Shown piece after piece: positions 1 through 64,000 of a stretch of 64,000 bases of DNA. Position numbers and translations under genes: made by a program. The DNA is taken from contig NZ_CP145607.1 of assembly GCF_036884275.1 (NCBI RefSeq), positions 1,785,001 to 1,849,000 on the forward strand, written 5' to 3'. This stretch comes from Sphingomonas kaistensis (GTDB lineage: Bacteria; Pseudomonadota; Alphaproteobacteria; Sphingomonadales; Sphingomonadaceae). Below the pieces are notes generated by a model, which searched no databases, was not told the DNA's origin, and saw only the letters and a program-made list of their open reading frames with translations. Positions within the stretch are counted from its first letter, which is position 1. Each line of letters begins with the position of its first letter.

Positions 1-1011
<1,011 letters not shown>

Positions 1012-1125
1012 GCGCCCAAAGCTCCGTCAAAGATATGCAAAGCGGGGCGTCTTCGACCTTGCGATCGATCACCCCTGCCGGATTGCCGCGCCCCTAGCAG
1101 GGGGGTCGGGACGATGCAAGGCGAG

Positions 1126-1587
1126 TCACAGGTCGAGGCGGAGGAAACGGGTGAAATCGCTGGTCGGATAGCCGCCGAACGGGTCACTCGCGAGGAAGCC
1201 CGCGCGCTCGTACAGGCGGAGCGCGGCGGCGAAATCGGGCGTGGTCCCGGTTTCGAGCAGCAGGCGGTCGTAGCCGCGGGCGCAGGCTTCGGCGGTGATG
1301 GCCGCGAGAATCGCCTTGCCGGCGCCTTTGCCGAGCGCGGCCGGGTCGGTCCGCATCGACTTGATCTCTCCTTCGCCGTCCCCGAGCGCTTTCAACGCAC
1401 CGAAACCAAGGAGTTCGCCGTGCTCGCGGGCGGTGAAGAAGGTGATGGAGGGATGGGCGAGAGCCGAACCGGGGAGCACGTGGCAGGCCTCGGGCGGCGA
1501 ATGGGCGTGCATGGCGGCCACATGGAGAGCCAGCAGCGCCTGAACGTCGGGCCGGTCGAGTTCGCCTTGCGTGATGGTGATCGGCAT
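1126..1587 (-). CDS. GNAT family N-acetyltransferase
   Basis: A 153-residue single-domain acetyltransferase that should move an acetyl group from acetyl-CoA to an amine; the substrate is unknown. The acetyl-CoA loop is visible as SMRTDPAALGKGAGKAIL (the R/Q-x-x-G-x-G/A region), followed by the typical LLLETGTTPDFAAALRLYERAGF segment near the C-terminus. A longer frame exists, but the ATG at 1585-1587 has AGGAAAGG just upstream and starts where the fold starts (MPITITQGEL). It is divergent from the ada-like gene. Confidence 0.86.
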   Translation of the reverse strand: MPITITQGELDRPDVQALLALHVAAMHAHSPPEACHVLPGSALAHPSITFFTAREHGELLGFGALKALGDGEGEIKSMRTDPAALGKGAGKAILAAITAEACARGYDRLLLETGTTPDFAAALRLYERAGFLASDPFGGYPTSDFTRFLRLDL

Positions 1588-1686
1588 GGCGCCTTTCCTA
1601 AACCGGTGCGCGCGGCGGGGCGAGGTGAAGCTTTGACCGCAATATTCGGGACGCGCCCGGCGCTCGGGCTTGGTAGAAGCGTTGGC

Positions 1687-2718
1687 ATGATCGACGAACA
1701 ATCGGCGTGGGAAGCCTTCGAGGCGAGAGACCGCAAGGCGGACGACCGTTTCGTCGTGGTCGTCAGCACCACCCGCATCTACTGCCGTCCTTCATGCCCG
1801 GCACGGCGCCCGCGGCGCGAGCATGTTCGCTTCTTCCCCACCGGCGAAGAGGCGGTCACCGCCGGCTATCGCGCTTGCCTGCGCTGCACGCCCGATACGG
1901 TGGCGCGGGACCGGGCGGCGGTGGCTGCCGCCCTGACGCTGCTGGAGCAGGCGGAAGAAAAGCTGTCGCTTGACGCGCTGGCGAGTGCGGTCGGTTATGC
2001 CCCGCATCATTTCCAGCGTCTGTTCACCCGCGATGTCGGCGTTTCGCCTGCGGCCTGGCAACGGGCGCGTCGGCTGAATGACGCGGATCGGCGGCTTGGC
2101 GATGGCGCTTCCGTGGCAGACGCAATCTACGAAGCGGGCTATTCGGCGCCGAGCCGCTTCTATGCCGACGCAAAGGCCGCTGGCCTCAAGCCGGCAGCGC
2201 TGCGCAAAGGAGGAGAAGGCATGATCATCGATTGGGCCCGGGTCGAGAGCGCATTCGGGCCCTTGCTGATTGCGGCCACCGAGCGCGGGCTCTGCCGGGT
2301 CTGCTTCGACGAGGATGAAGCTGCGCTACGGGGCCGTTATCCGGCGGCGACGTTCAACGAGAATCCGGACGCCCCCTTGATCCAGGCGGCGCTGGCCGCG
2401 ATCGACGACCCGGCGCTGGCCGCGTCCTTGCCCACCGATGTCTCGGGCACCGCGTTTCAGCAACGCGTGTGGGCCGAGCTTCGGCGTATCCCGCCGGGTG
2501 AGACACGGTCCTATCTCGATATCGCCCGGGCGCTCGGCGATCCGAATGCGACCCGCGCGGTGGGGACGGCCAACGGCGCCAATCCCATCGCCATCATCGT
2601 GCCATGTCACCGGGTGGTGCGGAACGACGGATCGCTCGGCGGCTATGCCGGGGGGCTGGAGCGCAAGAAGGATCTTCTCGCCGCCGAAACAAAGCACGCG
2701 CAAGGTTCGTTGCTTTGA
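1687..2718 (+). CDS. ada: Ada-type regulator / methylated-DNA--protein-cysteine methyltransferase
   Basis: A 343-residue adaptive-response protein that repairs alkylated DNA by transferring methyl groups to its own cysteines and can then act as a transcription activator. Three parts are visible in order. The N-terminal zinc domain has Cys33, Cys37, Cys64 and Cys67 (IYCRPSCP, CLRC). An AraC-type HTH follows (ALASAVGYAPHHFQRLF). The C-terminal methyltransferase has the active-site PCHRVV motif, Cys about 307, and the GGYAGGLERK tail. The start ATG at 1687 matches the domain start; the open frame runs further upstream only by chance. The next gene begins 4 bp after its stop. Confidence 0.93.
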   Translation: MIDEQSAWEAFEARDRKADDRFVVVVSTTRIYCRPSCPARRPRREHVRFFPTGEEAVTAGYRACLRCTPDTVARDRAAVAAALTLLEQAEEKLSLDALASAVGYAPHHFQRLFTRDVGVSPAAWQRARRLNDADRRLGDGASVADAIYEAGYSAPSRFYADAKAAGLKPAALRKGGEGMIIDWARVESAFGPLLIAATERGLCRVCFDEDEAALRGRYPAATFNENPDAPLIQAALAAIDDPALAASLPTDVSGTAFQQRVWAELRRIPPGETRSYLDIARALGDPNATRAVGTANGANPIAIIVPCHRVVRNDGSLGGYAGGLERKKDLLAAETKHAQGSLL

Positions 2719-2722
2719 GGTC

Positions 2723-3946
2723 GTGATCACGCCGCTTCCCTTTCTCGACCGGACCAACCGCGCGCTCGCCAAGGCGCCGCCGGTTACGCTCGATCCGGAC
2801 GAGATCGAGGCGTTCGTGCTGAAGCGCGCGGGCGCGGCGCGGATCGATGGCGACCATTGGCGCCCGTGGTTCTCGCTCCTGGCCGAAGAGCTGGAACGAC
2901 ATGCCGCGCTCAATCCCCTCGGTCGTCTCGTCGCCAATGGGCAACTGGTCGGGCTGCTGACTGCGCGGGTTCGGGCGGAGCGGCTGCTGGCGCGCCATCC
3001 GGAGATCATGGATCGCCCTATCGAACGGCCGATCATCATCATGGGGCCGATGCGATCGGGCTCGACCCGCGTGCAGCGCCTGCTTGCGAGCGATCCACGC
3101 TTTGCCTGGACACGCTTCTACGAAAGTCTGTTCCCGGTGCCCTATGGACGCGGGAACGTCCGGCGGAAGTGGCAGGCGGCTGCGGTGCATCGCTTGCTGC
3201 GCACGCTCAACCCGGCGGTGCAACGCATCCATCCTTCGGGTCCAACGCTGCCGGACGAGGAGTTCGGGCATCTTTCCTATGCCATGACCAGCGCGCAGGC
3301 GGCGGTGCAGTGGCACGTGCCCGGTCTGGTCGCGGCCGAGAAGCAGCGCGACTGGTCGCCGGTGATGAACGAGTTGGCGACCTTGCTGCGGCTGAACGGC
3401 TGGGCAAGAGGCGAGAAACCCGGGCGGCGATGGGTGCTGAAATGCCCGGCTTATGGCGACATGGCCGACGCGCTGTTCGAGGCTTTTCCCGACGCCAGCG
3501 TCATTCATCTGGGCCGCGATCCAGCCACGGTCGTGGCGTCCAGCGCCAGCTTGGTGTTCGAACAACGCCGAATTCATAGCGATGCCGTGCATCGCGAAGC
3601 GGTCGGGGCCGAATGGTTCGCGCGCACGCTCGAGCGCCAGCAGAATCAGGATGCCGCGCGGAAGCGCCACCCGGCCATCGCGGCTTTCGACCTTTCCTAC
3701 GACGAAGTGTCGAGCGACTGGCGAGCGGCCATGCACCGGCTTTACCATTTCCTCGGCGAACCGCTGACGGAAGAGGCGCTGGGCGGAATGGCGGCTTATC
3801 TCGACCGCGCGAGCGAGCACCGGGGGCATCGCTATGACGCCAAGGCGTTCGGGCTCGACGAAGAAGAGGTCAGGCGACCATTTGATCGATCCTCCGCTTA
3901 CGAAACGTCAAAGGCGCCGATACTGGCCGCAGCGGCCTATTCGTAA
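2723..3946 (+). CDS. Sulfotransferase family protein
   Basis: A 407-residue PAPS-dependent sulfotransferase-type protein of the large, poorly characterised bacterial group that has an N-terminal helical extension. The 5'-phosphosulfate loop is PMRSGSTRVQRLL (about residues 109-121), and the 3'-phosphate-binding part is probably VIHLGRDPATVVASSASL. The acceptor substrate cannot be told from sequence. The start is taken as GTG at 2723, 4 bp after the ada stop, because the open frame further upstream overlaps ada. The 3' end overlaps the convergent photolyase gene by 10 bp. Confidence 0.82.
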   Translation: MITPLPFLDRTNRALAKAPPVTLDPDEIEAFVLKRAGAARIDGDHWRPWFSLLAEELERHAALNPLGRLVANGQLVGLLTARVRAERLLARHPEIMDRPIERPIIIMGPMRSGSTRVQRLLASDPRFAWTRFYESLFPVPYGRGNVRRKWQAAAVHRLLRTLNPAVQRIHPSGPTLPDEEFGHLSYAMTSAQAAVQWHVPGLVAAEKQRDWSPVMNELATLLRLNGWARGEKPGRRWVLKCPAYGDMADALFEAFPDASVIHLGRDPATVVASSASLVFEQRRIHSDAVHREAVGAEWFARTLERQQNQDAARKRHPAIAAFDLSYDEVSSDWRAAMHRLYHFLGEPLTEEALGGMAAYLDRASEHRGHRYDAKAFGLDEEEVRRPFDRSSAYETSKAPILAAAAYS

Positions 3947-5508
3947 GGGCTGCCAGGCACCGCTTTGGCCCAGCCGGGTGCGGCGGGTTCGATCGAATCG
4001 AGAAACCGCCTCGCCTGTGCCCGCACCTCGGCCTTGGTTTCTGGCCCGAAGCGGTCCCACGTCGCATAGGGTTGCCACAATCTCCGGTTGTTGCGCAGCT
4101 TCTTTTCGTTGCGATCGAGAAAATCCCAGTAGAGCGCATTGAACGGACAGGCGTCTTCGCCGACGCGTTTTTTGACGTCGAAGCGGCACCCTTTGCAGTA
4201 ATTGCTCATCCGGTTGATGTACGCGCCCGAGCCCGCATAGGGCTTGGTGCCCAAGCGCCCGCCGTCGGCAAACTGGCTCATGCCGAGCACATTGGGATGC
4301 TCGACCCATTCATAGGCGTCGGCGTAGACTACCAGATACCAGTCGGCGACCTGGGCGGGGTCGATGCCCGCCAGCATGGCGAAATTGCCGAGCACCATCA
4401 GCCGCTGAATGTGATGGGCGTAGGCGTTGTCGCGGGTGTTGCGGACACTGTCGGCGCAGCACGCCATGTCGGTGGCGCCGGTCCAGTAGAAATCGGGCAG
4501 GTCGCGGCTGTTCTCGAAGAAATTGACCTCGGACAGGCCCGGCATCTCGAGCCAGTACATGCCGCGAATATATTCGCGCCAGCCGATCATCTGGCGGATG
4601 AAGCCTTCGGCGGCGTTGAGCGGGACCTCGCCGCGGTGATAGGCGGCTTCGGCGGCTTCACAGACTTCGAGGGCGGTCAGGAGCCCGCAATTGAGGCTGG
4701 TCGACAGGCGCGAATGATAGAGGAAGTCGGCGCCTTCGAGCATGGCGTCCTGGTAGGTGCCGAAGCGGGGCAGCCGCTCGGCAACGAAATCGTCGAGCAG
4801 CGCGCGGGCCTCGGTCGCCGTCACCGGCAGCGCGAAACGGTCGAGCGTTCCGAAATGATGGCGGAAGCGGCCTTCGACCAGCGCGATGACCTCGCGGGTG
4901 ATGGTATCGGCCGCGAAGCGCTGCGGCTCGCGCATGGGGCGGGCCTTGGGCGGCGGGGCGCGATTGTCCTTGTCGTAATTCCACTGGCCGCCGGTGGGCG
5001 TGTCGTCGGACTCCATGAGGAGGCCGGTGCGGCGGCGCTGCTGGCGATAGAAGTTTTCCATCACCAGTTCGCGGCGGCTGGCGGCCCAGGCGAAGAAGTC
5101 GGGGAGGGGGCAGATGAAGCGGTCGTCGGCGAGGATCTCGACCGGCAGGCCGAAGCGTTCGGCCCAGCCTTCGATCGCTTTCTGGACGCGCCATTCGCCG
5201 GCTTCGACGATGCGGATGGCGGCGGGACGGTGGCGTTCGACCGCGCGGGCCACCTCGCCGGTGAAGCTGCCCGTGTTCTCGTTGCCGTCGAGGCGGATGT
5301 AGTCGACCTGCCAGCCGTCGGCGCGAAGCTCCTCGGCGAAATGGCGCATCGCCGAGAGGATCAGGACGATCTTTGCCTTGTGATGGCGGACGTAGGTGGT
5401 CTCCTCCGCAACCTCCATCAGCAGGAGGCGGGCGTCCGTCTTGTCGACCCCGCGCAGGGAGGCGAGGCCGTGGCTGAGCTGGTCGCCGAGAATGGGAATA
5501 AGCAGCAT
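3937..5508 (-). CDS. phrB: Iron-sulfur bacterial cryptochrome/photolyase (PhrB-type (6-4) photolyase)
   Basis: A 523-residue member of the deoxyribodipyrimidine-photolyase-related family (FeS-BCP), light-driven flavoenzymes that repair (6-4) photoproducts. The family hallmark is four cysteines for a [4Fe-4S] cluster: one in the DMACCADS segment and three in YCKGCRFDVKKRVGEDACPFN. The spacing C-x2-C-x12-C is what I recall for Agrobacterium PhrB. The N-terminus (LIPILGDQLS) is the Rossmann antenna domain, which binds a lumazine in known members. It is convergent with the sulfotransferase gene, with a 10-bp overlap. Confidence 0.93.
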   Translation of the reverse strand: MLLIPILGDQLSHGLASLRGVDKTDARLLLMEVAEETTYVRHHKAKIVLILSAMRHFAEELRADGWQVDYIRLDGNENTGSFTGEVARAVERHRPAAIRIVEAGEWRVQKAIEGWAERFGLPVEILADDRFICPLPDFFAWAASRRELVMENFYRQQRRRTGLLMESDDTPTGGQWNYDKDNRAPPPKARPMREPQRFAADTITREVIALVEGRFRHHFGTLDRFALPVTATEARALLDDFVAERLPRFGTYQDAMLEGADFLYHSRLSTSLNCGLLTALEVCEAAEAAYHRGEVPLNAAEGFIRQMIGWREYIRGMYWLEMPGLSEVNFFENSRDLPDFYWTGATDMACCADSVRNTRDNAYAHHIQRLMVLGNFAMLAGIDPAQVADWYLVVYADAYEWVEHPNVLGMSQFADGGRLGTKPYAGSGAYINRMSNYCKGCRFDVKKRVGEDACPFNALYWDFLDRNEKKLRNNRRLWQPYATWDRFGPETKAEVRAQARRFLDSIEPAAPGWAKAVPGSPYE

Positions 5509-5679
5509 GTCGCCAGGCTAGACGGATGGACCGGGCGGAAGGATGCGGCCTGTGGCCCATCGACGGTATCGGTAAGCGAAAGTTTGATGGCGGCGCTTCG
5601 TCAGCGTGGCGCCTCGATTTGGCGCTAACGCGGCCATCGCTACTCCCGGTTAAGAGATTGTCGGGCAAGGATCATCCCG

Positions 5680-6180
5680 ATGCTTGCCCGAATCCCGGCC
5701 GCCCTGGCCCTGTCCCTTCTGTTCGCCGCGCCTGCTTCCGCTCAATCATGGGAAGCGCAGGCCCTGGACTTGCACAACCGGGAGCGCGCTGCGTTCCGGG
5801 TCGCGCCGCTGGCCTGGGACTTCGGGCTTGCCGCCGCGGCCGACGTCTATGCGAGCGAACTCGCGCGTACCGGGCGGTGGGGGCACAGCCCCAAGGCGAC
5901 GCGGCCCGGGCAGGGCGAGAACCTCTGGATGGGCACGACCGGCGCCTACCGGATCGAGGACATGGTCGGCGGCTGGACCGGCGAGCGGCGCTGGTTCCGG
6001 CCGGGCGTGTTTCCGGCGGTCAGCACGACCGGCAACTGGATCGACGTCGGCCATTACACGCAAATGGTCGCGAGCCGGACCACCCGTGTCGGCTGCGCGA
6101 TCCGTTCGGGCGGGCAGTGGACCTATCTCGTCTGCCGCTATTCGCCGTCGGGTAATGTCGATGGAAGGGCGATGCCCTGA
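5680..6180 (+). CDS. CAP domain (SCP/PR-1-like) secreted protein
   Basis: A 166-residue exported protein with a clear Sec signal peptide (hydrophobic stretch, cleavage after ASAQ, about residue 22) followed by a CAP domain. Family signatures seen are LDLHNRERA at the mature N-terminus, GHS in the middle, and the C-terminal HYTQMVASRTTRVGCAI. The function of bacterial CAP proteins is mostly unknown (envelope or secreted, sometimes lipid or peptide binding). The last 43 bp overlap the convergent remnant of the metallopeptidase gene. Confidence 0.9.
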   Translation: MLARIPAALALSLLFAAPASAQSWEAQALDLHNRERAAFRVAPLAWDFGLAAAADVYASELARTGRWGHSPKATRPGQGENLWMGTTGAYRIEDMVGGWTGERRWFRPGVFPAVSTTGNWIDVGHYTQMVASRTTRVGCAIRSGGQWTYLVCRYSPSGNVDGRAMP

Positions 6181-6620
6181 TCGGAATCTTCTTCAAGACC
6201 TGACCGCATCCGGAAATCGTCCTCCATTGCGGTAAGAGCACCAGACGCATCGCGGGCCTTGATCCGATCCATGGCTTGGGTGAGCATCGGCCGCTTGGCG
6301 ATGTCGAGGTGCGGATTGAAGATCACCGCCGCAAGCAGGGGTTCGGCCGCTTCGACCTTTTTGTCGGTCAGCATCTGCCGAACCGTGGTCAGGCGCAGTC
6401 CGATGTCGTTGGGGGCCAGAGCGAAGGAGTAATAAAGTCCATCGATGGCATTCGCCGTTGGACGAACTCCGGCCATCCGGAAGGTCTGGTAGAAGAGATA
6501 AAGGGGCTCGGCGTTCTCGAGGTCAGCGCCGTTGGCCCTGACCAGCCACCGTCGGATCGCGGACCAATCGGCCTTAGTCGGCGCCGTCCGTGCCTCCGCG
6601 ATCATCGCCTTGGCGCGGTA
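6138..6620 (-). pseudogene. C-terminal part of the TAG-interrupted metallopeptidase gene
   Basis: This is the in-frame continuation of the upstream gene after a TAG at 6621-6623. Both halves are in the same reading frame, and the protein sequence flows across the stop (DPRHPQAL-stop-YRAKAMIAEA) as an intact tetratricopeptide-like helix pair would. The 160 residues downstream hold helical, TPR-like sequence (AEPLYLFYQTF, AEPLLAAVIFNP). An ATG at 6603-6605 could restart translation, but no good ribosome site is visible. Either a nonsense mutation, a base error, or a readthrough codon; the sequence alone cannot decide. Confidence 0.65.
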
Positions 6621-7715
6621 CTACAAGGCCTGAGGGTGTCTAGGATCGGCAGCCACAGCGCGATCGGCGGCAGCCTTGCTGCCGGCATAGTCCCTCGCAT
6701 CGAACAGCGCTTCGGCGAGCGACGCCTGAACCGAGGCGTGACCGGGGAAGGCTGCAGCGATACGGCTGGCGTCGGCGGCCACCGAACGCGCGGTCGCGGC
6801 ATTGACCCCGCGTTCCGAACGGATGCGAATCGGCATGATCGCTTCTTCGCCGGCACTGAGCGGGCGAAGGGCGACGACCGGCTTGGGTCCTGGCGACACG
6901 AGAGCGCCGCGGAAAGTCCCTCGCGCGTAGCGGTCGAGTTGCTGGTCGAGAAGCTTTAGATCGCCGAATGCCGCTTGCGCCGCCGCGAGCGGCTTCTGCC
7001 CGCGTGCAAGCCCTTGAACATAGGTGTCGAGCTGTCCCCGGCGCGCGTCGCTGAACGACAGGAAATGCGCGAGCAGCCAGCCCTTGCCGTAGATCGAAGC
7101 GTGATCTTCCTGATTGCGGGGCGTAGCCGCCGTTAGCAGTTGCTCGGCGTTGAAGCCGAAGTCGTTCACGATCGAATAGCCCCGACTTTGCGGAGGCAGA
7201 CCGATCTTGATCGATCCGTCCTTCTGGACCTCGGCGGTTCCGAAGAATTCGGCAAAGCCTTCGATCATCCACGGGGCCAGCGGCGTCATGGTGTCGCTCA
7301 GCATCATGTGGTGCAGATATTCGTGCTGGAAAATGTGTTCGGCAGACACACCGTTAGTTCTTTCCTCGTTGCGGTTGCTGACGAAAGCTACCGAGCCGGC
7401 GGCGCGCGGAATGTAGAAGCCGAGCACGTTTCTGCGGTCGGGTCGCGCATACAGCGATTGCATGGCCGAAACCGATGGGAGGACGTAGATGGTGACCCGT
7501 GCCCCGTCGGTCAGTTCGGGATCCTCCATCTTGCGGATTTGCCGGACCATGGCGTCGAACCGTTCGAGCCGCTCGGCATAGTCGGCCAGGTCCTTCGGCT
7601 TCTGCTCGGAATAGATGATGAAATGCCGGGTCTTTGCTTCGTGCCAGCGCGCCGCTGCAGGACTAACCGCGGCGGCAATCAGCAGAAGGGCAAGCAACCC
7701 ACTACGAATCAACAT
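6621..7715 (-). CDS. Secreted DUF1570-like zinc metallopeptidase, truncated by an in-frame TAG
   Basis: A 364-residue product with a signal peptide (MLIRSGLLALLLIAAAVSPAAA) and a peptidase-MA-like domain: the zinc motif HEYLHH (HExxH) is followed about 20 residues later by IEGFAEFF, which can give the third ligand. The sequence after it starts a tetratricopeptide-like region (SVQASLAEALFDARDY) that is cut by TAG at 6621-6623. The same frame continues to 6138, so the intact gene would have coded for about 525 residues. The ATG at 7713-7715 is chosen because it begins the signal peptide; a purine-rich GGGGGGAAAGGA lies directly before it. The peptidase domain itself is complete. Confidence 0.75.
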   Translation of the reverse strand: MLIRSGLLALLLIAAAVSPAAARWHEAKTRHFIIYSEQKPKDLADYAERLERFDAMVRQIRKMEDPELTDGARVTIYVLPSVSAMQSLYARPDRRNVLGFYIPRAAGSVAFVSNRNEERTNGVSAEHIFQHEYLHHMMLSDTMTPLAPWMIEGFAEFFGTAEVQKDGSIKIGLPPQSRGYSIVNDFGFNAEQLLTAATPRNQEDHASIYGKGWLLAHFLSFSDARRGQLDTYVQGLARGQKPLAAAQAAFGDLKLLDQQLDRYARGTFRGALVSPGPKPVVALRPLSAGEEAIMPIRIRSERGVNAATARSVAADASRIAAAFPGHASVQASLAEALFDARDYAGSKAAADRAVAADPRHPQAL

Positions 7716-7743
7716 TCCTTTCCCCCCGAAACGACTGCCGGAA

Positions 7744-9912
7744 TTAGAGAAAGGAATAGGGGTCCACGTCAACCGCGACCCTGACCTTGGCGGACCATTC
7801 GACCTCGCCGAGCCAATCGCGGATGACATTCTGGACGTCGAGGCTGCGTCGGGCGTGGACGAGCAGGCGGAAGCGGTGGCGGCCGCGCAGCATGGCGAGC
7901 GGGGCGGGGGCGGGACCGTAGACCGCCATGCCCTCGACCTGCGGGGCCTTGCGCCCGATGCGGGTGGCGGTTTGCTCGGCTTCCCCCTTGTCTTCGGCGC
8001 TGACGACGATGGCGGCCAGGCGGCCGAACGGAGGCATGCCGGCTTCCTGGCGCGATTCGGTTTCGGCGGCGACGAATTGCTCGGTGTCGCCGCTGACGAG
8101 GGCAGCGATGACGGGGGCGTCGGGCTGGTGGGTCTGAACCAGCACGCGGCCGGGCTTGCCTCCGCGTCCAGCGCGGCCGGCGACCTGGCTGATCTGCTGG
8201 AAGGTGCGCTCGGCCGCGCGAAGGTCGCCGCCCGACAGGCCGAGGTCGGCGTCGATCACGCCAACCAAAGTGAGGTTCGGGAAGTGATAGCCCTTGGTAA
8301 CGAGCTGAGTGCCGACCACGATGTCGATTTCGCCGTCTTCCATTTGCCGCACGAATTCGGCGGCGCGGGCCGGGCTCCAGATGGTGTCGGAGGTGACGAT
8401 CGCGGTGCGCGCGTCGGGAAACAGCGCCTGCACCTCGTCAGCGATGCGCTCGACGCCGGGGCCACAGGCGACGAGGCTGTCCTGGTCGCCGCATTCGGGG
8501 CAGGCGGCGGGCGGGGGGATGACCAGCCCGCAATGATGGCAGGCGAGGCGGCGCATCAGGCGATGCTCGACCATCCAGGCGGTGCAGTTCGGGCATTGGA
8601 AGCGATGCCCGCAGGTGCGGCATAGCGTCAGCGGAGCGAAGCCACGGCGATTGAGAAATAGCAGGCTCTGCTCGCACGCTGCCAGATTGGCTTCGATTTC
8701 GCTCACCAGTTGCGGGGCGATCCAGCGTCCGCGCGGCGGCGGGTCAGCGGTGAGGTCGAGGGCGGTCAGCGTTGGCAACTGCGCTCCGGCATGACGTTCG
8801 CGCAGTTGCAGCTCCCGGTAGCGGCCGGTCTCGACCATGTGCCGCGTTTCGAGCGCGGGGGTGGCGGAGGAGAGGATTACCGGAATGTCCTCGAACCGCG
8901 CCCGCATCACCGCCACGTCGCGGGCGTGATACTGGACGCCGTCCTCCTGCTTGAACGAGGCTTCGTGGGCTTCGTCGACGACGATCAGGCCGAGGTTGGC
9001 GTAGGGCAGGAAGAGAGCGGAGCGCGCGCCGACCACCACCTTCGCTTCGCCGCTGGCGATCCCACGCCACGCGCGGCGCCGCTGCGAAGAGCGCAGGTCG
9101 CTGTGCCACGCCGTCGGTTCGCAGCCGAAGCGGGCGGCGAAGCGCTTGAGGAAGGGCTGGGTGAGGGCGATCTCAGGGAGAAGTACGAGCACTTGCAGCC
9201 CTTTGCGCGCCGCTTCTGCGACGGCTTCGAAATAGACCTCTGTCTTGCCTGAGCCGGTGATGCCGTCGAGAAGCACCGGGTCGAACCCGCCGCCGATTGA
9301 GGCGACGAGGCTGTCGGCGGCGGTTTGCTGGTCCTCGCTGAGGGTCGGCGGCGCGAAGTCGGGATCGGGACAGCTCAGCGGCTGGTCGGCCTCGACCTGG
9401 ATCCGCTCCAGCGCGCCGCTGTTGACCAGCCCGCGCAGCACCGCATCACTGACCTCGGCATGGGCAGCAAGCTCGCGGATCGTGCCTTGGCGGCCTTCAA
9501 GACGGTCGAGCGCCTGGGTGCGCTGCGGGGTCAGGCGGTCCGGACGCTCTCCGGTCAGGCGGTATTCGGTCAGCTGGCGTGAGCCCTCCAGCGCCGACGA
9601 CGACGGCAGCACCATCCGCAGCACCGAGGCGAGCGGCGAGAGATAATAGTCGGCCGTCCATTCGCACAGGCGGCGAAGCGGCGCCGGGATTGGCGGCACG
9701 TCGATCAACCCGGCAAGCGGGCGCAGGCGGTTGTCGCCGACTTCCTCGCTCGGCAGCCGTTCGGCTTCCCACGCCACGCCGACCAGTTGGCGCGGGCCCA
9801 GCGGCGCGACTACCACGCTGCCCGGCTCGACCGCCATGCCATCGGGCACGCGGTAGTCGAGCGGCCCCAAGGCAGCATTCAAAGTGACGACACGGGCGCG
9901 AGGGAGGGGCAC
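7744..9912 (-). CDS. priA: Primosomal replication restart helicase PriA
   Basis: PriA recognises stalled or collapsed forks and reloads the replicative helicase. The 722-residue protein has an N-terminal DNA-binding domain, Walker [14 protein letters not shown] (about 217-229), the DEAH box ([10 protein letters not shown]), and the zinc-binding cysteine block between the two helicase lobes ([23 protein letters not shown]). Lobe 2 has the QVAGRAGRG motif. The start is GTG (9910-9912). It is divergent from paaA, with only 62 bp between them. Confidence 0.97.
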
Positions 9913-9974
9913 CCGGGCGCTCTAGGCGAAAGGACCGGGTGGAACCAAGGGCCTGCAATCGCTATCTAAGGCTC

Positions 9975-10973
9975 ATGTACACGACCGATCTCTCCAAGCC
10001 CGGCAGCGCCAAGGTCCAGCCGATCGGCCCCGCCGAGGATCCTGCGCTGCTCGACGCGTTCGAAGCGCGCGTCGCGGCGGACGAGTTCATCGAGCCCAAG
10101 GACTGGATGCCCGAGGCCTATCGCCGCACCCTGACGCGGCAGATCAGCCAGCACGCGCACAGCGAAATCGTCGGCATGCTGCCCGAAGGTAACTGGATCA
10201 CCCGCGCCCCGTCGCTTCGGCGAAAAGCGATCCTGCTCGCCAAGGTGCAGGACGAGGCGGGGCACGGCCTTTACCTTTATTGCGCGGCGGAAACGCTGGG
10301 CACGAGCCGCGAGGAAATGATCGAGGCGCTGCATTCGGGCAAGGCCAAGTACAGCACGATCTTCAATTATCCGACGCTGACCTGGGCCGACATGGGCGCG
10401 ATCGGCTGGCTGGTCGATGGCGCGGCGATCATGAACCAGGTGCCGCTGCAGCGGACCAGCTACGGTCCGTATGCCCGGGCGATGGTCCGCGTGTGCAAGG
10501 AAGAAAGCTTCCACCAGCGCCAGGGCTATGAAATCAGCATGGCTCTTGCCCGCGGCACTGCGGAGCAGAAGCGGATGATGCAGGACGCCTTCAACCGCTG
10601 GTGGTGGCCGAGTCTGATGATGTTCGGGCCGCCCGACGACAATTCGCCCAACACCGCGCAGTCGATGCGCTGGCGAATCAAGCGCGAGACCAATGACGAA
10701 CTGCGCCAGAAGTTCGTCGATATCACCGTGCCGCAGGCCGAGTTCATCGGTCTTACCGTCCCCGATCCCGACTTGAGGTGGAACGAGGAAAAAGGCGGCT
10801 ACGACTTCGGCGCGATCGACTGGGAGGAATTCTATTCGGTCGTGAAGGGCGAGGGCCCGGTCGCGAAGGAGCGGATCACGGCTCGCCGCGAAGCTTGGGA
10901 AAAGAATGCCTGGGTCCGCGAAGCCGCTGCGGCGCACGAGGCCAAGAAGCAGGCGCGCAAGGCCGCCGCTTGA
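9975..10973 (+). CDS. paaA: Phenylacetyl-CoA 1,2-epoxidase subunit PaaA
   Basis: The catalytic di-iron subunit of the ring-1,2-phenylacetyl-CoA epoxidase, the first oxygen-dependent step of phenylacetate breakdown. The 332-residue length fits. The iron-binding helix motif [13 protein letters not shown] is intact, as is the conserved [12 protein letters not shown] segment of the second half. The ATG at 9975 is where homology begins; a longer frame starts at 9939. It is first gene of paaABC-E; the paaB start follows 46 bp after its stop. Confidence 0.96.
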
Positions 10974-11019
10974 CGTTGTCCGCCGCCAAGGCGACAGGCC
11001 GACGCGGACGGAGGAACAG

Positions 11020-11301
11020 ATGTCGGATTGGCCATTGTGGGAAGTGTTCGTGCGCACCAAGGGCGGGCTCGCGCACCGTCACTTTGGGAGTGTCCACGCG
11101 CCTGACGCGGAAATGGCGCTGCGCCACGCCCGCGACACCTATACCCGCCGCCAGGAAGGCGTCAGCCTGTGGGTGGTGAAGTCCTCCGACATCGTCGCGA
11201 GCGATCCAGCCCAGGCCGGCGAATTGTTCGAGCCAGCCGCCGACAAGGTTTATCGTCACCCGACCTTTTACGAGATCCCAGACGAGGTGAAGCACATCTG
11301 A
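11020..11301 (+). CDS. paaB: Phenylacetyl-CoA 1,2-epoxidase subunit PaaB
   Basis: A 93-residue small structural subunit of the PaaABCE epoxidase, normal length for the family. Typical segments are WPLWEVFVRTKGGLAHRHFG and the RRQEGVSLWVV core. The ATG at 11020 is preceded by GGAGGAAC, a strong ribosome site. The stop codon overlaps the paaC start (TGATG), suggesting coupled translation. Confidence 0.95.
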   Translation: MSDWPLWEVFVRTKGGLAHRHFGSVHAPDAEMALRHARDTYTRRQEGVSLWVVKSSDIVASDPAQAGELFEPAADKVYRHPTFYEIPDEVKHI

Positions 11302-12122
11302 TGCCGAGCCTTCCGACCATTCAGCCCGAGGACGTAGCCGCCGCGGAAACGGTGCGCCCGACCGGGGCCTTCGATGCGCCGTCCGATGCGCATGACCCGG
11401 TCCGCGCCGGCTATCTGCTGCGCCTCGGCGACGACGCGCTGATCCTCGGTCAGCGCCTCAGCGAATGGACCGGTCATGCTCCGTCGGTCGAGGTCGACCT
11501 CAGCCTCGCCAATCTCGCGCTCGATCTGGTCGGACAGGCGACCCTGTTCCTGAGTGCAGCGGGCGATGCAGACGAACTGGCCTTCAAGCGTGACGTGCTC
11601 GACTTTCGCAACTGCCTGCTGGTCGAGCAGCCCAATGGTGATTTCGCCCGCACGATGATGCGGCACCTGTTGTTCTCGACCTGGCAGCACATGCTCTACC
11701 AGGCGCTCAGCGACAGCCGCGATCAGGCCGTGCGCGAGGTCGCGGCCAAGGGCGTCAAGGAAGTCGCCTATCACCGCGAAATCGCCGGCGAGTGGATCGT
11801 TCGTCTTGGCGACGGCACCGACGAAAGCCGAGCACGCACGCTCGACGCGCTCGACTGGTGCTGGCGTTTCGTGCCCGAATTGTTCGAGGTCGACGAGGAA
11901 CTGGAAGCTGCGATCGCTGCCGGCATCGCCGCCGATCCGCGCGCTTTCGAAGCCGACTATCGCGCGGCCATCGCGGCGGTGCTGACGGAAGCCACGCTGC
12001 CCGTGCCCGCCGACCAGCGCGCCATTCTCGGCGGCCGCCGCGGGCATCACAGCGAGCATCTCGGCCACTTGCTCGCGATCATGCAATATCTGCCGCGCAC
12101 CTATCCGGACGCCGTGTGGTGA
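11301..12122 (+). CDS. paaC: Phenylacetyl-CoA 1,2-epoxidase subunit PaaC
   Basis: The structural partner of PaaA, sharing the ferritin-like fold without the metal site. The 273-residue protein shows the family pattern LGDDALILGQRLSEW and GRRGHHSEHLGHLLAIMQYL at the C-terminus. The start overlaps the paaB stop by one base. Its TGA overlaps the GTG start of paaE, leaving no room for the usual paaD gene. Confidence 0.94.
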   Translation: MPSLPTIQPEDVAAAETVRPTGAFDAPSDAHDPVRAGYLLRLGDDALILGQRLSEWTGHAPSVEVDLSLANLALDLVGQATLFLSAAGDADELAFKRDVLDFRNCLLVEQPNGDFARTMMRHLLFSTWQHMLYQALSDSRDQAVREVAAKGVKEVAYHREIAGEWIVRLGDGTDESRARTLDALDWCWRFVPELFEVDEELEAAIAAGIAADPRAFEADYRAAIAAVLTEATLPVPADQRAILGGRRGHHSEHLGHLLAIMQYLPRTYPDAVW

Positions 12123-13195
12123 GCGAAAAGCATTTCCACCCGCTCGAAGTGGCGGAAATCGTGGAGGAAACCGTCGACGCGCGTTCGATCCGTTTCGCGG
12201 TCCCGCCCGAGCTTGCCGACCTCTTCCGCTATCGCGCCGGGCAGCACCTGACGCTTCGCGCCGAGATCGGTGGCGAGGACGTGCGGCGCAATTATTCTTT
12301 GTGCACCGCGCCGCATGAAGGCGCGCTCAAGGTGACGGTGAAGCAGATCGCCGGCGGCGCCTTCTCCAACTGGGTCGCGAGCAATCTCAAGCCCGGCGAC
12401 CGCCTCGACGTCATGCCGCCGCATGGCTCATTCACGACCGACTTCGACGCTGCCGCAACCCGGCATTATGTCGCGTTCGCGGGCGGGTCAGGCATCACCC
12501 CGATCATGAGCCTGGCGCGCACCGCGCTGGCCGAAGAGCCCGGCAGCCGTTTCACCCTCTTCTACGGCAATCGCGACGCCAGCAGCATCATCTTTCTCGA
12601 CGCGCTGGCCGAACTGAAAGACCGTTATCTCGGGCGGTTCGAGCTGTTCCATCTGCTCAGCGACGAAGAAGGCGATGTCGAGCTATTGAACGGCATGCTC
12701 GACCGCGAAACGTGCGAGCAGGTCATCGCCGCCTTCGTGCCCGACGTCACCGACGTCGATGCCTTTTTCATCTGCGGCCCCGGCCCGATGATGGACGCCG
12801 CCGAGGCCGCTCTGCTCGATGCAGGGGTTTCCGCCGACCGCGTGCACATCGAGCGCTTCACCGCCGGAAGGCCGTCGGCCGCGCTCGCTGCCGAGATGGC
12901 CGAACTCAGCCAGAAGGCGGCCGGCCAGACAATGAGCGTGACCATCGACGGGCGCACCCGGCGGATCGCATTCGACGGCAGCAACATCCTCGATTCGGCG
13001 CGCGCCTCCGGTCTCCCGGCGCCCTTCGCCTGCAAGGCCGGTGTCTGCGCTACTTGCCGGGCCCGCGTCACCGGCGGAGAGGTCACCATGGCCGCCCGCT
13101 ATGGCCTGTCCGACGAGGAAATCGCTGCCGGCTATGTGCTGACCTGCCAGGCCGTGCCCAAGGGTGAAGGCGTGGCGGTGGATTACGACGCCTGA
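12119..13195 (+). CDS. paaE: Phenylacetyl-CoA 1,2-epoxidase reductase subunit PaaE
   Basis: The 358-residue reductase that passes electrons from NADPH through FAD and a plant-type [2Fe-2S] cluster to PaaA. Visible parts are the FAD site RRNYSLCTAP, the NAD(P) domain (FAGGSGITPIMSL, FFICGPGPMM), and the C-terminal ferredoxin cysteines CKAGVCATC plus a last Cys in LTCQAVP. The start is GTG at 12119, overlapping the paaC stop by 4 bp. The frame is open further upstream, but that part overlaps paaC and has no homology that I recognise. Confidence 0.95.
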   Translation: MSEKHFHPLEVAEIVEETVDARSIRFAVPPELADLFRYRAGQHLTLRAEIGGEDVRRNYSLCTAPHEGALKVTVKQIAGGAFSNWVASNLKPGDRLDVMPPHGSFTTDFDAAATRHYVAFAGGSGITPIMSLARTALAEEPGSRFTLFYGNRDASSIIFLDALAELKDRYLGRFELFHLLSDEEGDVELLNGMLDRETCEQVIAAFVPDVTDVDAFFICGPGPMMDAAEAALLDAGVSADRVHIERFTAGRPSAALAAEMAELSQKAAGQTMSVTIDGRTRRIAFDGSNILDSARASGLPAPFACKAGVCATCRARVTGGEVTMAARYGLSDEEIAAGYVLTCQAVPKGEGVAVDYDA

Positions 13196-13215
13196 CCGCG
13201 CTAATCGCCGTTCCC

Positions 13216-14409
13216 ATGTTGACCAGTCCAGCGCGCCGCGGCTTCGCCGATCTGCCACCCCTCGTCAGCGACTCGCTGCTGGCGCTGATCGCGATGGTCA
13301 ATGCGGACGCCCGACCCGACAAGATCGACGTGGGCGTCGGCGTCTATCGCGATGGCGCGGGCCGAACCCCGATCATGCGCGCAGTCAAAGCGGCCGAGCA
13401 AAAGCTGCACGACGAGCAGCACAGCAAATCCTATCTCGGCGGCGCTGGCGACCGTGGGTTCGCCCAGGCCCTTCGCCCGATCGTGCTTGGCCGCCATGCG
13501 GGTGACAAGCGGATCGTCGGGCTCCAGACCCCCGGCGGTTGCGGCGCGATATTTCTTGCGCTGAAACTGGTCGCGACGGCCAACCCGGATGCGAAGGTCA
13601 TCATGGGCACGCCGACCTGGCCCAACCACCCGCCGATGATCGCTGGCGCGCGGCTGCAGATCAGCGAATATCGCCACTACGAACCTGACGCCCGCAAGGT
13701 CGATTTCGCCGCCATGACCGAGGCGCTCGAGGCGGGGCGTCCCGGCGATGTCGCGCTGCTTCACGGCTGCTGCCACAATCCAACCGGCGCCGACCTCAGC
13801 GAAGATCAATGGCGTCAGGTCGCCGAGATCGTCGCGCGGCGCGGGCTGCTGCCGTTGATCGACTTTGCCTATCAGGGTTTTGCCCGTGGCCTCGATCAGG
13901 ATCGCTTTGGGGTCGAACTGATGCTCGACACCTGCGACGAGGTGCTGATCACGCAAAGCTGCGACAAGAATTTCGCGGTCTACCGCGACCGTGTCGGATG
14001 CCTGTTCGTCAAGGCAGCGACCACCGATCAAGCGCAATTCGCTTTCACCCATCTCTTGCAGATCAGCCGTGAAGCCTGGTCGATGCCGCCCGATCATGGC
14101 GGGGCGACCGTTCGCACCGTGTTGGAGGACGAAGGCCTCGCCGCCGACTGGCGCGCCGAGCTGGACGAAATGCACGCCCGGATCCGCATGGTCCGCGAGA
14201 AAATTGCGGGCTCCGACTCGCGGCTGGCCTTTATCGCCGAGCAGCAGGGCATGTTCTCCATGCTGCCGCTGTCGCGTAATCAGGTGCAGCAACTGCGTGA
14301 CACCCACGCCATCTACATGGCCGACAGCGGCCGAGCGAACCTGGTCGGGATCGCCGACCACGACCTTGACCGCTTCTGCGCCGCCATTGTCGAGACGATG
14401 AATGGCTGA
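13216..14409 (+). CDS. Aromatic amino acid aminotransferase (class I, TyrB-like)
   Basis: A 397-residue PLP enzyme of the aspartate/aromatic aminotransferase group. Evidence: the KIDVGVGVYRDGAGRTPIM N-terminal segment typical of this subgroup, HGCCHNPTGADLS (Asn contacts PLP), and ITQSCDKNFAVYRDRVG with the PLP lysine. It probably converts phenylalanine or tyrosine to the arylpyruvate, consistent with its place beside phenylacetyl-CoA and branched-chain oxoacid genes; that link is inference. Its end overlaps the E1 start by 8 bp. Confidence 0.88.
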   Translation: MLTSPARRGFADLPPLVSDSLLALIAMVNADARPDKIDVGVGVYRDGAGRTPIMRAVKAAEQKLHDEQHSKSYLGGAGDRGFAQALRPIVLGRHAGDKRIVGLQTPGGCGAIFLALKLVATANPDAKVIMGTPTWPNHPPMIAGARLQISEYRHYEPDARKVDFAAMTEALEAGRPGDVALLHGCCHNPTGADLSEDQWRQVAEIVARRGLLPLIDFAYQGFARGLDQDRFGVELMLDTCDEVLITQSCDKNFAVYRDRVGCLFVKAATTDQAQFAFTHLLQISREAWSMPPDHGGATVRTVLEDEGLAADWRAELDEMHARIRMVREKIAGSDSRLAFIAEQQGMFSMLPLSRNQVQQLRDTHAIYMADSGRANLVGIADHDLDRFCAAIVETMNG

Positions 14410-16450
14410 AAAGGACCCCGACTTTACCGTCGACACCGACTGGGAAGAAGTTGCGCGCCTGGTCCTGACCAGTCGCGAGCTCGACCGCCTGGAGGAAGAG
14501 GAACTCGTTCCCGCCAAACAGGTCCTCTATCAGTTCAGCGCCCGCGGCCACGATATGGCGCAGGTGCTGCTCGGCCTCAAGCTGCGCGACGGTGACGCGG
14601 CCTGCGGCTATTATCGTTCGCGGCCGCTGCTGTTGGCGTTGGGCGTGCCGCTGGCCGATGCGCTCGGCTCGGGCATGGGACGAAGCGGCGGCTATTCGGG
14701 CGGCCGCGATATCGGGGTCGTGTTCAATTACCCCAACCCCGGCGGGGCCCATGCGCTGCCGATGTGCGGCGGGGTGGGGGCGCAATATACCCCGGCGGCC
14801 GGCTGGGCACAGGCCGTTCGCTACAAGGCCGAGGTGCTGAGGGAGCGCGCTGAGGGTGACCTCGCGCTGGTGCTTGGCGGCGACGCCAGTTGCGCAACGG
14901 GTGGCTTCTGGTCTGCGTTGACCATCGCGACTACGCAGAAGCTGCCCTTGCTCTTCTATGTCGAGGACAATGGCTACGGCATCTCGGTGCCGTCGACCTA
15001 TCAAACGCCGGGTCAGAACATCGCGGCGAACCTCGCCAGCTTCACCGGCCTCACCATCTTCAACGGCGACGGCACCGATCCGGTCGAGGCCGCGCGGCTG
15101 GTCGAGGCGGCGGTGGCGCATGTGCGGAGCGGGAAGGGGCCGGCGCTGCTGCGCCTGACCGTGCCGCGCCTTGAAGGGCACAGCTACCAGGATACACAGA
15201 CCTACAAGAGCGAGGCGGAAATCGCCGCCGAATGGGCCCGCGATCCGCTGCCCAAATTGAAGTCGCATTGCGCCGCCTTGCAGATCGGCGAAGCGCGCTG
15301 GGGCGAACTCGAGACCCAAGTCGCCTGGGACGTCGCCCGCGCCCGCGAGGAGGCCGAAGCGCGCCCCGTGCTCGACGGCGACAAGGTCGCTGACGACGTC
15401 TTCTTTTCGGGCAATCATGCCGAGGTCGGCGGCCGCGCCGGGCTGTCGCTTGACGGCACCCATGATGAGCCGCGTCCCGAGGGACAGCGGATCAACATGG
15501 TCACCGCGATCCGCAAGGTGCTCGACCAGGAACTCGGCGCCAATCCGCGCATGTGCGTGTTCGGCGAGGACGTCGGCCCCAAGGGCGGCGTCCACGCGGT
15601 GACGCTGGGGCTGCAGGACAAATACGGCCACGACCGGGTGTTCGACACGTCGCTGAACGAAGAAGGCATCGTCGGCCGTGCCGTCGGCATGGCGCTTGCC
15701 GGGTTGTTGCCCGTGCCCGAAATTCAGTTCCGCAAATATGCCGAGCCCGCGACGGAGCAAATCAACGACACCGGCACCATGCGCTGGCGCACCGCCAACC
15801 GCTTCGCCGCGCCGATGGTGCTGCGGGTGCCCGGCGGTTTCTTCAAGTGCGGCGATCCCTGGCACAGCCAGACCAACGAGGTGCAATTCGTCCACAATCC
15901 CGGCTGGATGGTGGCGGTGCCGAGCAATGCCGAGGATGCCGTCGGCCTGCTCCGCATGGCGCTGCGCGGTAACGATCCCGTGCTGTTTTTCGAACATCGC
16001 GCGATGCTCGACGACAGCTGGGCGCGGCGGCCGTGGCCGGGCGATGCCTATGTCCTGCCGTTCGGCAAGGCGAAGAAGACGCGTGAGGGCGACCAGATCA
16101 CCATCGTCACCTGGGGCGCTATGGTGCCGCGCTGCGAGGCGGCGGCAGAGGGCATCAGCGCCGATGTGATCGATCTGCGCACGCTGAACCCGTGGGACCG
16201 CGACACCGTGCTCGACAGCGTCCGCCGCACTCGCCGCTGTCTGATCGTCCACGAGGATCTGCGCACCGGCGGCTTCGGGGCGGAGATCGCGGCGGTGGTT
16301 GCCGACGAAGCCTTTCTCGATCTCGACGCGCCGGTTGCCCGCGTGACCATGCCCGATATCCCGAGCCCGCATCACCCGTCGCTGCTCGAAGCCGCGGTAC
16401 CGAGCGTGGCGCGGATCCGGGCCGAGATCGACCGCCTGGTGGGGTTCTGA
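14402..16450 (+). CDS. Branched-chain 2-oxoacid dehydrogenase E1, alpha and beta subunits fused
   Basis: A 682-residue single chain carrying both halves of the thiamine-diphosphate E1. The alpha half (about 1-340) has the ThDP motif spanning GGDASCATGG to EDNGYG. The beta half (about 355-682) has the E1-beta signatures FGEDVGPKGGVHAVT, FDTSLNEEGIVGRAVGMAL and RCLIVHEDLRTGGFGAEIA. E1 decarboxylates the 2-oxoacid and acylates the lipoyl arm of E2, whose gene follows after 5 bp. E3 is not in the window. Substrate preference (branched-chain against other oxoacids) is inferred from overall similarity. Confidence 0.88.
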   Translation: MAEKDPDFTVDTDWEEVARLVLTSRELDRLEEEELVPAKQVLYQFSARGHDMAQVLLGLKLRDGDAACGYYRSRPLLLALGVPLADALGSGMGRSGGYSGGRDIGVVFNYPNPGGAHALPMCGGVGAQYTPAAGWAQAVRYKAEVLRERAEGDLALVLGGDASCATGGFWSALTIATTQKLPLLFYVEDNGYGISVPSTYQTPGQNIAANLASFTGLTIFNGDGTDPVEAARLVEAAVAHVRSGKGPALLRLTVPRLEGHSYQDTQTYKSEAEIAAEWARDPLPKLKSHCAALQIGEARWGELETQVAWDVARAREEAEARPVLDGDKVADDVFFSGNHAEVGGRAGLSLDGTHDEPRPEGQRINMVTAIRKVLDQELGANPRMCVFGEDVGPKGGVHAVTLGLQDKYGHDRVFDTSLNEEGIVGRAVGMALAGLLPVPEIQFRKYAEPATEQINDTGTMRWRTANRFAAPMVLRVPGGFFKCGDPWHSQTNEVQFVHNPGWMVAVPSNAEDAVGLLRMALRGNDPVLFFEHRAMLDDSWARRPWPGDAYVLPFGKAKKTREGDQITIVTWGAMVPRCEAAAEGISADVIDLRTLNPWDRDTVLDSVRRTRRCLIVHEDLRTGGFGAEIAAVVADEAFLDLDAPVARVTMPDIPSPHHPSLLEAAVPSVARIRAEIDRLVGF

Positions 16451-16455
16451 AGACG

Positions 16456-17670
16456 ATGATCGACGTTCGCGTCCCCGACGAACAGGAAGGCACCAAGGCG
16501 GTGGTCCGCGCCTGGCTCAAGCAGCCGGGTGACACGGTGGCGGTCAACGATCCGCTGGTCGAGCTAGAGACCGACAAGGTCACCCAGGAAGTGCCGTCGC
16601 CGGCGGCCGGGGTGCTGGCGGAGATCCTGCTCGGCACCGATGCCGAGGCGGTGCCCGGTGCGGTGCTGGGGCGGATCGATGCGGAGGGCGGCCAAGCCAA
16701 GCCGTTCGTGCCGAGCGACGTCGAGGCAACGGTGCGCGAGGACGACCGTCCCTCGACTTCGCTCGGGACTAGCGGGGAGGCAGAAACGCGGCTCTCTCCC
16801 TCCGTCCGCCGCGCGCTTTTGCAGCACGACATCGACCCCGCCCGCATTACGGGCTCCGGGCGTAACGGCCGCATCACTCGCGAGGACGTCGACCGCGCGG
16901 TCGAAGGTGCGACGGTCAGCCACGTCGACGGCGGCCCCAAGCCGATCGCCCAGCCGCGGGTGGCCGAGGCGAACTGGCAGGAAATCCCCCACGACCGGAT
17001 GCGCCGCGCGATCGCCGACAACATGGTCCGCGCGGTGGCCGAAGCGCCGCACGTCACCGCGCTGTTTGAAGCCGACTTCACCGCCATCACCGCGCACAAG
17101 AAGGCGCTTGCGGCGAAGGGCATCAAGCTCAGCTACACCGCCTATCTGTTGAAAGCCGCCGCCGAGGCGATGGCGGTCGCGCCGGCGGTCAACGGCCGCT
17201 GGGCCGACGACCGGATCGTCGTTTCGCCGACCGTCGATATTGGGGTCGGCACCGCGCTCGGCGACAAGGGGCTGGTGGTCCCGGTGGTGCGCGACTGCGG
17301 CGGCGCAAGTCTCGAAGAGATCGGTGCGCGCCTCGACGATCTCACCGCCCGCGCCCGGGCCGGCAAACTCGAGCGCGCGGACGTCGCCAACGGCAGTTTC
17401 ACCATCTCCAACCATGGCGTGTCGGGCTCGCTGCTGGCGGCGCCGATCATTCTTCATCAGGGACAGGCCGCCATTCTTGGAGTCGGCAAATTGCAGAAGC
17501 GCGTGGTGGTGCTGAGCCAGGGCGGCGCCGATGTGATCGCCATCCGTCCGATGGCGTATGTCACGCTGACCATCGATCATCGCGTCATCGACGGGCATCA
17601 GACCAACGCCTGGCTCAGTCGCTTCGTCGAGATCATCGAAGGCTGGTCCGAAGCGCAGCCGAAACAATAG
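16456..17670 (+). CDS. 2-oxoacid dehydrogenase E2, dihydrolipoyllysine acyltransferase
   Basis: A 404-residue E2 with one lipoyl domain (about 1-75; lipoyl lysine in ELETDKVTQEV), a linker, a peripheral-subunit-binding domain (SPSVRRALLQHDIDPARITG... GRITREDV, about 115-155), and the catalytic domain ending in the HxxxDG active site DHRVIDGHQ. The linker (about residues 82-108) is encoded by an imperfect inverted repeat and looks like an in-frame inserted repeat. Its last codon overlaps the -35 element of the EcfG-type promoter of the next cluster. Confidence 0.92.
   Translation: MIDVRVPDEQEGTKAVVRAWLKQPGDTVAVNDPLVELETDKVTQEVPSPAAGVLAEILLGTDAEAVPGAVLGRIDAEGGQAKPFVPSDVEATVREDDRPSTSLGTSGEAETRLSPSVRRALLQHDIDPARITGSGRNGRITREDVDRAVEGATVSHVDGGPKPIAQPRVAEANWQEIPHDRMRRAIADNMVRAVAEAPHVTALFEADFTAITAHKKALAAKGIKLSYTAYLLKAAAEAMAVAPAVNGRWADDRIVVSPTVDIGVGTALGDKGLVVPVVRDCGGASLEEIGARLDDLTARARAGKLERADVANGSFTISNHGVSGSLLAAPIILHQGQAAILGVGKLQKRVVVLSQGGADVIAIRPMAYVTLTIDHRVIDGHQTNAWLSRFVEIIEGWSEAQPKQ
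16702..16775. repeat. Imperfect palindromic repeat inside the E2 linker
   Basis: Arms at 16702-16726 and 16751-16775 are inverted copies of each other (21 of 25 positions match) separated by 24 bp. The unit CCTCGACTTCGCTCGGGACT resembles a short palindromic repeat that I recall from many sphingomonad genomes, where its translation gives peptides of the type FVLSEVEG and PSTSLRTNG; here the reading is FVPSDVEA and RPSTSLGTSG. It keeps the E2 frame open and falls between two domains. Confidence 0.7.
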
Positions 17671-17694
17671 GAACACCCTATCCTCCGACCCGTT
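17670..17694 (+). promoter_or_regulatory. EcfG-type general stress response promoter
   Basis: GGAAC at 17670-17674, a 16-bp spacer, and CGTT at 17691-17694 match the alphaproteobacterial EcfG consensus (GGAAC, 16-17 bp, CGTT) exactly. It lies 23 bp before the GTG of the SRPBCC gene and overlaps the stop codon of E2. It should drive the 17718-21687 cluster under stress. Confidence 0.75.
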
Positions 17695-17717
17695 GGCAAA
17701 AAGGACAGGAGGATGCA

Positions 17718-18590
17718 GTGGTCCGTAACAATGATAATGATGAGGTGGCCGCCGAGGCTGCCCGCCTGAACGAAGAAGCTGTCCGCAAGGCAACGCGCAG
17801 TTCACCAGTGAACAGCGGCGACCGCCAGATCCCGCACGTCGACGAGGACGAGCGCGTCCGGATCAGCGACGAGGAGGAAGCCCACGGTGATCGCTCGTCG
17901 CGCAAGGGCGGCGGCAGCAGCAGCGCCTTGATCGGGCTCGGCCTGACATTGGCGACCGCCGGTGCCGCCGCGTTCTTGTTCGCCAAGGCCAAGGCTGCGG
18001 ACGACGAGCCGGACGGGCCGTTGCTCAGCGACGCGCCGGACCATGTTCTTCGCGGAAAGGCTCTGAAGCGGGCGCAAAACCAGGAAAAGGGTCGCTCGCT
18101 GGTCGGGCGCACCGTGACCATCGGCAAGCCCGCGCAGGAGCTTTATGCTTTCTGGCGCAAGTTCGAGCGTTTCCCTGAATTCATGGACAACGTCCGCGAG
18201 ATCAAGCGCATCGACGACACCCGCTCGGAATGGATCATCGAAGCGCCCGCCGGTGCCACCGTGTCGGTCAAGACGCGCATTGTTGAAGACGTGCCGGGCA
18301 AGACCATCGCCTGGGTCAGCGAGCCTGACAGCCAGATCGAGCACGAGGGCCGGGTCGAATTCGCCGACGCTCCTCCGGGCCGCGGAACCTATGTCCGCCT
18401 GCTGCTCCGTTACACGCCGCCTGCAGGCGAACTCGGCCGGTTGGTCGCGAAGGTCATGCAGCGTGAGCCCAACGTCCAGGCTCGCCGCGACCTGCGCCGG
18501 TTCAAACAATTGATGGAAACCGGCGAAGTGCCGGTCAACGCCTCACCTTCGGGTCGCAAGGGCGAAAGCCCCACCCAGCCCCGTATCTAG
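17718..18590 (+). CDS. SRPBCC (polyketide cyclase/dehydrase-like) membrane-anchored protein
   Basis: A 290-residue protein with a charged, disordered N-terminus, one hydrophobic segment ([21 protein letters not shown], about 68-86), and a C-terminal SRPBCC hydrophobic-pocket domain beginning near [20 protein letters not shown]. Members of this group often appear in stress-regulated gene sets, but their ligand is not known. The start is GTG at 17718, preceded by ACAGGAGG. It is first in a cluster behind an EcfG-type promoter, and the alcohol dehydrogenase gene follows after 11 bp. Confidence 0.85.
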
Positions 18591-18601
18591 GAGTTTCGCC
18601 C

Positions 18602-19831
18602 ATGCGTGCCCTCACATTCCACGGCCGCCACGACGTGCGCGTCGATAATGTTCCCGATCCCGAAATCGTGCTTCCGCGCGATGCGATCCTGAAGGTGACG
18701 TCGACCGCTATCTGCGGCTCCGACCTCCACCTTTACGATGGTTACATCCCGACCATGCGGGCCGGCGACATTCTCGGCCATGAGTTCATGGGCGAAGTGG
18801 TCGAAGTCGGGTCGAAGTCGACCTTGAAGAAGGGGCAGCGCGTGGTGGTGCCCTTTACCATCAGCTGCGGCTCCTGCTTCTTCTGTGAAAAGCAGCAGTA
18901 TAGCGCCTGCGACAACAGCAACCCGGCCGAAACCTCGGACGCGTCCGAAACCCTGATGGGTCATGCGATGGGCGCGGCGTTCGGCTATGCTCACCTGACG
19001 GGCGGATATGCCGGCGGCCAGGCAGAATATGTCCGCGTGCCGTTCAGCGATGTCGGCCCGATCGTGGTTCCCGATCACCTCGACGACGACAAGGTGCTGT
19101 TCCTGTCCGACATCCTACCGACCGGCTGGCATGCGGCGGTCAACGCCGACATCGAGCCTGGCGACACGGTGGCGGTCTGGGGCTGCGGCCCGGTCGGCCT
19201 GTTCGCGATCCAGAGCGCCTTCAAGCTCGGCGCGCACCGGGTGATCGCCATCGACCATTATCCATCGCGCCTCATGCTCGCTAAAAAGCTCGGCGCCGAC
19301 ATCCTCGACTATCGCGAGGTCGAGGTGCTCGAGGCACTCAAGGAATTGACCGGCGGGATCGGCCCCGACGCGGTGATCGATTGCGTCGGCATGGAAAGCC
19401 ATGGCTTGGCGATCGACAACCTGATGGATACCGCCAAGGCGCATCTGATGATCGGGACGGAACGGCCTCACGCGCTGCGCCAGATGATCATCGCCTGCCG
19501 CAAGGGTGGGCGGGTGTCGATCCCGGGCGTCTATGGCGGGTTCGCCGATAAATTCCCCCTCGGCCAGCTGATGGAGAAGGGGCTGACCATCAAGTCGGGT
19601 CAGACGCCCGTCCAGAAATATACCAAGGACCTCTTAAAGCTGATCGAGGAAAACGAACTCGACACCACCTTCATGATCTCGCACCGCGAGCCGCTGAACG
19701 ACGCCGCCGAGCTTTATCAGAAGTGGCACGACGAGCAGGATACCTACACCAAGATCGTGCTGAAGCCCGGCATGGACCGGAAACCCGAAACCGACCGCGC
19801 CGCCGCGCGCCAGGTCGAGCCGGCTGAGTAA
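18602..19831 (+). CDS. Zinc-dependent alcohol dehydrogenase (formaldehyde dehydrogenase-like)
   Basis: A 409-residue medium-chain dehydrogenase. Catalytic zinc ligands are in CGSDLH and GHEFMG. The structural zinc motif is complete as [15 protein letters not shown] (C-x2-C-x2-C-x7-C). The NAD fold carries [11 protein letters not shown]. The length and the insert after the GroES-like domain are like the glutathione-independent formaldehyde dehydrogenase group, but the substrate is unproven. It has GGAG before the ATG and lies in the stress cluster between the SRPBCC and SDR genes. Confidence 0.9.
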
Positions 19832-19842
19832 AGGAAAGACAC

Positions 19843-20607
19843 ATGACTAAACTTGCCGTCATTACCGGCGCCTCCTCGGGCATCGGCCTTGAACTCGCGC
19901 GCCTGGCTTCAGCCGAGGGCTACGACCTGGTCGTCGCTTCCGATACCCCGATGGTGGATGCCGGCGCGGGCCTCGATGGAGAGGTCAGTTCGATCGACGC
20001 CGACCTCGCCACCGAGCAAGGCGTGAAGCAGCTGCTGCAACAGATCGGGGACCGCCATGTCGACGTGCTGGTCGCCAATGCCGGACACGGCCTGGGCCAC
20101 GGCTTTCTCGACCAGGCGCCGGCTGAATGGCGGCACGTGATCGACACCAACATCACCGGCACCCTGCTGTTGATCCAGCCGATCGCCAAGAAGATGGCGC
20201 AGCGCGGAGAGGGCAAGATCCTCATTACCGGCTCGATCGCGGGACACATCCCGGCGGCGTTCCAGGCGGTTTATCATGCCAGCAAGGCATTCGTGGACAG
20301 CTTCGCCGCCGCGCTTGGGAACGAACTCAAGGACACGGGCGTCACCGTCACTTGCCTCAAGCCCGGCGCGACCGATACCGAATTTTTTGCCCGTGCCGAC
20401 ATGGAGGACACCAAGGTCGGTCAGGCCAAGAAGGACGATCCTGCGGACGTCGCCAAGACCGGCTGGGAAGCGATGAAAAAGGGCGAGCATGCGGTCGTGC
20501 ATGGCCTGATGAACAAGGCGCAGGTTCTTGCCGCTGGCGTTCTTCCGGAAAGCGTCAGCGCCGAGCAGGGCCGCAAGCTGAATGAGCCCGGGAGCGGCAC
20601 GGACTGA
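19843..20607 (+). CDS. SDR family oxidoreductase
   Basis: A 254-residue short-chain dehydrogenase. The cofactor loop is TGASSGIGLELA, followed by NAGHGLG and the catalytic YHASK with an upstream Ser (LITGSIAGH). The substrate is unknown. AGGAAAG precedes the ATG, and the gene follows the zinc dehydrogenase after 11 bp, so the two probably share a transcript and the stress promoter at 17670. Confidence 0.9.
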   Translation: MTKLAVITGASSGIGLELARLASAEGYDLVVASDTPMVDAGAGLDGEVSSIDADLATEQGVKQLLQQIGDRHVDVLVANAGHGLGHGFLDQAPAEWRHVIDTNITGTLLLIQPIAKKMAQRGEGKILITGSIAGHIPAAFQAVYHASKAFVDSFAAALGNELKDTGVTVTCLKPGATDTEFFARADMEDTKVGQAKKDDPADVAKTGWEAMKKGEHAVVHGLMNKAQVLAAGVLPESVSAEQGRKLNEPGSGTD

Positions 20608-20614
20608 TCCTTAC

Positions 20615-20640
20615 GGAACCGTAAGCACCCTCGAAGCGTC
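20615..20640 (+). promoter_or_regulatory. Possible second, weaker EcfG-like promoter
   Basis: GGAAC (20615-20619), 17 bp, then CGTC (20637-20640) is one base off the EcfG consensus. It lies only 9 bp before the ATG of the AI-2E-family gene, so a transcript would be nearly leaderless. The GGAAC also forms part of a short palindrome at 20610-20625 (CTTACGG, AA, CCGTAAG). Weak evidence. Confidence 0.3.
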
Positions 20641-20649
20641 CCGTCAGGC

Positions 20650-21687
20650 ATGACCCCAGTCACCAAGCCCGACGGGCTCTTCGTTCGACGAACACTCATC
20701 GTCATCGCGCTTGTCGCGCTTGCGCTGCTCGCCTGGGAGTTGCGCGAAGTCCTGCTAATGGTGTTCGGCGCCGTCGTCGTCGCGACCTTGTTCCAAGGCC
20801 TCGCCGGCCTTTATCGCAAGATCGGGCTGCCCGAGGGGGTCAGCCTGTTTTTGGCGGTCCTGACGGTGCTGCTGGTGGTGGGTATCGGGATCGCGCTGTT
20901 CGGCGCGCAACTGGTCGGCCAGTATGAGCAGATCCGCGAGACACTGCCCCGCGCCTGGGCAGCGCTTCAGCAGCGGCTTGAAGGGTTCGGCCTTGCCGGC
21001 CAGCTCGACCAACTGAAGAGCGGCGGCAGCGGCTTCGTCTCTAACGCCGGAAGCTTCGTCATGAGTGTGGGCGGCGGATTGGCCGATGCGCTGTTGATCG
21101 TGATCGGCGGGATCTTTCTCGCCGCCTCACCGCGCTTCTACCGCACCGGGCTGATCAAGCTTTTCCCGTCGGAGCGCCGCGGCCTCACCGCCGACGCCAT
21201 CGAGGACAGCGGCACTGCGCTGAGGCTGTGGCTGAAAGCCCAACTCCTCACCATGGCCGCGGTCGGCACTGCGACCGGCTTAGGCTTGTGGCTGGTGGGC
21301 GTCGAGAATGCGCTCGCCTTCGGCCTTCTCGCCGCATTGATGGAATTCATTCCGTTCGTCGGACCCATCCTTGCCGCCATTCCCGCGATCCTGATTGCCG
21401 CCGCGGTCGATCCGCAGTCGGCGCTGTGGGTGGCGGGGGTCTATTTCGTGGTGCAGCAGCTCGAAGGCTATCTCTTCTCGCCATTGTTGCAGCAATGGGC
21501 GGTCGATCTGCCCGGCGCGGTACTGCTCTTCTCGCTGCTGGCGATGGGCACCCTGTTCGGCGCACTCGGCATCATCTTCGCCGCGCCGCTGACCGTCGTC
21601 ATCTATGTGCTGGTGAAGAAGCTTTACGTTCGTGAAGCGCTCGACACCGCAACCCCCATTCCCGGCGAAGAGCAGGAGCAAGGCTGA
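20650..21687 (+). CDS. AI-2E family transporter (UPF0118 membrane protein)
   Basis: A 345-residue inner-membrane protein with about seven to eight hydrophobic segments: two near the N-terminus (VIALVALALLAWEL, LFLAVLTVLLVVGIGIALF), a soluble insert around 95-150, and a C-terminal bundle containing the family segment LMEFIPFVGPILAAIPAILIA. Known members export autoinducer-2 or act as sodium/proton antiporters; which applies here cannot be told. It is last in the putative stress cluster. Confidence 0.88.
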   Translation: MTPVTKPDGLFVRRTLIVIALVALALLAWELREVLLMVFGAVVVATLFQGLAGLYRKIGLPEGVSLFLAVLTVLLVVGIGIALFGAQLVGQYEQIRETLPRAWAALQQRLEGFGLAGQLDQLKSGGSGFVSNAGSFVMSVGGGLADALLIVIGGIFLAASPRFYRTGLIKLFPSERRGLTADAIEDSGTALRLWLKAQLLTMAAVGTATGLGLWLVGVENALAFGLLAALMEFIPFVGPILAAIPAILIAAAVDPQSALWVAGVYFVVQQLEGYLFSPLLQQWAVDLPGAVLLFSLLAMGTLFGALGIIFAAPLTVVIYVLVKKLYVREALDTATPIPGEEQEQG

Positions 21688-21719
21688 CGAAGCGCGGCAT
21701 AGGGTGCTAGAAGCGACCC

Positions 21720-22139
21720 ATGCGCGTGGCTGAAAATCCTCTGCTAGTACGCCGGAACTGGGGCGCGATCGCCGAGGCTGGACTGGCGCTTGCGGCCGCG
21801 TCCGCTGCGACGCGGCTACTGCCTTTCAAACGCTATATCAGGCTGGGTGCTCGGCCGCTGGAGCGGGTTTCTCGGGCCGGCGGGATCGAGACTGCGCGGA
21901 TCGTGGATGCGCTTGGCCGGCGCGCTCCGTTTCGTTCGGTCTGCCTGCAACGCGGGATCGCGCTGCAATGGATGCTCCGCCGCCGCGGTATCGACGCGAT
22001 CCTGCATTACGGCGTCCGGATGCCGCGGGAAGGCAAGGCGATCACCGCCCATGTCTGGGTCAGTGTCGACGGATCGGTCATTCTCGGCGCGCCGCAGCAC
22101 GAGCAGTACAGCGAAGTGGCGCGTTATCCGGCCGGGTAG
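21720..22139 (+). CDS. Lasso peptide biosynthesis B2-like transglutaminase-fold protease, isolated
   Basis: A 139-residue protein that matches the leader-peptidase subunit B2 of lasso peptide systems (transglutaminase-like fold). The Cys is in FRSVCLQRGIALQWMLRRRG, and the His in the AHVWVSVDG segment, with GVRMPREG between them, as in B2 proteins. An N-terminal helical part (PFKRYIRLG) is also typical. No B1 (PqqD-like), no asparagine-synthetase-like cyclase and no precursor gene is seen nearby, so its role is open. It starts 32 bp after the AI-2E gene, and is convergent with the halogenase-family gene. Confidence 0.8.
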   Translation: MRVAENPLLVRRNWGAIAEAGLALAAASAATRLLPFKRYIRLGARPLERVSRAGGIETARIVDALGRRAPFRSVCLQRGIALQWMLRRRGIDAILHYGVRMPREGKAITAHVWVSVDGSVILGAPQHEQYSEVARYPAG

Positions 22140-22163
22140 GGGCGCTGCTTGCACCGACCTCCG

Positions 22164-23675
22164 CTATGCAGCCGCGGCGGGGCAATAACGAGCCAGGTAA
22201 TCGGCGTGCGAAGGCATGCGATCGACGACGAAGCGCACCGATTTTTCGATCTCGTCGAATTCGCCGCGCAGCTTGGCGGGCGGGATCCGGGCGGCCATCG
22301 GATTATGGCCTTCCATGGCAATGCCCTGACCCATCATCACCGCCGCCCAGCTGGTCTCGGTGAACAGTTCGTCTTCCTCCCGGAAGATCTGGCCGTTCAA
22401 TCGAAACAGCTGCATCTTCTCGGTCAGCGTGTCGGGCACGGCCATCGTCCGCACGTGATCCCAGAAAGGCGAGTCGGTGCGCGCGGTGGCGTTGTAATGG
22501 AGAACCAGAAAATCGCGGATGCGCAGATATTCCTTGGTCGTCAGCCGGTTGAATGCTTCTTCCTGCACGGGCGTGATCCCGTCGAGCGAAAGCAGGGAAA
22601 TCAGTTTGTTCACGCCGGTGTTTATCAGGTGGATCGAGGTCGATTCCAGCGGCTCCATGAAGCCCGCCGCAAGGCCCAGCGCGACGACATTGCCGTTCCA
22701 GAATTTCTTGCGTCGTCCGGTGACGAAACGGAGGAAGTTGGGATTGGCCTTCGGCTTGCCGGCAAGGTTGCCGGTAAGGATGCCGAGCGCCTCGTCATCG
22801 GCCATGTATTCGCTGCAGTAGACGTGCCCGTTTCCGTTGCGCTGTTGCAGCGGGACGCACCATTGCCAACCGGCCGAATGCGCGGTCGCGCGGGTGAAGG
22901 GCGCAGGGGGCGAGCCGTCCTCGCGCAGGCAGGGGAGGGCGACCGCGCGATCGCAGGGCAGGTAATGCCGCCAGTCCTCGTACCCTGTCTTGAGCGCCTG
23001 TTCGATCAACAGTCCGCGAAAGCCTGAGCAATCAACGAACAGATCGCCCGCGATTACCGTCCCGTCCTGCATCGTGACCGATTGCACAAAACCCGTTTCG
23101 CCTTCGAGTAAGGTGTGGGCGACCCGGCCTTCCTGCCGCACGACACCGCGCGCTTCGGCAAGTCCGCGCAAATATCTGGCGTAGCGCGAAGCGTCGATGT
23201 GGTATGCGTAATTGACGGGCGGGAGATCCTCGCGGCGATAGTCGTCGGTGCGCGCGAACTTGCCGAAATAAGCCGCCATGGTTTCAAGGTTGAAGAGCTG
23301 AATCGGTCGCGCGTCGCCGAGGGTGCGGGCGCGGTGCCAGTGCTGCTGGAAACCGATCCCGTCGATCGGATAGCCATAGGCACCAAAGGGGTGGATGTAG
23401 CTGTCGCCCTGTTTGCCCCAATTGACGAACTGAATGCCAAGCTTGAAGGTCGCTTGGCAGGCCGCCATCATCTCGCGCTCATCGACGCCGAGCAGTTGAT
23501 TGAATTCGACAAAGGGCGGGATCGTCGCTTCGCCCACGCCGACCGTGCCGATCTCTTCCGACTCGATAAGCGTGATCGAAAGATCGTTGCCTTCCCGCAA
23601 CCGTGACAAGGCTGCCGCAGCCATCCATCCGGCGGTCCCTCCGCCGACGATGACGATATGTCGAATTGGCTTCAC
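22164..23675 (-). CDS. Flavin-dependent tryptophan-halogenase family protein
   Basis: A 503-residue FAD protein of the tryptophan 7-halogenase family. Seen: the FAD fold IVIVGGGTAGWMAAAAL, the VGVGEATIPP segment, a lysine in the conserved position (ATFKLGIQF), and the WxWxxP halogenase signature as WQWCVP. The GTG at 23673-23675 is chosen because GGGGGAGG lies 8 bp before it; a longer ATG frame starts at 23723. It is divergent from a TonB receptor with LacI-like palindromes between them. In sphingomonad and Caulobacter sugar loci such proteins accompany TonB receptors, with no proven halogenation; its substrate is unknown. Confidence 0.85.
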   Translation of the reverse strand: MKPIRHIVIVGGGTAGWMAAAALSRLREGNDLSITLIESEEIGTVGVGEATIPPFVEFNQLLGVDEREMMAACQATFKLGIQFVNWGKQGDSYIHPFGAYGYPIDGIGFQQHWHRARTLGDARPIQLFNLETMAAYFGKFARTDDYRREDLPPVNYAYHIDASRYARYLRGLAEARGVVRQEGRVAHTLLEGETGFVQSVTMQDGTVIAGDLFVDCSGFRGLLIEQALKTGYEDWRHYLPCDRAVALPCLREDGSPPAPFTRATAHSAGWQWCVPLQQRNGNGHVYCSEYMADDEALGILTGNLAGKPKANPNFLRFVTGRRKKFWNGNVVALGLAAGFMEPLESTSIHLINTGVNKLISLLSLDGITPVQEEAFNRLTTKEYLRIRDFLVLHYNATARTDSPFWDHVRTMAVPDTLTEKMQLFRLNGQIFREEDELFTETSWAAVMMGQGIAMEGHNPMAARIPPAKLRGEFDEIEKSVRFVVDRMPSHADYLARYCPAAAA

Positions 23676-23733
23676 TGACTGACCCTCCCCCAACAACACG
23701 AAGGTTCGCGCAGGGCCTTTCACGATGCAAGAT

Positions 23734-23745
23734 GTGAACGTTCAT
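23734..23745. promoter_or_regulatory. LacI-family operator-like palindrome 1
   Basis: GTGAACGTTCAT, a near-perfect palindrome with the central AACGTT expected for a LacI-family operator. It lies 21 bp, two helical turns, from a second copy and between the divergent halogenase-family and TonB receptor genes. Confidence 0.75.
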
Positions 23746-23754
23746 TATTTTGTT

Positions 23755-23766
23755 GTGAACGTTCAC
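23755..23766. promoter_or_regulatory. LacI-family operator-like palindrome 2
   Basis: GTGAACGTTCAC is a perfect 12-bp palindrome, centred 21 bp from copy 1. Two sites on the same face of the helix suggest cooperative binding. The likely binder is the LacI-family protein encoded at 28263. Confidence 0.8.
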
Positions 23767-23842
23767 GAGCCAAGTTATCCATTGTCGTGTTACAGGGGTG
23801 TGTGTTGATTGTGACAGTGCCTTTTGGCAGGGGGAGGATCAC

Positions 23843-26800
23843 TTGGTTCGTCGTCACCGGCTCGGTCTTGATGCAAGCCGTCTTTGCATCGTCACCAGCG
23901 CATCGGCGCTTGCTTTGATCGCGGCACAGCCCGCGTATGCGCAGACCGCCCCGGCCAAGGATCCTGACGACGAAGAAGAGGTCGCGACAACCCCGACGAC
24001 TCCGGAACCCGATGCGGACGCGATCGTCGTCACCGGCTACCGTGCCGCACTTGGCAGCGCGCAGTCGCGCAAGCGCAATGCCGACACAGTGGTCGACGTC
24101 ATCACCGCCGAAGACATCGGCGCGCTTCCCGACCGCTCGGTCGCCGAAGCGCTGCAGCGCGTTCCGGGCATCAACATCGGACGGTTCGAGAAGACCAGTG
24201 ATCCCGATCGTTTCTCGGTCGAGGGCACCGGCGTCATCCTGCGCGGCCTGCCGTTCGTCCGTTCCGAACTGAACGGCCGCGACATCTTCTCCGCGACCGG
24301 CGGGCGTGAGCTCAGCTTCAACGACGTTTCGCCCGAACTGCTCGGCCGGGTCGAGGTGTTCAAGAACGTCACCGCCGATATGATCGACGGTGGCATCTCG
24401 GGCACCGTCAACCTCGTCACCCGCAAGCCGCTCGACCGTTCGGGCTTCCACATCGCGGGCACGCTCGAGGCCAATTACGGCGACATGGCCAAGAAGTGGA
24501 CGCCGGGCCTCTCGCTGCTTGCTTCCAATACCTTCAAGACCGGCATCGGCACCATCGGCCTGCAGTTCGGCATTGCCGATTCAAAGCTAACCTCGCGGAC
24601 CGATGCGTCGCAGCTGACCGATCCCTGTTACCGCGCAGCCACGCTCGACGGGCCTTGCCTTCGTGTTCAGTCGGCGACGTCGGCCGGGCTTGGCGATACT
24701 CCCAATTTCACCGAAGCCAACTTCCCGCCGCCGGGCACGGTCGTCGCGCCGAAGGGGGCGGGCGTACGTACCACCGAGCTTGAGCGCAAGCGCCGCGCCT
24801 ACAACGCCACCGTTCAGTGGGAATCGCCGAGCGGCGCGATCGTCGCGACCGGCGAATGGCTGAAGTCCAAGACCAGCTTCTTCACTGACGAATATGCGCT
24901 GTTGGCGCTGGTCAACGACGACGCCCTGTTCCCGGTGCCGCGGGCCGGTAGCACCTGGCAGTTCGACCAGAACGGCGTGTTCCAGAGCGGCATCCTGACC
25001 CAACGTCCGGGCGACGCCTACGCCAATCCGTTCGGCCGCGGCGGCATCCCGCTCGAAAGCCTTCGCTTTCAGCGCGACGCGACCGGCACGACCGAGGACT
25101 TCTCGTTCGACGTCAAATGGAACGTCAGCGAGCGCCTGCGCCTCAACTTCGAGGCACAGCACGTAAAGTCGGACCTCAATCGTGATTCCATCATCGGCGC
25201 GATGAGCACCTGGGCCGACGTCCAGATCGACGCGACGGGCAAGACGCCCAATGTCACTTTCTTGGCGCCACAGGGCTCGCCCGCCGACTATTTCTCGAGC
25301 GGTTTCTATACTTACTACTGGTTCCTTCTCGACAGCATCGAGAAGAACGACGCCAAGATGAACACGCTGCGCGTCGACGGCGATTACGAACTGAGCGAAA
25401 CCGGATTCTTCAAGAACGTCCGCTTCGGCGGGCGTTGGGCTGATCGCGATCGCACCACTCGCAACACCAATTTCAGCACGTGGGGCAATCTGTCGGCACC
25501 GTGGGCCGGCCGCGCCGGCTGCGCGCCGTGGAATGCCGGGCCCAACTGCCCGTTTGTCCCGGGCCGATTGTACACCGGTCTGCCAGGGCAGGAATTCGCC
25601 ATCGCCGGCGGCGCGTATGTCAGCGACTTCCCCACCTACTCGCAGGTCCGCAGCCCGTTCGGCGACAATTTCCAGCGCGGCAATGCCCCGATTCCGCTCC
25701 CCGGCGGATCGGCATTCTTCTTTGGCGGCGACGACTTCCTCGGTGAGTATCTTGCCGGGATTAGCAAGCGGCAGGCGACGGAGATCAATACCTTCTCGCA
25801 GACACCCAATCCGTTCTTCGGCGTGCAGGGTCGTTCCTACACCCAGCTCGACGGCACGGTGGTCGCCTGCACCCCCTTCTGCCCGCCGGAAATCTCCGCG
25901 GTCGGCGAGGTCACCAAGGCAGCCTACGGTCGCCTCGATTTCGGCGGGGATCTCGGGAGTGGCGGGATCAAGGTCGATGGAAACATCGGTGTTCGCTACG
26001 TCCAGACCCGGGTCAAGACGACCGGCCTGATCGGCTTCCCCAATGGCTTCGCGTTCGACAATGGCCCTGGCGGGAACAAGAATGGCAGGGTCGAAGTCGC
26101 CGAACTGACCGCGGCCTGCGCCCAAACCCCACCGGGTCAATCGCTTCCGGGCTATTGCAGTCTGACCCCGGCCCGCCAGCAGGAGTTCGCCAACGCGTTC
26201 ACCGGCGAATTCCTCAACGACAATCGCGCGATTACCTTCGATCACTGGCTGCCGAGCTTCAATGCCAAGTTCGACTTCGGTCGCGGCAAGCTGGTCCGCG
26301 TCGCGGTGTCGAAGGGCCTGTCACGGCCAGAGCTCAACCTCTTCTCGTCGGGTGGCGGGATCAGCGACAACACCAATGACCTGCGGGCCCAGGGCACGCT
26401 GGCGAACGGTCCGCTGTTCCAGCTGTTCACCGGCAATCGCAATGTGCGGCCGGTGACATCCTGGAACTACGATCTTTCGCTTGAATGGTATTTTGCTCGG
26501 GTCGGATCGCTGACGGGCGCCTTGTTCTACAAGGACATCAAGGGAATCGTGAATGGCGGCGTCGATCTGCAATCGTTCACCAGCCCAGGCGGCCTGACGA
26601 TTCCGGTGGAGGTCAACGGGCCGGTCAACAGCAGCGGTGGCAAGCTCAAGGGCTTCGAAGTGGCCTACCAGCAGGTTTATGACTTCCTGCCTGGCCTGTT
26701 AGGCGGCCTCGGCACGCAGCTTACCTATACTTATGTCGACGGCGGCGACTTCCGAAACACACAGGTCGGCGGTGCCACACGCAGTTCGTTTGCCGCGCAG

Positions 26801-27145
26801 CAGCCGCTTGCCGGAATTTCGAAGCACACGGTCAACGCCGTGCTGTTTTATGAAAAGGGCAAATTCTCCGCGCGTACCGCCTATAATTGGCGGTCGGATT
26901 TCTTGATCACCCCGCGCGACGACATCTTCCCCTTCTCGCCGATCTGGCAGGAAGCCTCGGGGCAGCTCGATGCCTCGGTCTTCTATTCGCCGACCAAGCG
27001 GATCACCTTCGGCGTTCAGGGTGTGAACCTGCTGGACGAGGTGACGCAAACCACGCAGGTGATCGATTTCGACGGCAATCGGGTAACCCGGTCGGCCTTC
27101 CGGAATGACCGCCGTTATACCTTCCTGGCGCGCTTCAACTTCTAA
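23843..27145 (+). CDS. TonB-dependent receptor (carbohydrate uptake type)
   Basis: An outer-membrane gated channel of 1100 residues. It has a signal peptide ending at AYAQ, a TonB box-like segment DADAIVVTGYR, the plug domain (IGALPDRSVAEALQRVPGI, GRVEVFKN...GGISGTVNL) and a long beta-barrel ending in the aromatic YTFLARFNF. It belongs to the large receptors that serve sugar-oligomer uptake. The start is taken as TTG at 23843, because GGGGGAGGATCAC lies directly before it and it begins the signal peptide; the frame's ATG-like start at 23798 would add 15 non-signal residues. GH16 and GH3 genes downstream suggest that it imports beta-glucan oligosaccharides. Confidence 0.92.
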   Translation: MVRRHRLGLDASRLCIVTSASALALIAAQPAYAQTAPAKDPDDEEEVATTPTTPEPDADAIVVTGYRAALGSAQSRKRNADTVVDVITAEDIGALPDRSVAEALQRVPGINIGRFEKTSDPDRFSVEGTGVILRGLPFVRSELNGRDIFSATGGRELSFNDVSPELLGRVEVFKNVTADMIDGGISGTVNLVTRKPLDRSGFHIAGTLEANYGDMAKKWTPGLSLLASNTFKTGIGTIGLQFGIADSKLTSRTDASQLTDPCYRAATLDGPCLRVQSATSAGLGDTPNFTEANFPPPGTVVAPKGAGVRTTELERKRRAYNATVQWESPSGAIVATGEWLKSKTSFFTDEYALLALVNDDALFPVPRAGSTWQFDQNGVFQSGILTQRPGDAYANPFGRGGIPLESLRFQRDATGTTEDFSFDVKWNVSERLRLNFEAQHVKSDLNRDSIIGAMSTWADVQIDATGKTPNVTFLAPQGSPADYFSSGFYTYYWFLLDSIEKNDAKMNTLRVDGDYELSETGFFKNVRFGGRWADRDRTTRNTNFSTWGNLSAPWAGRAGCAPWNAGPNCPFVPGRLYTGLPGQEFAIAGGAYVSDFPTYSQVRSPFGDNFQRGNAPIPLPGGSAFFFGGDDFLGEYLAGISKRQATEINTFSQTPNPFFGVQGRSYTQLDGTVVACTPFCPPEISAVGEVTKAAYGRLDFGGDLGSGGIKVDGNIGVRYVQTRVKTTGLIGFPNGFAFDNGPGGNKNGRVEVAELTAACAQTPPGQSLPGYCSLTPARQQEFANAFTGEFLNDNRAITFDHWLPSFNAKFDFGRGKLVRVAVSKGLSRPELNLFSSGGGISDNTNDLRAQGTLANGPLFQLFTGNRNVRPVTSWNYDLSLEWYFARVGSLTGALFYKDIKGIVNGGVDLQSFTSPGGLTIPVEVNGPVNSSGGKLKGFEVAYQQVYDFLPGLLGGLGTQLTYTYVDGGDFRNTQVGGATRSSFAAQQPLAGISKHTVNAVLFYEKGKFSARTAYNWRSDFLITPRDDIFPFSPIWQEASGQLDASVFYSPTKRITFGVQGVNLLDEVTQTTQVIDFDGNRVTRSAFRNDRRYTFLARFNF

Positions 27146-27158
27146 GTCGCCAGGCTAT

Positions 27159-27191
27159 ATCCGGATGGCACCGCATAGGGGCCATCCGGAT
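27159..27191 (+). terminator. Perfect 11-bp hairpin between receptor and GH16 genes
   Basis: ATCCGGATGGC at 27159-27169 and GCCATCCGGAT at 27181-27191 form a perfect stem with an 11-nt loop, 13 bp after the receptor stop. No T-run follows, so it may be an RNA-stabilising or attenuating hairpin rather than a classical terminator. Confidence 0.5.
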
Positions 27192-27211
27192 TGATCGAAG
27201 GGACGGGGACC

Positions 27212-28258
27212 ATGATTTTGCGCGTGCCCATGTTTGCGCTCACCCTTGGCGCTGCGGTGTCGGGTTGCTCGACCACCCAACGCACCACCGAGGCGCAGAC
27301 CGCCTCAGCGAACCTTGGTCCCGACAGCCCGCCTAAAACGATCGCCACGGTCGCCATGCCGGCCCCCGGGACCACCCGCGAGCCCGGCCGCGAACGGGGC
27401 TGGAATTTGGTCTGGGCTGACGAGTTCGATGGACCGTCGATAGACCGCACAAAGTGGGACTTCGACCGTGATTGTTGGGGCGGGGGCAACAGCGAGCGGC
27501 AATGCTACACCGACCGTCCGGCCAACGCATCGGTCGGCGGCGGCCTGCTCACCATCACCGCTCGCAAGGAACGCTTCACCGGTCCGTCTTTGCCGGCGTC
27601 CATGCGGCCCGCGTCCGGCCCGGTCGCCGACGTCACGAAGGATTATACCTCCGCGCGGATGGTTACCCGCGGCAAGGCATCGTGGCGCTACGGCCGGATC
27701 GAAGTGCGCGCCAAACTGCCTGGGGGGCAGGGGACGTGGCCGGCGATCTGGATGCTGCCCGAAGACAAAAGCCTCGGACCATGGGCGGCGTCGGGCGAGA
27801 TCGATATTCTCGAGGCGGTCAATCTCGGTGTTGCCTGCGCCGCCTGTCCGGGCGGGCGCGAGAATACCATCCTCGGCACGCTTCATTTTGGCGGCAACTG
27901 GCCCAAGAATGCGCTGAACAGCACCGAGACCAATGCGCCCGATATCCTCGACGGATTTCACACTTTCGGCATCGTCTGGGCCCCGGGACGCATTGACTGG
28001 ACCTATGATGGTCGCGTGTTTGCTACAAAGCGCCGGGGTGATTGGTGGACGTCGGCGTCCAGCGACCCCGCTGCGCCCTTCGACCGTAACTTCCATCTGA
28101 TCCTCAACCTCGCGGTAGGGGGCGGATTGTCGGAGGAGCGTGGATTGACCGGCGTCGACGAGACGATCTGGCCACGAACGATGCAAGTCGATTGGGTGCG
28201 GGTCTGGAAGTGCCAGCCTCCAAGAGGTAGCGCACGCTCCTGCGAAGGAGAGCGCTGA
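27212..28258 (+). CDS. GH16 family lipoprotein, probable endo-beta-1,3-glucanase
   Basis: A 348-residue glycoside hydrolase. The N-terminus is a lipoprotein signal (GAAVSGC, Cys19), so it should sit on a membrane facing the periplasm or surface. The catalytic motif GEIDILEA (nucleophile Glu about 196, acid/base Glu about 201) has the extra residue (bulge) usual for laminarinases rather than lichenases. Other GH16 marks are WNLVWADEFDG and AIWMLPE. It would cut beta-1,3-glucan backbones to oligomers for the upstream TonB receptor. The lacI gene follows after 4 bp. Confidence 0.88.
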   Translation: MILRVPMFALTLGAAVSGCSTTQRTTEAQTASANLGPDSPPKTIATVAMPAPGTTREPGRERGWNLVWADEFDGPSIDRTKWDFDRDCWGGGNSERQCYTDRPANASVGGGLLTITARKERFTGPSLPASMRPASGPVADVTKDYTSARMVTRGKASWRYGRIEVRAKLPGGQGTWPAIWMLPEDKSLGPWAASGEIDILEAVNLGVACAACPGGRENTILGTLHFGGNWPKNALNSTETNAPDILDGFHTFGIVWAPGRIDWTYDGRVFATKRRGDWWTSASSDPAAPFDRNFHLILNLAVGGGLSEERGLTGVDETIWPRTMQVDWVRVWKCQPPRGSARSCEGER

Positions 28259-28262
28259 ACCA

Positions 28263-29321
28263 ATGCCGAGAAGGCGTCAGGCCGTTACGATCAAGCATGT
28301 CGCCGCCGATGCCGGAGTGTCACTGCAAACCGTAAGCCGGGTCATCAATGCCGAACCCAATGTGCGCAGCGAGATGCGCGAACGGGTGCAGGAATCGATC
28401 GACCGGCTGGGCTACAGTCCTTCGATCGCCGCGCAGCGCATGAGCGGGTCGCGTTCCTATCTCATTCTGGCGCTGAACGACCGCGATCGTACGATCGACG
28501 CGTGGCGCGCGCGGCAGGGGTCGGACTGGGTCGACCAGATGCTGCTTGGTGGCATGCTGAAATGCGCCGAGCACGGCTATCGCATGCTGTTTGAATTGGT
28601 CGATACGCACGACGACCACGTCGAACGCGAACTGACCGCGACCCTTGCCGCGCTTCAGCCCGATGGCGTGATCCTTACTCCGCCGCACTCGGACAATCCC
28701 AAGATAACAGCCTTTCTGCAGAGCCGCCGAGTGCCTTTCGCGCGCATCGGTTCGAAAGGCGAGGCGGGCGGCATTCCGCTGGTGATGGGTGACGAGAATG
28801 CCGCGCGCGACGCCACGCGCCGCCTCGTCGAACTCGGACACCGCCGCATCGGCTTTATCGCGGGCGCGGCCGATTATTCGCTCAGCGAATGGCGCAAGGC
28901 CGGGTGGCGCGACGCGATGGCGGAGGCCGGCCTGCCGACGACAGAACTCTGTGTCCGCGGTGACTTCAGCTATCGCTCGGGTCGCAAGGCCGCACGCCAG
29001 CTCCTGGCGCTTGAACCACGCCCCACCGCGATCATCGCCAGCAGCGACCAAATGGCTCTCGCGGCCCGCGATGTGGCCGGGGAAATCGGCCTGTCGATTC
29101 CGGGCGCCCTTTCACTGATCAGTTTCGACAACACGCCGGTCACGACCTTCACCGACCCACCACTAACAGCGATCGATCAGCCGATCGCCGAAACGGTCAG
29201 CCAGGCGGTTGAATTGCTTATCACAGCCAGCCGCGGCGAGGCACTGCCCGATCTGCCGGTCATCGTTCCCGCCCGGCTTATCGAGCGCGGATCGACCGGG
29301 CCCGCGCCGCTTGCCGGCTGA
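28263..29321 (+). CDS. LacI family transcriptional regulator
   Basis: A 352-residue repressor: the N-terminal HTH (TIKHVAADAGVSLQTVSRVIN, about 9-29), the hinge helix region (PSIAAQRMSGSRS) and a periplasmic-binding-like sugar domain with AARDATRRLVELGHRRIGFIAG and the SLISFDNTPVTTFTDPPLTAIDQP C-terminal block. It lies inside the glucan locus and is the best candidate to bind the AACGTT palindromes at 23734-23766 and 30546-30559, released by a glucan oligomer or glucose. The ligand is inference. Confidence 0.93.
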   Translation: MPRRRQAVTIKHVAADAGVSLQTVSRVINAEPNVRSEMRERVQESIDRLGYSPSIAAQRMSGSRSYLILALNDRDRTIDAWRARQGSDWVDQMLLGGMLKCAEHGYRMLFELVDTHDDHVERELTATLAALQPDGVILTPPHSDNPKITAFLQSRRVPFARIGSKGEAGGIPLVMGDENAARDATRRLVELGHRRIGFIAGAADYSLSEWRKAGWRDAMAEAGLPTTELCVRGDFSYRSGRKAARQLLALEPRPTAIIASSDQMALAARDVAGEIGLSIPGALSLISFDNTPVTTFTDPPLTAIDQPIAETVSQAVELLITASRGEALPDLPVIVPARLIERGSTGPAPLAG

Positions 29322-30504
29322 GGAGCAAGGCGCCGCGCTGCAATCGCGGCGATTCTTGTGGCTATATGCGCTCGCGGCCGCCGGCGGTTCGGTGGCTTAT
29401 GTCCCTTTTCTCACCATTTTGCTGCCAATGCGGGTCACCGGAATGGCCGGAACCGACGACGTCGCCTGGCTTGCGTACGCCACCTTTTTCGGTGCGATTG
29501 CGGCAAGCCTGTCGAATATCGCTTTCGGCTGGGCCAGCGATCGGACCCGGCGGCGCGAGCCGTGGATAGCGGCGGGTCTGGTCACGTCCAGTGTGCTGCT
29601 CGGAGCATTCGGATGGATCGGGGGCGTCGCCGAGACAATATTGCTGCTCCTGCTCTGGCAGATAGCGCTCAACATGATGCTGGCGCCGCTCGCCGCCTGG
29701 GCCGGCGATCATGTGCCCGACGACCAGAAGGGTAGGCTTGGAGGCTTATTGGCCTTTTCGCCGGCGGCCGGGGCGGCGGCGGGGGTGCTCGTGACGCTTC
29801 CCGGGCTCGCTACGGCCGACACCCGCTTGTGGCTGGTCGCCGCGCTGGTCGCCCTTTGCGTCGCCCCGGTGCTGCTGTTCGGCCGCGCACGCTCGCTTGT
29901 CGCCCTCGACGAGCAGAGAAACGAAGTGACGGCACCGCGCAAGCGCCAGCGTGGCGAGGTCATTCGAATGTGGACGGCGCGCCTGCTGGTACAGATATCC
30001 GAGGCCGCTTTGTTCGCCTTTCTGTTTTTCTGGTTTCGAGCGATCGATCCCGCCATGACCGACGCCCGCGTCGCGCAGATTTTTGGGCTGATCCTAGCCG
30101 GTGCGGTCCCACTTGCGATCGCTGCAGGCAAATGGGCCGACCGTCACGACCGTCCATTCGCCCCGCTTGCCCTTTGCGCAGCCGGGGCCGCCGTGGGACT
30201 CATGGTGATGGCCGCCGCGCCCGGGTTGGGCGCGGCGCTGACTGGTTACGTCATCTTCGGCCTGTCCGCTTCGATCTTTCTGTCGCTGCACAGTGCGCAG
30301 ACGTTGCGCGTGCTGCCGCGCGCTGAACACCGCGGACGGGATCTTGGCATATTCAATCTCACGAACACCGGGCCATCGCTGGTCATGCCATGGCTGACCT
30401 TGGCCTTGGTGCCGGCATTCGGTTTCACCGGTCTATTCGTCGCGCTGTCGGCTTTTGCCGCGATAGCGACGTTACTCCTGCTCCGCATGCCACGCACATC
30501 TTAG
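29311..30504 (+). CDS. MFS transporter of the glucan locus
   Basis: About 397 residues with twelve hydrophobic segments and the MFS loop FGWASDRTRRREPWI after TM2. It probably moves sugar across the inner membrane. The start is uncertain: TTG at 29311 (used here) overlaps the end of lacI by 11 bp. GAGGAG at 29319-29324 would instead suit a start near 29338 or TTG 29356, close to TM1 (FLWLYALAAAGGSVAYVPF). Translational coupling to lacI is likely. Confidence 0.82.
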   Translation: MPAEEQGAALQSRRFLWLYALAAAGGSVAYVPFLTILLPMRVTGMAGTDDVAWLAYATFFGAIAASLSNIAFGWASDRTRRREPWIAAGLVTSSVLLGAFGWIGGVAETILLLLLWQIALNMMLAPLAAWAGDHVPDDQKGRLGGLLAFSPAAGAAAGVLVTLPGLATADTRLWLVAALVALCVAPVLLFGRARSLVALDEQRNEVTAPRKRQRGEVIRMWTARLLVQISEAALFAFLFFWFRAIDPAMTDARVAQIFGLILAGAVPLAIAAGKWADRHDRPFAPLALCAAGAAVGLMVMAAAPGLGAALTGYVIFGLSASIFLSLHSAQTLRVLPRAEHRGRDLGIFNLTNTGPSLVMPWLTLALVPAFGFTGLFVALSAFAAIATLLLLRMPRTS

Positions 30505-30545
30505 CAGCTTGCAAAGGGCCAGATCGCATGTCAGACCTCCCAGCC

Positions 30546-30559
30546 TGAGAACGTTCTCA
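30546..30559. promoter_or_regulatory. LacI-family operator-like palindrome in front of GH3
   Basis: TGAGAACGTTCTCA is a perfect 14-bp palindrome 18 bp before the GTG of the GH3 gene. It shares the GAACGTTC core with the two sites at 23734-23766. Its presence implies separate control of the GH3 transcript. Confidence 0.75.
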
Positions 30560-30577
30560 CAAAGACGGGGCGGTGGG

Positions 30578-32959
30578 GTGACGAAGCGAGTTTGCAAGCT
30601 GTTGGGCGCGGCCGCATTGGTTGCCGTGATTGCTGGATGCGCGTCGCCGGGCGTGGTTGCGCCCCTCGCCGCGACCCAGACCGCACCTGTCAGCGAGGAT
30701 ACGCGTCTCGCCGCCTTGCTCGCGCGCATGTCGCTGGAGCGCAAAGTCGCCCAGTTGATCCAGCCGCAGATCAATTCGGTCACGCCGGAGGAAATGCGAA
30801 CCTATCGCTACGGCAGCTATTTGAATGGCGGCAATGGCGGACCGTACGGCAATGAGTATGCGCCGGCCGCCGACTGGCTGAAACTCGCGGATGAAATGTG
30901 GGACGCGTCCACTGCGCCATTGCCCGGTGGTGAGCCGGCGATCCCTGCCATCTGGGGCACCGATGCCGTCCACGGCCATACCAATGTGGTCGGTGCCACC
31001 ATCTTCCCGCACAACATCGGGCTTGGCGCCGCGCGCGATCCCGATCTGGTCCGCCGTATCGGTGCTGCCACCGCGGCCGAGATCGCGGCCACGGGTATCG
31101 ACTGGAACTTCTCGCCCACCGTCGCGGTCGCGCAAGACGATCGTTGGGGTCGGACCTATGAAAGCTATTCCGAGGATCCCGACATCGCCGCCGAACTGGG
31201 CGCAGCTTTGGTGCAGGGATTGCAGGGCAAGGCGCAGCCGGGCGGGCGTATCGGCGAAGGTCACGTGATCGCTACCGCGAAGCATTTCTTTGGCGATGGC
31301 GGCACGGCGCAGGGCGTTGATCAAGGCAATGTCGACGGCGACCTCAAGACGCTCGAAGCGATCCACGCACGGCCTTATCCGGCCGCGATTGCCGCCGGGG
31401 TCGAGGCCGTGATGGCGAGTTTCAATTCGATCAACGGCACCAAGATGCATGGCAACAAGCCGCTGTTGACCGGGCTGCTGCGTGGGACGATGGGTTTCAC
31501 CGGCGTCGTGGTCGGCGATTGGAACGGCCATGCGCAGATTCCTGGCTGCACCAATTCGAATTGCCCGCAGGCGTTGCTCGCCGGGCTCGACATCTACATG
31601 GTGCCCGACGATGCCAAGGCCCTTCATGCCAGCCTGCTGGCGCAGGTGAAGGACGGGACCATCCCGATGGCGCGTCTGGACGAAGCCGTGACGCGCGTGC
31701 TGCGAATGAAATTGCGGGCCGGCTTGCTCGATCCGAGCGCGAAGCGGCCATCGGAGCGGGTCAATGGCGGCAAGCTCGCCTTGCTCGGTTCGCCGCAGCA
31801 TCGCGCGCTTGCACGCGAGGCGGTGGCGAAGAGCCAGGTTCTGCTCAAGAACGATGGCGTTCTGCCGCTTAAGGCCGGCGCCTCGATTCTCGTCGCCGGG
31901 CGCGCTGCGGACGATATCGCGCAGGCATCGGGTGGTTGGACGCTGACCTGGCAGGGCGGCGAGGACCTTACGAATGCGCGCTTTCCCGGCGCCACGTCGA
32001 TCTGGTCGGGCCTCAAAGCTGCGGCAAGCGAAGGGGGCGGTGCTGCCACTCTTTCCGCCGATGGCAGCTATACCAAGAAGCCCGACGTCGCCGTCGTCGT
32101 TTTCGGCGAAAAGCCCTATGCCGAATTTGCCGGCGACCTAAAGGATCTGGTGTTCGCCGACGACGAGGGTCTGACGTTACTTCGCAAGTTTCGCGCGGCG
32201 GGCATTCGCACGGTTGCAGTGTTCCTTTCGGGCCGGCCGTTGTGGATGAATCGTGAGATGAATGCCGCCGACGCTTTCGTCGCGAGTTGGCTGCCGGGCG
32301 GGGAGGGCGCGGGTGTCGCCGACTTCCTTTACGGTCGCCGTCCTGCAACCGGTCGCTTGTCGTTCAGCTGGCCCGCTGCCTGCACCGGGCAACCGGTGAA
32401 CGGCACCGAGGGCGCGCTTTTCCAGCGCGGTTATGGCCTTTCTTTCGGTCAGGCGGTGCCCGCGGCCCGGCTCCCCGAGACTTGCGCGATACTCGATGCG
32501 CGCTCGGCCGAATGGTTCGACCTCGGCCGGATCGGCACGGGGATAACCGTGCGCGGCGGCGACGTTGCGCTTGCCAATCTGCGCGGTTCGGGCGGCGGGA
32601 TTACGGCGCGAGGGGTAGACCGCAATCGTCAGGAAGATGCGCGCGAGATCATCTTTACGCCAGGCGCGACTCTGACCTTTACCGATGCGGGTCGCGGAAC
32701 CGGAGGCTTTCGAATTCTCTACGAACTTGCCGATGCACCGACCGTGCCGGTCACGATGAGCACCGGGGGCAAGACCATCGACGTCACCGCCGGACTGACC
32801 ACCTCCGCCGGCAAGGGCTGGCGGGAGATGATCATCACCGGCGCCTGCGCGCCCGGCACCGGCCGTTCCCTGTCGATCACCAGCGCAGGTCCGTTGACCT
32901 TGCGTATCGCACGGATCGCACGACAGGACATTCCGGCCGGGGTGGAATGCTCCTTTTAG
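30578..32959 (+). CDS. GH3 family lipoprotein, beta-glucosidase/exo-beta-glucanase
   Basis: A 793-residue glycoside hydrolase family 3 enzyme of the ExoP-like type. It has a lipoprotein signal (AALVAVIAGC), the catalytic alpha/beta barrel with ATAKHFFGDGGT and nucleophile Asp about 314 in GVVVGDWNG, the second alpha/beta domain (KSQVLLKNDGVLPL), and a C-terminal beta-sandwich from about residue 640. It should release glucose from beta-glucan oligomers made by the GH16 enzyme. The start is GTG at 30578, fitting the signal peptide. A LacI-like palindrome lies just upstream. Confidence 0.9.
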   Translation: MTKRVCKLLGAAALVAVIAGCASPGVVAPLAATQTAPVSEDTRLAALLARMSLERKVAQLIQPQINSVTPEEMRTYRYGSYLNGGNGGPYGNEYAPAADWLKLADEMWDASTAPLPGGEPAIPAIWGTDAVHGHTNVVGATIFPHNIGLGAARDPDLVRRIGAATAAEIAATGIDWNFSPTVAVAQDDRWGRTYESYSEDPDIAAELGAALVQGLQGKAQPGGRIGEGHVIATAKHFFGDGGTAQGVDQGNVDGDLKTLEAIHARPYPAAIAAGVEAVMASFNSINGTKMHGNKPLLTGLLRGTMGFTGVVVGDWNGHAQIPGCTNSNCPQALLAGLDIYMVPDDAKALHASLLAQVKDGTIPMARLDEAVTRVLRMKLRAGLLDPSAKRPSERVNGGKLALLGSPQHRALAREAVAKSQVLLKNDGVLPLKAGASILVAGRAADDIAQASGGWTLTWQGGEDLTNARFPGATSIWSGLKAAASEGGGAATLSADGSYTKKPDVAVVVFGEKPYAEFAGDLKDLVFADDEGLTLLRKFRAAGIRTVAVFLSGRPLWMNREMNAADAFVASWLPGGEGAGVADFLYGRRPATGRLSFSWPAACTGQPVNGTEGALFQRGYGLSFGQAVPAARLPETCAILDARSAEWFDLGRIGTGITVRGGDVALANLRGSGGGITARGVDRNRQEDAREIIFTPGATLTFTDAGRGTGGFRILYELADAPTVPVTMSTGGKTIDVTAGLTTSAGKGWREMIITGACAPGTGRSLSITSAGPLTLRIARIARQDIPAGVECSF

Positions 32960-33006
32960 CAGTGCGCAACGCACCTGACGCTGAATAACAAGGGGAAGAG
33001 AAAAGC

Positions 33007-34284
33007 ATGGTCGGTGCCACATCCGCAGAGGTCGGCGGCAGCGATGCGGGCGACGGCGTCGATGCGCCCGAGCTGCGCTATTTCGTGTTCGCGCTGTTCT
33101 TCATCTTCGGCGGCATCACCAGCCTCAACGATGTCATCCTGCCCAAGCTGAAAGAGCTCTTCACGCTCAATTACACGCAGGCGATGCTGGTGCAGTTCTG
33201 CTTTTTCACCGCCTATCTGGTGATCGGCATTCCGGGCGCACAGCTGGTCAAGCGCATCGGCTATATGCGCGGCGCGATGACGGGCCTGCTGGTGATGATG
33301 GCGGGGTGCCTGCTGTTCATTCCTGCCTCGCGCACGGCCACCTATGGCCTGTTCCTCTTTGCCCTGTTCGTGCTCGCGAGCGGCGTAGTGGTGGTGCAGG
33401 TCGTCGCCAATCCGCTGATCAGCCTGCTCGGACCGGCCAGGACGGTGCACAGCCGCCTGACTTTCGCGCAGGCGTTCAACAGCCTTGGCACCACGGTGTT
33501 TCCGATCGTCGGCTCGGCGCTGATCCTCGGCGGGCTGGCGGGGGTCAGCGCGTCGGATCTCACTGGGGCCGAGCTCGAAGCCTATCGCACCGCCGAAACG
33601 CAGGCGATCAGCAACACCTACATCGGCCTGGCGGTCGCGCTGCTGGTGATCGCGGGCGCGGTGTTCCTGTTCCGCAATCGCCTGCCGGGCGAGCAGCATG
33701 AGCGCAGCTCGCCGCTCGCCGGTTTCTCGCTGCTCAGCCGCAAGCGGTTCGGCCTCGGCGCCTTGTGCATCTTTCTTTATGTCGGCGCCGAGGTGTCGAT
33801 CGGCAGCCTGATCGTCAATTACCTCCAGCAGAGCCATGTGCTCGGGCTTAGCGAACGCGCCGCCGGGGACATGATCTTCCTCTACTGGGGCGGCGCGATG
33901 ATCGGTCGGTTCATCGGCAGCTGGTTCCTGCGGGTGATGAGCCCGGGGCTGATCCTGGCGAGCGTCGCGGCTGGCGCCATCGCACTGCTCGCGATCTCGA
34001 CCCACAGCACCGGCCAGGTGTCGGCCTACAGTCTGCTCGGTATCGGCTTGATGAACTCGATCATGTTTCCGACGATCTTCAGCCTCGCCTGCGAGAAACT
34101 GGGCGCGCGGGCGGCGGATGGGTCGGGGATCATCAACATCGCCATCTTCGGCGGCGCGGTGATCCCGCTGCTGACCGGCATGCTGGCCGACGCCAGCGGC
34201 AGTCTGGCGATCGCACTGATCTTGCCGGCGCTCTGCTATGCGGTGATTGCTGGATACGGCTTTTACGCGCGGCGACCGGCTTAG
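33007..34284 (+). CDS. Sugar MFS transporter, FHS family (fucose/glucose/galactose:H+ symporter type)
   Basis: A 425-residue inner-membrane symporter with twelve hydrophobic segments. The start of TM1 and the following loop, FALFFIFGGITSLNDVILPKL, is diagnostic of the FucP/GluP group. In this locus glucose is the likely cargo, the end product of the GH16 and GH3 enzymes. It begins 47 bp after the GH3 stop with AAGGGGAAG before the ATG, and so probably shares the GH3 transcript. Confidence 0.9.
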   Translation: MVGATSAEVGGSDAGDGVDAPELRYFVFALFFIFGGITSLNDVILPKLKELFTLNYTQAMLVQFCFFTAYLVIGIPGAQLVKRIGYMRGAMTGLLVMMAGCLLFIPASRTATYGLFLFALFVLASGVVVVQVVANPLISLLGPARTVHSRLTFAQAFNSLGTTVFPIVGSALILGGLAGVSASDLTGAELEAYRTAETQAISNTYIGLAVALLVIAGAVFLFRNRLPGEQHERSSPLAGFSLLSRKRFGLGALCIFLYVGAEVSIGSLIVNYLQQSHVLGLSERAAGDMIFLYWGGAMIGRFIGSWFLRVMSPGLILASVAAGAIALLAISTHSTGQVSAYSLLGIGLMNSIMFPTIFSLACEKLGARAADGSGIINIAIFGGAVIPLLTGMLADASGSLAIALILPALCYAVIAGYGFYARRPA

Positions 34285-34495
34285 ACGTGATCAACGACCC
34301 GGCGATTTGGTTGGCATCAATCTCGCGGTGCGTCTCGTCGCGCCCTAAGTCTCCGCGGAACTGCGTGCTGATGAGATCAGTCCCTCGAAAATAGAACAAG
34401 GGCCGAGGCTACTCAGCTGAATGCTTGGTATCGCAGCCAGCGGCCATGCAGTTCACCTTCCCTGAGAAGGCGAGCTTTCGATTGGCCGGACGCCC
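34285..34495. other. Intergenic gap between convergent genes
   Basis: About 210 bp between the convergent sugar transporter and N-formylglutamate amidohydrolase-like genes. I see no gene, RNA, clear terminator or repeat in it. It marks the boundary between the glucan locus and the transglutaminase cluster. Confidence 0.5.
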
Positions 34496-35299
34496 CTAGA
34501 ACTGCTGATAGGACCGATAAGCCTCTTCCAGCGCCGCGAAGACCCGTTCGCTCCATGCCGCAATCCCGGCGTCGTCACTGAGCAGGTCCTGCCGTATCTC
34601 GATCTCGGCGTAGGGTAGGCGAGGGGGGTAGGCGTGGTGGGGGATGGTGTGATCGATGATGTCCATCGAATAGGGCTCGTTGTCGCCGACCGTCAGCGCC
34701 GAGTCCAAGGCGAAGGCGGCGAGCATGGCGCGGGCGAAGCGGCTGTCACCGGCGTCGTGCAGGATCCCGACCTGCCACGGCCGGTCGATCCCGTTCATCG
34801 ACGGCGTGAAGCTGTGCAGGGCGATCAGGATGGTTTCCTGCCCCGCGGCGCGCCGGCGTTCGATCTCGGCGGCGATGGTCGCCTGATAGGGCGCGTGGAT
34901 CGCCGCGGCCCGCGCCGCCGCCCCGGCGGCATCGAGCGCGGCGTTGGCGGCGATCGCCGTTCCGTCGCTGACCGGCGGGATCGAGGTCGGCGCACCCGGC
35001 CGCCGGTTGCAGTCGATCACCAGCCGCGAATAGGTCTGGTGGATAAAGGTCGCATCGAGCCGCGCCGACAGCAGCGTGCCGAGCGCGGCGATCCCGATGT
35101 CCCACGCGATGTGCCGGGTCCGCTCCGTTTCATCGAGCCCGAGGTCGCCGAGCACCCGCGGAATGCGATTTCCGGCATGATCGCCGAGCAGCAGGAACGG
35201 GGAGGCCCCCGCGGGGTTCAGCACATTGACGGGTGGCGGCTCATCGGGAGCCAAGATAGGAGTGCCCGCTGCTACGGCGACGGTGGGCCCATTTTGCAT
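34496..35299 (-). CDS. N-formylglutamate amidohydrolase family protein
   Basis: A 267-residue zinc amidohydrolase-fold protein. Family marks are LLGDHAGNRIP near the N-terminus, TYSRLVIDCNRRPG, LIALHSFTP and VGDNEPYS. The founding member frees glutamate from N-formylglutamate in histidine breakdown, but no hut genes are here, so another formyl- or acyl-amino acid or glutamyl compound is possible. The annotated ATG (35297-35299) overlaps the ATG of the divergent transglutaminase gene; a GTG about 63 bp further in (VLNPAGASPF) is a plausible true start. Confidence 0.85.
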   Translation of the reverse strand: MQNGPTVAVAAGTPILAPDEPPPVNVLNPAGASPFLLLGDHAGNRIPRVLGDLGLDETERTRHIAWDIGIAALGTLLSARLDATFIHQTYSRLVIDCNRRPGAPTSIPPVSDGTAIAANAALDAAGAAARAAAIHAPYQATIAAEIERRRAAGQETILIALHSFTPSMNGIDRPWQVGILHDAGDSRFARAMLAAFALDSALTVGDNEPYSMDIIDHTIPHHAYPPRLPYAEIEIRQDLLSDDAGIAAWSERVFAALEEAYRSYQQF

Positions 35300-36218
35300 G
35301 ACGATCCTGACTATTTCTCATGTGACACGCTACACCTACCGGCAGCCCGTCGCGTTTGGCGAGCATCGTATATTTGTCCGCCCGCGTGAAAGCTACGACC
35401 AGCATCTGCTCGAAGCGCGGCTGGATATCAGCCCCAAATCTGCCGAATTGCGCTGGACTCAGGACGTATTCGGCAATTCGCTGGCGCTTGCGACCTTCAA
35501 CCGGCGGGCCAAGGAACTGCGGATCGACAGCTGGATTCGCCTCAAGCACACCCCGCTGCTGCGCGGCGAGGTGGAGATCGAACCCTACGCCCGGCGTTAT
35601 CCCTTCGGTTATTCGCCCGACGAATTGCCCGACCTGCTGCGGTCGATGGAGCGGCAGCATCACGATCCCGAGCGGATTCTCGACCATTGGGCGCGCGGCT
35701 TCGTCAAGAAAAGCGCCGAGACCGATACGCTGGCCATGTTGACGGCGATGACCAACGCGATCCGCCGCGACTTCACCTATCTGTCGCGCGCCGAAAAGGG
35801 CACCCAGTCCCCGATCGAAACGCTGCACAAGCGCCAGGGCACCTGCCGCGATTTTGCGGTGTTGATGATCGAAGCCTGCCGCGCGCTGGGACTCGCCGCC
35901 CACTTCGTCTCCGGCTATCTGTATAATCCCAAAGGAACATCAGGCCGGGTCGGGGGCGGCAGTACACATGCGTGGGTGCGTATTTTCTTGCCCGGATCGG
36001 GATGGGTCGAGTTCGACCCGACCAACGGGATCGTCGGAAACTCGGGCTTGATCCGGGTCGCCGTCGCTCGCGATCCCGCGCAGGCCATTCCCATTTCCGG
36101 CACGTGGAGCGGCTTTCCCGCCAGCGACCTCGGCATGGAAGTCACCGTCGACGTCACGCTCGATGAGCAGGTCGAACCCCTTATCCCGGCGATCCCCGCC
36201 GCTGTTACGAGAAAGTAA
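35298..36218 (+). CDS. Transglutaminase-like protein (first of three)
   Basis: A 306-residue cytoplasmic protein with the bacterial transglutaminase-like N-terminal domain (ILTISHVTRYTYRQPVAFGEHRI) and a transglutaminase/protease core with the Cys (GTCRDFAVLMIEACRALGL), His (STHAWVRIFLPG) and Asp (WVEFDPTNG) of the catalytic triad in order. No signal peptide. Proteins of this type travel with alpha-E and circularly permuted ATP-grasp genes and are thought to cut or form isopeptide bonds in small peptides. The start ATG matches the domain start exactly. Confidence 0.9.
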   Translation: MTILTISHVTRYTYRQPVAFGEHRIFVRPRESYDQHLLEARLDISPKSAELRWTQDVFGNSLALATFNRRAKELRIDSWIRLKHTPLLRGEVEIEPYARRYPFGYSPDELPDLLRSMERQHHDPERILDHWARGFVKKSAETDTLAMLTAMTNAIRRDFTYLSRAEKGTQSPIETLHKRQGTCRDFAVLMIEACRALGLAAHFVSGYLYNPKGTSGRVGGGSTHAWVRIFLPGSGWVEFDPTNGIVGNSGLIRVAVARDPAQAIPISGTWSGFPASDLGMEVTVDVTLDEQVEPLIPAIPAAVTRK

Positions 36219-36226
36219 AACCCAAG

Positions 36227-37042
36227 ATGCTGATCCGCGCCGGCTACGATATCCGTTTCACCTGCCGCCAGCCGACGCCGATGATGGCCCTTCTGGGGGT
36301 CCATGAATCGCGCCACCAATATCTCAAGACTCAGCCCCGGCTGGTCAGCGATCCCGACATTCCGATGCACGACTACAAGGACGGCTTCGGCAACATCGCC
36401 ACGCGCTTCGTCCTCCCCGAAGGCGAGACCCTGCTGTCGAGCAGCTTCGTCATCGAAGACAGCGGCGAGCCCGATCGGGTCACCCCCGATGCGATCCAGC
36501 ATCCGGTGCAAGACCTTCCGGACGACGTGCTCGTCTATCTGCTGGGCAGCCGGTACTGCGAGACCGACCGATTGTCGGACACCGCCTGGGGGCTGTTCGG
36601 CCACGTCCAGCCCGGTTGGACCCGGCTCCAGGCGATCCTCGACTTCACCCATCAGCAGATCGAGTTCGGCTATCAGCACGCCCGCTCGACCAAGACGGCG
36701 TGGGACGCGCATCAGGAGCGGCGGGGCGTATGCCGCGATTATGCGCATCTGGCGATCGCGCTGTGCCGCTGCATGAATATTCCGGCCCGCTATTGCACCG
36801 GCTTTCTCGGCGAGATCGGGGTTCCCAAGGCCGACGCACCGATGGATTTCTCGGCGTGGTTCGAAGCCTATCTCGGCGGTGAATGGCACACGGTCGATGC
36901 CCGCCACAATTTCCCGCGGATCGGGCGGATCCTGATGGCTCGCGGTCGCGATGCCACCGACTGCGCGTTGACCACCGCCTTCGGCTCGGCAATCCTGACC
37001 GGGTTCGACGTGCATACCGACGAGGTCGACAGCATTGACTAA
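36227..37042 (+). CDS. Transglutaminase-like protein (second of three)
   Basis: A 271-residue relative of the previous gene with a more divergent N-terminal domain (YDIRFTCRQPTPMMALL). The triad is present: Cys in RRGVCRDYAHLAIALCRCMNIPARY, His in GEWHTVDARHN and the neighbouring Asp. The gene starts 8 bp after the first transglutaminase gene and overlaps the M3 peptidase gene by 8 bp, so the three are one transcript. Substrate unknown. Confidence 0.88.
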   Translation: MLIRAGYDIRFTCRQPTPMMALLGVHESRHQYLKTQPRLVSDPDIPMHDYKDGFGNIATRFVLPEGETLLSSSFVIEDSGEPDRVTPDAIQHPVQDLPDDVLVYLLGSRYCETDRLSDTAWGLFGHVQPGWTRLQAILDFTHQQIEFGYQHARSTKTAWDAHQERRGVCRDYAHLAIALCRCMNIPARYCTGFLGEIGVPKADAPMDFSAWFEAYLGGEWHTVDARHNFPRIGRILMARGRDATDCALTTAFGSAILTGFDVHTDEVDSID

Positions 37043-39029
37043 TCTCCTGCTCGAGGAATGGACCGGCCCGTCGGGGACGCCCGATTTCACGGCCATTCGG
37101 GCAGACCAGTTTCTTCCCGCGATCGATGCCGGCATCGCGCTTAGCCGGGCGGAAATCGCCGCGATCACGGACAATCCGGCCGAGCCCGATTTCGACAATA
37201 CGGTTGCGGCGCTCGAGCGGTCGGGCGCGGCGCTTGCGCGGGTGCGGCGGATCTTCTGGATGTTGGCCTCGGCTGAGGCCGATGCGGGCATTCACGCCAT
37301 TGAAGCCGAGGTGTCGGCACGGCTGACGGCGTGGGGGACCGAGGTCAGCCAGAACGAGCGCCTGTTTGATCGCATCGCGGCGGTTTGGAAGGCACGCGAC
37401 AGCTTGTCGCCGGAGCAGGCGCGGCTGGTCGACAACAGCTACAAGGGCTTCGTGTCGGGCGGCGCCGCGCTCGACGCGGACGCCAAGCGCCGGCTGGGCG
37501 AGATTAGCAAGCGCTTGTCCGAACTGGGCGTGACCTTCGGCCAGAACGTCCTGAACGCGACCAACGCCACCGAACTCGTCCTGTCCGGGACCGAAGCCGC
37601 CGGCATTCCCGAGGATGTGCGCGCGCTCGCCGCCGGGGCCGCTCATGCGCGAGGGCTGGACGGTCAGCTGCTGTTCGTCGTCGATCGCGGAACCTACGAG
37701 CGGCTGCTGACCTATGCCGACGACCGGTCGGTGCGCGAACGGGTGTGGCGCGCCTTTACCGGGCGGTGCCAGTCGGGATCGTTCGACAATAATCCGGTGA
37801 TCGCCGAGATCGTTGCGCTTCGCGACGAAAAGGCGCGCCTGTTGGGCTATTCCTCCTATGCCGCGTTCGCGATCGAGGACGCGATGGCCAAGACCCCGGC
37901 GGCCGCCGCGGGCCTGATGGACCGGGTGTGGCGGCCGGGTCTGGTGCAGGCCGAGCGCGAAGCGGCGGCGCTGCAAGCGATGGTCGAGCGCGATGGCGGC
38001 GGCTTCACCCTTGCCGCATGGGACTGGCGTTATTTCGCCGATCGCGTGCGGCGCGAGCGTTTCTCGTTCGATGGAGCCGCGATCCGATCGCATCTGTCGC
38101 TGGGCAAGGTGCGGGGAGCCGCGTTTGCCGCGGCCGAACGGCTTTACGGGCTGGTCTTCACCCGCCGGCCGGACGTGTCGGTCTATCATCCGGACGTCAT
38201 CGCCTGGTCGGTCGACAAGGCGGACGGCACGCCCGTCGGCATGATCTTAACCGACTATCTCGCGCGGCCGCAGAAGCATGGCGGGGCGTGGATGGGCAGC
38301 CTTCGGGTGCAGGAAAAGCTCGATGCCCCGGTGCGGCCGATCGTCTACACTGTCGCCAACTTCACCCGCGCCGAGCTTGAGGAAGACGCGCTGCTGTCGC
38401 TCGACGAGGCGCGGACGCTGTTTCACGAGTTCGGCCATGCGCTGCACGCCCTGTTGTCCGACGTCACCTATCCGAGCCTTGCCGGGACGGCCGTCGCACG
38501 GGACTTCGTCGAATTTCCAAGCAAGCTGATGGAGCATTGGGTCGCATCGCCCGAAGCGTTGCGCGATCTTGGCGTCCCGGCCGATTTGGCCGATGCGGTC
38601 GCCCGTGCGGACACCTTCGGACAAGGCTTTGCGACGATCGAGTTCCTGGCCTCGGCGATCCTCGATCTCAAACTGCACCAGACGCAGCCGCCGCCGACCG
38701 ATATCGCTGCCTTCGAGCGCGACAGCCTTGCCGCGCTTGGCACGCCGGACGCGATCGGAATGCGCCACCGGCTGGCGGTGTTCACCCACGTGTTCGACGG
38801 CGGCTATGCCAGCGCTTACTACAGCTACCTGTGGGCTGAAGTGCTCGACGCCGATGTATTCGAGGCGTTCACCGCGACGGGCAATTTGTTCGATGCCGAG
38901 CTTGCCGACCGACTGCGGCGCGAAGTGCTAGCCCAGGGCGATGCGCGCGATCCGATGGAATCCTTTGTCGCGTTTCGCGGGCGCGAGCCGGACGAAGCCG
39001 CGCTGCTTCGCGCTCGGAGCCTGGCCTGA
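37035..39029 (+). CDS. M3 family oligopeptidase (Dcp/OpdA-like zinc metallopeptidase)
   Basis: A 664-residue cytoplasmic zinc peptidase that cleaves short peptides. The active site LFHEFGHALHALLS carries HExxH (His464, Glu465, His468), with the third ligand downstream in the ARDFVEFPSKLMEHW segment (EFPSK). No signal peptide. Full family length. The start is TTG at 37035, overlapping the preceding gene by 8 bp. Its place in the middle of a transglutaminase/ATP-grasp operon is unusual and suggests that it processes the peptide product or precursor. Confidence 0.9.
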   Translation: MTNLLLEEWTGPSGTPDFTAIRADQFLPAIDAGIALSRAEIAAITDNPAEPDFDNTVAALERSGAALARVRRIFWMLASAEADAGIHAIEAEVSARLTAWGTEVSQNERLFDRIAAVWKARDSLSPEQARLVDNSYKGFVSGGAALDADAKRRLGEISKRLSELGVTFGQNVLNATNATELVLSGTEAAGIPEDVRALAAGAAHARGLDGQLLFVVDRGTYERLLTYADDRSVRERVWRAFTGRCQSGSFDNNPVIAEIVALRDEKARLLGYSSYAAFAIEDAMAKTPAAAAGLMDRVWRPGLVQAEREAAALQAMVERDGGGFTLAAWDWRYFADRVRRERFSFDGAAIRSHLSLGKVRGAAFAAAERLYGLVFTRRPDVSVYHPDVIAWSVDKADGTPVGMILTDYLARPQKHGGAWMGSLRVQEKLDAPVRPIVYTVANFTRAELEEDALLSLDEARTLFHEFGHALHALLSDVTYPSLAGTAVARDFVEFPSKLMEHWVASPEALRDLGVPADLADAVARADTFGQGFATIEFLASAILDLKLHQTQPPPTDIAAFERDSLAALGTPDAIGMRHRLAVFTHVFDGGYASAYYSYLWAEVLDADVFEAFTATGNLFDAELADRLRREVLAQGDARDPMESFVAFRGREPDEAALLRARSLA

Positions 39030-39031
39030 CG

Positions 39032-40513
39032 ATGGCGGCACGAAAGGCCTTTGACGAGCTGTGGGGACAAAAGGCCGGTGATACCCCGCGCGCCGGGTTC
39101 GAGCAGCTCGGCGAGTGGCTCCGGAACACGCCGGTCAGCGAACTCGCACGCCGGCAGGCGATGGCCGAGGCGGCGTTTCGCAGCCTGGGTATCACGTTCA
39201 ACGTGTATGGGGACGAGAAGGCGGCGGAGCGGATCATTCCGTTCGACATCATTCCGCGGCTGTTCACCGCCGCCGAATGGGATCGCTTGTCGCTCGGGCT
39301 CGAGCAGCGGGTGCGCGCGCTGAACGCGTTTGTCGCCGATATCTATGGCCCCCGGCATATTCTCAAGGACAAGGTGGTCCCCGAGGAAATCATCCTCGGC
39401 AATCCGCAATTCTGCATTCCCGCGAACGGCGCCGCACCGCCGCACGGCATCTACACCCATATCTGCGGCATCGACATCGTCCGCACCGGCCCCGACGATT
39501 TCTTCGTGCTGGAGGATAATGCGCGCACCCCGTCGGGCGTGTCGTACATGCTGGAAAACCGCGAGGCGATGCTGCGGCTGTGCCCCGAATTGTTCGCCCA
39601 GTTGGCGGTGCAGCCGATCGACACCTATCCCGATCTGCTACGCGACATGCTCTATTCGGTCGCCCCGCGCGGATCGCTGGAGCCGGTATGTGTGCTGCTG
39701 ACGCCGGGGCATTACAACAGCGCATTCTACGAACACAGCTTCCTTGCCGACAGCATGGGGATCGAGCTGGTCGAGGGCCGCGATCTGGAAGTCACGGACG
39801 ACATGGTGTTCATGCGCACCATCGAAGGGCGGGTGCGGGTCGACGTCATCTACCGCCGGATCGACGACGCGTTCCTCGATCCGCTCGTCTTCAATCCTGA
39901 CAGCGGGCTGGGCGTCCCCGGCCTGATGTCGGCCTATCGCGCAGGCAACGTCACCATCGTCAACGCGCCGGGAACGGGGATCGCCGACGACAAGGCGGTC
40001 TACAGCTTCATGCCGGAGATCGTGCGTTATTACATGGGCTCCGACGCGCTGCTTCCGAACGTCGAAACCTTCCGCTGCCGGGAGCCCGAGGCGCTGCGCT
40101 ATACGCTCGACAATCTCGACAAGCTGGTGGTGAAGCTGGTCGACGGGTCGGGCGGATACGGCATGCTGGTCGGCCCGACGGCGTCGAAAGCGGAGATCGC
40201 CGAGTTCCGCGCCGCGCTGGAAGCCGAGCCGCATCGCTATATCGCCCAGCCGACTCTTGCGCTGTCGACCGTTCCGACGTTGGCCGAGGACGGGATCGTG
40301 CCTAGGCACGTCGATTTTCGCCCGTTCATCCTGAGCGGCGCCGATCGCGTCACCATTGTTCCGGGCGGCCTCACCCGGGTCGCGCTCGAGCCGGGATCGC
40401 TGGTGGTGAATTCTAGCCAAGGCGGCGGGACGAAGGACAGCCTGATCATCGCTGCCCCCAAGCCGCCTCGCGACGACGAGGAGGAGCAACATGCTCTCCC
40501 GTACGGCGGCTAA
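39032..40513 (+). CDS. Circularly permuted ATP-grasp protein
   Basis: A 493-residue protein of the circularly permuted ATP-grasp type (former DUF404/DUF407). Recognisable segments are FNVYGDEKAAERIIPFDIIPR, FFVLEDNARTPSGVSYMLENR (metal- and ATP-binding Glu-Asp-Asn) and VKLVDGSGGYGMLVGP. ATP-grasp enzymes join a carboxylate to an amine, here presumably forming a peptide or amide bond. It starts 2 bp after the M3 peptidase gene and overlaps the alpha-E gene by 23 bp. Confidence 0.92.
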   Translation: MAARKAFDELWGQKAGDTPRAGFEQLGEWLRNTPVSELARRQAMAEAAFRSLGITFNVYGDEKAAERIIPFDIIPRLFTAAEWDRLSLGLEQRVRALNAFVADIYGPRHILKDKVVPEEIILGNPQFCIPANGAAPPHGIYTHICGIDIVRTGPDDFFVLEDNARTPSGVSYMLENREAMLRLCPELFAQLAVQPIDTYPDLLRDMLYSVAPRGSLEPVCVLLTPGHYNSAFYEHSFLADSMGIELVEGRDLEVTDDMVFMRTIEGRVRVDVIYRRIDDAFLDPLVFNPDSGLGVPGLMSAYRAGNVTIVNAPGTGIADDKAVYSFMPEIVRYYMGSDALLPNVETFRCREPEALRYTLDNLDKLVVKLVDGSGGYGMLVGPTASKAEIAEFRAALEAEPHRYIAQPTLALSTVPTLAEDGIVPRHVDFRPFILSGADRVTIVPGGLTRVALEPGSLVVNSSQGGGTKDSLIIAAPKPPRDDEEEQHALPYGG

Positions 40514-41432
40514 TCTTTATTGGATCGGGCGCTACATGGAGCGCGCCGAGTTCACCACCCGCCTGATCGAGGCGACCTTGCGCCTGTCGTCGCTGTCCTA
40601 TGGCGCGGCTGCAACCAGTGCGACGTGGGAAAGCGCGCTCGCGGTGGTCGGCCTGGGCCCTGCGCCGGGCGATACCGCGGCGCCCGGCGCGTCCGCCTTC
40701 AACGTCTGCAAGACGCTGGCGCTCGACCTCGACAATCCCAATTCGATCCGGTCTTGCCTATCCCGCGCCCGCGACAATGCCCGCTCTGCTCGCAACGCCT
40801 TGTCGTCCGAGGTGTGGGAAGCGATCAACCGCGCGTGGCTCGATGTCGGCGACCGCACCAGCCCGGGCGGGATCCAGAACACGCTCGCGCTGATCGACAC
40901 GCTGAAGGCCAACAGCCGCGGGTTCGAAGGCGCGCTGGCGCGGATGCTTCGCCACGAAGGCTTCTGGTTCATGCGCCTCGGCTCGGCGATCGAGCGCGGG
41001 GACAACACGGCGCGCCTGCTCGACGTCAAATATTACCTGCTGCTCCCCAAGGAGCAAAAGGTTGGCGGCGTGCTCGACCGCGATCAGTGGACCGCGATCC
41101 TGCAGACGGTTTCGGCCCGCAACGCCTACCGGCTATTCTACCACGATACGTTGAAGCCGTGGCTGGTCGCCGACCTCTTGCTGTTCAAGGGCGAATTGCC
41201 ACGGTCGATCACCGGTTCCTCGACCGAAGTGGTCGATCTCCTTGCCGAAATCGGCGGCCGGACCGGGCGGCAGGGCGAGGCCGATCGCCTCGCGCGGCTA
41301 CGTCAGTCGAAACTTGCCGAAACCAATATCGACGAGGTTTTTCGAAGCGGCCTTCACGAATTCCTGCGTGATTATACGGCCGAGAATGCCGTCCTCGATA
41401 CTGCCATCTCGCACCAGTTCCGGTTTCCCTGA
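40491..41432 (+). CDS. Alpha-E domain protein (DUF403)
   Basis: A 313-residue all-helical protein of the alpha-E family, almost always encoded next to a circularly permuted ATP-grasp gene. The N-terminal LSRTAANLYWIGRYMERAEFTTRLIEA is its hallmark, as is the internal LRHEGFWFMRLGSAIERGDNTARLLDVKYY. Biochemical function unknown; it probably forms a complex with the ATP-grasp protein. It overlaps both neighbours (23 bp and 1 bp). Confidence 0.92.
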   Translation: MLSRTAANLYWIGRYMERAEFTTRLIEATLRLSSLSYGAAATSATWESALAVVGLGPAPGDTAAPGASAFNVCKTLALDLDNPNSIRSCLSRARDNARSARNALSSEVWEAINRAWLDVGDRTSPGGIQNTLALIDTLKANSRGFEGALARMLRHEGFWFMRLGSAIERGDNTARLLDVKYYLLLPKEQKVGGVLDRDQWTAILQTVSARNAYRLFYHDTLKPWLVADLLLFKGELPRSITGSSTEVVDLLAEIGGRTGRQGEADRLARLRQSKLAETNIDEVFRSGLHEFLRDYTAENAVLDTAISHQFRFP

Positions 41433-42301
41433 TGCGCCTGTCGATCAGCCATCGCACGCAATATCGCTTCACCAAGCCGCTGGTGGGCGCAATGCAGATT
41501 CTTCGCCTGACGCCGCACAGCTGTCTCAACCAGACCGTGCTCGACTGGCGGATCGACGTCGATTGCGACGCCCGGCTGCGCGACAGCCGCGACGGATACG
41601 GCAATTGCATCACCAACCTTTATGTCGACGAGCCGGTCACCAGTCTCACCATCACCGCGACCGGTCAGGTGGTGACCGACGACCGGGCCGGCGTGGTGTC
41701 GGGGCTGCCGATCGATCTGCCTGCAGGCGTGTTCCTGCGTTCGACTCCGCTCACCGCGCCCGACGAGGCGCTGTGCGACTACGCGAAAGATGTCGCGGGC
41801 AAGGCGCGCTCCACCCTCGACCGCCTCCATACGCTCAGCAACAGCCTGGGGGCACGGATGACCTTCGACGCGGAAGCGTCGCTGGTCTCAACCGATGCGG
41901 CGTCGGCTTTCGCGGCAGGGCGCGGGGTCTGCCAGGACTACACCCACATTTTCATCGCGGCAGCCCGCGCCATCGATATTCCTGCCCGTTATGTGTCGGG
42001 CCATCTATACCGGCGCTACGACGAGGACGCCCAGCCGGCCAGTCACGCCTGGGCCGAGGCGTGGGTCGAGGGGCTCGGCTGGGTCGCCTTCGATCCCACC
42101 AACGGCATCTGCGCCGACGACAATTATGTGCGGGTCGCGTCCGGGCTCGATTTTGCCGACGTATCGCCGATCGTCGGCGTCCGGCGCGGCGGCGGCATCG
42201 AGGAGATGAGTGTCGAGGTGCGGGTCACCAGATCGCCCGCGCGCCGCCAGTCGCAACGACAGAGCATGGGCAAATCCTGGCAGCAGCAATCGCAGGGCTA
42301 A
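41432..42301 (+). CDS. Transglutaminase-like protein (third of three)
   Basis: A 289-residue protein with the transglutaminase N-terminal domain (LSISHRTQYRFTKPLVGAMQI) and core. The triad is Cys in GRGVCQDYTHIFIAAARAIDIPARY, His in PASHAWAEAWVEG and Asp in WVAFDPTNG. It is the usual partner of the ATP-grasp/alpha-E pair, whose alpha-E stop overlaps its ATG by one base. No signal peptide. It ends the operon; about 160 bp follow before the next gene. Confidence 0.92.
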   Translation: MRLSISHRTQYRFTKPLVGAMQILRLTPHSCLNQTVLDWRIDVDCDARLRDSRDGYGNCITNLYVDEPVTSLTITATGQVVTDDRAGVVSGLPIDLPAGVFLRSTPLTAPDEALCDYAKDVAGKARSTLDRLHTLSNSLGARMTFDAEASLVSTDAASAFAAGRGVCQDYTHIFIAAARAIDIPARYVSGHLYRRYDEDAQPASHAWAEAWVEGLGWVAFDPTNGICADDNYVRVASGLDFADVSPIVGVRRGGGIEEMSVEVRVTRSPARRQSQRQSMGKSWQQQSQG

Positions 42302-42420
42302 GGCCCATGCGCGTCTGAGACGACGGCTTTGTCCTTTCCCCCGCCGGGGGCACCGTTCGACGCGCTCGAAGGACCAGCGCGCATTCGCCGCTTGTCATCT
42401 GCTCGCAGCGCGCATAGCTT

Positions 42421-42440
42421 ACTTGCGTAATCAAACCCAC
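42421..42440 (+). promoter_or_regulatory. Shared 20-bp motif, site F (thiolase operon)
   Basis: ACTTGCGTAATCAAACCCAC, 20 bp before the thiolase ATG. It matches the motif at 53674-53693 in 16 of 20 positions. One of six sites of this motif found in front of transcription units of the 42-61 kb region. Confidence 0.55.
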
Positions 42441-42460
42441 TCCGATTGGGGCAGACGCAA

Positions 42461-43687
42461 ATGGTTTACGTGCTTGGCGGTTGGCAGAGCGACTTCGGAC
42501 GCAACTGGACACGCGAAGGGCTCGATATCGCCGGAGCCTTTTTCGAAGCGTTGAACCATGGTCTGGAAGCGACCGGCCTCGAGCCCAAGGATATCGAAAC
42601 GGGCCACGTCGGCAATTTTGTCGGTGAGCTGTTCGCGGGGCAGGGGCTGCTCGGCGGTTTTTTCGGATTGGTGCATCCCGATCTCGACGGCCTCCCGACG
42701 TCGCGGCACGAGGCGGCCTGTGCAAGCGGCAGTGTCGCGATCCTCGCGGCGACGGCGGAGATCGAGGCCGGGCGCTACGACCTCGCCTGCGTGCTCGGGA
42801 TCGAGCAGATGCGCAACGTGCCGGGCAAGACCGCGGCCGAGCATCTCGGCGCGGCGGCGTGGACGGGCTATGAGTTCGGCGATGCCGCCTACGTTTGGCC
42901 GCGGGCGTTTTCCGATCTGGCGGAGGAATATGACACCCGTCACGGGCTGAAATACGAGCATCTGATGCGGATCGCCGAGATCAACTTCGGCAACGCCAAG
43001 CACAACCCCAACGCGCAGACCCGCAAATATGGCTTCACCGACAAGAGCTTCACCGCCGACGACGAGGCCAATCCGATTGTCGAAGGGCGGACCCGCAAGA
43101 TGGATTGCGGGCAGGTGACCGACGGCGCGACCGTGATCTTCCTCGCGTCCGACGAACGCGCGCGGCACTATGCCCGGGAGCGCGGCATTCCGTTGTCGAG
43201 CCTGTCGCGTATCAGCGGCTGGGGCCACCGCAGCGCGCCGATCGCCTACGACCACAAGGTCAAGGCGAGCGCCGGCCAGCCCTATGTCTTCCCGCAGGTC
43301 CGCCGCGCGATCGAGGACGCCCGGCGCCGCGCGGGGGTCAAGCTCAAGGACATTTCGGCGGTCGAGACCCACGACTGCTTCACCGCCACCGAATATATGG
43401 CGATCGACCATCTGGGCCTGACCGCGCCCGGCGAAAGCTGGAAGGCCATCGAGGAAGGCGTGATCGAGATGGGCGGCGCGTGCCCGATCAATCCGTCGGG
43501 TGGCCTTATCGGCCTCGGCCATCCGGTCGGCGCAACGGGCGTCAGGATGCTGCTAGACGCGCACAAGCAGGTGACGGGCACGGCGGGCGACTATCAGGTC
43601 GAGGGCGCTAAACGCGTCCAGACGCTGAATATCGGCGGATCGACCACCACCACCGTCAGCTTCATCGTCGAGCAGGCAGCTGCCTGA
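42461..43687 (+). CDS. Thiolase of the SCP-2/acetyl-CoA acetyltransferase-like type
   Basis: A 408-residue thiolase-fold protein. It has the nucleophile Cys in EAACASGSVAIL, the HDCF motif (THDCFTATEYMAI) typical of SCP-2-type thiolases, and the His in GGLIGLGHPVGATG. Such enzymes cut a 3-oxoacyl-CoA to acetyl-CoA and a shortened acyl-CoA. The ATG at 42461 follows GGGGCAG; a TTG 15 bp upstream is less likely. First gene of an operon (next ATG overlaps its stop by 1 bp) and preceded by site F of the shared motif. Confidence 0.87.
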   Translation: MVYVLGGWQSDFGRNWTREGLDIAGAFFEALNHGLEATGLEPKDIETGHVGNFVGELFAGQGLLGGFFGLVHPDLDGLPTSRHEAACASGSVAILAATAEIEAGRYDLACVLGIEQMRNVPGKTAAEHLGAAAWTGYEFGDAAYVWPRAFSDLAEEYDTRHGLKYEHLMRIAEINFGNAKHNPNAQTRKYGFTDKSFTADDEANPIVEGRTRKMDCGQVTDGATVIFLASDERARHYARERGIPLSSLSRISGWGHRSAPIAYDHKVKASAGQPYVFPQVRRAIEDARRRAGVKLKDISAVETHDCFTATEYMAIDHLGLTAPGESWKAIEEGVIEMGGACPINPSGGLIGLGHPVGATGVRMLLDAHKQVTGTAGDYQVEGAKRVQTLNIGGSTTTTVSFIVEQAAA

Positions 43688-44193
43688 TGATTGGTCGGCG
43701 GCATCTGCTCGCCCTTCTTGCCGCCCTTCCCCTTGTCTCCGTTCCAGCCTTTGCGAGGAAACCAGCCATGACCCGAATGCAGCAGTTCCAGGCCGTCATC
43801 GATGGGTGGAAGCGCAAGGACGTCGACTTCGTCCTGAGCCAGATGACCGACGACGTGGTGTGGCATTACGCCGCCGCGATCGCCCCGGCGGCAAAGGGCA
43901 AGGATGCGGCGCGCGCCTTCATCGACCAGTTCGGCAAGAACATCGGCGAGGTCCGTTGGCGGATCTTTCATCATGCCGAGGTCGGCGACCGCCTGTTCGT
44001 CGAGGGCGTCGACGAATATGACACCAAGGACGGCATCGTGATCGCCGCGCCTTATGCCGGGGTGATCGAGTTTCGCGGCGACAAGATCAGCGGCTGGCGC
44101 GATTATGTCGATCGGGGCGTGATCGAAGCCCAAAAGGCCGGCGGCGGCTGGAGCGATCAGGTCAGGGAGCTGGTGGGGCGGCCGGCGCAATGA
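43687..44193 (+). CDS. Exported NTF2-fold protein (limonene-epoxide-hydrolase-like)
   Basis: A 168-residue protein with a signal peptide (RRHLLALLAALPLVSVPAFA) and an NTF2/SnoaL-type domain. The C-terminal segment GDKISGWRDYVDR resembles limonene-1,2-epoxide hydrolase, but the Arg of the R-x-D catalytic pair is not where expected (EGVDEYD), so hydrolase activity is doubtful. It sits between the thiolase and CoA-ligase genes, overlapping them by 1 and 4 bp. Confidence 0.78.
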   Translation: MIGRRHLLALLAALPLVSVPAFARKPAMTRMQQFQAVIDGWKRKDVDFVLSQMTDDVVWHYAAAIAPAAKGKDAARAFIDQFGKNIGEVRWRIFHHAEVGDRLFVEGVDEYDTKDGIVIAAPYAGVIEFRGDKISGWRDYVDRGVIEAQKAGGGWSDQVRELVGRPAQ

Positions 44194-46007
44194 CGGTGGC
44201 CGAGGAAGAGCGCGTTGGCACAGATAGCGACTGGCGTTCGGCGCCGTTTCGCCATGCCGAGTTCCTGCCGGTCGATCTCGACCTCAATCGCGACGCCGAC
44301 GGCACGATCCGGCTGACCACCAATCACCCCTATCAGCCGATCGACGGCAATCTGGCGCGCGCCTTTTTCGCGATGGCAGAGACGAAGGGCGACGCGCCGG
44401 CGCTGGCCGAGCGCGAGCCCGCCGGCGAATGGAAGGCGACCAGCTTTCGCTATCTCGCCCGCGACGTGCGCGGAGCAGCGCAATGGATGATCGACCACCT
44501 GCCGCCGCGCGGCGTGCTGGTGATCATGGCCGAGAACAGCGTCGCGGTCGCGACCATGACCTTTGCCGCCTTTGCCACGGGGCGGATCCTGTGTCCGGTA
44601 AGCCCGGCCTATGGCGTCGCCGGCGGCGATCACGCCCGGCTTCGGCACGTGTTCGCCAAGGTCAAGCCGGCGGCGATCTTCCTCGATCCAAAGGCGCCGT
44701 ACGCCAAGGCGCTGAAGGAGATCGGAGCCGATTGCCAGATCATCTCGACCGATCCGTCGGTATTCGGCAACGCAGCCGTTGCCTATGCCGACGCGATTGC
44801 AACCGAGCCGACGCCTGCGGTCGACGAGGCCGTCGCGGCGGTCGATCCGTCGGCCACCGGCTCCTACATGATGACCAGCGGGTCAACCGGTTTGCCCAAG
44901 GTGGTCGAGCAATCACTCGACGCACTCGCCGCCAATACCGCGCAGGGGATCGGCCTGATCGGCCGCGCCGCCGGGTGGGATGACGAGATGCTCGACTGGC
45001 TGCCGTGGCACCATGCTGCGGGCGCGTCGGTGCTGCGCGCGGGGCTGATGCTGGGCGGCACGCTGCACATCGACAGCGGCAAGCCGGCGCCCGGGCTGTT
45101 CGAGCGCTCGATCGACAACCTGCGCAGCAAGAGCGTCGCTTACTTCAACAACGTGCCGCTCGGCTACGCGATGCTGGTCGATGCGATGGACCGCGACCAG
45201 CAGTTGCGCGACACCTTCTTCGCGAAGATGCGGTTGATGCTCTACGGCGGCGCAGGCCTGCCGCAGCCGGTCTACGACCGCCTTCAGCAGCATGCGGTCG
45301 CCGCCACCGGGCACCGCGTCCACATGACTACCGGCTATGGCATGACCGAGACGGTGTCGGGCTGCTGCGCGATCCATTTCGAAACCGACAAGGTCGGGAT
45401 CGGGCTTCCGGGCCCTGGCGTCGACATCAAGCTGGTACCCAACGGCGCGCGTTACGAAGTGCGTCTCAAGGGCCCGATGCTGATGAGCGGCTATCTGGAC
45501 GAACCGGAGAAGACCGCCGCGGTGTTCGACGAGGACGGCTATTACCGGACCGGCGACATGGCGGTGTTTCATGACGAAGCGCATCCCGAACAGGGCCTCG
45601 CCTTTGCCGGGCGGATGGCCGAGGAATTCAAGCTCACCAACGGCACCTGGGTCTATGGCGGGCAGCTGCGCGAAGCGCTGCTGAAGGCGCTGTCGCCGCT
45701 GGTCACCGAGATCGTGCTGGCGGACGACAATCGCCCGTTCCTGACCCTGCTGGTGTGGCCCAAGGCCGACGCGCCGGCGGACCTGCTGGACCAGCTCGTC
45801 CAGCGCCTGCGCGACTTCAACGCCGGTCAGCAGGGTGGGTCGGCGACGATCCGGCGGGTGGCGATCATGACCAGCCCGCCGTCGGTCGATGCGCACGAGA
45901 TTTCGGACAAGGGCACGATCAACCGCCGCGCGGTGCTCGATCACCGCAGCGACCTCGTCGAGCAGCTTTATGCCGACACGCCGGGGCCCGGCGTCGGGGT
46001 GGTCTGA
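44190..46007 (+). CDS. Feruloyl-CoA-synthetase-like acyl-CoA ligase
   Basis: A 605-residue adenylate-forming enzyme that should activate an aryl or other carboxylic acid with ATP and CoA. The phosphate loop is YMMTSGSTGLPKVVEQS, the next motif MTTGYGMTETVSG, and the hinge region YYRTGDMAVFHDE. Overall sequence (N-terminal NHPYQPIDGNL, ITRTA-like DALAANTAQGIGLI region) resembles feruloyl-CoA synthetases; that substrate is only a guess. Third gene of the 42461 operon. Confidence 0.85.
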   Translation: MTVAEEERVGTDSDWRSAPFRHAEFLPVDLDLNRDADGTIRLTTNHPYQPIDGNLARAFFAMAETKGDAPALAEREPAGEWKATSFRYLARDVRGAAQWMIDHLPPRGVLVIMAENSVAVATMTFAAFATGRILCPVSPAYGVAGGDHARLRHVFAKVKPAAIFLDPKAPYAKALKEIGADCQIISTDPSVFGNAAVAYADAIATEPTPAVDEAVAAVDPSATGSYMMTSGSTGLPKVVEQSLDALAANTAQGIGLIGRAAGWDDEMLDWLPWHHAAGASVLRAGLMLGGTLHIDSGKPAPGLFERSIDNLRSKSVAYFNNVPLGYAMLVDAMDRDQQLRDTFFAKMRLMLYGGAGLPQPVYDRLQQHAVAATGHRVHMTTGYGMTETVSGCCAIHFETDKVGIGLPGPGVDIKLVPNGARYEVRLKGPMLMSGYLDEPEKTAAVFDEDGYYRTGDMAVFHDEAHPEQGLAFAGRMAEEFKLTNGTWVYGGQLREALLKALSPLVTEIVLADDNRPFLTLLVWPKADAPADLLDQLVQRLRDFNAGQQGGSATIRRVAIMTSPPSVDAHEISDKGTINRRAVLDHRSDLVEQLYADTPGPGVGVV

Positions 46008-46033
46008 GCCACATTCTTTACGGGGGATAGAAG

Positions 46034-46831
46034 ATGGTTTGGTCGTTGCTAGTGGCGAATGCCGTCATTCTGGTGCTGTGTTTCGTCGTGCTGTGGGCGC
46101 TGTGCCTGAAAGGCAAGGACGTCACCCCGGTCGACAGCTTCTGGGCGTTCGGCATGGTCGTGATGGCGATCAGCAGCTACTTCCTCGCCGACGGGCTGCA
46201 TGAGCGCAAATTGCTCTTACTCGGGCTGTGCGCCCTGTGGGGCATCCGGCTCGGCAGCTACATGCTGTGGCGATGGCGCGATCATGGCGGCGACCGGCGT
46301 TATGTCGCGTTGCTCGGCAAAGCCGAAGCACAGCGCGGGTGGAGCTTCGCCAAGGCGTCTGCGCTGCTGGTGTTCGCGACGCAGGCGCCCTTGCTGTTCA
46401 TCGTCTGCCTGCCGGTCCAACTGGGGCAGGTCGCCACGCAGCCGCCGCTCGGCACGCTGGCATGGGTCGGCGCGGCGCTCAGCTTGTTCGGCATCGCCTT
46501 CGAGACGATCGGCGACGCGCAACTGGTGCGCTTCAAGCGCGATCCCGCCAACCAGGGCCAGGTGATGACCAGCGGCCTGTGGCGCTACACCCGCCATCCC
46601 AATTATTTCGGCGATGCCTGTGCCTGGTGGGGCATGTACCTGATCGCGGCGGAGACCGGCCCGGGCGTGTGGAGCTTCATCGGCCCGGCGCTGCTGACCT
46701 GGACACTGATAAAGTGGTCGGGCGCGCCGACGGTCGAGCGGAAGATGACCAAGACCAAGCCCGGCTATGCCGATTACGTGGCGCGGACCTCGGGCTTCGT
46801 GCCGTGGCCGCCTAAGCGTTCCGCCGCCTAG
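46034..46831 (+). CDS. DUF1295 membrane protein (steroid 5-alpha-reductase-like C-terminal fold)
   Basis: A 265-residue inner-membrane protein with about seven hydrophobic segments. The C-terminal signature WRYTRHPNYFGDACAWWGMYL marks the DUF1295 / isoprenylcysteine methyltransferase and steroid reductase superfamily. It may act on a lipophilic substrate (sterol-like, terpenoid). It starts 26 bp after the ligase gene and its last 4 bp overlap the convergent NTF2 gene. Confidence 0.88.
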   Translation: MVWSLLVANAVILVLCFVVLWALCLKGKDVTPVDSFWAFGMVVMAISSYFLADGLHERKLLLLGLCALWGIRLGSYMLWRWRDHGGDRRYVALLGKAEAQRGWSFAKASALLVFATQAPLLFIVCLPVQLGQVATQPPLGTLAWVGAALSLFGIAFETIGDAQLVRFKRDPANQGQVMTSGLWRYTRHPNYFGDACAWWGMYLIAAETGPGVWSFIGPALLTWTLIKWSGAPTVERKMTKTKPGYADYVARTSGFVPWPPKRSAA

Positions 46832-47214
46832 CGGCCGAACGCCCTGAGCTTCGCGCCTGCCGCGCTGTCGATATATTCGTCGAGGCGTGTGATCTTGCCG
46901 TCCTTCATCTTGACCACGACGCAGGCATCCATCTTCCACGGCGTGCCGTCGGGCAAGGTCGCGGACAGGACGTGCTGCTGGACGAAACCGTCCTTCAAAG
47001 GCTCGCGGCGCAGGACGGTGTATTGGCGGTCGGGGAGGGTGCGGATGAACCACTCCAGCACCTTCACATTGTCGTCGATCGTCTGTTCCACGCCGTCGGT
47101 GTTGTGCCAGATGACCCCGCCCGGCGCGTAGCAGGCGCGCATGCGGTCGGCGTCGCCCTGCTGGACGGCATCGACGAAGTCGGCGGCGAAGGCTTCGATT
47201 TCCTGTTCGGTCAT
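46828..47214 (-). CDS. NTF2-fold (SnoaL-like) protein
   Basis: A 128-residue cytoplasmic protein with the cone-shaped NTF2 fold pattern (FAADFVDAVQQGDADRMRACYAPGGVIWHN at the start, VVVKMKDGKITRLDEYID near the end). The R-x-D catalytic pair of epoxide hydrolases is missing. Last gene of a four-gene operon in which each start overlaps the previous stop by 4 bp. Confidence 0.83.
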   Translation of the reverse strand: MTEQEIEAFAADFVDAVQQGDADRMRACYAPGGVIWHNTDGVEQTIDDNVKVLEWFIRTLPDRQYTVLRREPLKDGFVQQHVLSATLPDGTPWKMDACVVVKMKDGKITRLDEYIDSAAGAKLRAFGR

Positions 47215-48143
47215 GCGGGAGTTCCTGTGTTGAGAAGGCGGGCGCGACCCTCATTCCAGCCGCGCTCGAGTTGATCGACGATTGTCGCGACGGGCTCGAT
47301 CGCCGTCACCGCGTGGAGTCCCTGTCCAGCCGACCACACGTCGCGCCAGCGCGCGCCGGTCGGGGCGGAATAATCGCGCTTAGCGGGACTATCGAGATGG
47401 TCGATGTCGTAACCGGCTTGGGCCAGCGAAGGCTTGAGCCAGGAGGCGGCCGTGCCGGTGACGGCGGGGCTGACCAGAAGATCGCTCGCGCTCGATGCGA
47501 TGACCATGGCCTTGTAGCCCTCGCTGGCGCGGCTCTCTTCGGCGGCGAGAAAGCGCGTGCCCATGTAGACGAGGTCGGCGCCCGCCGCGACCGCGCCCGC
47601 CACCGCCGCGCCCTCGGCGATCCCGCCGCCGAGGCAGACGATGCCGTCGAAAAAGCTGCGCAGCACGGCGAGGAAGCTGAAGGGTGACAGGCTGCCAGTA
47701 TGGCCGCCGGCGCCTGCTGCGACCGCGACCAGCCCGTCGGCGCCGGCCGCCGCCGCCTTGCGTCCGAGCGTCTCGCTGACGACGTCGGCGAGGACGATAC
47801 CGCCATAGGCATGCACCGCTTCTACCACCGGGGCCGGGCTGCCGAGCGCGGTGATAACGATGGGCGGCTTATGCTTTGCGACCAGTGCGAGGTCGTCGGC
47901 GAGGCGCGGGTTGGTCGAATGAGTGACGAGGTTGGCGGCCCACAGGCCCGGTGCGTCGGCGCAGCCCGAGGCGATCTCTTCCATCCAGCGGTCGAGTTCA
48001 TCGGCGGTGCGGCAGTTGGGCGTCGGAAAGGCGCCAACGATGCCATTGCGGGCGGCGGCGATCACCATCTCCGGGCCGGTGACGAGGAACATCGGCGCGG
48101 CGACGACGGGAAGGCGGAGGCGGGCGAGCAGGGGGTGGGTCAT
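47211..48143 (-). CDS. Nitronate monooxygenase family protein
   Basis: A 310-residue FMN-dependent TIM-barrel protein. Evidence: LRLPVVAAPMFLVTGPEMVIAAARNGIVG at the N-terminus, AAGAGGHTGSLSPF (the active-site His segment), and CLGGGIAEG with GADLVYMGTRFLA (phosphate-binding). Homologues oxidise nitronates or reduce enones; in catabolic clusters like this one the second is possible. The long open frame upstream of 48143 is a shadow of the thiolase gene; the ATG at 48141-48143 overlaps that gene's stop by 4 bp. Confidence 0.86.
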   Translation of the reverse strand: MTHPLLARLRLPVVAAPMFLVTGPEMVIAAARNGIVGAFPTPNCRTADELDRWMEEIASGCADAPGLWAANLVTHSTNPRLADDLALVAKHKPPIVITALGSPAPVVEAVHAYGGIVLADVVSETLGRKAAAAGADGLVAVAAGAGGHTGSLSPFSFLAVLRSFFDGIVCLGGGIAEGAAVAGAVAAGADLVYMGTRFLAAEESRASEGYKAMVIASSASDLLVSPAVTGTAASWLKPSLAQAGYDIDHLDSPAKRDYSAPTGARWRDVWSAGQGLHAVTAIEPVATIVDQLERGWNEGRARLLNTGTPA

Positions 48144-49285
48144 GCCAGCCGCTCCACCACCATCGCCGCGCCTACACCCTGCGCGCCGGTCGCGACGACC
48201 ACTCCGATGGTCTCGTCGGCGGCCTCGAGCACGTCGAGCAGGGTGGAAAGGAGGATCGCCCCGGTCGCGCCCATCGGGTGGCCCTTGGCGAGGTGCCCGC
48301 CCGAGGCGTTGACCCGGGACTCGTCGATGCGGCCTTCGCGCAGGAAGCGGGCGATGACGACGGCGAAGGCTTCCATGAACTCGATCCGGCCGACGTCGGC
48401 GAGCGTGAGGTTGGTGGCGGCGAGCACCTTGTCCAGCGCGGCGAAGCCCGCGGTCAGGCTGTCGCGCGGATCGCCGCCGGCTTCGGCATAGCCGAGGATC
48501 TTCGCCCGCGCGCCGCTGCCGTCCCTGCCGACCAGGGCGAGCGCGGCGCCGTCGGCCATCGGCGGGGCGTGGGCGACGGTGTGGCGGTGGTCGATCGCCT
48601 GCGCCTCCAGCGGCCCGGCATAAGCGCCGGCCATCGCGGCGAAGGCAGGGGGCAGAGCGGCGAGTTTTTCGCTGGTGGTCGGGCGGACGGCTTCGTCGCG
48701 CGCAAACTCGCCGATGGCAATCCGCGACCGCTGAAACGCCGCGTTGCTTTCGGCAGCGGTGGCAAGGGTCTGGGAACGCAGGGCGGCGGCGTCCAGCGCG
48801 GCGCGATCGATACCTTCCTTCTCCGCAAGCAGGTCGGCGGCGAGGGCGACCGGAATGTAGCGTAGTCGCGGTTCGAACTCGGTCGCTTCGTAATAGCTCG
48901 CGCGGTCGGCCATGAAGGGCACGTGACTCATCATCTCGACCCCGCCGGCGAGCGCGCGGTCGAGCTGCCCCGCCTTGATGGAGGCGGCGGCCTGGCCGAT
49001 CGCGCTCAGGCCCGAGGCGCAATAGTTGTTGAGCGTGTGCGTGACGGTGCTGTCGGGGAGCCGGCTGGCAAGCTTGGCGACCATGCCGAGGTGGCCGCCC
49101 TGCGCACCGACCTGGCCGACGCAGCCGAGCGTCAGGTGATCGACCCGCCGCGCCTCACTGCCGCGCTGTTCCAGCGCCTCGACGAGATGGGCGACGAGGC
49201 CGTGCGGGGTTTGGCCGGCAAGACCGCCATCGGGCCGGGCCTTTCCGCGCGGGGTGCGGACGGCGTCATGGATAAAGACGGTCAT
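48140..49285 (-). CDS. Acetyl-CoA acyltransferase (thiolase) with two replaced catalytic residues
   Basis: A 381-residue thiolase. The acyl-accepting Cys is present (LNNYCASGLSAIGQ) and so is the His (GGHLAKGHPMGATGA). However, the NEAF asparagine is Met (EFMEAFAV) and the C-terminal CxGGGxG cysteine is Val (VVATGAQGVG). Lacking the second Cys, it may have another condensing or cleaving chemistry, or act poorly. The ATG at 49283-49285 fits the family start MTVFIHDAVRTPRG. Second gene of the 50322-46828 operon. Confidence 0.87.
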   Translation of the reverse strand: MTVFIHDAVRTPRGKARPDGGLAGQTPHGLVAHLVEALEQRGSEARRVDHLTLGCVGQVGAQGGHLGMVAKLASRLPDSTVTHTLNNYCASGLSAIGQAAASIKAGQLDRALAGGVEMMSHVPFMADRASYYEATEFEPRLRYIPVALAADLLAEKEGIDRAALDAAALRSQTLATAAESNAAFQRSRIAIGEFARDEAVRPTTSEKLAALPPAFAAMAGAYAGPLEAQAIDHRHTVAHAPPMADGAALALVGRDGSGARAKILGYAEAGGDPRDSLTAGFAALDKVLAATNLTLADVGRIEFMEAFAVVIARFLREGRIDESRVNASGGHLAKGHPMGATGAILLSTLLDVLEAADETIGVVVATGAQGVGAAMVVERLA

Positions 49286-50322
49286 GCGGCGCTCCACGCA
49301 GCGGGCGGGCGATAGGCGAAAAAGCCGGGCGGGGCGGCGATGACGTCGGGAATGGCGCGGACTGCGACCGCGACGACCGCATCGGTCAGCGCGCGCGAGG
49401 GCGGCATGGCGGGATCGGCTTCGGTGATGTCGAGGGTCATCGTAATGGCCGGGCGGCCGGTGATTTCGATCTTCCAGTGGCCGAGCTTGTCGGGGCCGTG
49501 CAGCGACGGGTCGGCGGTCCACAGGATCGACATCAGAATTTCGGGGCCCGCTTGGGTCAGCGCCGTCCAGCGCCATTCGGTGGCAGCGACGCGGCCTTCC
49601 TCGATCTGGCCGGAGGCGATGGTCAGCGGCTTAGGCGCCAAGGTGAGTCGGTGGTCGGGACGGATCTCGCGGACGCTCGTGCCGAGCTCAGCCGCGGCGA
49701 AATGCAGCACCTCGGAGAAGAGCTGGCCGTAAAGGTCGGCGAGCGGCCCCGAGCGGATGTCGGCGGCCGCGGGATCGCTGTTGAAGCCCATCAGGCCGAA
49801 CACGAAGTCGGGCGAGGTCATGGCCGAAGCGTCGACCGTCTCGAATACCGCCAAGCGCTCGAGCTCGTGACTCATCGCGGTTGCGGCCAGCGCCAGCCGC
49901 TCAACGATCAGCCCAGGGTTCACGCCGACCCCGGCGAGGGTCGCGCCACCCTTGATCGCCGCGTCGTGCAGGCGGCGGACATAGTCTTCCCCATGCGCCT
50001 GCGGAAAGTGAAAGCCCGCGACCGAGATGATGTTCTTGCCGCTCCTGAGCAGCGCGGCGACGTCGTCGACAAGCGCGTCATAGGGAAGCGTGATGCGCGG
50101 CATGTGGAGGACCAGGTCGGCATCGAGGTCGAGGATCTGCTGACGGTCGTTCGTGGCGGCGACGCCGATGGGATCGCGCCGCGCGATGGCGCCAAGATCG
50201 TTGCCGTTCTTCCGAGCGCCGTAGACGAAGCCGCCGACGAGTTGATGGCGGGGATCATCCAGGATCCGGCGGATCGATGTCCGCCCCATCGACCCCGTTG
50301 CCCATTGCACAATTCTGGCCAC
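49282..50322 (-). CDS. DapB-like NAD(P)-dependent dehydrogenase
   Basis: A 346-residue Rossmann protein related to dihydrodipicolinate reductase and amine dehydrogenase-like enzymes. The start VARIVQWATGSMGRTSIRRIL gives the nucleotide loop, and GVGVNPGLIVERLALA lies in the middle. It is clearly not the lysine-pathway DapB (too long). The GTG at 50320-50322 begins the Rossmann fold; the frame extends further upstream with no homology. First gene of a four-gene operon (dehydrogenase, thiolase, nitronate monooxygenase-like, NTF2-like), with shared-motif site A in front. Confidence 0.82.
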   Translation of the reverse strand: MARIVQWATGSMGRTSIRRILDDPRHQLVGGFVYGARKNGNDLGAIARRDPIGVAATNDRQQILDLDADLVLHMPRITLPYDALVDDVAALLRSGKNIISVAGFHFPQAHGEDYVRRLHDAAIKGGATLAGVGVNPGLIVERLALAATAMSHELERLAVFETVDASAMTSPDFVFGLMGFNSDPAAADIRSGPLADLYGQLFSEVLHFAAAELGTSVREIRPDHRLTLAPKPLTIASGQIEEGRVAATEWRWTALTQAGPEILMSILWTADPSLHGPDKLGHWKIEITGRPAITMTLDITEADPAMPPSRALTDAVVAVAVRAIPDVIAAPPGFFAYRPPAAWSAA

Positions 50323-50379
50323 GTGTTTCGTCTTGCCCCGACTGTCAGTGCGTCTGGCGTAGCCAACTTGCCTGCCGGT

Positions 50380-50399
50380 GTCAGTATATTTATGAAAGT
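50380..50399 (-). promoter_or_regulatory. Shared 20-bp motif, site A (dehydrogenase operon / CoA ligase)
   Basis: On the minus strand ACTTTCATAAATATACTGAC, 57 bp before the GTG of the DapB-like gene and 47 bp before the divergent CoA ligase ATG. It matches site C (56549-56568) in 17 of 20 positions. Confidence 0.6.
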
Positions 50400-50446
50400 C
50401 GGAAGCGGTCACTTTGCGACGACTGGGCCGGCTAAGTGGAGGACCA

Positions 50447-52120
50447 ATGTTTCTCACTCCCCCAGAGCGTATCCGAGCCTTTGAGGACAAGGGCTGGTGG
50501 ACCGGAGACAATGTCGTCGCTGCCTTGCATTCGGCGGTCGGGCAGGGGGGTGACCCGATTGCGCTGGTCGATCCCCTCAATCGTGAGGCGCTGGACGGAC
50601 GGGCGCCGGAGCGGCTGAGTTGGAACGAGGTCGCCGACCGTGTCGAGCGGCTTGCAGCGGCATTGCTTGCGCGAGGCTTGCGGAAGGACGAAATCGTTCT
50701 GGCGCAATTGCCCAACACGGTCGATGCGGTGCTCTTGTTTCTCGCCTGCGCGCGGCTGGGGCTGATCGTGTCGCCCGTGGTGATGCAATATCGTGTGCAC
50801 GAGCTTGCGTTCATTTCGGCCCAGACGAAACCGCGTTTGTTCGTGACTGTGCCCAGCTTCGCCGGTTTCGATCATGCCGCACAGGGGCGGGAATTGGGGC
50901 TCGACGTCGCGTTGTTCGGCGATGGCTATGGCGACCTCCGCGCGGAAATGGACGAGGCCGACCCGGCGACGGTGGAGGCCTATGTCGCCGCAAATCCGAC
51001 CGTCGGCGGCGAGGTGCTGACCATCTGCTGGACGTCGGGGACGGAATCGCGGCCCAAGGGCGTCCCGCGCGATCACAATCACTGGATCCTGAACGCGCAT
51101 GTGGTGGCGCAGGGGACCGGGATGGTGCCTGGCGACACGTTGCTCAATCCTTTTCCATTGGTGAACATCGGGTCGATCGGCGGGCTGGTCATGCCGTGGC
51201 TGACGCTGCCCGCGCGGCTGGTGCTGCACCATCCCTTCGACCTCGGCATCTTCCTTCAGCAGATCGAGGCGGAGAAGGTCACCTACACCATCGCTCCGCC
51301 GGCCGTGCTGACTGCGTTGCTCAAGCAGCCGGCGCTGATGGAAAAGTTCGACCTCACGTCGCTGCGCGCGATCGGTTCGGGCTCTGCGCCGCTGTCGCCG
51401 TGGTTGATCGAGGGCTGGCAGGCGCTTGGCATCGAGATCTGCAACATCTTCGGGTCGAACGAAGGGGCCTCGCTTTATTCGAGCGCGGTCGACGTGCCCG
51501 ATACCACCGACCGCTCGCGCTACTTTCCGCGTTTCGGGGTCGAGGGGCACGGCTGGAGCGGGCTCAACCACGAGGCGCTGCGGACCCGCTTGGTCGACCT
51601 CGACTCCGGCGAGGAAATCGACGAGCCGGGGCGGCCCGGCGAGTTGCGGCTGAAAGGCGCGACATTGTTCGGCGGCTATTGGCAGGCGCCCGAACTGACC
51701 GCCGCCGCCTTCGACCAGGACGGCTGGTTCCGCACCGGCGACCAGTTCGAGATTGCGGGGGAGGGCAGTCTCGAGCGCTTCTACCGCTTCGTCGGGCGGT
51801 CCAAGGAGATCATCGTGCGCGGCGGGGTCAACATCTCGCCGGCCGAGCTCGACGACCTGCTCGCTGGTTTGCCGGGTAGTCGCGAAGCGGCGACGGTAGG
51901 TATTCCCGACGCGGATCTCGGCGAGCGGGTCGCGGTGGGGATCGTTCCGGCAGACGGAGCCGAGCTGTCGATCGCCGACGTCAGCGCGTTCCTCAAGGAG
52001 CGCGGGGTGGCGGTGTTCAAATTGCCCGAGCGGCTGGTGACACTCGACCGCCTGCCGCGCAACGCGATGAACAAGGTGGTCCGCTCCGAGCTGCGCGAGG
52101 CGGTGCTCGCGCAGCTTTAA
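50447..52120 (+). CDS. Class I adenylate-forming enzyme, acyl-CoA synthetase
   Basis: A 557-residue ligase that should activate a carboxylic acid as its CoA thioester. Motifs: CWTSGTESRPKGVPRDHNH (P-loop), IFGSNEGASLYSS (in place of the usual YGxTE), GWFRTGDQFEI, GRSKEIIVRGGVNISPAE, and the C-terminal catalytic lysine in LPRNAMNKVVRSEL. ATG at 50447 follows GTGGAGG. It is divergent from the DapB-like operon and convergent with the carotenoid oxygenase gene. Confidence 0.9.
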   Translation: MFLTPPERIRAFEDKGWWTGDNVVAALHSAVGQGGDPIALVDPLNREALDGRAPERLSWNEVADRVERLAAALLARGLRKDEIVLAQLPNTVDAVLLFLACARLGLIVSPVVMQYRVHELAFISAQTKPRLFVTVPSFAGFDHAAQGRELGLDVALFGDGYGDLRAEMDEADPATVEAYVAANPTVGGEVLTICWTSGTESRPKGVPRDHNHWILNAHVVAQGTGMVPGDTLLNPFPLVNIGSIGGLVMPWLTLPARLVLHHPFDLGIFLQQIEAEKVTYTIAPPAVLTALLKQPALMEKFDLTSLRAIGSGSAPLSPWLIEGWQALGIEICNIFGSNEGASLYSSAVDVPDTTDRSRYFPRFGVEGHGWSGLNHEALRTRLVDLDSGEEIDEPGRPGELRLKGATLFGGYWQAPELTAAAFDQDGWFRTGDQFEIAGEGSLERFYRFVGRSKEIIVRGGVNISPAELDDLLAGLPGSREAATVGIPDADLGERVAVGIVPADGAELSIADVSAFLKERGVAVFKLPERLVTLDRLPRNAMNKVVRSELREAVLAQL

Positions 52121-52127
52121 ATGACAA

Positions 52128-53630
52128 TCAGCCGGCGGTCTGGAGCCGGGCGATCTCGTCAGCGCGAGCCTTGCGCAGGCTTGTTCGATCGACCCAGTGG
52201 GCGTGGGTCCCGCTCGACATCTTGTGCGGCAGCGCGATGCGGCAGACCGGGCCGTCGGCGAAGCGCTTGGCGTCGATCAGGATGCACTCGCTGGTGCCGC
52301 GGTTTTCGTCGATGATGAAGCTGACGAGATAGCCGTCGTCCTCGTCCACCGCGCCGATGCGCGGGGCGAAGGGCGCTTCCGAGGCGTAGCGGCCGGGTTC
52401 GAGCTTGATTTCGATCGCTTCGCCCGTTTCGAGGTCGTGCTTGACGAAGCCTTCGAACAGGAACCAGCCGGGCTTGGCGACGGTCGAATAGGCGTAGCGG
52501 TATTTCTTGCCGGCATACTTCTGGTTGATCATGCCGAATTCGACCGTGCGATCGTCGAGCCGTTCCTCGTGGGTGGTGCCGTCGGCGAGATTGAAGCGCC
52601 AGCGGTGCAGTTTGGTGCTGAGCGCATGGCCGTCGAGATAGCTCATCAGGTGGCCGTGCGCGCCCGCGTCGGGCTGCGGCTTGGGCGTCGGGTTTTCCTG
52701 GAAGTAGCCATCGACGATCACCTCGTCGCCTTCTTCATAGGCGTTGAGGAAATGGAGGACGTAAGTCGGCGCGGCTTCGAACCAGCGGATCTGGTCGGCG
52801 CTGCCGTGGCGCGGAATGAGGGCGAAGCGGGCGGGAATGCCTTCGTGCAGGCGAACTGCGTGGAGCCCCCTGGTCTCGATCAGTTCCTGGTCCCAGAACA
52901 CCGGCAGGTCGTTGAGGATCGACCAGTTCTTCGAAAAGATCATGTCGTGCGGCAGGCGCGGGCCGGGCAGCGGCACCGGCGTGTAGTGCGTGAGTTTGCC
53001 GGTCGCGTCGACCACGCCGTAATGCATGTAGGGCGCGGATTTGGAGTAATTGAAGAAGAGGAGTTCGCCGGTTTCCTCGTCGACCTTGGGATGGGCCGAG
53101 ACGCCGTCCAGCGGGACCCAAGACGCGACGCCCGACTGGTCGAGCGTTTCGGGGTCGAGGATGTAGCCTTCGCCGCATTGGTAGAAGGTGGCGATCGCCT
53201 TTCCGGCGTGAACGATGACGTCGGTCGATGCGCTGTCCTTCAGCCCACCGTGGGCGCCGAAGCCCGGCCGCTTGGACACCGCATTGCCGTCCATCAGCCC
53301 GCCCCACAACGACCCGCCGGCGATTTGTTCGGCTTCGAAGCAGCGGGTGCGGATGAAGCGGTTGCGGTAGGTGGCGGTCCCGTTCGCGAAGCTGATCTGG
53401 TGGATCATGCCATCGCCGTCGAACGGATGGTGGCGGCCAAGCGGCTGGTGAAGCTGGTTCTCGGTGTTGCGGAGATAGATGCCATCGATGTCGGTCGGGA
53501 TGGTGCCTTCGATCACCTCAAGATCGGTGGCGTTCACTTCCTCGTGCAGCGGGGTCCAGGCCCCGTTGAGGTAGGGGTGATTGCTCGGCTGCAGCGAGGA
53601 GACGACGGGCGGGAGCTTTTCGACTTTCAT
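52128..53630 (-). CDS. Carotenoid cleavage oxygenase family protein
   Basis: A 500-residue non-haem iron dioxygenase of the carotenoid/stilbene cleavage family (seven-bladed propeller), which splits a C=C bond into two carbonyls. Four iron-ligand histidines are in place: VSAHPKVD, LPHDMIFS, VLHFLNAYEEG and GTHAHWVD. The Lys-Glu segment that I recall from lignostilbene dioxygenases is FYQCGEG here, closer to apocarotenoid types; substrate is therefore open. ATG at 53628-53630 has GGAAG before it (another ATG lies 18 bp upstream). Shared-motif site E lies 43 bp upstream. Confidence 0.88.
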   Translation of the reverse strand: MKVEKLPPVVSSLQPSNHPYLNGAWTPLHEEVNATDLEVIEGTIPTDIDGIYLRNTENQLHQPLGRHHPFDGDGMIHQISFANGTATYRNRFIRTRCFEAEQIAGGSLWGGLMDGNAVSKRPGFGAHGGLKDSASTDVIVHAGKAIATFYQCGEGYILDPETLDQSGVASWVPLDGVSAHPKVDEETGELLFFNYSKSAPYMHYGVVDATGKLTHYTPVPLPGPRLPHDMIFSKNWSILNDLPVFWDQELIETRGLHAVRLHEGIPARFALIPRHGSADQIRWFEAAPTYVLHFLNAYEEGDEVIVDGYFQENPTPKPQPDAGAHGHLMSYLDGHALSTKLHRWRFNLADGTTHEERLDDRTVEFGMINQKYAGKKYRYAYSTVAKPGWFLFEGFVKHDLETGEAIEIKLEPGRYASEAPFAPRIGAVDEDDGYLVSFIIDENRGTSECILIDAKRFADGPVCRIALPHKMSSGTHAHWVDRTSLRKARADEIARLQTAG

Positions 53631-53673
53631 GGACGCACTTCCGGGCAAATGAGGCTGCGAGGGAATTACGGTA

Positions 53674-53693
53674 GTCCGTTCGATTGCGCAAGT
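53674..53693 (-). promoter_or_regulatory. Shared 20-bp motif, site E (carotenoid oxygenase)
   Basis: On the minus strand ACTTGCGCAATCGAACGGAC, 43 bp before the carotenoid oxygenase ATG. It is closest to sites F and D. It lies in the same intergenic region as site B but points the other way. Confidence 0.55.
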
Positions 53694-53738
53694 TTATCGA
53701 CAAGCTCCTTGACGCAACCTGTATCGCGCGACAGTCTG

Positions 53739-53758
53739 ACTTTCATAACAATATTTAG
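53739..53758 (+). promoter_or_regulatory. Shared 20-bp motif, site B (NTF2/MFS genes)
   Basis: ACTTTCATAACAATATTTAG, only 8 bp before the ATG at 53767; its last bases run into the ribosome site AGGAGG. The first ten bases equal those of site A; the right half is weaker than in the others. Confidence 0.5.
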
Positions 53759-53766
53759 GAGGCTGT

Positions 53767-54255
53767 ATGCAGACGTTGGCGAGGAATTCCCTCCTGTTGC
53801 TGGCGGCATGTTGCCTGCCCCAGGCGGCCGCTGCCGCCCCCACAGCAAAACCAGCCAAGGAGAGTCGCATGAGCCAGGATCCCGTCCAAGTCGTGATGCA
53901 GATGATCAAGGCGTGGGACGACCGCGACGGTGACAAGATCGCCGACCTGTTCACCGAGGACGGCGTACTCCATTCGATGATGATCGACCCGATCAAGGGT
54001 CGCGAGAACATCCGCCCGCGGATGAAATTCCTGGTCGACAATGCAAGCTACATGAAGATCGAACCGCGCAACATTGCGGTCAAGGGCAACACGGTCTTCC
54101 TCGAACGGACCGACAATTTCACCTTCAAGGGTCACAGCGGCAAGGTGCCGGTGGTCGGCGTGCTCGAAATTCGCGACGGCAAGGTCGCCGAGTGGCGCGA
54201 ATATTACGACCGCAAGGAATTGCTGGAGGCGATGGGGGTCGGCGAGGACTTCTAG
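53767..54255 (+). CDS. Exported limonene-1,2-epoxide-hydrolase-like NTF2-fold protein
   Basis: A 162-residue protein with a signal peptide (LLLLAACCLPQAAAA) and a limonene-epoxide-hydrolase-type domain. Here the catalytic set looks complete: Arg and Asp in LERTDNFTF (R-x-D) and the second Asp in WREYYDRKEL. It may open an epoxide of the imported substrate in the periplasm, or bind it. Export of such a protein is unusual. ATG follows AGGAGG; the MFS gene starts 15 bp after its stop. Confidence 0.82.
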   Translation: MQTLARNSLLLLAACCLPQAAAAAPTAKPAKESRMSQDPVQVVMQMIKAWDDRDGDKIADLFTEDGVLHSMMIDPIKGRENIRPRMKFLVDNASYMKIEPRNIAVKGNTVFLERTDNFTFKGHSGKVPVVGVLEIRDGKVAEWREYYDRKELLEAMGVGEDF

Positions 54256-54270
54256 GGCGGAAGGCCAGCC

Positions 54271-55587
54271 ATGCTCAGCCCCGAACCGCCAGCCGCCACC
54301 GCCCAGCGCAATTCGCTTGGCGCCTGGTTGCTGCTCGCCGCCCTGTTCGTCGCCTATATTGTCAGCTTCGTCGACCGGATGATCATCGGCCTGCTGGTCG
54401 ATAGCATCAAGGCCGACCTCGGGATCAGTGATACGCAGGTCAGCCTGCTGCAGGGTCTGGCCTTCGCGTTGTTCTTCACGCTGGCGGCCATTCCGCTCGG
54501 CCGGCTGATCGACCGGGTCCACCGCCCGCGCGCGGTATCGGCGGGGATCGCGCTGTGGAGCGCGATGACGGTGGCATGCGGCTTTGCGACCAGCTTCGCC
54601 GGCTTGTTCGTCGCGCGGATGGGCGTCGGGGTCGGCGAGGCGGTGCTGTCGCCGGCCGCCTATTCGATGATCTCCGACAGTTTCGATCGCCGCCGCCTCG
54701 GCCTTGCCATGGGCGTGTTCGGTCTGGGGTCGGCGATCGGGGCGGGGCTGGCGTTCATGATCGGCGGGGCGGTGGTGTCACTGGTGGCGGGCGCCGACAG
54801 CGTTTCGATGCCGCTGATCGGCGAGGTGCGGCCGTGGCAATTCGCCTTTATCGTCGCGGGGCTTCCGGGCTTTCTCATCAGCCTGCTGTTCCTGCTGATC
54901 CGTGATCCCAGTCATGCCATGGGCGCCCGCGCGCCGGCGTCGAGCGTGCGTGAGGTGCGCGAGCATCTTCGCCGCAATGCCGGGTTCTTCTGGTCAGTGT
55001 TTCTTGGCGTGGCGGCGGTCAACCTGTCGGTGCTCGGCACCGTCAACTGGCTGCCCGCGATGCTGGTGCGCGGGGGTCGGCTGGCGCTGGCCAATGCGGG
55101 CTTCCTGTCGGGCGCGATGCTGATCGCGGGCGGGCTGATCGGCATGATCGGCTTCGGCGCGCTGATGGACCGGCTGAGCGGCGGCACGCCGGCCTCGCGG
55201 ATGCGCTTCTGCGGCTGGTCGGTGTCGATCGCAGTGCTCGCTGCCGCGGCCTTTCCTTTGGTCGAATCCCTGTGGCTGATGGCGGCGCTGTTCATCGCCT
55301 TCTTCTCGGCCGCGGCCGGGGTGGTAAGCGCCGCGCCCTCGGTGCTCCAGCAACTCTCGCCCAGCGGGATGCGCGCCACCGTCGCCGCACTCTACGTCTT
55401 TATCATCAATCTCGTCGGAATCGGCTTCGGGCCCAGCGTCACGGCAGCACTGGGCGACGCCTTGTTCCCGGGCGGCGATGGCATCCGCTATGCGATGGCG
55501 ATCGTCGCGCCCGCCGGATATGCGATTGGCGCCGCACTCTTTTTCGTCGCCGCGCGGCACGCCGCCCGCTCGACCCCGGAGATGTGA
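54271..55587 (+). CDS. MFS transporter (spinster-like)
   Basis: A 438-residue inner-membrane transporter with twelve hydrophobic segments. The MFS signature loop is present after TM2 (PLGRLIDRVHRPRAVSAG), and the first TM has VAYIVSFVDRMIIGLL, typical for the group of organic-anion importers common in sphingomonad catabolic clusters. It probably imports the substrate taken in by the TonB receptor at 58815. It shares a transcript with the preceding NTF2 gene. Confidence 0.87.
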   Translation: MLSPEPPAATAQRNSLGAWLLLAALFVAYIVSFVDRMIIGLLVDSIKADLGISDTQVSLLQGLAFALFFTLAAIPLGRLIDRVHRPRAVSAGIALWSAMTVACGFATSFAGLFVARMGVGVGEAVLSPAAYSMISDSFDRRRLGLAMGVFGLGSAIGAGLAFMIGGAVVSLVAGADSVSMPLIGEVRPWQFAFIVAGLPGFLISLLFLLIRDPSHAMGARAPASSVREVREHLRRNAGFFWSVFLGVAAVNLSVLGTVNWLPAMLVRGGRLALANAGFLSGAMLIAGGLIGMIGFGALMDRLSGGTPASRMRFCGWSVSIAVLAAAAFPLVESLWLMAALFIAFFSAAAGVVSAAPSVLQQLSPSGMRATVAALYVFIINLVGIGFGPSVTAALGDALFPGGDGIRYAMAIVAPAGYAIGAALFFVAARHAARSTPEM

Positions 55588-55608
55588 GGCGGCTATAGAC
55601 CGAGCGCA

Positions 55609-56547
55609 ATGAACGCCCCGACCCTGATCCGAACCTGTTCCGTTTGGCGCGCCCTCGAAGTCGTCGGCGATACGCCGATTCTGCTGATCCTCGAAGCGAG
55701 CTGGCTCGGCGCGCGCAAATATGACGAACTGCGCAGCCGCACCGGCCTGTTGAACGCGCTGCTGTCGGACCGGCTGAAGCGGCTGGTCGCAGCGGGGCTG
55801 ATGGAGCGGCAACTCTATTGCGAGCGGCCGCCGCGCTACGCTTATGTGATGACCCCGAAGGGGCGCGACGTTTACTGGACCTCGCTGATGATGCTCCGCT
55901 GGGAGCAGAAATGCGGCGAGACGCGCAACAAGATCAGTGTCGTGCTGACCCACAAGACCTGCGGCCAGCAGTTCGCGCCCGAGCCCGCCTGCGGCAGTTG
56001 CGGCGAGACGATCGACGCGACCGAGGTCGAATGGAAGGAAGGGCCGGGCGTCGGCCTGATGGCGCCGCTTTACAGCCGCCGCCGCCAGCAGCGCGGGTCG
56101 AGTGCGGGCGCGACCTCGCTGCTCGACCAGGCGGCGCAGCTGATGGGCGACCGCTGGGCGAGTCTGATCATGCGCTCGATCTTCACCGGGATCACCCGGT
56201 TCGAGGATATCCGCCTGGACACCGCCATGGCGACCAACATCCTGACCGAGCGATTGCAATGGCTGCAGTCGGTCGGGGTGATCCGCCAGCGGCCCGATCC
56301 GTCGTCGCCCGGGCGCAACGAATATCGAGTCACCCGCAAGGGCGTCGAATATTTCCCGGTGCTGCTGATGCTGCTGCGCTGGGGCGACCAATATTATGTC
56401 TCGCCCGAAGGCCCTCCGCTGCTGCTGACGCATAAAGTCTGCGGCAATCCGCTCGATCCCAAGGTGGTCTGTTCGGAATGCCGCAAGCCGCTGAAACCGG
56501 ACGAGGTCGATTACAAGGTGATCGAGCAGGCGCCGGACGTCAGATAA
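55609..56547 (+). CDS. Duplicated HxlR-type winged-helix regulator with two zinc ribbons
   Basis: A 312-residue protein made of two similar halves. Half 1 has a winged helix (TCSVWRALEVVGDTPILLIL ... DELRSRTGLLNALLSDRLKRL) followed by a zinc-ribbon-like motif HKTCGQQFAPEPACGSC. Half 2 repeats this (AAQLMGDRWASLIMRSIF ... TNILTERLQWL, then HKVCGNPLDPKVVCSEC). HxlR proteins normally have one winged helix and dimerise; this one may act as a built-in dimer. It is the only regulator in the catabolic region and its stop codon lies within the left flank of site C, so it is the best candidate to bind the shared motif. Confidence 0.88.
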   Translation: MNAPTLIRTCSVWRALEVVGDTPILLILEASWLGARKYDELRSRTGLLNALLSDRLKRLVAAGLMERQLYCERPPRYAYVMTPKGRDVYWTSLMMLRWEQKCGETRNKISVVLTHKTCGQQFAPEPACGSCGETIDATEVEWKEGPGVGLMAPLYSRRRQQRGSSAGATSLLDQAAQLMGDRWASLIMRSIFTGITRFEDIRLDTAMATNILTERLQWLQSVGVIRQRPDPSSPGRNEYRVTRKGVEYFPVLLMLLRWGDQYYVSPEGPPLLLTHKVCGNPLDPKVVCSECRKPLKPDEVDYKVIEQAPDVR

Positions 56548-56548
56548 T

Positions 56549-56568
56549 ACTTTCATTATCATACTGAC
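56549..56568 (+). promoter_or_regulatory. Shared 20-bp motif, site C (SDR operon)
   Basis: ACTTTCATTATCATACTGAC, 16 bp before the SDR ATG and directly after the regulator stop. It is flanked to give GTCAG at 56539-56543 and CTGAC at 56564-56568, an inverted pair 20 bp apart. This site is the nearest to the consensus. Confidence 0.65.
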
Positions 56569-56584
56569 GTGGTAGCCATGGGGC

Positions 56585-57463
56585 ATGGCTGAAGATCAGG
56601 GCGGCCGCGTCGCCGTCGTCACCGGAGCGGGAAATGGCCTCGGCGCCGCCTTTGCGAAGGCACTAGGCGGCAGTCACCGGGTCGTCGTGAATAATCGGGT
56701 GCATGCCGATCGGCCGCACAGCGCGGTGGCGGTGGTCGAGCGAATCGAGGCGGCGGGCGGGAGTGCTATTGTCGAGGGCAGCGCGGTCGACCGGGAGGGT
56801 GCGCCGGAAGCGATCGTCGCGGCCGCGCTGGAGGCTTTCGGCAGGCTCGACACCTTGGTCCTCAACGCCGGCGTCAGCGGGCCGGCGACGAAGGTAGGCG
56901 AGGGCGACACCGGCCTTGCCGAAGTCATGCGGATCAATTTCTTCGCCAATGTCGCGCTGGTCGAGGCGGCTCTCCCGGCGCTTCGCGACAGCCCGGCCGG
57001 GCGAATCGTTTTCGTGTCCTCGACCGGAGGGCTGCACGGGGTGCGCGGGCGCGCGGCCTATTCGGCATCCAAGGGGGCCTTGAATGCTTGGGCGCTGAGC
57101 CTCGCCGACGAGCTTCGCCGCACTGCGATCCGTGTCAACGTGATCGCGCCTTATGCGGCGACCAACATGACGGCGCGGCCGGACCGTGTGCCTGACAAGC
57201 GGCTGTCACCGAAGGGTGCAGCCGACGCACTGGTTGCCTTGTGCAGTCCCAAGTGGAACCGGACCGGCGACATCTGGGTGGCGGGCGCCGGCCATGTCCG
57301 GCCTGCGCGCGCGCTCGAAGGTCCGGTCGCGCGGGTCGCGACGCTGCCCGAACAGGCCGACACTTTGGCCGGGTTCGAACGAGGCACGGGTTTTGCCGGC
57401 GGGGAGGCGGCGTTTGCCGATTTCTACGCGCGCGTGACGCAAATGGAGGAGCAAAAGGCATGA
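56585..57463 (+). CDS. SDR family oxidoreductase
   Basis: A 292-residue short-chain dehydrogenase. Cofactor loop TGAGNGLGAAFA, LNAGVSG, catalytic Ser in FVSSTGGLHG and YSASK. The C-terminal extension after about residue 235 (PEQADTLAGFERGTGF) is like that of the multifunctional-type SDRs in beta-oxidation of bulky acids. Overlaps the next SDR gene by 4 bp; site C lies just upstream. Confidence 0.88.
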   Translation: MAEDQGGRVAVVTGAGNGLGAAFAKALGGSHRVVVNNRVHADRPHSAVAVVERIEAAGGSAIVEGSAVDREGAPEAIVAAALEAFGRLDTLVLNAGVSGPATKVGEGDTGLAEVMRINFFANVALVEAALPALRDSPAGRIVFVSSTGGLHGVRGRAAYSASKGALNAWALSLADELRRTAIRVNVIAPYAATNMTARPDRVPDKRLSPKGAADALVALCSPKWNRTGDIWVAGAGHVRPARALEGPVARVATLPEQADTLAGFERGTGFAGGEAAFADFYARVTQMEEQKA

Positions 57464-58206
57464 AGATCGAAGGGTGCGTCGCGCTGGTGACAGGCGGCAA
57501 TCGCGGTATCGGCAGGGGATTCGTCCAGGAATTGCTCGAAGCCGGCGCAGCGAAGGTCTATGTCGCCGCGCGGCAGCTGGCCGATGCCGAGGAAGCGGCC
57601 AAGGCCGATCCGCGACTGGTGCCAATCCAGCTCGACGTCACCAAGCCGGAGGAGATCGCAAGCGCGGCGCAGACCGCGACCGACCTCACCTTGCTGATCA
57701 ACAATGCCGGCGCGTTCAACAACGTCACCCTGCTCAACGCCGAAGACGATCGCGCGATGCGGCAGGAGATCGAGACCAATTACCTCGGCCCCGTCGCGAT
57801 GATCCGCGCCTTTGCGCCCATCATGGAAAAGAACGGCGGCGGCGCGGTGGTGAATGTGCTGTCGGCGGGCGGGATCGTCGCGGTGCCCAACATGGGCGGC
57901 TACAGCCCGTCCAAGTTCGCGATGCGCGCGGCGAGCGACTGTCTGCGTGCCGAGCTCGCGCCGATGAACATTACCGTCCACGCGCTGATCGTCGGCTCGG
58001 TCGACACCCGCATGGCGAGCCACGTCACCTGGCAGGAGAAATCTTCGCCGCGCGCGATCGGCAAGGCCGGCCTCACCGCCGTCACGCACAATATCGACGA
58101 GCATGACACCGACCCTCATGCGGTGTCGGTCCGCGCGTTCCTGGCCCGCGATCCGCATACGCTCAAGACATCGATGGCCGCCTCGATCGGCCGCGGGAGG
58201 AAGTGA
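57460..58206 (+). CDS. SDR family oxidoreductase
   Basis: A 248-residue short-chain dehydrogenase with TGGNRGIGRGFVQEL, INNAGAFNN, Ser in VLSAGG and the active site YSPSK. The ATG at 57460 overlaps the upstream stop (ATGA); the longer open frame upstream is a shadow. Second gene of a three-gene operon SDR-SDR-SnoaL. Confidence 0.88.
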   Translation: MKIEGCVALVTGGNRGIGRGFVQELLEAGAAKVYVAARQLADAEEAAKADPRLVPIQLDVTKPEEIASAAQTATDLTLLINNAGAFNNVTLLNAEDDRAMRQEIETNYLGPVAMIRAFAPIMEKNGGGAVVNVLSAGGIVAVPNMGGYSPSKFAMRAASDCLRAELAPMNITVHALIVGSVDTRMASHVTWQEKSSPRAIGKAGLTAVTHNIDEHDTDPHAVSVRAFLARDPHTLKTSMAASIGRGRK

Positions 58207-58736
58207 TGGCGCATATCAACACCGTCGAGACCATGCTGGCGCGGCAGGACATTCACGACGTGATGATGCGCTATGCGCGCGGCATCGACCGCGGCGACGA
58301 GGAGCTGCTGCTGAGCTGCTATTGGGACGATGCGATCGAGGTGCACGGACCCGCGTATGAAGGTCCGGCCGTGCCCTATCTCAAAGGCGCGGCGCAGCGG
58401 ATGAAAGCCAATGGCACGACGATGCAGCATTTCGTCGGCAACGTGCACATCGACTTTGCCGGCGACGACACCGCCTGGGTCGAAAGCTACATCCTGACCT
58501 TTGCCCGCTTTCCCAAGGATGGCGAACCGTGCGACACGCTGACCGGCGCGCGCAGCTTCGACAAGTTCGAGCGGCGGAACGGCGAATGGCGGATCGCGCA
58601 CCGCCGCGCGATCTTCGACTGGAACCGCGACCAGCCCTCGTCCGAAGGCTGGTGCATGGGGCTGTTCGATACGGCGCACAAAAACATGACCATGGGGGCC
58701 AAGGCGCCCGATGATCTCAGCTACACGCGCGACTGA
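58206..58736 (+). CDS. SnoaL-like NTF2-fold protein (PF13577 type)
   Basis: A 176-residue cytoplasmic protein: LARQDIHDVMMRYARGIDRGDEELLLSCYWDDAIEVHG is the standard N-terminus of the SnoaL_4 family that includes dehydratases and ring-hydroxylating-like beta subunits; WRIAHRRAIFDWN closes the fold. The function in this pathway may be isomerase or dehydratase. The ATG is preceded by GGGAGGAAGTG. It ends the operon before a strong terminator. Confidence 0.85.
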   Translation: MAHINTVETMLARQDIHDVMMRYARGIDRGDEELLLSCYWDDAIEVHGPAYEGPAVPYLKGAAQRMKANGTTMQHFVGNVHIDFAGDDTAWVESYILTFARFPKDGEPCDTLTGARSFDKFERRNGEWRIAHRRAIFDWNRDQPSSEGWCMGLFDTAHKNMTMGAKAPDDLSYTRD

Positions 58737-58760
58737 CGCGCCCGCTCCTGCGGCCAAAAG

Positions 58761-58796
58761 AAAAGGGCTCCGGTCGGTGTGACCGGAGCCCTTTTT
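58761..58796. terminator. Bidirectional rho-independent terminator
   Basis: GGGCTCCGGTC, a 5-nt loop, and GACCGGAGCCC form an 11-bp GC-rich stem followed by TTTTT on the plus strand and by TTTTC on the minus strand. It lies between the convergent SnoaL-like and TonB receptor genes and can stop both. Confidence 0.93.
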
Positions 58797-58814
58797 GCCT
58801 GAGTTGACGAAGGC

Positions 58815-61184
58815 TCAGAATTTGACGGCGATCTCCGCTCCGTAGGTGCGCGGAGCACCCAGGCGCGAAGCTTCGTCGCCGAAGAAGGCAATGGCGTTCA
58901 CGCGGTAGAGCTTGTCCGTCAGATTGCGGCCCCAGACCGAGAAGGTGAGGTCGGGATTGGGGCTGACCGATACGCGCGCGTCGAGCAGGCCGTAGCCGGG
59001 CTCGTTGGCGCTGCCTTCGGGGTTCCAGCTCAATTTGCCCTGGCGGTTGTAATTGATGTTGGCCGTGAAGCCGTTCTGCCAAGTGCCGAGGTCGGTCGTG
59101 TAATTGGCGCCGACGTTGAACTGGTAACGCGGGGTACGCTGCAGGAACTTGCCGTCGTTCACGTTGCCGACCGAGTCGGTAAACTTGATGTATTTGGTGT
59201 CGAGCAAGGTCAGGCCGCCGTTGAGGCTCAGCCCACGGAACAGGGCAACGGTGGCTTCCGCTTCGATCCCCTTGATCTTCGCGTCAGCGGCATTGTCGGT
59301 GATGTTGCACAGGCAGACCTGCGAGGTCTGGGTGACCTGCAGATTCTTGTAGCGCATCGAGAAGGCGGCGATGTTCAGCCGCGCGCGGCGATTGAACAGG
59401 TCGAGCTTGGCGCCGACTTCGTAGCTTTCGACCTTTTCGGGATCGTAGCTGGTGCGCGCCGCGACATCGTTGGCGGGATCGTCCTCGAAGCCGCCGCCTT
59501 TGTAGCCGGTCGAGAAGGTTGCGTAGAGCAGGACGTTGCGGTTTGCCTTGAATTCGACCGTGGCTTGCGGGGTCAGCTGGCTCCACGTGTCCGAATAGTC
59601 GGTCGTGTAACCGCCGCCCTCGCGATAGGTGGACGACAAAGGCGAAGCGGGAATGATGTCGTTCGGGTTGAACTTGTCACCCGTTTCGACCGCCAGGCCC
59701 GTGACCCGGCCGCTCTTCTTGTCGTGCGAATAGCGAAGCCCGCCGACGACGCGGAGCTGCGGGCTGAAGCGATAGCCGAGCTGGCCGAACACCGCATAGG
59801 ATTCGTTGCGGCCGCGGTTGTCCCACGCGGATTCGCCGTTGAGCGTCGGGAGCGGTGGGGTCAGGATTTCGAAGCTGATGGTATCGTTCTTACGGATCCG
59901 GTCGCGTTGAGCGTAGACGCCGGCGATCCAGTCGAAGCCTCGATCGGTGACCTTGGGCGAGACCAGGCGGATTTCCTGGCTCAACTGCTTGATCCGCTCC
60001 AGCTCCCGAACCGGGGAACGGAACAGCAGGGGAATGGAAATGCCGTAGGCATTGCTCGGTCCGATGCCGGTCTGGTCGTAGCGGTTGAAGCCGTTGCCCT
60101 GGCGATAGCCGGTGATCGAGGTCAGCGTGGCAAAGCCCTCGAACTCCTGTTGCAGGTTGAGCGTCAGGCCCCACGCCTTGCGGCTCAAGGCTTGCGGGCT
60201 GGGATAGGCATCGCCTTTGTAGGTGTTCCAGTCGGGCAGGCTTTCGCGGACCGACAGGCCGCCGCGAATGGCGGCGACGCGGGCGCGGGCCGTGCTCCAC
60301 GGGCCGGCGCCCGGGGCGGGACCGTCGACCACCACCGAGTGGAAGCCATTTGCCTTGTCGCGGGTGTAGTCGGCGATCAGGCGCGCCGCGAAGGTGCTGC
60401 CGGCGGGGCGATATTCGACCTGGCCGCGCATCTGAATGCTGTCGACATTGTCGAGATCGACGTCGTGCGCGATGTCCTGATTGAAGCCGTCGCGCTGGCG
60501 CACCTGAAAGGCGAAACGGCCGTTGAGGCCCTCGCTGAGTGGGCCGGTCAGGTGGCCCTTGACCAGCTTCTCATTGTAGTTGCCGTAGCCGGCGGTCATG
60601 CTTCCGCCGAAGACCGACTTGGGCGCCGCGCTGTAGATGCTGACCGCGCCGCCGACCACGTTGCGGCCGAGCAGCACGCCCTGCGGCCCACGGATCACCT
60701 CGACACGATCGATGTCGTAAAGGTCGAAATTGAAGAGGCCCGAGCGACCGACATAGACGTCGTCGACGAAGATTCCGATCGACTGGTCGGCGGTCGGCGA
60801 ATCGAGGCGCGTGTTGGTGATCCCGCGGACGTTGAACTCCTGGTCGAGCGGCGACAGCGCGGTGAACGACAGGGATGTCGCCTGGCCGGCCAGATCCTCG
60901 AAGCTCAGCACCCGGCTTTCTTCAAGGTCGGCACCGCCAAAGGCGCTGATCGCGGCCGACGTGTCCTGAAGCCGCGTGCTGCGACGCTGGGCAGTGACGA
61001 TGATGTCGGAAACCTGCGGCCCGGTCGGTTCTTCCGCGGCCACCGGCGCTGGTGGTGCGGCGGTTTGCGTTTCTTCGACCGGATCGCCCGCAGGCTGTGC
61101 GGCAGTGCCGGCGGTTTGTGCCGCGGCAGGTTGGCTGAGCGCGACGGCCAATGCCATCAGCGAGGTTGCATAAACGGTTCGCAT
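58815..61184 (-). CDS. TonB-dependent receptor of the catabolic cluster
   Basis: A 789-residue outer-membrane receptor: signal peptide ending at PAAAQ, TonB box VSDIIVTAQRRSTRLQDT (typical of the sphingomonad catabolic receptors), plug with SIGIFVDDVYVGRSG and DRVEVIRGPQGVLLGRN, and a barrel with the final strand TYGAEIAVKF ending in Phe. It is smaller than the sugar receptor at 23843 and is of the type tied to hydrophobic or aromatic substrates. Motif site D lies 64 bp upstream of its ATG. Confidence 0.93.
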   Translation of the reverse strand: MRTVYATSLMALAVALSQPAAAQTAGTAAQPAGDPVEETQTAAPPAPVAAEEPTGPQVSDIIVTAQRRSTRLQDTSAAISAFGGADLEESRVLSFEDLAGQATSLSFTALSPLDQEFNVRGITNTRLDSPTADQSIGIFVDDVYVGRSGLFNFDLYDIDRVEVIRGPQGVLLGRNVVGGAVSIYSAAPKSVFGGSMTAGYGNYNEKLVKGHLTGPLSEGLNGRFAFQVRQRDGFNQDIAHDVDLDNVDSIQMRGQVEYRPAGSTFAARLIADYTRDKANGFHSVVVDGPAPGAGPWSTARARVAAIRGGLSVRESLPDWNTYKGDAYPSPQALSRKAWGLTLNLQQEFEGFATLTSITGYRQGNGFNRYDQTGIGPSNAYGISIPLLFRSPVRELERIKQLSQEIRLVSPKVTDRGFDWIAGVYAQRDRIRKNDTISFEILTPPLPTLNGESAWDNRGRNESYAVFGQLGYRFSPQLRVVGGLRYSHDKKSGRVTGLAVETGDKFNPNDIIPASPLSSTYREGGGYTTDYSDTWSQLTPQATVEFKANRNVLLYATFSTGYKGGGFEDDPANDVAARTSYDPEKVESYEVGAKLDLFNRRARLNIAAFSMRYKNLQVTQTSQVCLCNITDNAADAKIKGIEAEATVALFRGLSLNGGLTLLDTKYIKFTDSVGNVNDGKFLQRTPRYQFNVGANYTTDLGTWQNGFTANINYNRQGKLSWNPEGSANEPGYGLLDARVSVSPNPDLTFSVWGRNLTDKLYRVNAIAFFGDEASRLGAPRTYGAEIAVKF

Positions 61185-61248
61185 GGTCTCCCCTCCAGTA
61201 TCGCGCCAGGTGCAACAGCAGACTGTTCGACGCTGTCAGCATCGTCCA

Positions 61249-61268
61249 GTCAGTTCGATAATGCAAGA
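61249..61268 (-). promoter_or_regulatory. Shared 20-bp motif, site D (TonB receptor)
   Basis: On the minus strand TCTTGCATTATCGAACTGAC, 64 bp before the TonB receptor ATG. It matches site C in 16 of 20 positions and site E in 15 of 20. Confidence 0.6.
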
Positions 61269-61285
61269 GCGTTCGGATTGGGTCG

Positions 61286-61753
61286 TCAGGGCCGATCGGC
61301 GGCGGTCAGGCGAATTCGCTTGAGCGTCCCCGAAAACGCGAAGATCGGCTCAGCCCCGCTGTGCAAGATCCCGCGCACGAAGATCAGGTGTCGGGTGCTG
61401 CGAAGGACTTCGCCGGTGCATTCGATCAGCGCCCCCGCCCCGACCGACGCGATGAATTCGCTATTGAAGGTCGCGGTCACGGCCGGCCCGCCGGAGAGGG
61501 CATCGAGCGCGAGTGCGAATAGGCAATAGTCGGCAAAGGTCATCAGCGCGCCGCCGTGGACGAAATGGCCGCCGTTCAAATGCTTGTACTCGACCCGCAT
61601 CGCGCAGCGGATGGAGCCATCGTTCTCGCGGCGGTAGAAGAACGGACCGGCATGTTCTTCGAACGGATCGGCGGTGAACTGCGTCCAGCCCGCCCATTCC
61701 CCGTCGCTGACAAAGCGGCTGGGCCACGGCGCGGGTTCCGGCAAATCATCCAT
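61286..61753 (-). CDS. PaaI-type hotdog thioesterase
   Basis: A 155-residue hotdog-fold acyl-CoA thioesterase. The active-site segment HLNGGHFVHGGALMTFADYCLFALA has the Asn/His-Gly-Gly/Asp pattern of the PaaI family. It may free CoA from stalled intermediates of the nearby pathway. ATG at 61751-61753 begins the fold (MDDLPEPAPWPSRF); the frame runs 57 bp further upstream. It is upstream of the TonB receptor gene on the same strand, 101 bp apart with motif site D between them. Confidence 0.87.
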   Translation of the reverse strand: MDDLPEPAPWPSRFVSDGEWAGWTQFTADPFEEHAGPFFYRRENDGSIRCAMRVEYKHLNGGHFVHGGALMTFADYCLFALALDALSGGPAVTATFNSEFIASVGAGALIECTGEVLRSTRHLIFVRGILHSGAEPIFAFSGTLKRIRLTAADRP

Positions 61754-61860
61754 AATCGAACCCCATGCTGTGGCGAAGCGTGAGCGATGACGTGCCAAAG
61801 CGCCGAGCATAAGACCAGCTTCTTGCCGAGCGACAAGGGAAACAAGGATGCACTGGAAAA

Positions 61861-61937
<77 letters not shown>

Positions 61938-61950
61938 GTGCGGAGCGGCC

Positions 61951-62937
61951 CTAGCGGGACGGGGCGACGCCTTCAAGCCATCTCAACAGCGGGGCGTGGA
62001 GGGAGGTGGCGGCATCGCGGCCGACGATCATGCCGACATGGCCCGAAGGCGAGGACAGCCGCTCGCCGGTGGGAGCAGTCGCCGCGGGAACGATCCGATC
62101 GCCGGTGGCGGTGACATGGAGCATCGGGCAGGCGGGCAGGGGGGCGATCATGCCCGCGTTGCCGAACAGGTCTTCCACCAGTTGGCGCGCTGCCGGCAGG
62201 GGAAGGGGCTCGCCGCTATTGGCCCAATCTTCCAGAGCGACGAAACGCTGCGCCTGGCTCGACCCGAGGTCGGCGGTGGCGAAGTGGGCGAATTTGGCAA
62301 CGATCCGCGCCGGGTCGATCTGCCAGAAGGCGGCCTGAAGCACTTCCATCGGCAGAAAGCCGAGGCGGCCCGCCGCCGTCTCGCTTGCCCGCCAAAGGGC
62401 CAGCAGCGCTTTCCTGGCGCTTCCTTCGTAGGCGCCGAAATCATAAGGCGAGGCAAGGGTCGCGACCACCCGCACGGCCGAGGTTCGCGCTGCCGCCGCA
62501 AGTGCGAGCGTACCGCCCAGACAATAGCCCGCCAGAATCGCGGGACCGGCGGCTTCGACCAACGGTACGAGCCGCTCATCGACATGGCCGTCGAGGCTGA
62601 GCTCCTGGCGCGCCGCGGCCAGTCCCCAATCGAGCAGCAGGACCCGGTGCCGCGCCGCGAGCGCATCGGCGAGCGAGCAATCGGGGTCGAGATCAAGGAT
62701 GGTCGGCGGATTGATCAGCGAAGGGACCAGGATCACCGTCGGCCCGGACCCTCCGCAATCGCGCAGGGTGACGCCGGCCACTTCCTGCACGACCGGTCGC
62801 TCGCGCCGTGATGGCGGGGGCGGCGCGAACTGGTAGCGGCGCAGTCCGTCGAGCGCCGCGCGGCCCAATGCCGGGTCATCGATGGCCGCGTCGCGCAGCA
62901 ATTCGAGGAATAACGGCAAAGGCCGTGGCCCGCGCAT
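61951..62937 (-). CDS. PhaC-like alpha/beta hydrolase
   Basis: About 328 residues of polyhydroxyalkanoate-synthase-like alpha/beta hydrolase. Key parts: [23 protein letters not shown], the nucleophile elbow [11 protein letters not shown] with Cys in place of Ser, Asp in [10 protein letters not shown] and His in SGHVGMIVG. It is short like class III PhaC but no PhaE is seen. It may polymerise or handle hydroxyacyl-CoA. Start uncertain: ATG 62935-62937 leaves 61 bp for the divergent phaR promoter; an ATG at 62998-63000 would overlap the phaR start codon. Confidence 0.8.
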
Positions 62938-62998
62938 TTGTTGCGGCGCAGTATGCGGCGGTGCTAGGTCGTGGGCCACGTCGCCGCAAGGACTGCCC

Positions 62999-63535
62999 AT
63001 GAATGCTTCGCCCCACAAGGTCACGATCAAGAAATACGCCAACCGGCGACTCTACGACACCGAAAGCTCGACCTATGTCACGCTGGATCGCCTGGCGCAG
63101 ATGATCCGCGAGGGGCGCGATTTTGTCGTGGTCGATGCCAAGACCGGGGAGGACATTACCCATCAGGCGCTGACCCAGATCATCGTCGAGGAAGAAGCCC
63201 GCGGCGGGGCGACCATGCTTCCGGCGAGCTTCCTGCGCCAGCTGATCGCGCTGTACGGCAACTCGATGCAGACGATGGTGCCGGGATATCTCGACGCCGC
63301 GATGCAGAGCTTTTCCAAGAACCAGGCCGCCTTCAAGGACGCATTCGGAACCAACCTGTTTGCCGACATGGCGAAGCGGCAGATGGCCTTGTTCGAGAAA
63401 GGCGCGAAGGCGTTCACCGGTGCAGCGGCGGCGCCCGCGCGGGCGGCGGAGCCGGCTCAGCCCAAGGACGACGTCGCGGCGCTCAAGGCCGAGCTCGACG
63501 CGCTTCGGGCCAAGGTCGACAAGCTGGGGAGCTGA
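62999..63535 (+). CDS. phaR: Polyhydroxyalkanoate synthesis repressor PhaR
   Basis: A 178-residue regulator that binds both DNA and polyhydroxyalkanoate granules and represses phasin and its own gene when no polymer is made. The N-terminal DNA-binding domain VTIKKYANRRLYDTESSTYV is highly characteristic, followed by the PHB accumulation domain and an acidic/coiled tail (KAELDALRAKVDKLG). It is divergent from the PhaC-like gene. A long upstream extension of the frame is a shadow. Confidence 0.95.
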   Translation: MNASPHKVTIKKYANRRLYDTESSTYVTLDRLAQMIREGRDFVVVDAKTGEDITHQALTQIIVEEEARGGATMLPASFLRQLIALYGNSMQTMVPGYLDAAMQSFSKNQAAFKDAFGTNLFADMAKRQMALFEKGAKAFTGAAAAPARAAEPAQPKDDVAALKAELDALRAKVDKLGS

Positions 63536-63540
63536 ACCGG

Positions 63541-63969
63541 GTGAGCCTTTTTGCATTGACGCTTGCCGCGCTGCAGACCGCCGCCGCGCCCGCGCTTCAA
63601 CCGCCGCCGGCCGACTGGCGGACCCGCGCGACCACCGCCGGGGTATGGAGCTGGCGCAACGCTTCCGACGCCAGCGAAGCGATGTTTTCCGATTCGCGCG
63701 GGGTGCAGCTGGTGATCCGATGCACCCGCGCGACTCGGCGAATCACCTTTTCACGCACCGGTGCGGCGCCCACGCAACGGATTCGCATCGCGACGACCAG
63801 CAGCGAGCGTCAGCTTCCGCCCGGCAACATGCTGCTGGCAAGCGATCCCTTGCTCGACGCAATCGCCTTCAGCCGCGGGCGGTTGTGGGTGGATGCGACC
63901 GGCGTCATGCCGCTGGTCCTGCGTTCGGCCCCGGAGCCGGCACGAGCGGTCGAGGATTGCCGAAGCTGA
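63541..63969 (+). CDS. Small exported protein of unknown function
   Basis: A 142-residue product starting at GTG 63541, 5 bp after the phaR stop. The first 18 residues (LFALTLAALQTAAAPA) look like a signal peptide, then a compact domain with WSWRNASDASEAMFSD and a pair of cysteines (IRCTRATRR, VEDCRS). I do not recognise a named family with certainty; similar small proteins follow phaR in other sphingomonads. It ends 31 bp before the window edge. Confidence 0.65.
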   Translation: MSLFALTLAALQTAAAPALQPPPADWRTRATTAGVWSWRNASDASEAMFSDSRGVQLVIRCTRATRRITFSRTGAAPTQRIRIATTSSERQLPPGNMLLASDPLLDAIAFSRGRLWVDATGVMPLVLRSAPEPARAVEDCRS

Positions 63970-64000
63970 CGATCATTTCAAGGCTTGAACGATCCATACT

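Follow-up and report, generated by a model that had tools for sequence, protein, structure and literature searches.

Regulators of the HxlR/DUF24 family consist of one domain of about 100-150 aa and act as homodimers on symmetric sites, with the known members mostly answering oxidants, quinones or formaldehyde. Single-domain MarR/DUF24 proteins in general bind inverted repeats as dimers, and a built-in pseudo-dimer is seen in SarS of Staphylococcus (1p4x), where two winged-helix domains lie in a single chain. Repressors of catabolic clusters in sphingomonads have their gene within the cluster and operators before each transcription unit, their own included; our literature search found no HxlR case described among them. 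For SydR, a redox-sensing MarR-type regulator, a perfect repeat (TATCGCGATA) is given in PMC11633110.

The window, meaning the whole 64-kb stretch of DNA analysed here, holds an 18-kb cluster that combines CoA-ligase, thiolase and oxygenase genes with a regulator gene (Table 1). The regulator shares with HxlR, YodB and HypR the PF01638 family, the winged-helix fold of these MarR-type proteins and an N-terminal cysteine in domain 1, but it differs from HxlR/DUF24 members in its two diverged domains within one chain of 312 aa, in the conserved His-Cys-Cys-Cys ribbon that follows each winged-helix domain, in its asymmetric site and in its location within such a cluster. The PF01638 match covers two stretches (104.9 bits, cut-off 20.8) and the structure model places two HxlR domains in one chain (pLDDT 86.5, pTM 0.85), so that we class the protein as a two-domain (tandem) variant of the family. 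Cys10 of domain 1 aligns with Cys14 of YybR/HypR, a cysteine being present in 97 of 121 tandem proteins; at the equivalent place of domain 2 the alignment showed no cysteine. The solved Pseudomonas HxlR-like proteins PA1607 (2f2e) and PA1374 (4gcv) represent a single copy of the unit doubled here, whereas SarS is of a different family and a weak Foldseek match (rank 32, E 0.012, rmsd 15.6). Near-full-length two-domain HxlR matches occur in 52 of the 396 genomes of the order, and further such proteins in Caulobacter, Phenylobacterium, Kordiimonas, rhizobia, some gamma- and betaproteobacteria and Streptomyces; a literature search found no operator or function described for them. The oxygenase of the cluster has as its nearest solved structures carotenoid 9,10-dioxygenase (215 bits) and then lignostilbene dioxygenase (169), and falls far under the cut-offs of NCBIfam.

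Table 1 Genes and candidate operator sites of the cluster (window coordinates)
Feature	Position	Strand	Remarks
Candidate operator site 1	42421..42440	+	20 bp before thiolase A, ATG 42461
Thiolase A (PRK06289 type)	42461..43687	+	start from sequence
SnoaL-like protein	43687..44193	+	
Acyl-CoA ligase A	44190..46007	+	
DUF1295 membrane protein (reductase-like)	46034..46831	+	
Nitronate monooxygenase-like	47211..48140	-	start uncertain
Thiolase B	48140..49279	-	start uncertain
DapB-like dehydrogenase	49282..50322	-	just below Pfam cut-off
Candidate operator site 2	50380..50399	-	57 bp before DapB-like gene, GTG 50322; divergent promoter region with CoA ligase at 50447
Acyl-CoA ligase B	50447..52120	+	start from sequence
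RPE65/carotenoid cleavage oxygenase family	52128..53630	-	
Candidate operator site 3	53674..53693	-	43 bp before RPE65-type oxygenase, ATG 53630
Candidate operator site 4	53739..53758	+	8 bp before SnoaL-MFS-HxlR operon, ATG 53767; touches probable ribosome-binding site
SnoaL/LEH-like protein	53767..54255	+	signal-peptide-like start, by eye
MFS transporter	54271..55587	+	
Tandem HxlR regulator, 312 aa	55609..56547	+	Pfam HxlR, two stretches; alignment; structure model
Candidate operator site 5	56549..56568	+	16 bp before SDR operon, ATG 56585; immediately follows HxlR stop codon
SDR 1	56585..57463	+	
SDR 2	57475..58206	+	start uncertain
SnoaL_4 protein	58203..58736	+	
TonB-dependent receptor	58815..61184	-	
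Candidate operator site 6	61249..61268	-	64 bp before TonB-dependent receptor, ATG 61184

With a probability of roughly 0.86, we propose that the six sites in Table 1 are operators of the cluster's own tandem HxlR protein, which would repress the 16 genes and be released by a pathway compound. The original prediction described a 20-bp motif at six places, always facing a gene and 8-64 bp before its start; all six 20-mers were recovered at these coordinates and strands, and each faces its gene at 8-64 bp, measured to the most likely start codons as taken from sequence and open reading frames. The fit to the predicted consensus is less good at 53674-53693 (ACTTGCGCAATCGAACGGAC) and 53739-53758 (ACTTTCATAACAATATTTAG). 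A matrix made from the six sites gives them 25-34 bits, whereas the rest of the window reaches no more than 11.7 bits, a gap of 13 bits, and when each site in turn was left out of the matrix it ranked sixth among the 6 places scoring as high in five of the six cases and first in the other. As the second site lies in a divergent promoter region, it may also serve the ligase at 50447.

Scanning the 2.79-Mb chromosome returned six matches to the IUPAC pattern without mismatch, which are the six window sites, so that exact matches are confined to the cluster. One match has a single mismatch and 15 have two; the reversed pattern gave 29 matches at up to two mismatches against 22 for the real one, and hence there is no excess of the pattern outside the cluster. 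The single-mismatch match lies at chromosome position 645191.

We then looked at 80 other loci picked solely because they encode a tandem HxlR protein. The matrix from the six window sites alone found 157 sites of at least 18 bits in 63 of these loci, compared with a mean of 1.0 site (maximum 4) for 40 column-permuted matrices on the same loci, and the motif is thus kept in related clusters; as many of the loci come from related genomes, these counts are not independent events. Chance resemblance, for which it could be said that two of the six sites are weak, is refuted by this difference as well as by the scores within the window and the confinement on the chromosome, and we give it practically no weight. 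Of the two outcomes named with the original prediction as signs of chance, hits just as frequent at random places and loss of the motif from related clusters, neither was observed. The conserved sites precede the same types of gene, namely thiolase, DapB-like (seen also at L083 and L085), RPE65, ligase, SDR and TonB genes, and do so also where gene order is altered. When 204 sites of at least 16 bits were sorted by their orientation to a homologue of a window gene, 121 pointed to one in the same orientation only, 17 in the opposite orientation only and 56 lay in divergent regions, while 8 had neither nearby and 2 fell within genes. With 20 permuted matrices, for which the cut was lowered to 12 bits to obtain sufficient hits, there were 1065 hits: 108 in the same orientation, 90 in the opposite one, 58 in divergent regions, 528 with neither nearby and 281 within genes. 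No window-gene homologue stood behind 35 of 233 sites of at least 15 bits. Eight of the 80 loci had no site at 15 bits (L186, L189, L190, L192, L196, L198, L200, L202), and all eight carry a variant site close before the RPE65 gene. The locus-site count and the tallies of gene context, orientation and loci lacking a site used the six-site matrix only, while the comparisons of GCTA boxes, Cupriavidus and single-domain HxlR loci below used a matrix refined on L123-L202; iterative refinement collects its own hits and is circular, and its motif is used descriptively. In AT-rich loci a cut of 13 bits gave as many as 4.2 hits per shuffle, and weak hits there carry little meaning.

The tie of the motif to the tandem HxlR gene was visible across the order. 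The exact pattern matched 77 times in the 396 genomes, and 18 of these matches (6 of them the window's own sites) have a tandem HxlR gene at most 15 kb away; the remaining 59 do not exceed the 71 matches that the reversed pattern gave as a control. With the refined matrix, 85 of the 116 tandem HxlR genes compared (120 less one without any weak hit and three near-copies) have sites of at least 17 bits close by, a figure that is partly circular because many of the same tandem loci went into the refinement. For single-domain HxlR genes from the same genus, 30 loci (95.8 kb) gave one hit of at least 17 bits. As the motif tracks the tandem gene across genera and is nearly absent at the same-genus single-domain genes, the assignment of the duplicated HxlR protein at 55609-56547 as reader of the six sites gains support, and by these comparisons it is the most likely reader.

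The motif is not fully exclusive to tandem HxlR. Three of 26 single-domain HxlR loci elsewhere in the class (L264, L265, L267) hold 5 hits of at least 17 bits, and L115 has a strong site of 26.3 bits without a tandem HxlR within its 20-kb stretch. At one tandem-HxlR locus, from Cupriavidus, no matrix site was found (best score 7.6, permuted mean 7.7), a look-alike being apparent by eye only. When site positions were scanned against protein positions for mutual information, the recognition helices did not stand out and mostly positions outside them were ranked, an outcome to be expected where relatedness dominates. These similar sites at single-domain loci and the outcome of the scan would leave room for another DNA-binding protein, whether global, unlinked or a single-domain HxlR, that reads the sites and meets the same type of pathway by coincidence. 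We consider this quite unlikely, given that the sites accompany tandem HxlR genes even at three rhizobial plasmid loci (L203, L204, L206) with unrelated neighbour genes, where the tandem proteins are 32-34% identical, that the pattern is at background outside tandem-HxlR loci and that no other regulator turned up among those cluster ORFs that were put through Pfam.

A GCTA box starts 0-9 nt behind 39 of 249 sites, other 10-nt bins holding 0-9, and for the related word KYTAS the peak (30) is at offset 3 behind the site. The RpoD -10 box of Caulobacter is given as GCTANAWC (PMC8144410). Since the phased box accompanies a minority of sites, overlap with a -35 element is indicated for a subset only. 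The fixed spacing of these boxes, the short distance upstream of starts and the preferred orientation could also suit a promoter element, such as the -35/-10 pair of an alternative sigma factor, a very unlikely explanation for a motif that is confined to one cluster on the chromosome, shows inverted symmetry, has a separate -10-like box behind it in the subset and at its nearest sites (range 8-64 bp) lies too near the start codon.

Pooling of the sites extended the simple 20-bp word of the original prediction to what appears to be an asymmetric inverted repeat. They read T-N-ACTTKCATWANCATACYNA, an imperfect inverted repeat of roughly 21 bp centred on motif position 9, and the inverted symmetry about this position (r=0.60, 158 unique sites) was reached by 24 of 1000 column shuffles, a result of only moderate strength. 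A direct repeat (ACTTKC ... ACYNA, 14 bp apart) looked attractive in the six sites and was rejected, with 709 of 1000 shuffles reaching it. Motif positions 4 and 14 lie 10 bp apart, which is about 34 Å in standard B-DNA. In DNA-bound HxlR the recognition helices are 34.8 Å apart (PMC7835342).

Nine of 117 tandem proteins have a best site whose left half is a variant (ACTATTAT or ACTTCTAT) and whose right half is unchanged, and in these nine the C-terminal domain helix reads GAVPNTLS(S/D)RL or GAAPAILSDRL instead of (I/M)ATNILSERL; the N-terminal wing is changed too. A quick tree (n=117) has one branch with all nine proteins on the same side, which amounts to one change, and as a single event this makes an assignment of domains to halves only suggestive. 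On the same tree, 7 changes are required to account for G at site position 14. The best sites near single-domain HxlR genes resemble doubled halves (ACTTGCATTATGCAATC in L267, GGTATCAAAACAATACT in L216), and we considered symmetric half-site palindromes at such genes. The left-half palindrome was present in 4 of 26 class loci, where permuted palindromes gave a mean of 0.27 and a maximum of 4, and in none of the 30 loci from the same genus, the right-half palindrome in 4 of 26 (mean 0.68, max 6) and 2 of 30 (mean 0.40, max 6), counts not clearly above those of permuted palindromes.

As for the mode of control, the two winged-helix domains would form a built-in pseudo-dimer in one chain, with each domain reading one half of the imperfect inverted repeat; divergence of the two domains would account for a site that is asymmetric and has a preferred orientation to the gene. 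We infer that the bound protein covers the -35 region and spacer at SDR-type promoters or touches the ribosome-binding site of the SnoaL-MFS-HxlR operon, so repressing the 16 cluster genes, its own operon included, until a pathway compound appears and the DNA is released. The most attractive candidate for this inducer is a reactive cleavage product of the RPE65-type oxygenase, which would be sensed at Cys10.

Repression is proposed because some of the sites coincide in part with probable promoter elements or with a ribosome-binding site, and on this sequence evidence it is the likely mode. Bacillus subtilis HxlR is activated to bind, which means that the family does not settle the sign of control: formaldehyde raises its DNA binding and transcription activity via Cys11 (PMC7835342). 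The tandem protein might likewise read its sites as an activator, as B. subtilis HxlR does on its target, and the match of Cys10 to the YybR/HypR cysteine in most tandem proteins fits this. We regard activation as rather unlikely: site 4 ends so close to its start codon that it is in contact with the probable ribosome-binding site, and where a phased GCTA box is present the site covers the -35 and spacer, activators normally standing upstream of -35; the distances from site to start are also variable.

A more detailed reading is possible, which we put forward tentatively, as less likely than not. The site would be a hybrid operator with a fixed centre, the C-terminal domain reading the half ACTTKCAT and the N-terminal domain the half ATACY; a symmetric HxlR site would have become directional as the domain was duplicated and the copies diverged. 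An aldehyde-type product would be sensed via Cys10, such that the cleavage oxygenase would make its own inducer, and the protein would stand for a widespread single-chain class.

The uncharacterised two-domain HxlR class thereby gains a predicted target sequence, together with a predicted regulon, 16 genes strong, that is centred on an enzyme of the carotenoid-oxygenase type. Genome scans with the site could find further members of the pathway, and the site opens the study of how domain duplication affects the reading of DNA.

The six 20-bp words (window 42421-61268) were found by inspection of the sequence where the original prediction had placed them, and a weight matrix built from them leaves a gap of more than 13 bits between the six and the rest of the 64-kb window. 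With leave-one-out matrices five of the sites rank sixth of six places and one ranks first. The cluster genes, named by Pfam and NCBIfam, have the sites closely ahead of them as predicted, with distances to the likely start codons of 20, 57, 43, 8, 16 and 64 bp in window order. Ligase B has no site in its own orientation; site 2 (50380-50399, minus strand) lies within its divergent promoter region.

Units of the degradation cluster (window coordinates)
Unit	Genes	Strand	Position	Named by
1	thiolase, SnoaL, CoA ligase, DUF1295	+		Pfam/NCBIfam
2	nitronate monooxygenase-like, thiolase, DapB-like	-		Pfam/NCBIfam
3	CoA ligase (ligase B)	+	50447	Pfam/NCBIfam
4	RPE65-type oxygenase	-		Pfam/NCBIfam
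5	SnoaL, MFS, tandem HxlR	+	HxlR 55609-56547	Pfam/NCBIfam
6	two SDRs, SnoaL_4	+		Pfam/NCBIfam
7	TonB receptor	-		Pfam/NCBIfam

The chromosome is complete (one contig, 2,789,997 bases) and a scan of its whole length gave six exact matches to WCTTKCRYWAHHRWAYNNAS, every one inside the cluster. At up to two mismatches there were 22 matches versus 29 for the reversed pattern, so that nothing rises above chance elsewhere on the chromosome. One single-mismatch site, ACTGGCATTAACGTACTTAC at chromosome position 645191-645210 (position 1501 of locus L007), scores 20.9 bits with a matrix refined on relatives' loci. Its neighbours are a TonB-receptor gene, from which it points away, and an infC-like gene, which by eye we take to be infC; it could be a seventh site or a chance match.

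In a search of 396 genomes of the order, P0001, the tandem HxlR protein of the cluster, was matched over nearly its full length, both domains included, at 55 places in 52 genomes; the match in genome G293 carries an in-frame stop. That search gave no such match in the 26 other genomes of its genus, and an HxlR pair in one frame was likewise not seen among 40 other genomes of the genus. Just past the TonB end of the cluster, at window 61861-61937, is a tRNA-Arg(CCG) gene. Given this adjoining gene and that no tandem HxlR was seen in those 40 genomes, the cluster may have been acquired laterally as a block; its GC content of 0.66 is no different from the flanks. Forty stretches, none longer than 20 kb, were examined; they surround 37 of the 55 places and one lone site. 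Genomes G105 and G068 contain all 16 cluster genes, and others contain most of these, partly in a rearranged order, with RPE65, thiolase A and the tandem HxlR recurring most frequently; in these related clusters the sites precede the corresponding genes.

A GTDB genome scan with the HxlR alignment yielded named loci, of which the best 80 of 96 were used, some from the same genomes as those of the order search. Their hosts include Sphingomonas, Qipengyuania, Blastomonas, Caulobacter, Phenylobacterium, Maricaulis, Hyphomonas, Kordiimonas, Stappia, Pseudovibrio and others, together with a few gamma- and betaproteobacteria. The expectation that the motif would be kept in related clusters was borne out in these best 80 of 96 loci, where matches to the six-site matrix lie before the same genes and far exceed those of permuted (column-shuffled) matrices: at 14, 16, 18 and 20 bits there were 248, 212, 157 and 109 matches in 73, 71, 63 and 55 of the 80 loci, versus permuted means of 15.4, 4.2, 1.0 and 0.2 (maxima 46, 14, 4 and 3). 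At 15 bits or more, 194 of 233 sites have a same-direction homologue of a window gene within 400 bp behind them (DapB-like 36, SDR1 28, thiolase A 26, TonB 22, ligase B 22, RPE65 16, DUF1295 11, SnoaL_B 10, thiolase B 10, HxlR 6, others 7), the rest being intragenic (4) or lacking such a homologue (35). Eight of the 80 loci are without a 15-bit site; in these a variant site stands a short way ahead of RPE65 and reads ACTATTATAAMCATACCAWA or ACTTCTATAACCATACCAAT. The direction of the site relative to the gene is kept in relatives, with 121 same-only versus 17 opposite-only cases at 16 bits; permuted matrices at 12 bits gave 108 same versus 90 opposite.

Three lines of evidence, presence, specificity and independence of the pathway, point to the tandem HxlR as the probable reader of the sites. 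Away from tandem-HxlR loci, the 396 genomes hold the exact pattern no more often than background (59 matches versus 71 for the control, counted by hand), and by the same count 18 further exact matches, six of them those of the window, are no farther than 15 kb from a tandem HxlR gene. With the refined matrix a site of at least 17 bits lies close to 85 of 116 tandem HxlR genes, a flattering figure since many of those loci had gone into the refinement of the matrix. Around single-domain HxlR genes of the same genus one such site was found in 30 loci (95.8 kb), and elsewhere in the class 3 of 26 loci (L264, L265 and L267) hold such sites, scoring 18-27 bits with the motif matrix; some of these are nearly symmetric (ACTTGCATTATGCAATC in L267) and resemble one half doubled. 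These three loci speak against strict specificity, and a similar word may also be read by some single-domain relatives. A GGTAT-N7-ATACC-like palindrome at the same-genus single-domain loci L210, L212, L214, L216 and L217 resembles the doubled right half of the motif, and in the test applied it did not clearly exceed chance. L115 (G061:C1, about 2637821) is a 20-kb stretch that holds a strong site, ACTTTCATAACTATACTAAC (26.3 bits), and in which no tandem HxlR homologue was found; the same genome has one elsewhere.

On Agrobacterium, Rhizobium and Aminobacter plasmids (loci L203, L204 and L206) tandem HxlR proteins of 32-34% identity have molybdenum-hydroxylase-type (xanthine/CO-dehydrogenase-type) or ABC-transporter genes as neighbours. 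The best sites there score 22.1, 23.5 and 19.1 bits (permuted best: mean 7.5-8.9, maximum 15.6-17.9) and stand before the HxlR gene in L203 and L206 and before a neighbouring gene in L204; the same predicted operator would here belong to a separate regulon. A Streptomyces plasmid has a 20.1-bit site. In L205, on Cupriavidus necator plasmid pENH92, the tandem HxlR is surrounded by carotenoid oxygenase, ligase, nitronate monooxygenase, thiolase, SDR and aldehyde dehydrogenase genes; the matrix finds no site there (7.6 bits), and a look-alike word that it does not recognise, ACTTCAATAKAYGAACYWTR, occurs three times among the best places. In seven loci of Phenylobacterium and other alphaproteobacteria (L136, L138, L143, L149, L150, L158 and L170) the tandem HxlR has another beside it, with 36-38% identity where this is shown. 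The second protein's own site, ACTTGCATAGAAAGACTGTC or near-identical, precedes DUF1295 in several of the seven and has AAGAC instead of ATAC in the right half, a change accompanied by an N-terminal HxlR domain with the helix ARSLL.

The motif pooled from 158 unique sites reads T-N-A-C-T-T-K-C-A-T-W-A-N-C-A-T-A-C-Y-N-A and is weakly flanked by A/T. Around position 9 the motif shows pseudo-symmetry of the inverted type (r 0.60, reached in 24 of 1000 column shuffles), and direct-repeat symmetry was not significant in column shuffles of the same sites. One helical turn, about 34 A, separates motif positions 4 and 14. The recognition helices of DNA-bound HxlR are 34.8 A apart (PMC7835342). An AlphaFold2 model of P0001 (35-sequence alignment, mean pLDDT 86.5, pTM 0.85) shows a pair of HxlR domains with three short strands after each, and has PA1607 and PA1374 as nearest solved folds. 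The strands carry H115, C118, C128, C131 and H275, C278, C288, C291, sets which look like zinc ribbons; among 121 tandem proteins H115, H275, C288 and C291 are invariant, and C118 is kept in 119, C128 and C131 in 118 each and C278 in 90.

In 249 sites a GCTA box was counted 39 times with its start 0-9 nt behind the motif (other 10-nt bins 0-9), and the related word KYTAS peaks at 3 nt behind it (30 times). The Caulobacter RpoD consensus is TTGaCgS at -35 and GCtANAWC at -10 (PMC8144410). Because the GCTA box matches this -10 element, the motif would overlie the -35 and spacer at SDR-type promoters, and ahead of the SnoaL-MFS-HxlR operon it touches the probable ribosome-binding site; both placements would suit a repressor. 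As the HxlR gene lies within that operon it would be autoregulated, and in relatives six sites precede the HxlR gene itself (best 80 of 96 loci). Cys10 in domain 1 of P0001 aligns with Cys14 of YybR/HypR, and the sensing residue of HxlR is the conserved Cys11 (PMC7835342). We guess that the inducer might be an aldehyde produced by the oxygenase; the aldehyde dehydrogenase of L205 would fit an aldehyde product.

HxlR-family regulators are known and their sites are symmetric. P0001 differs from the single-domain members of the family in having two domains in one chain. In a keyword search of open-licence papers we found no HxlR with a carotenoid oxygenase, no tandem or duplicated HxlR, no paper on the HxlR family that gives both a binding site and a palindrome, and nothing joining the gene set of this cluster. 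We class P0001 as a two-domain form of HxlR regulator whose predicted operator is new, rather than as a new kind of system.
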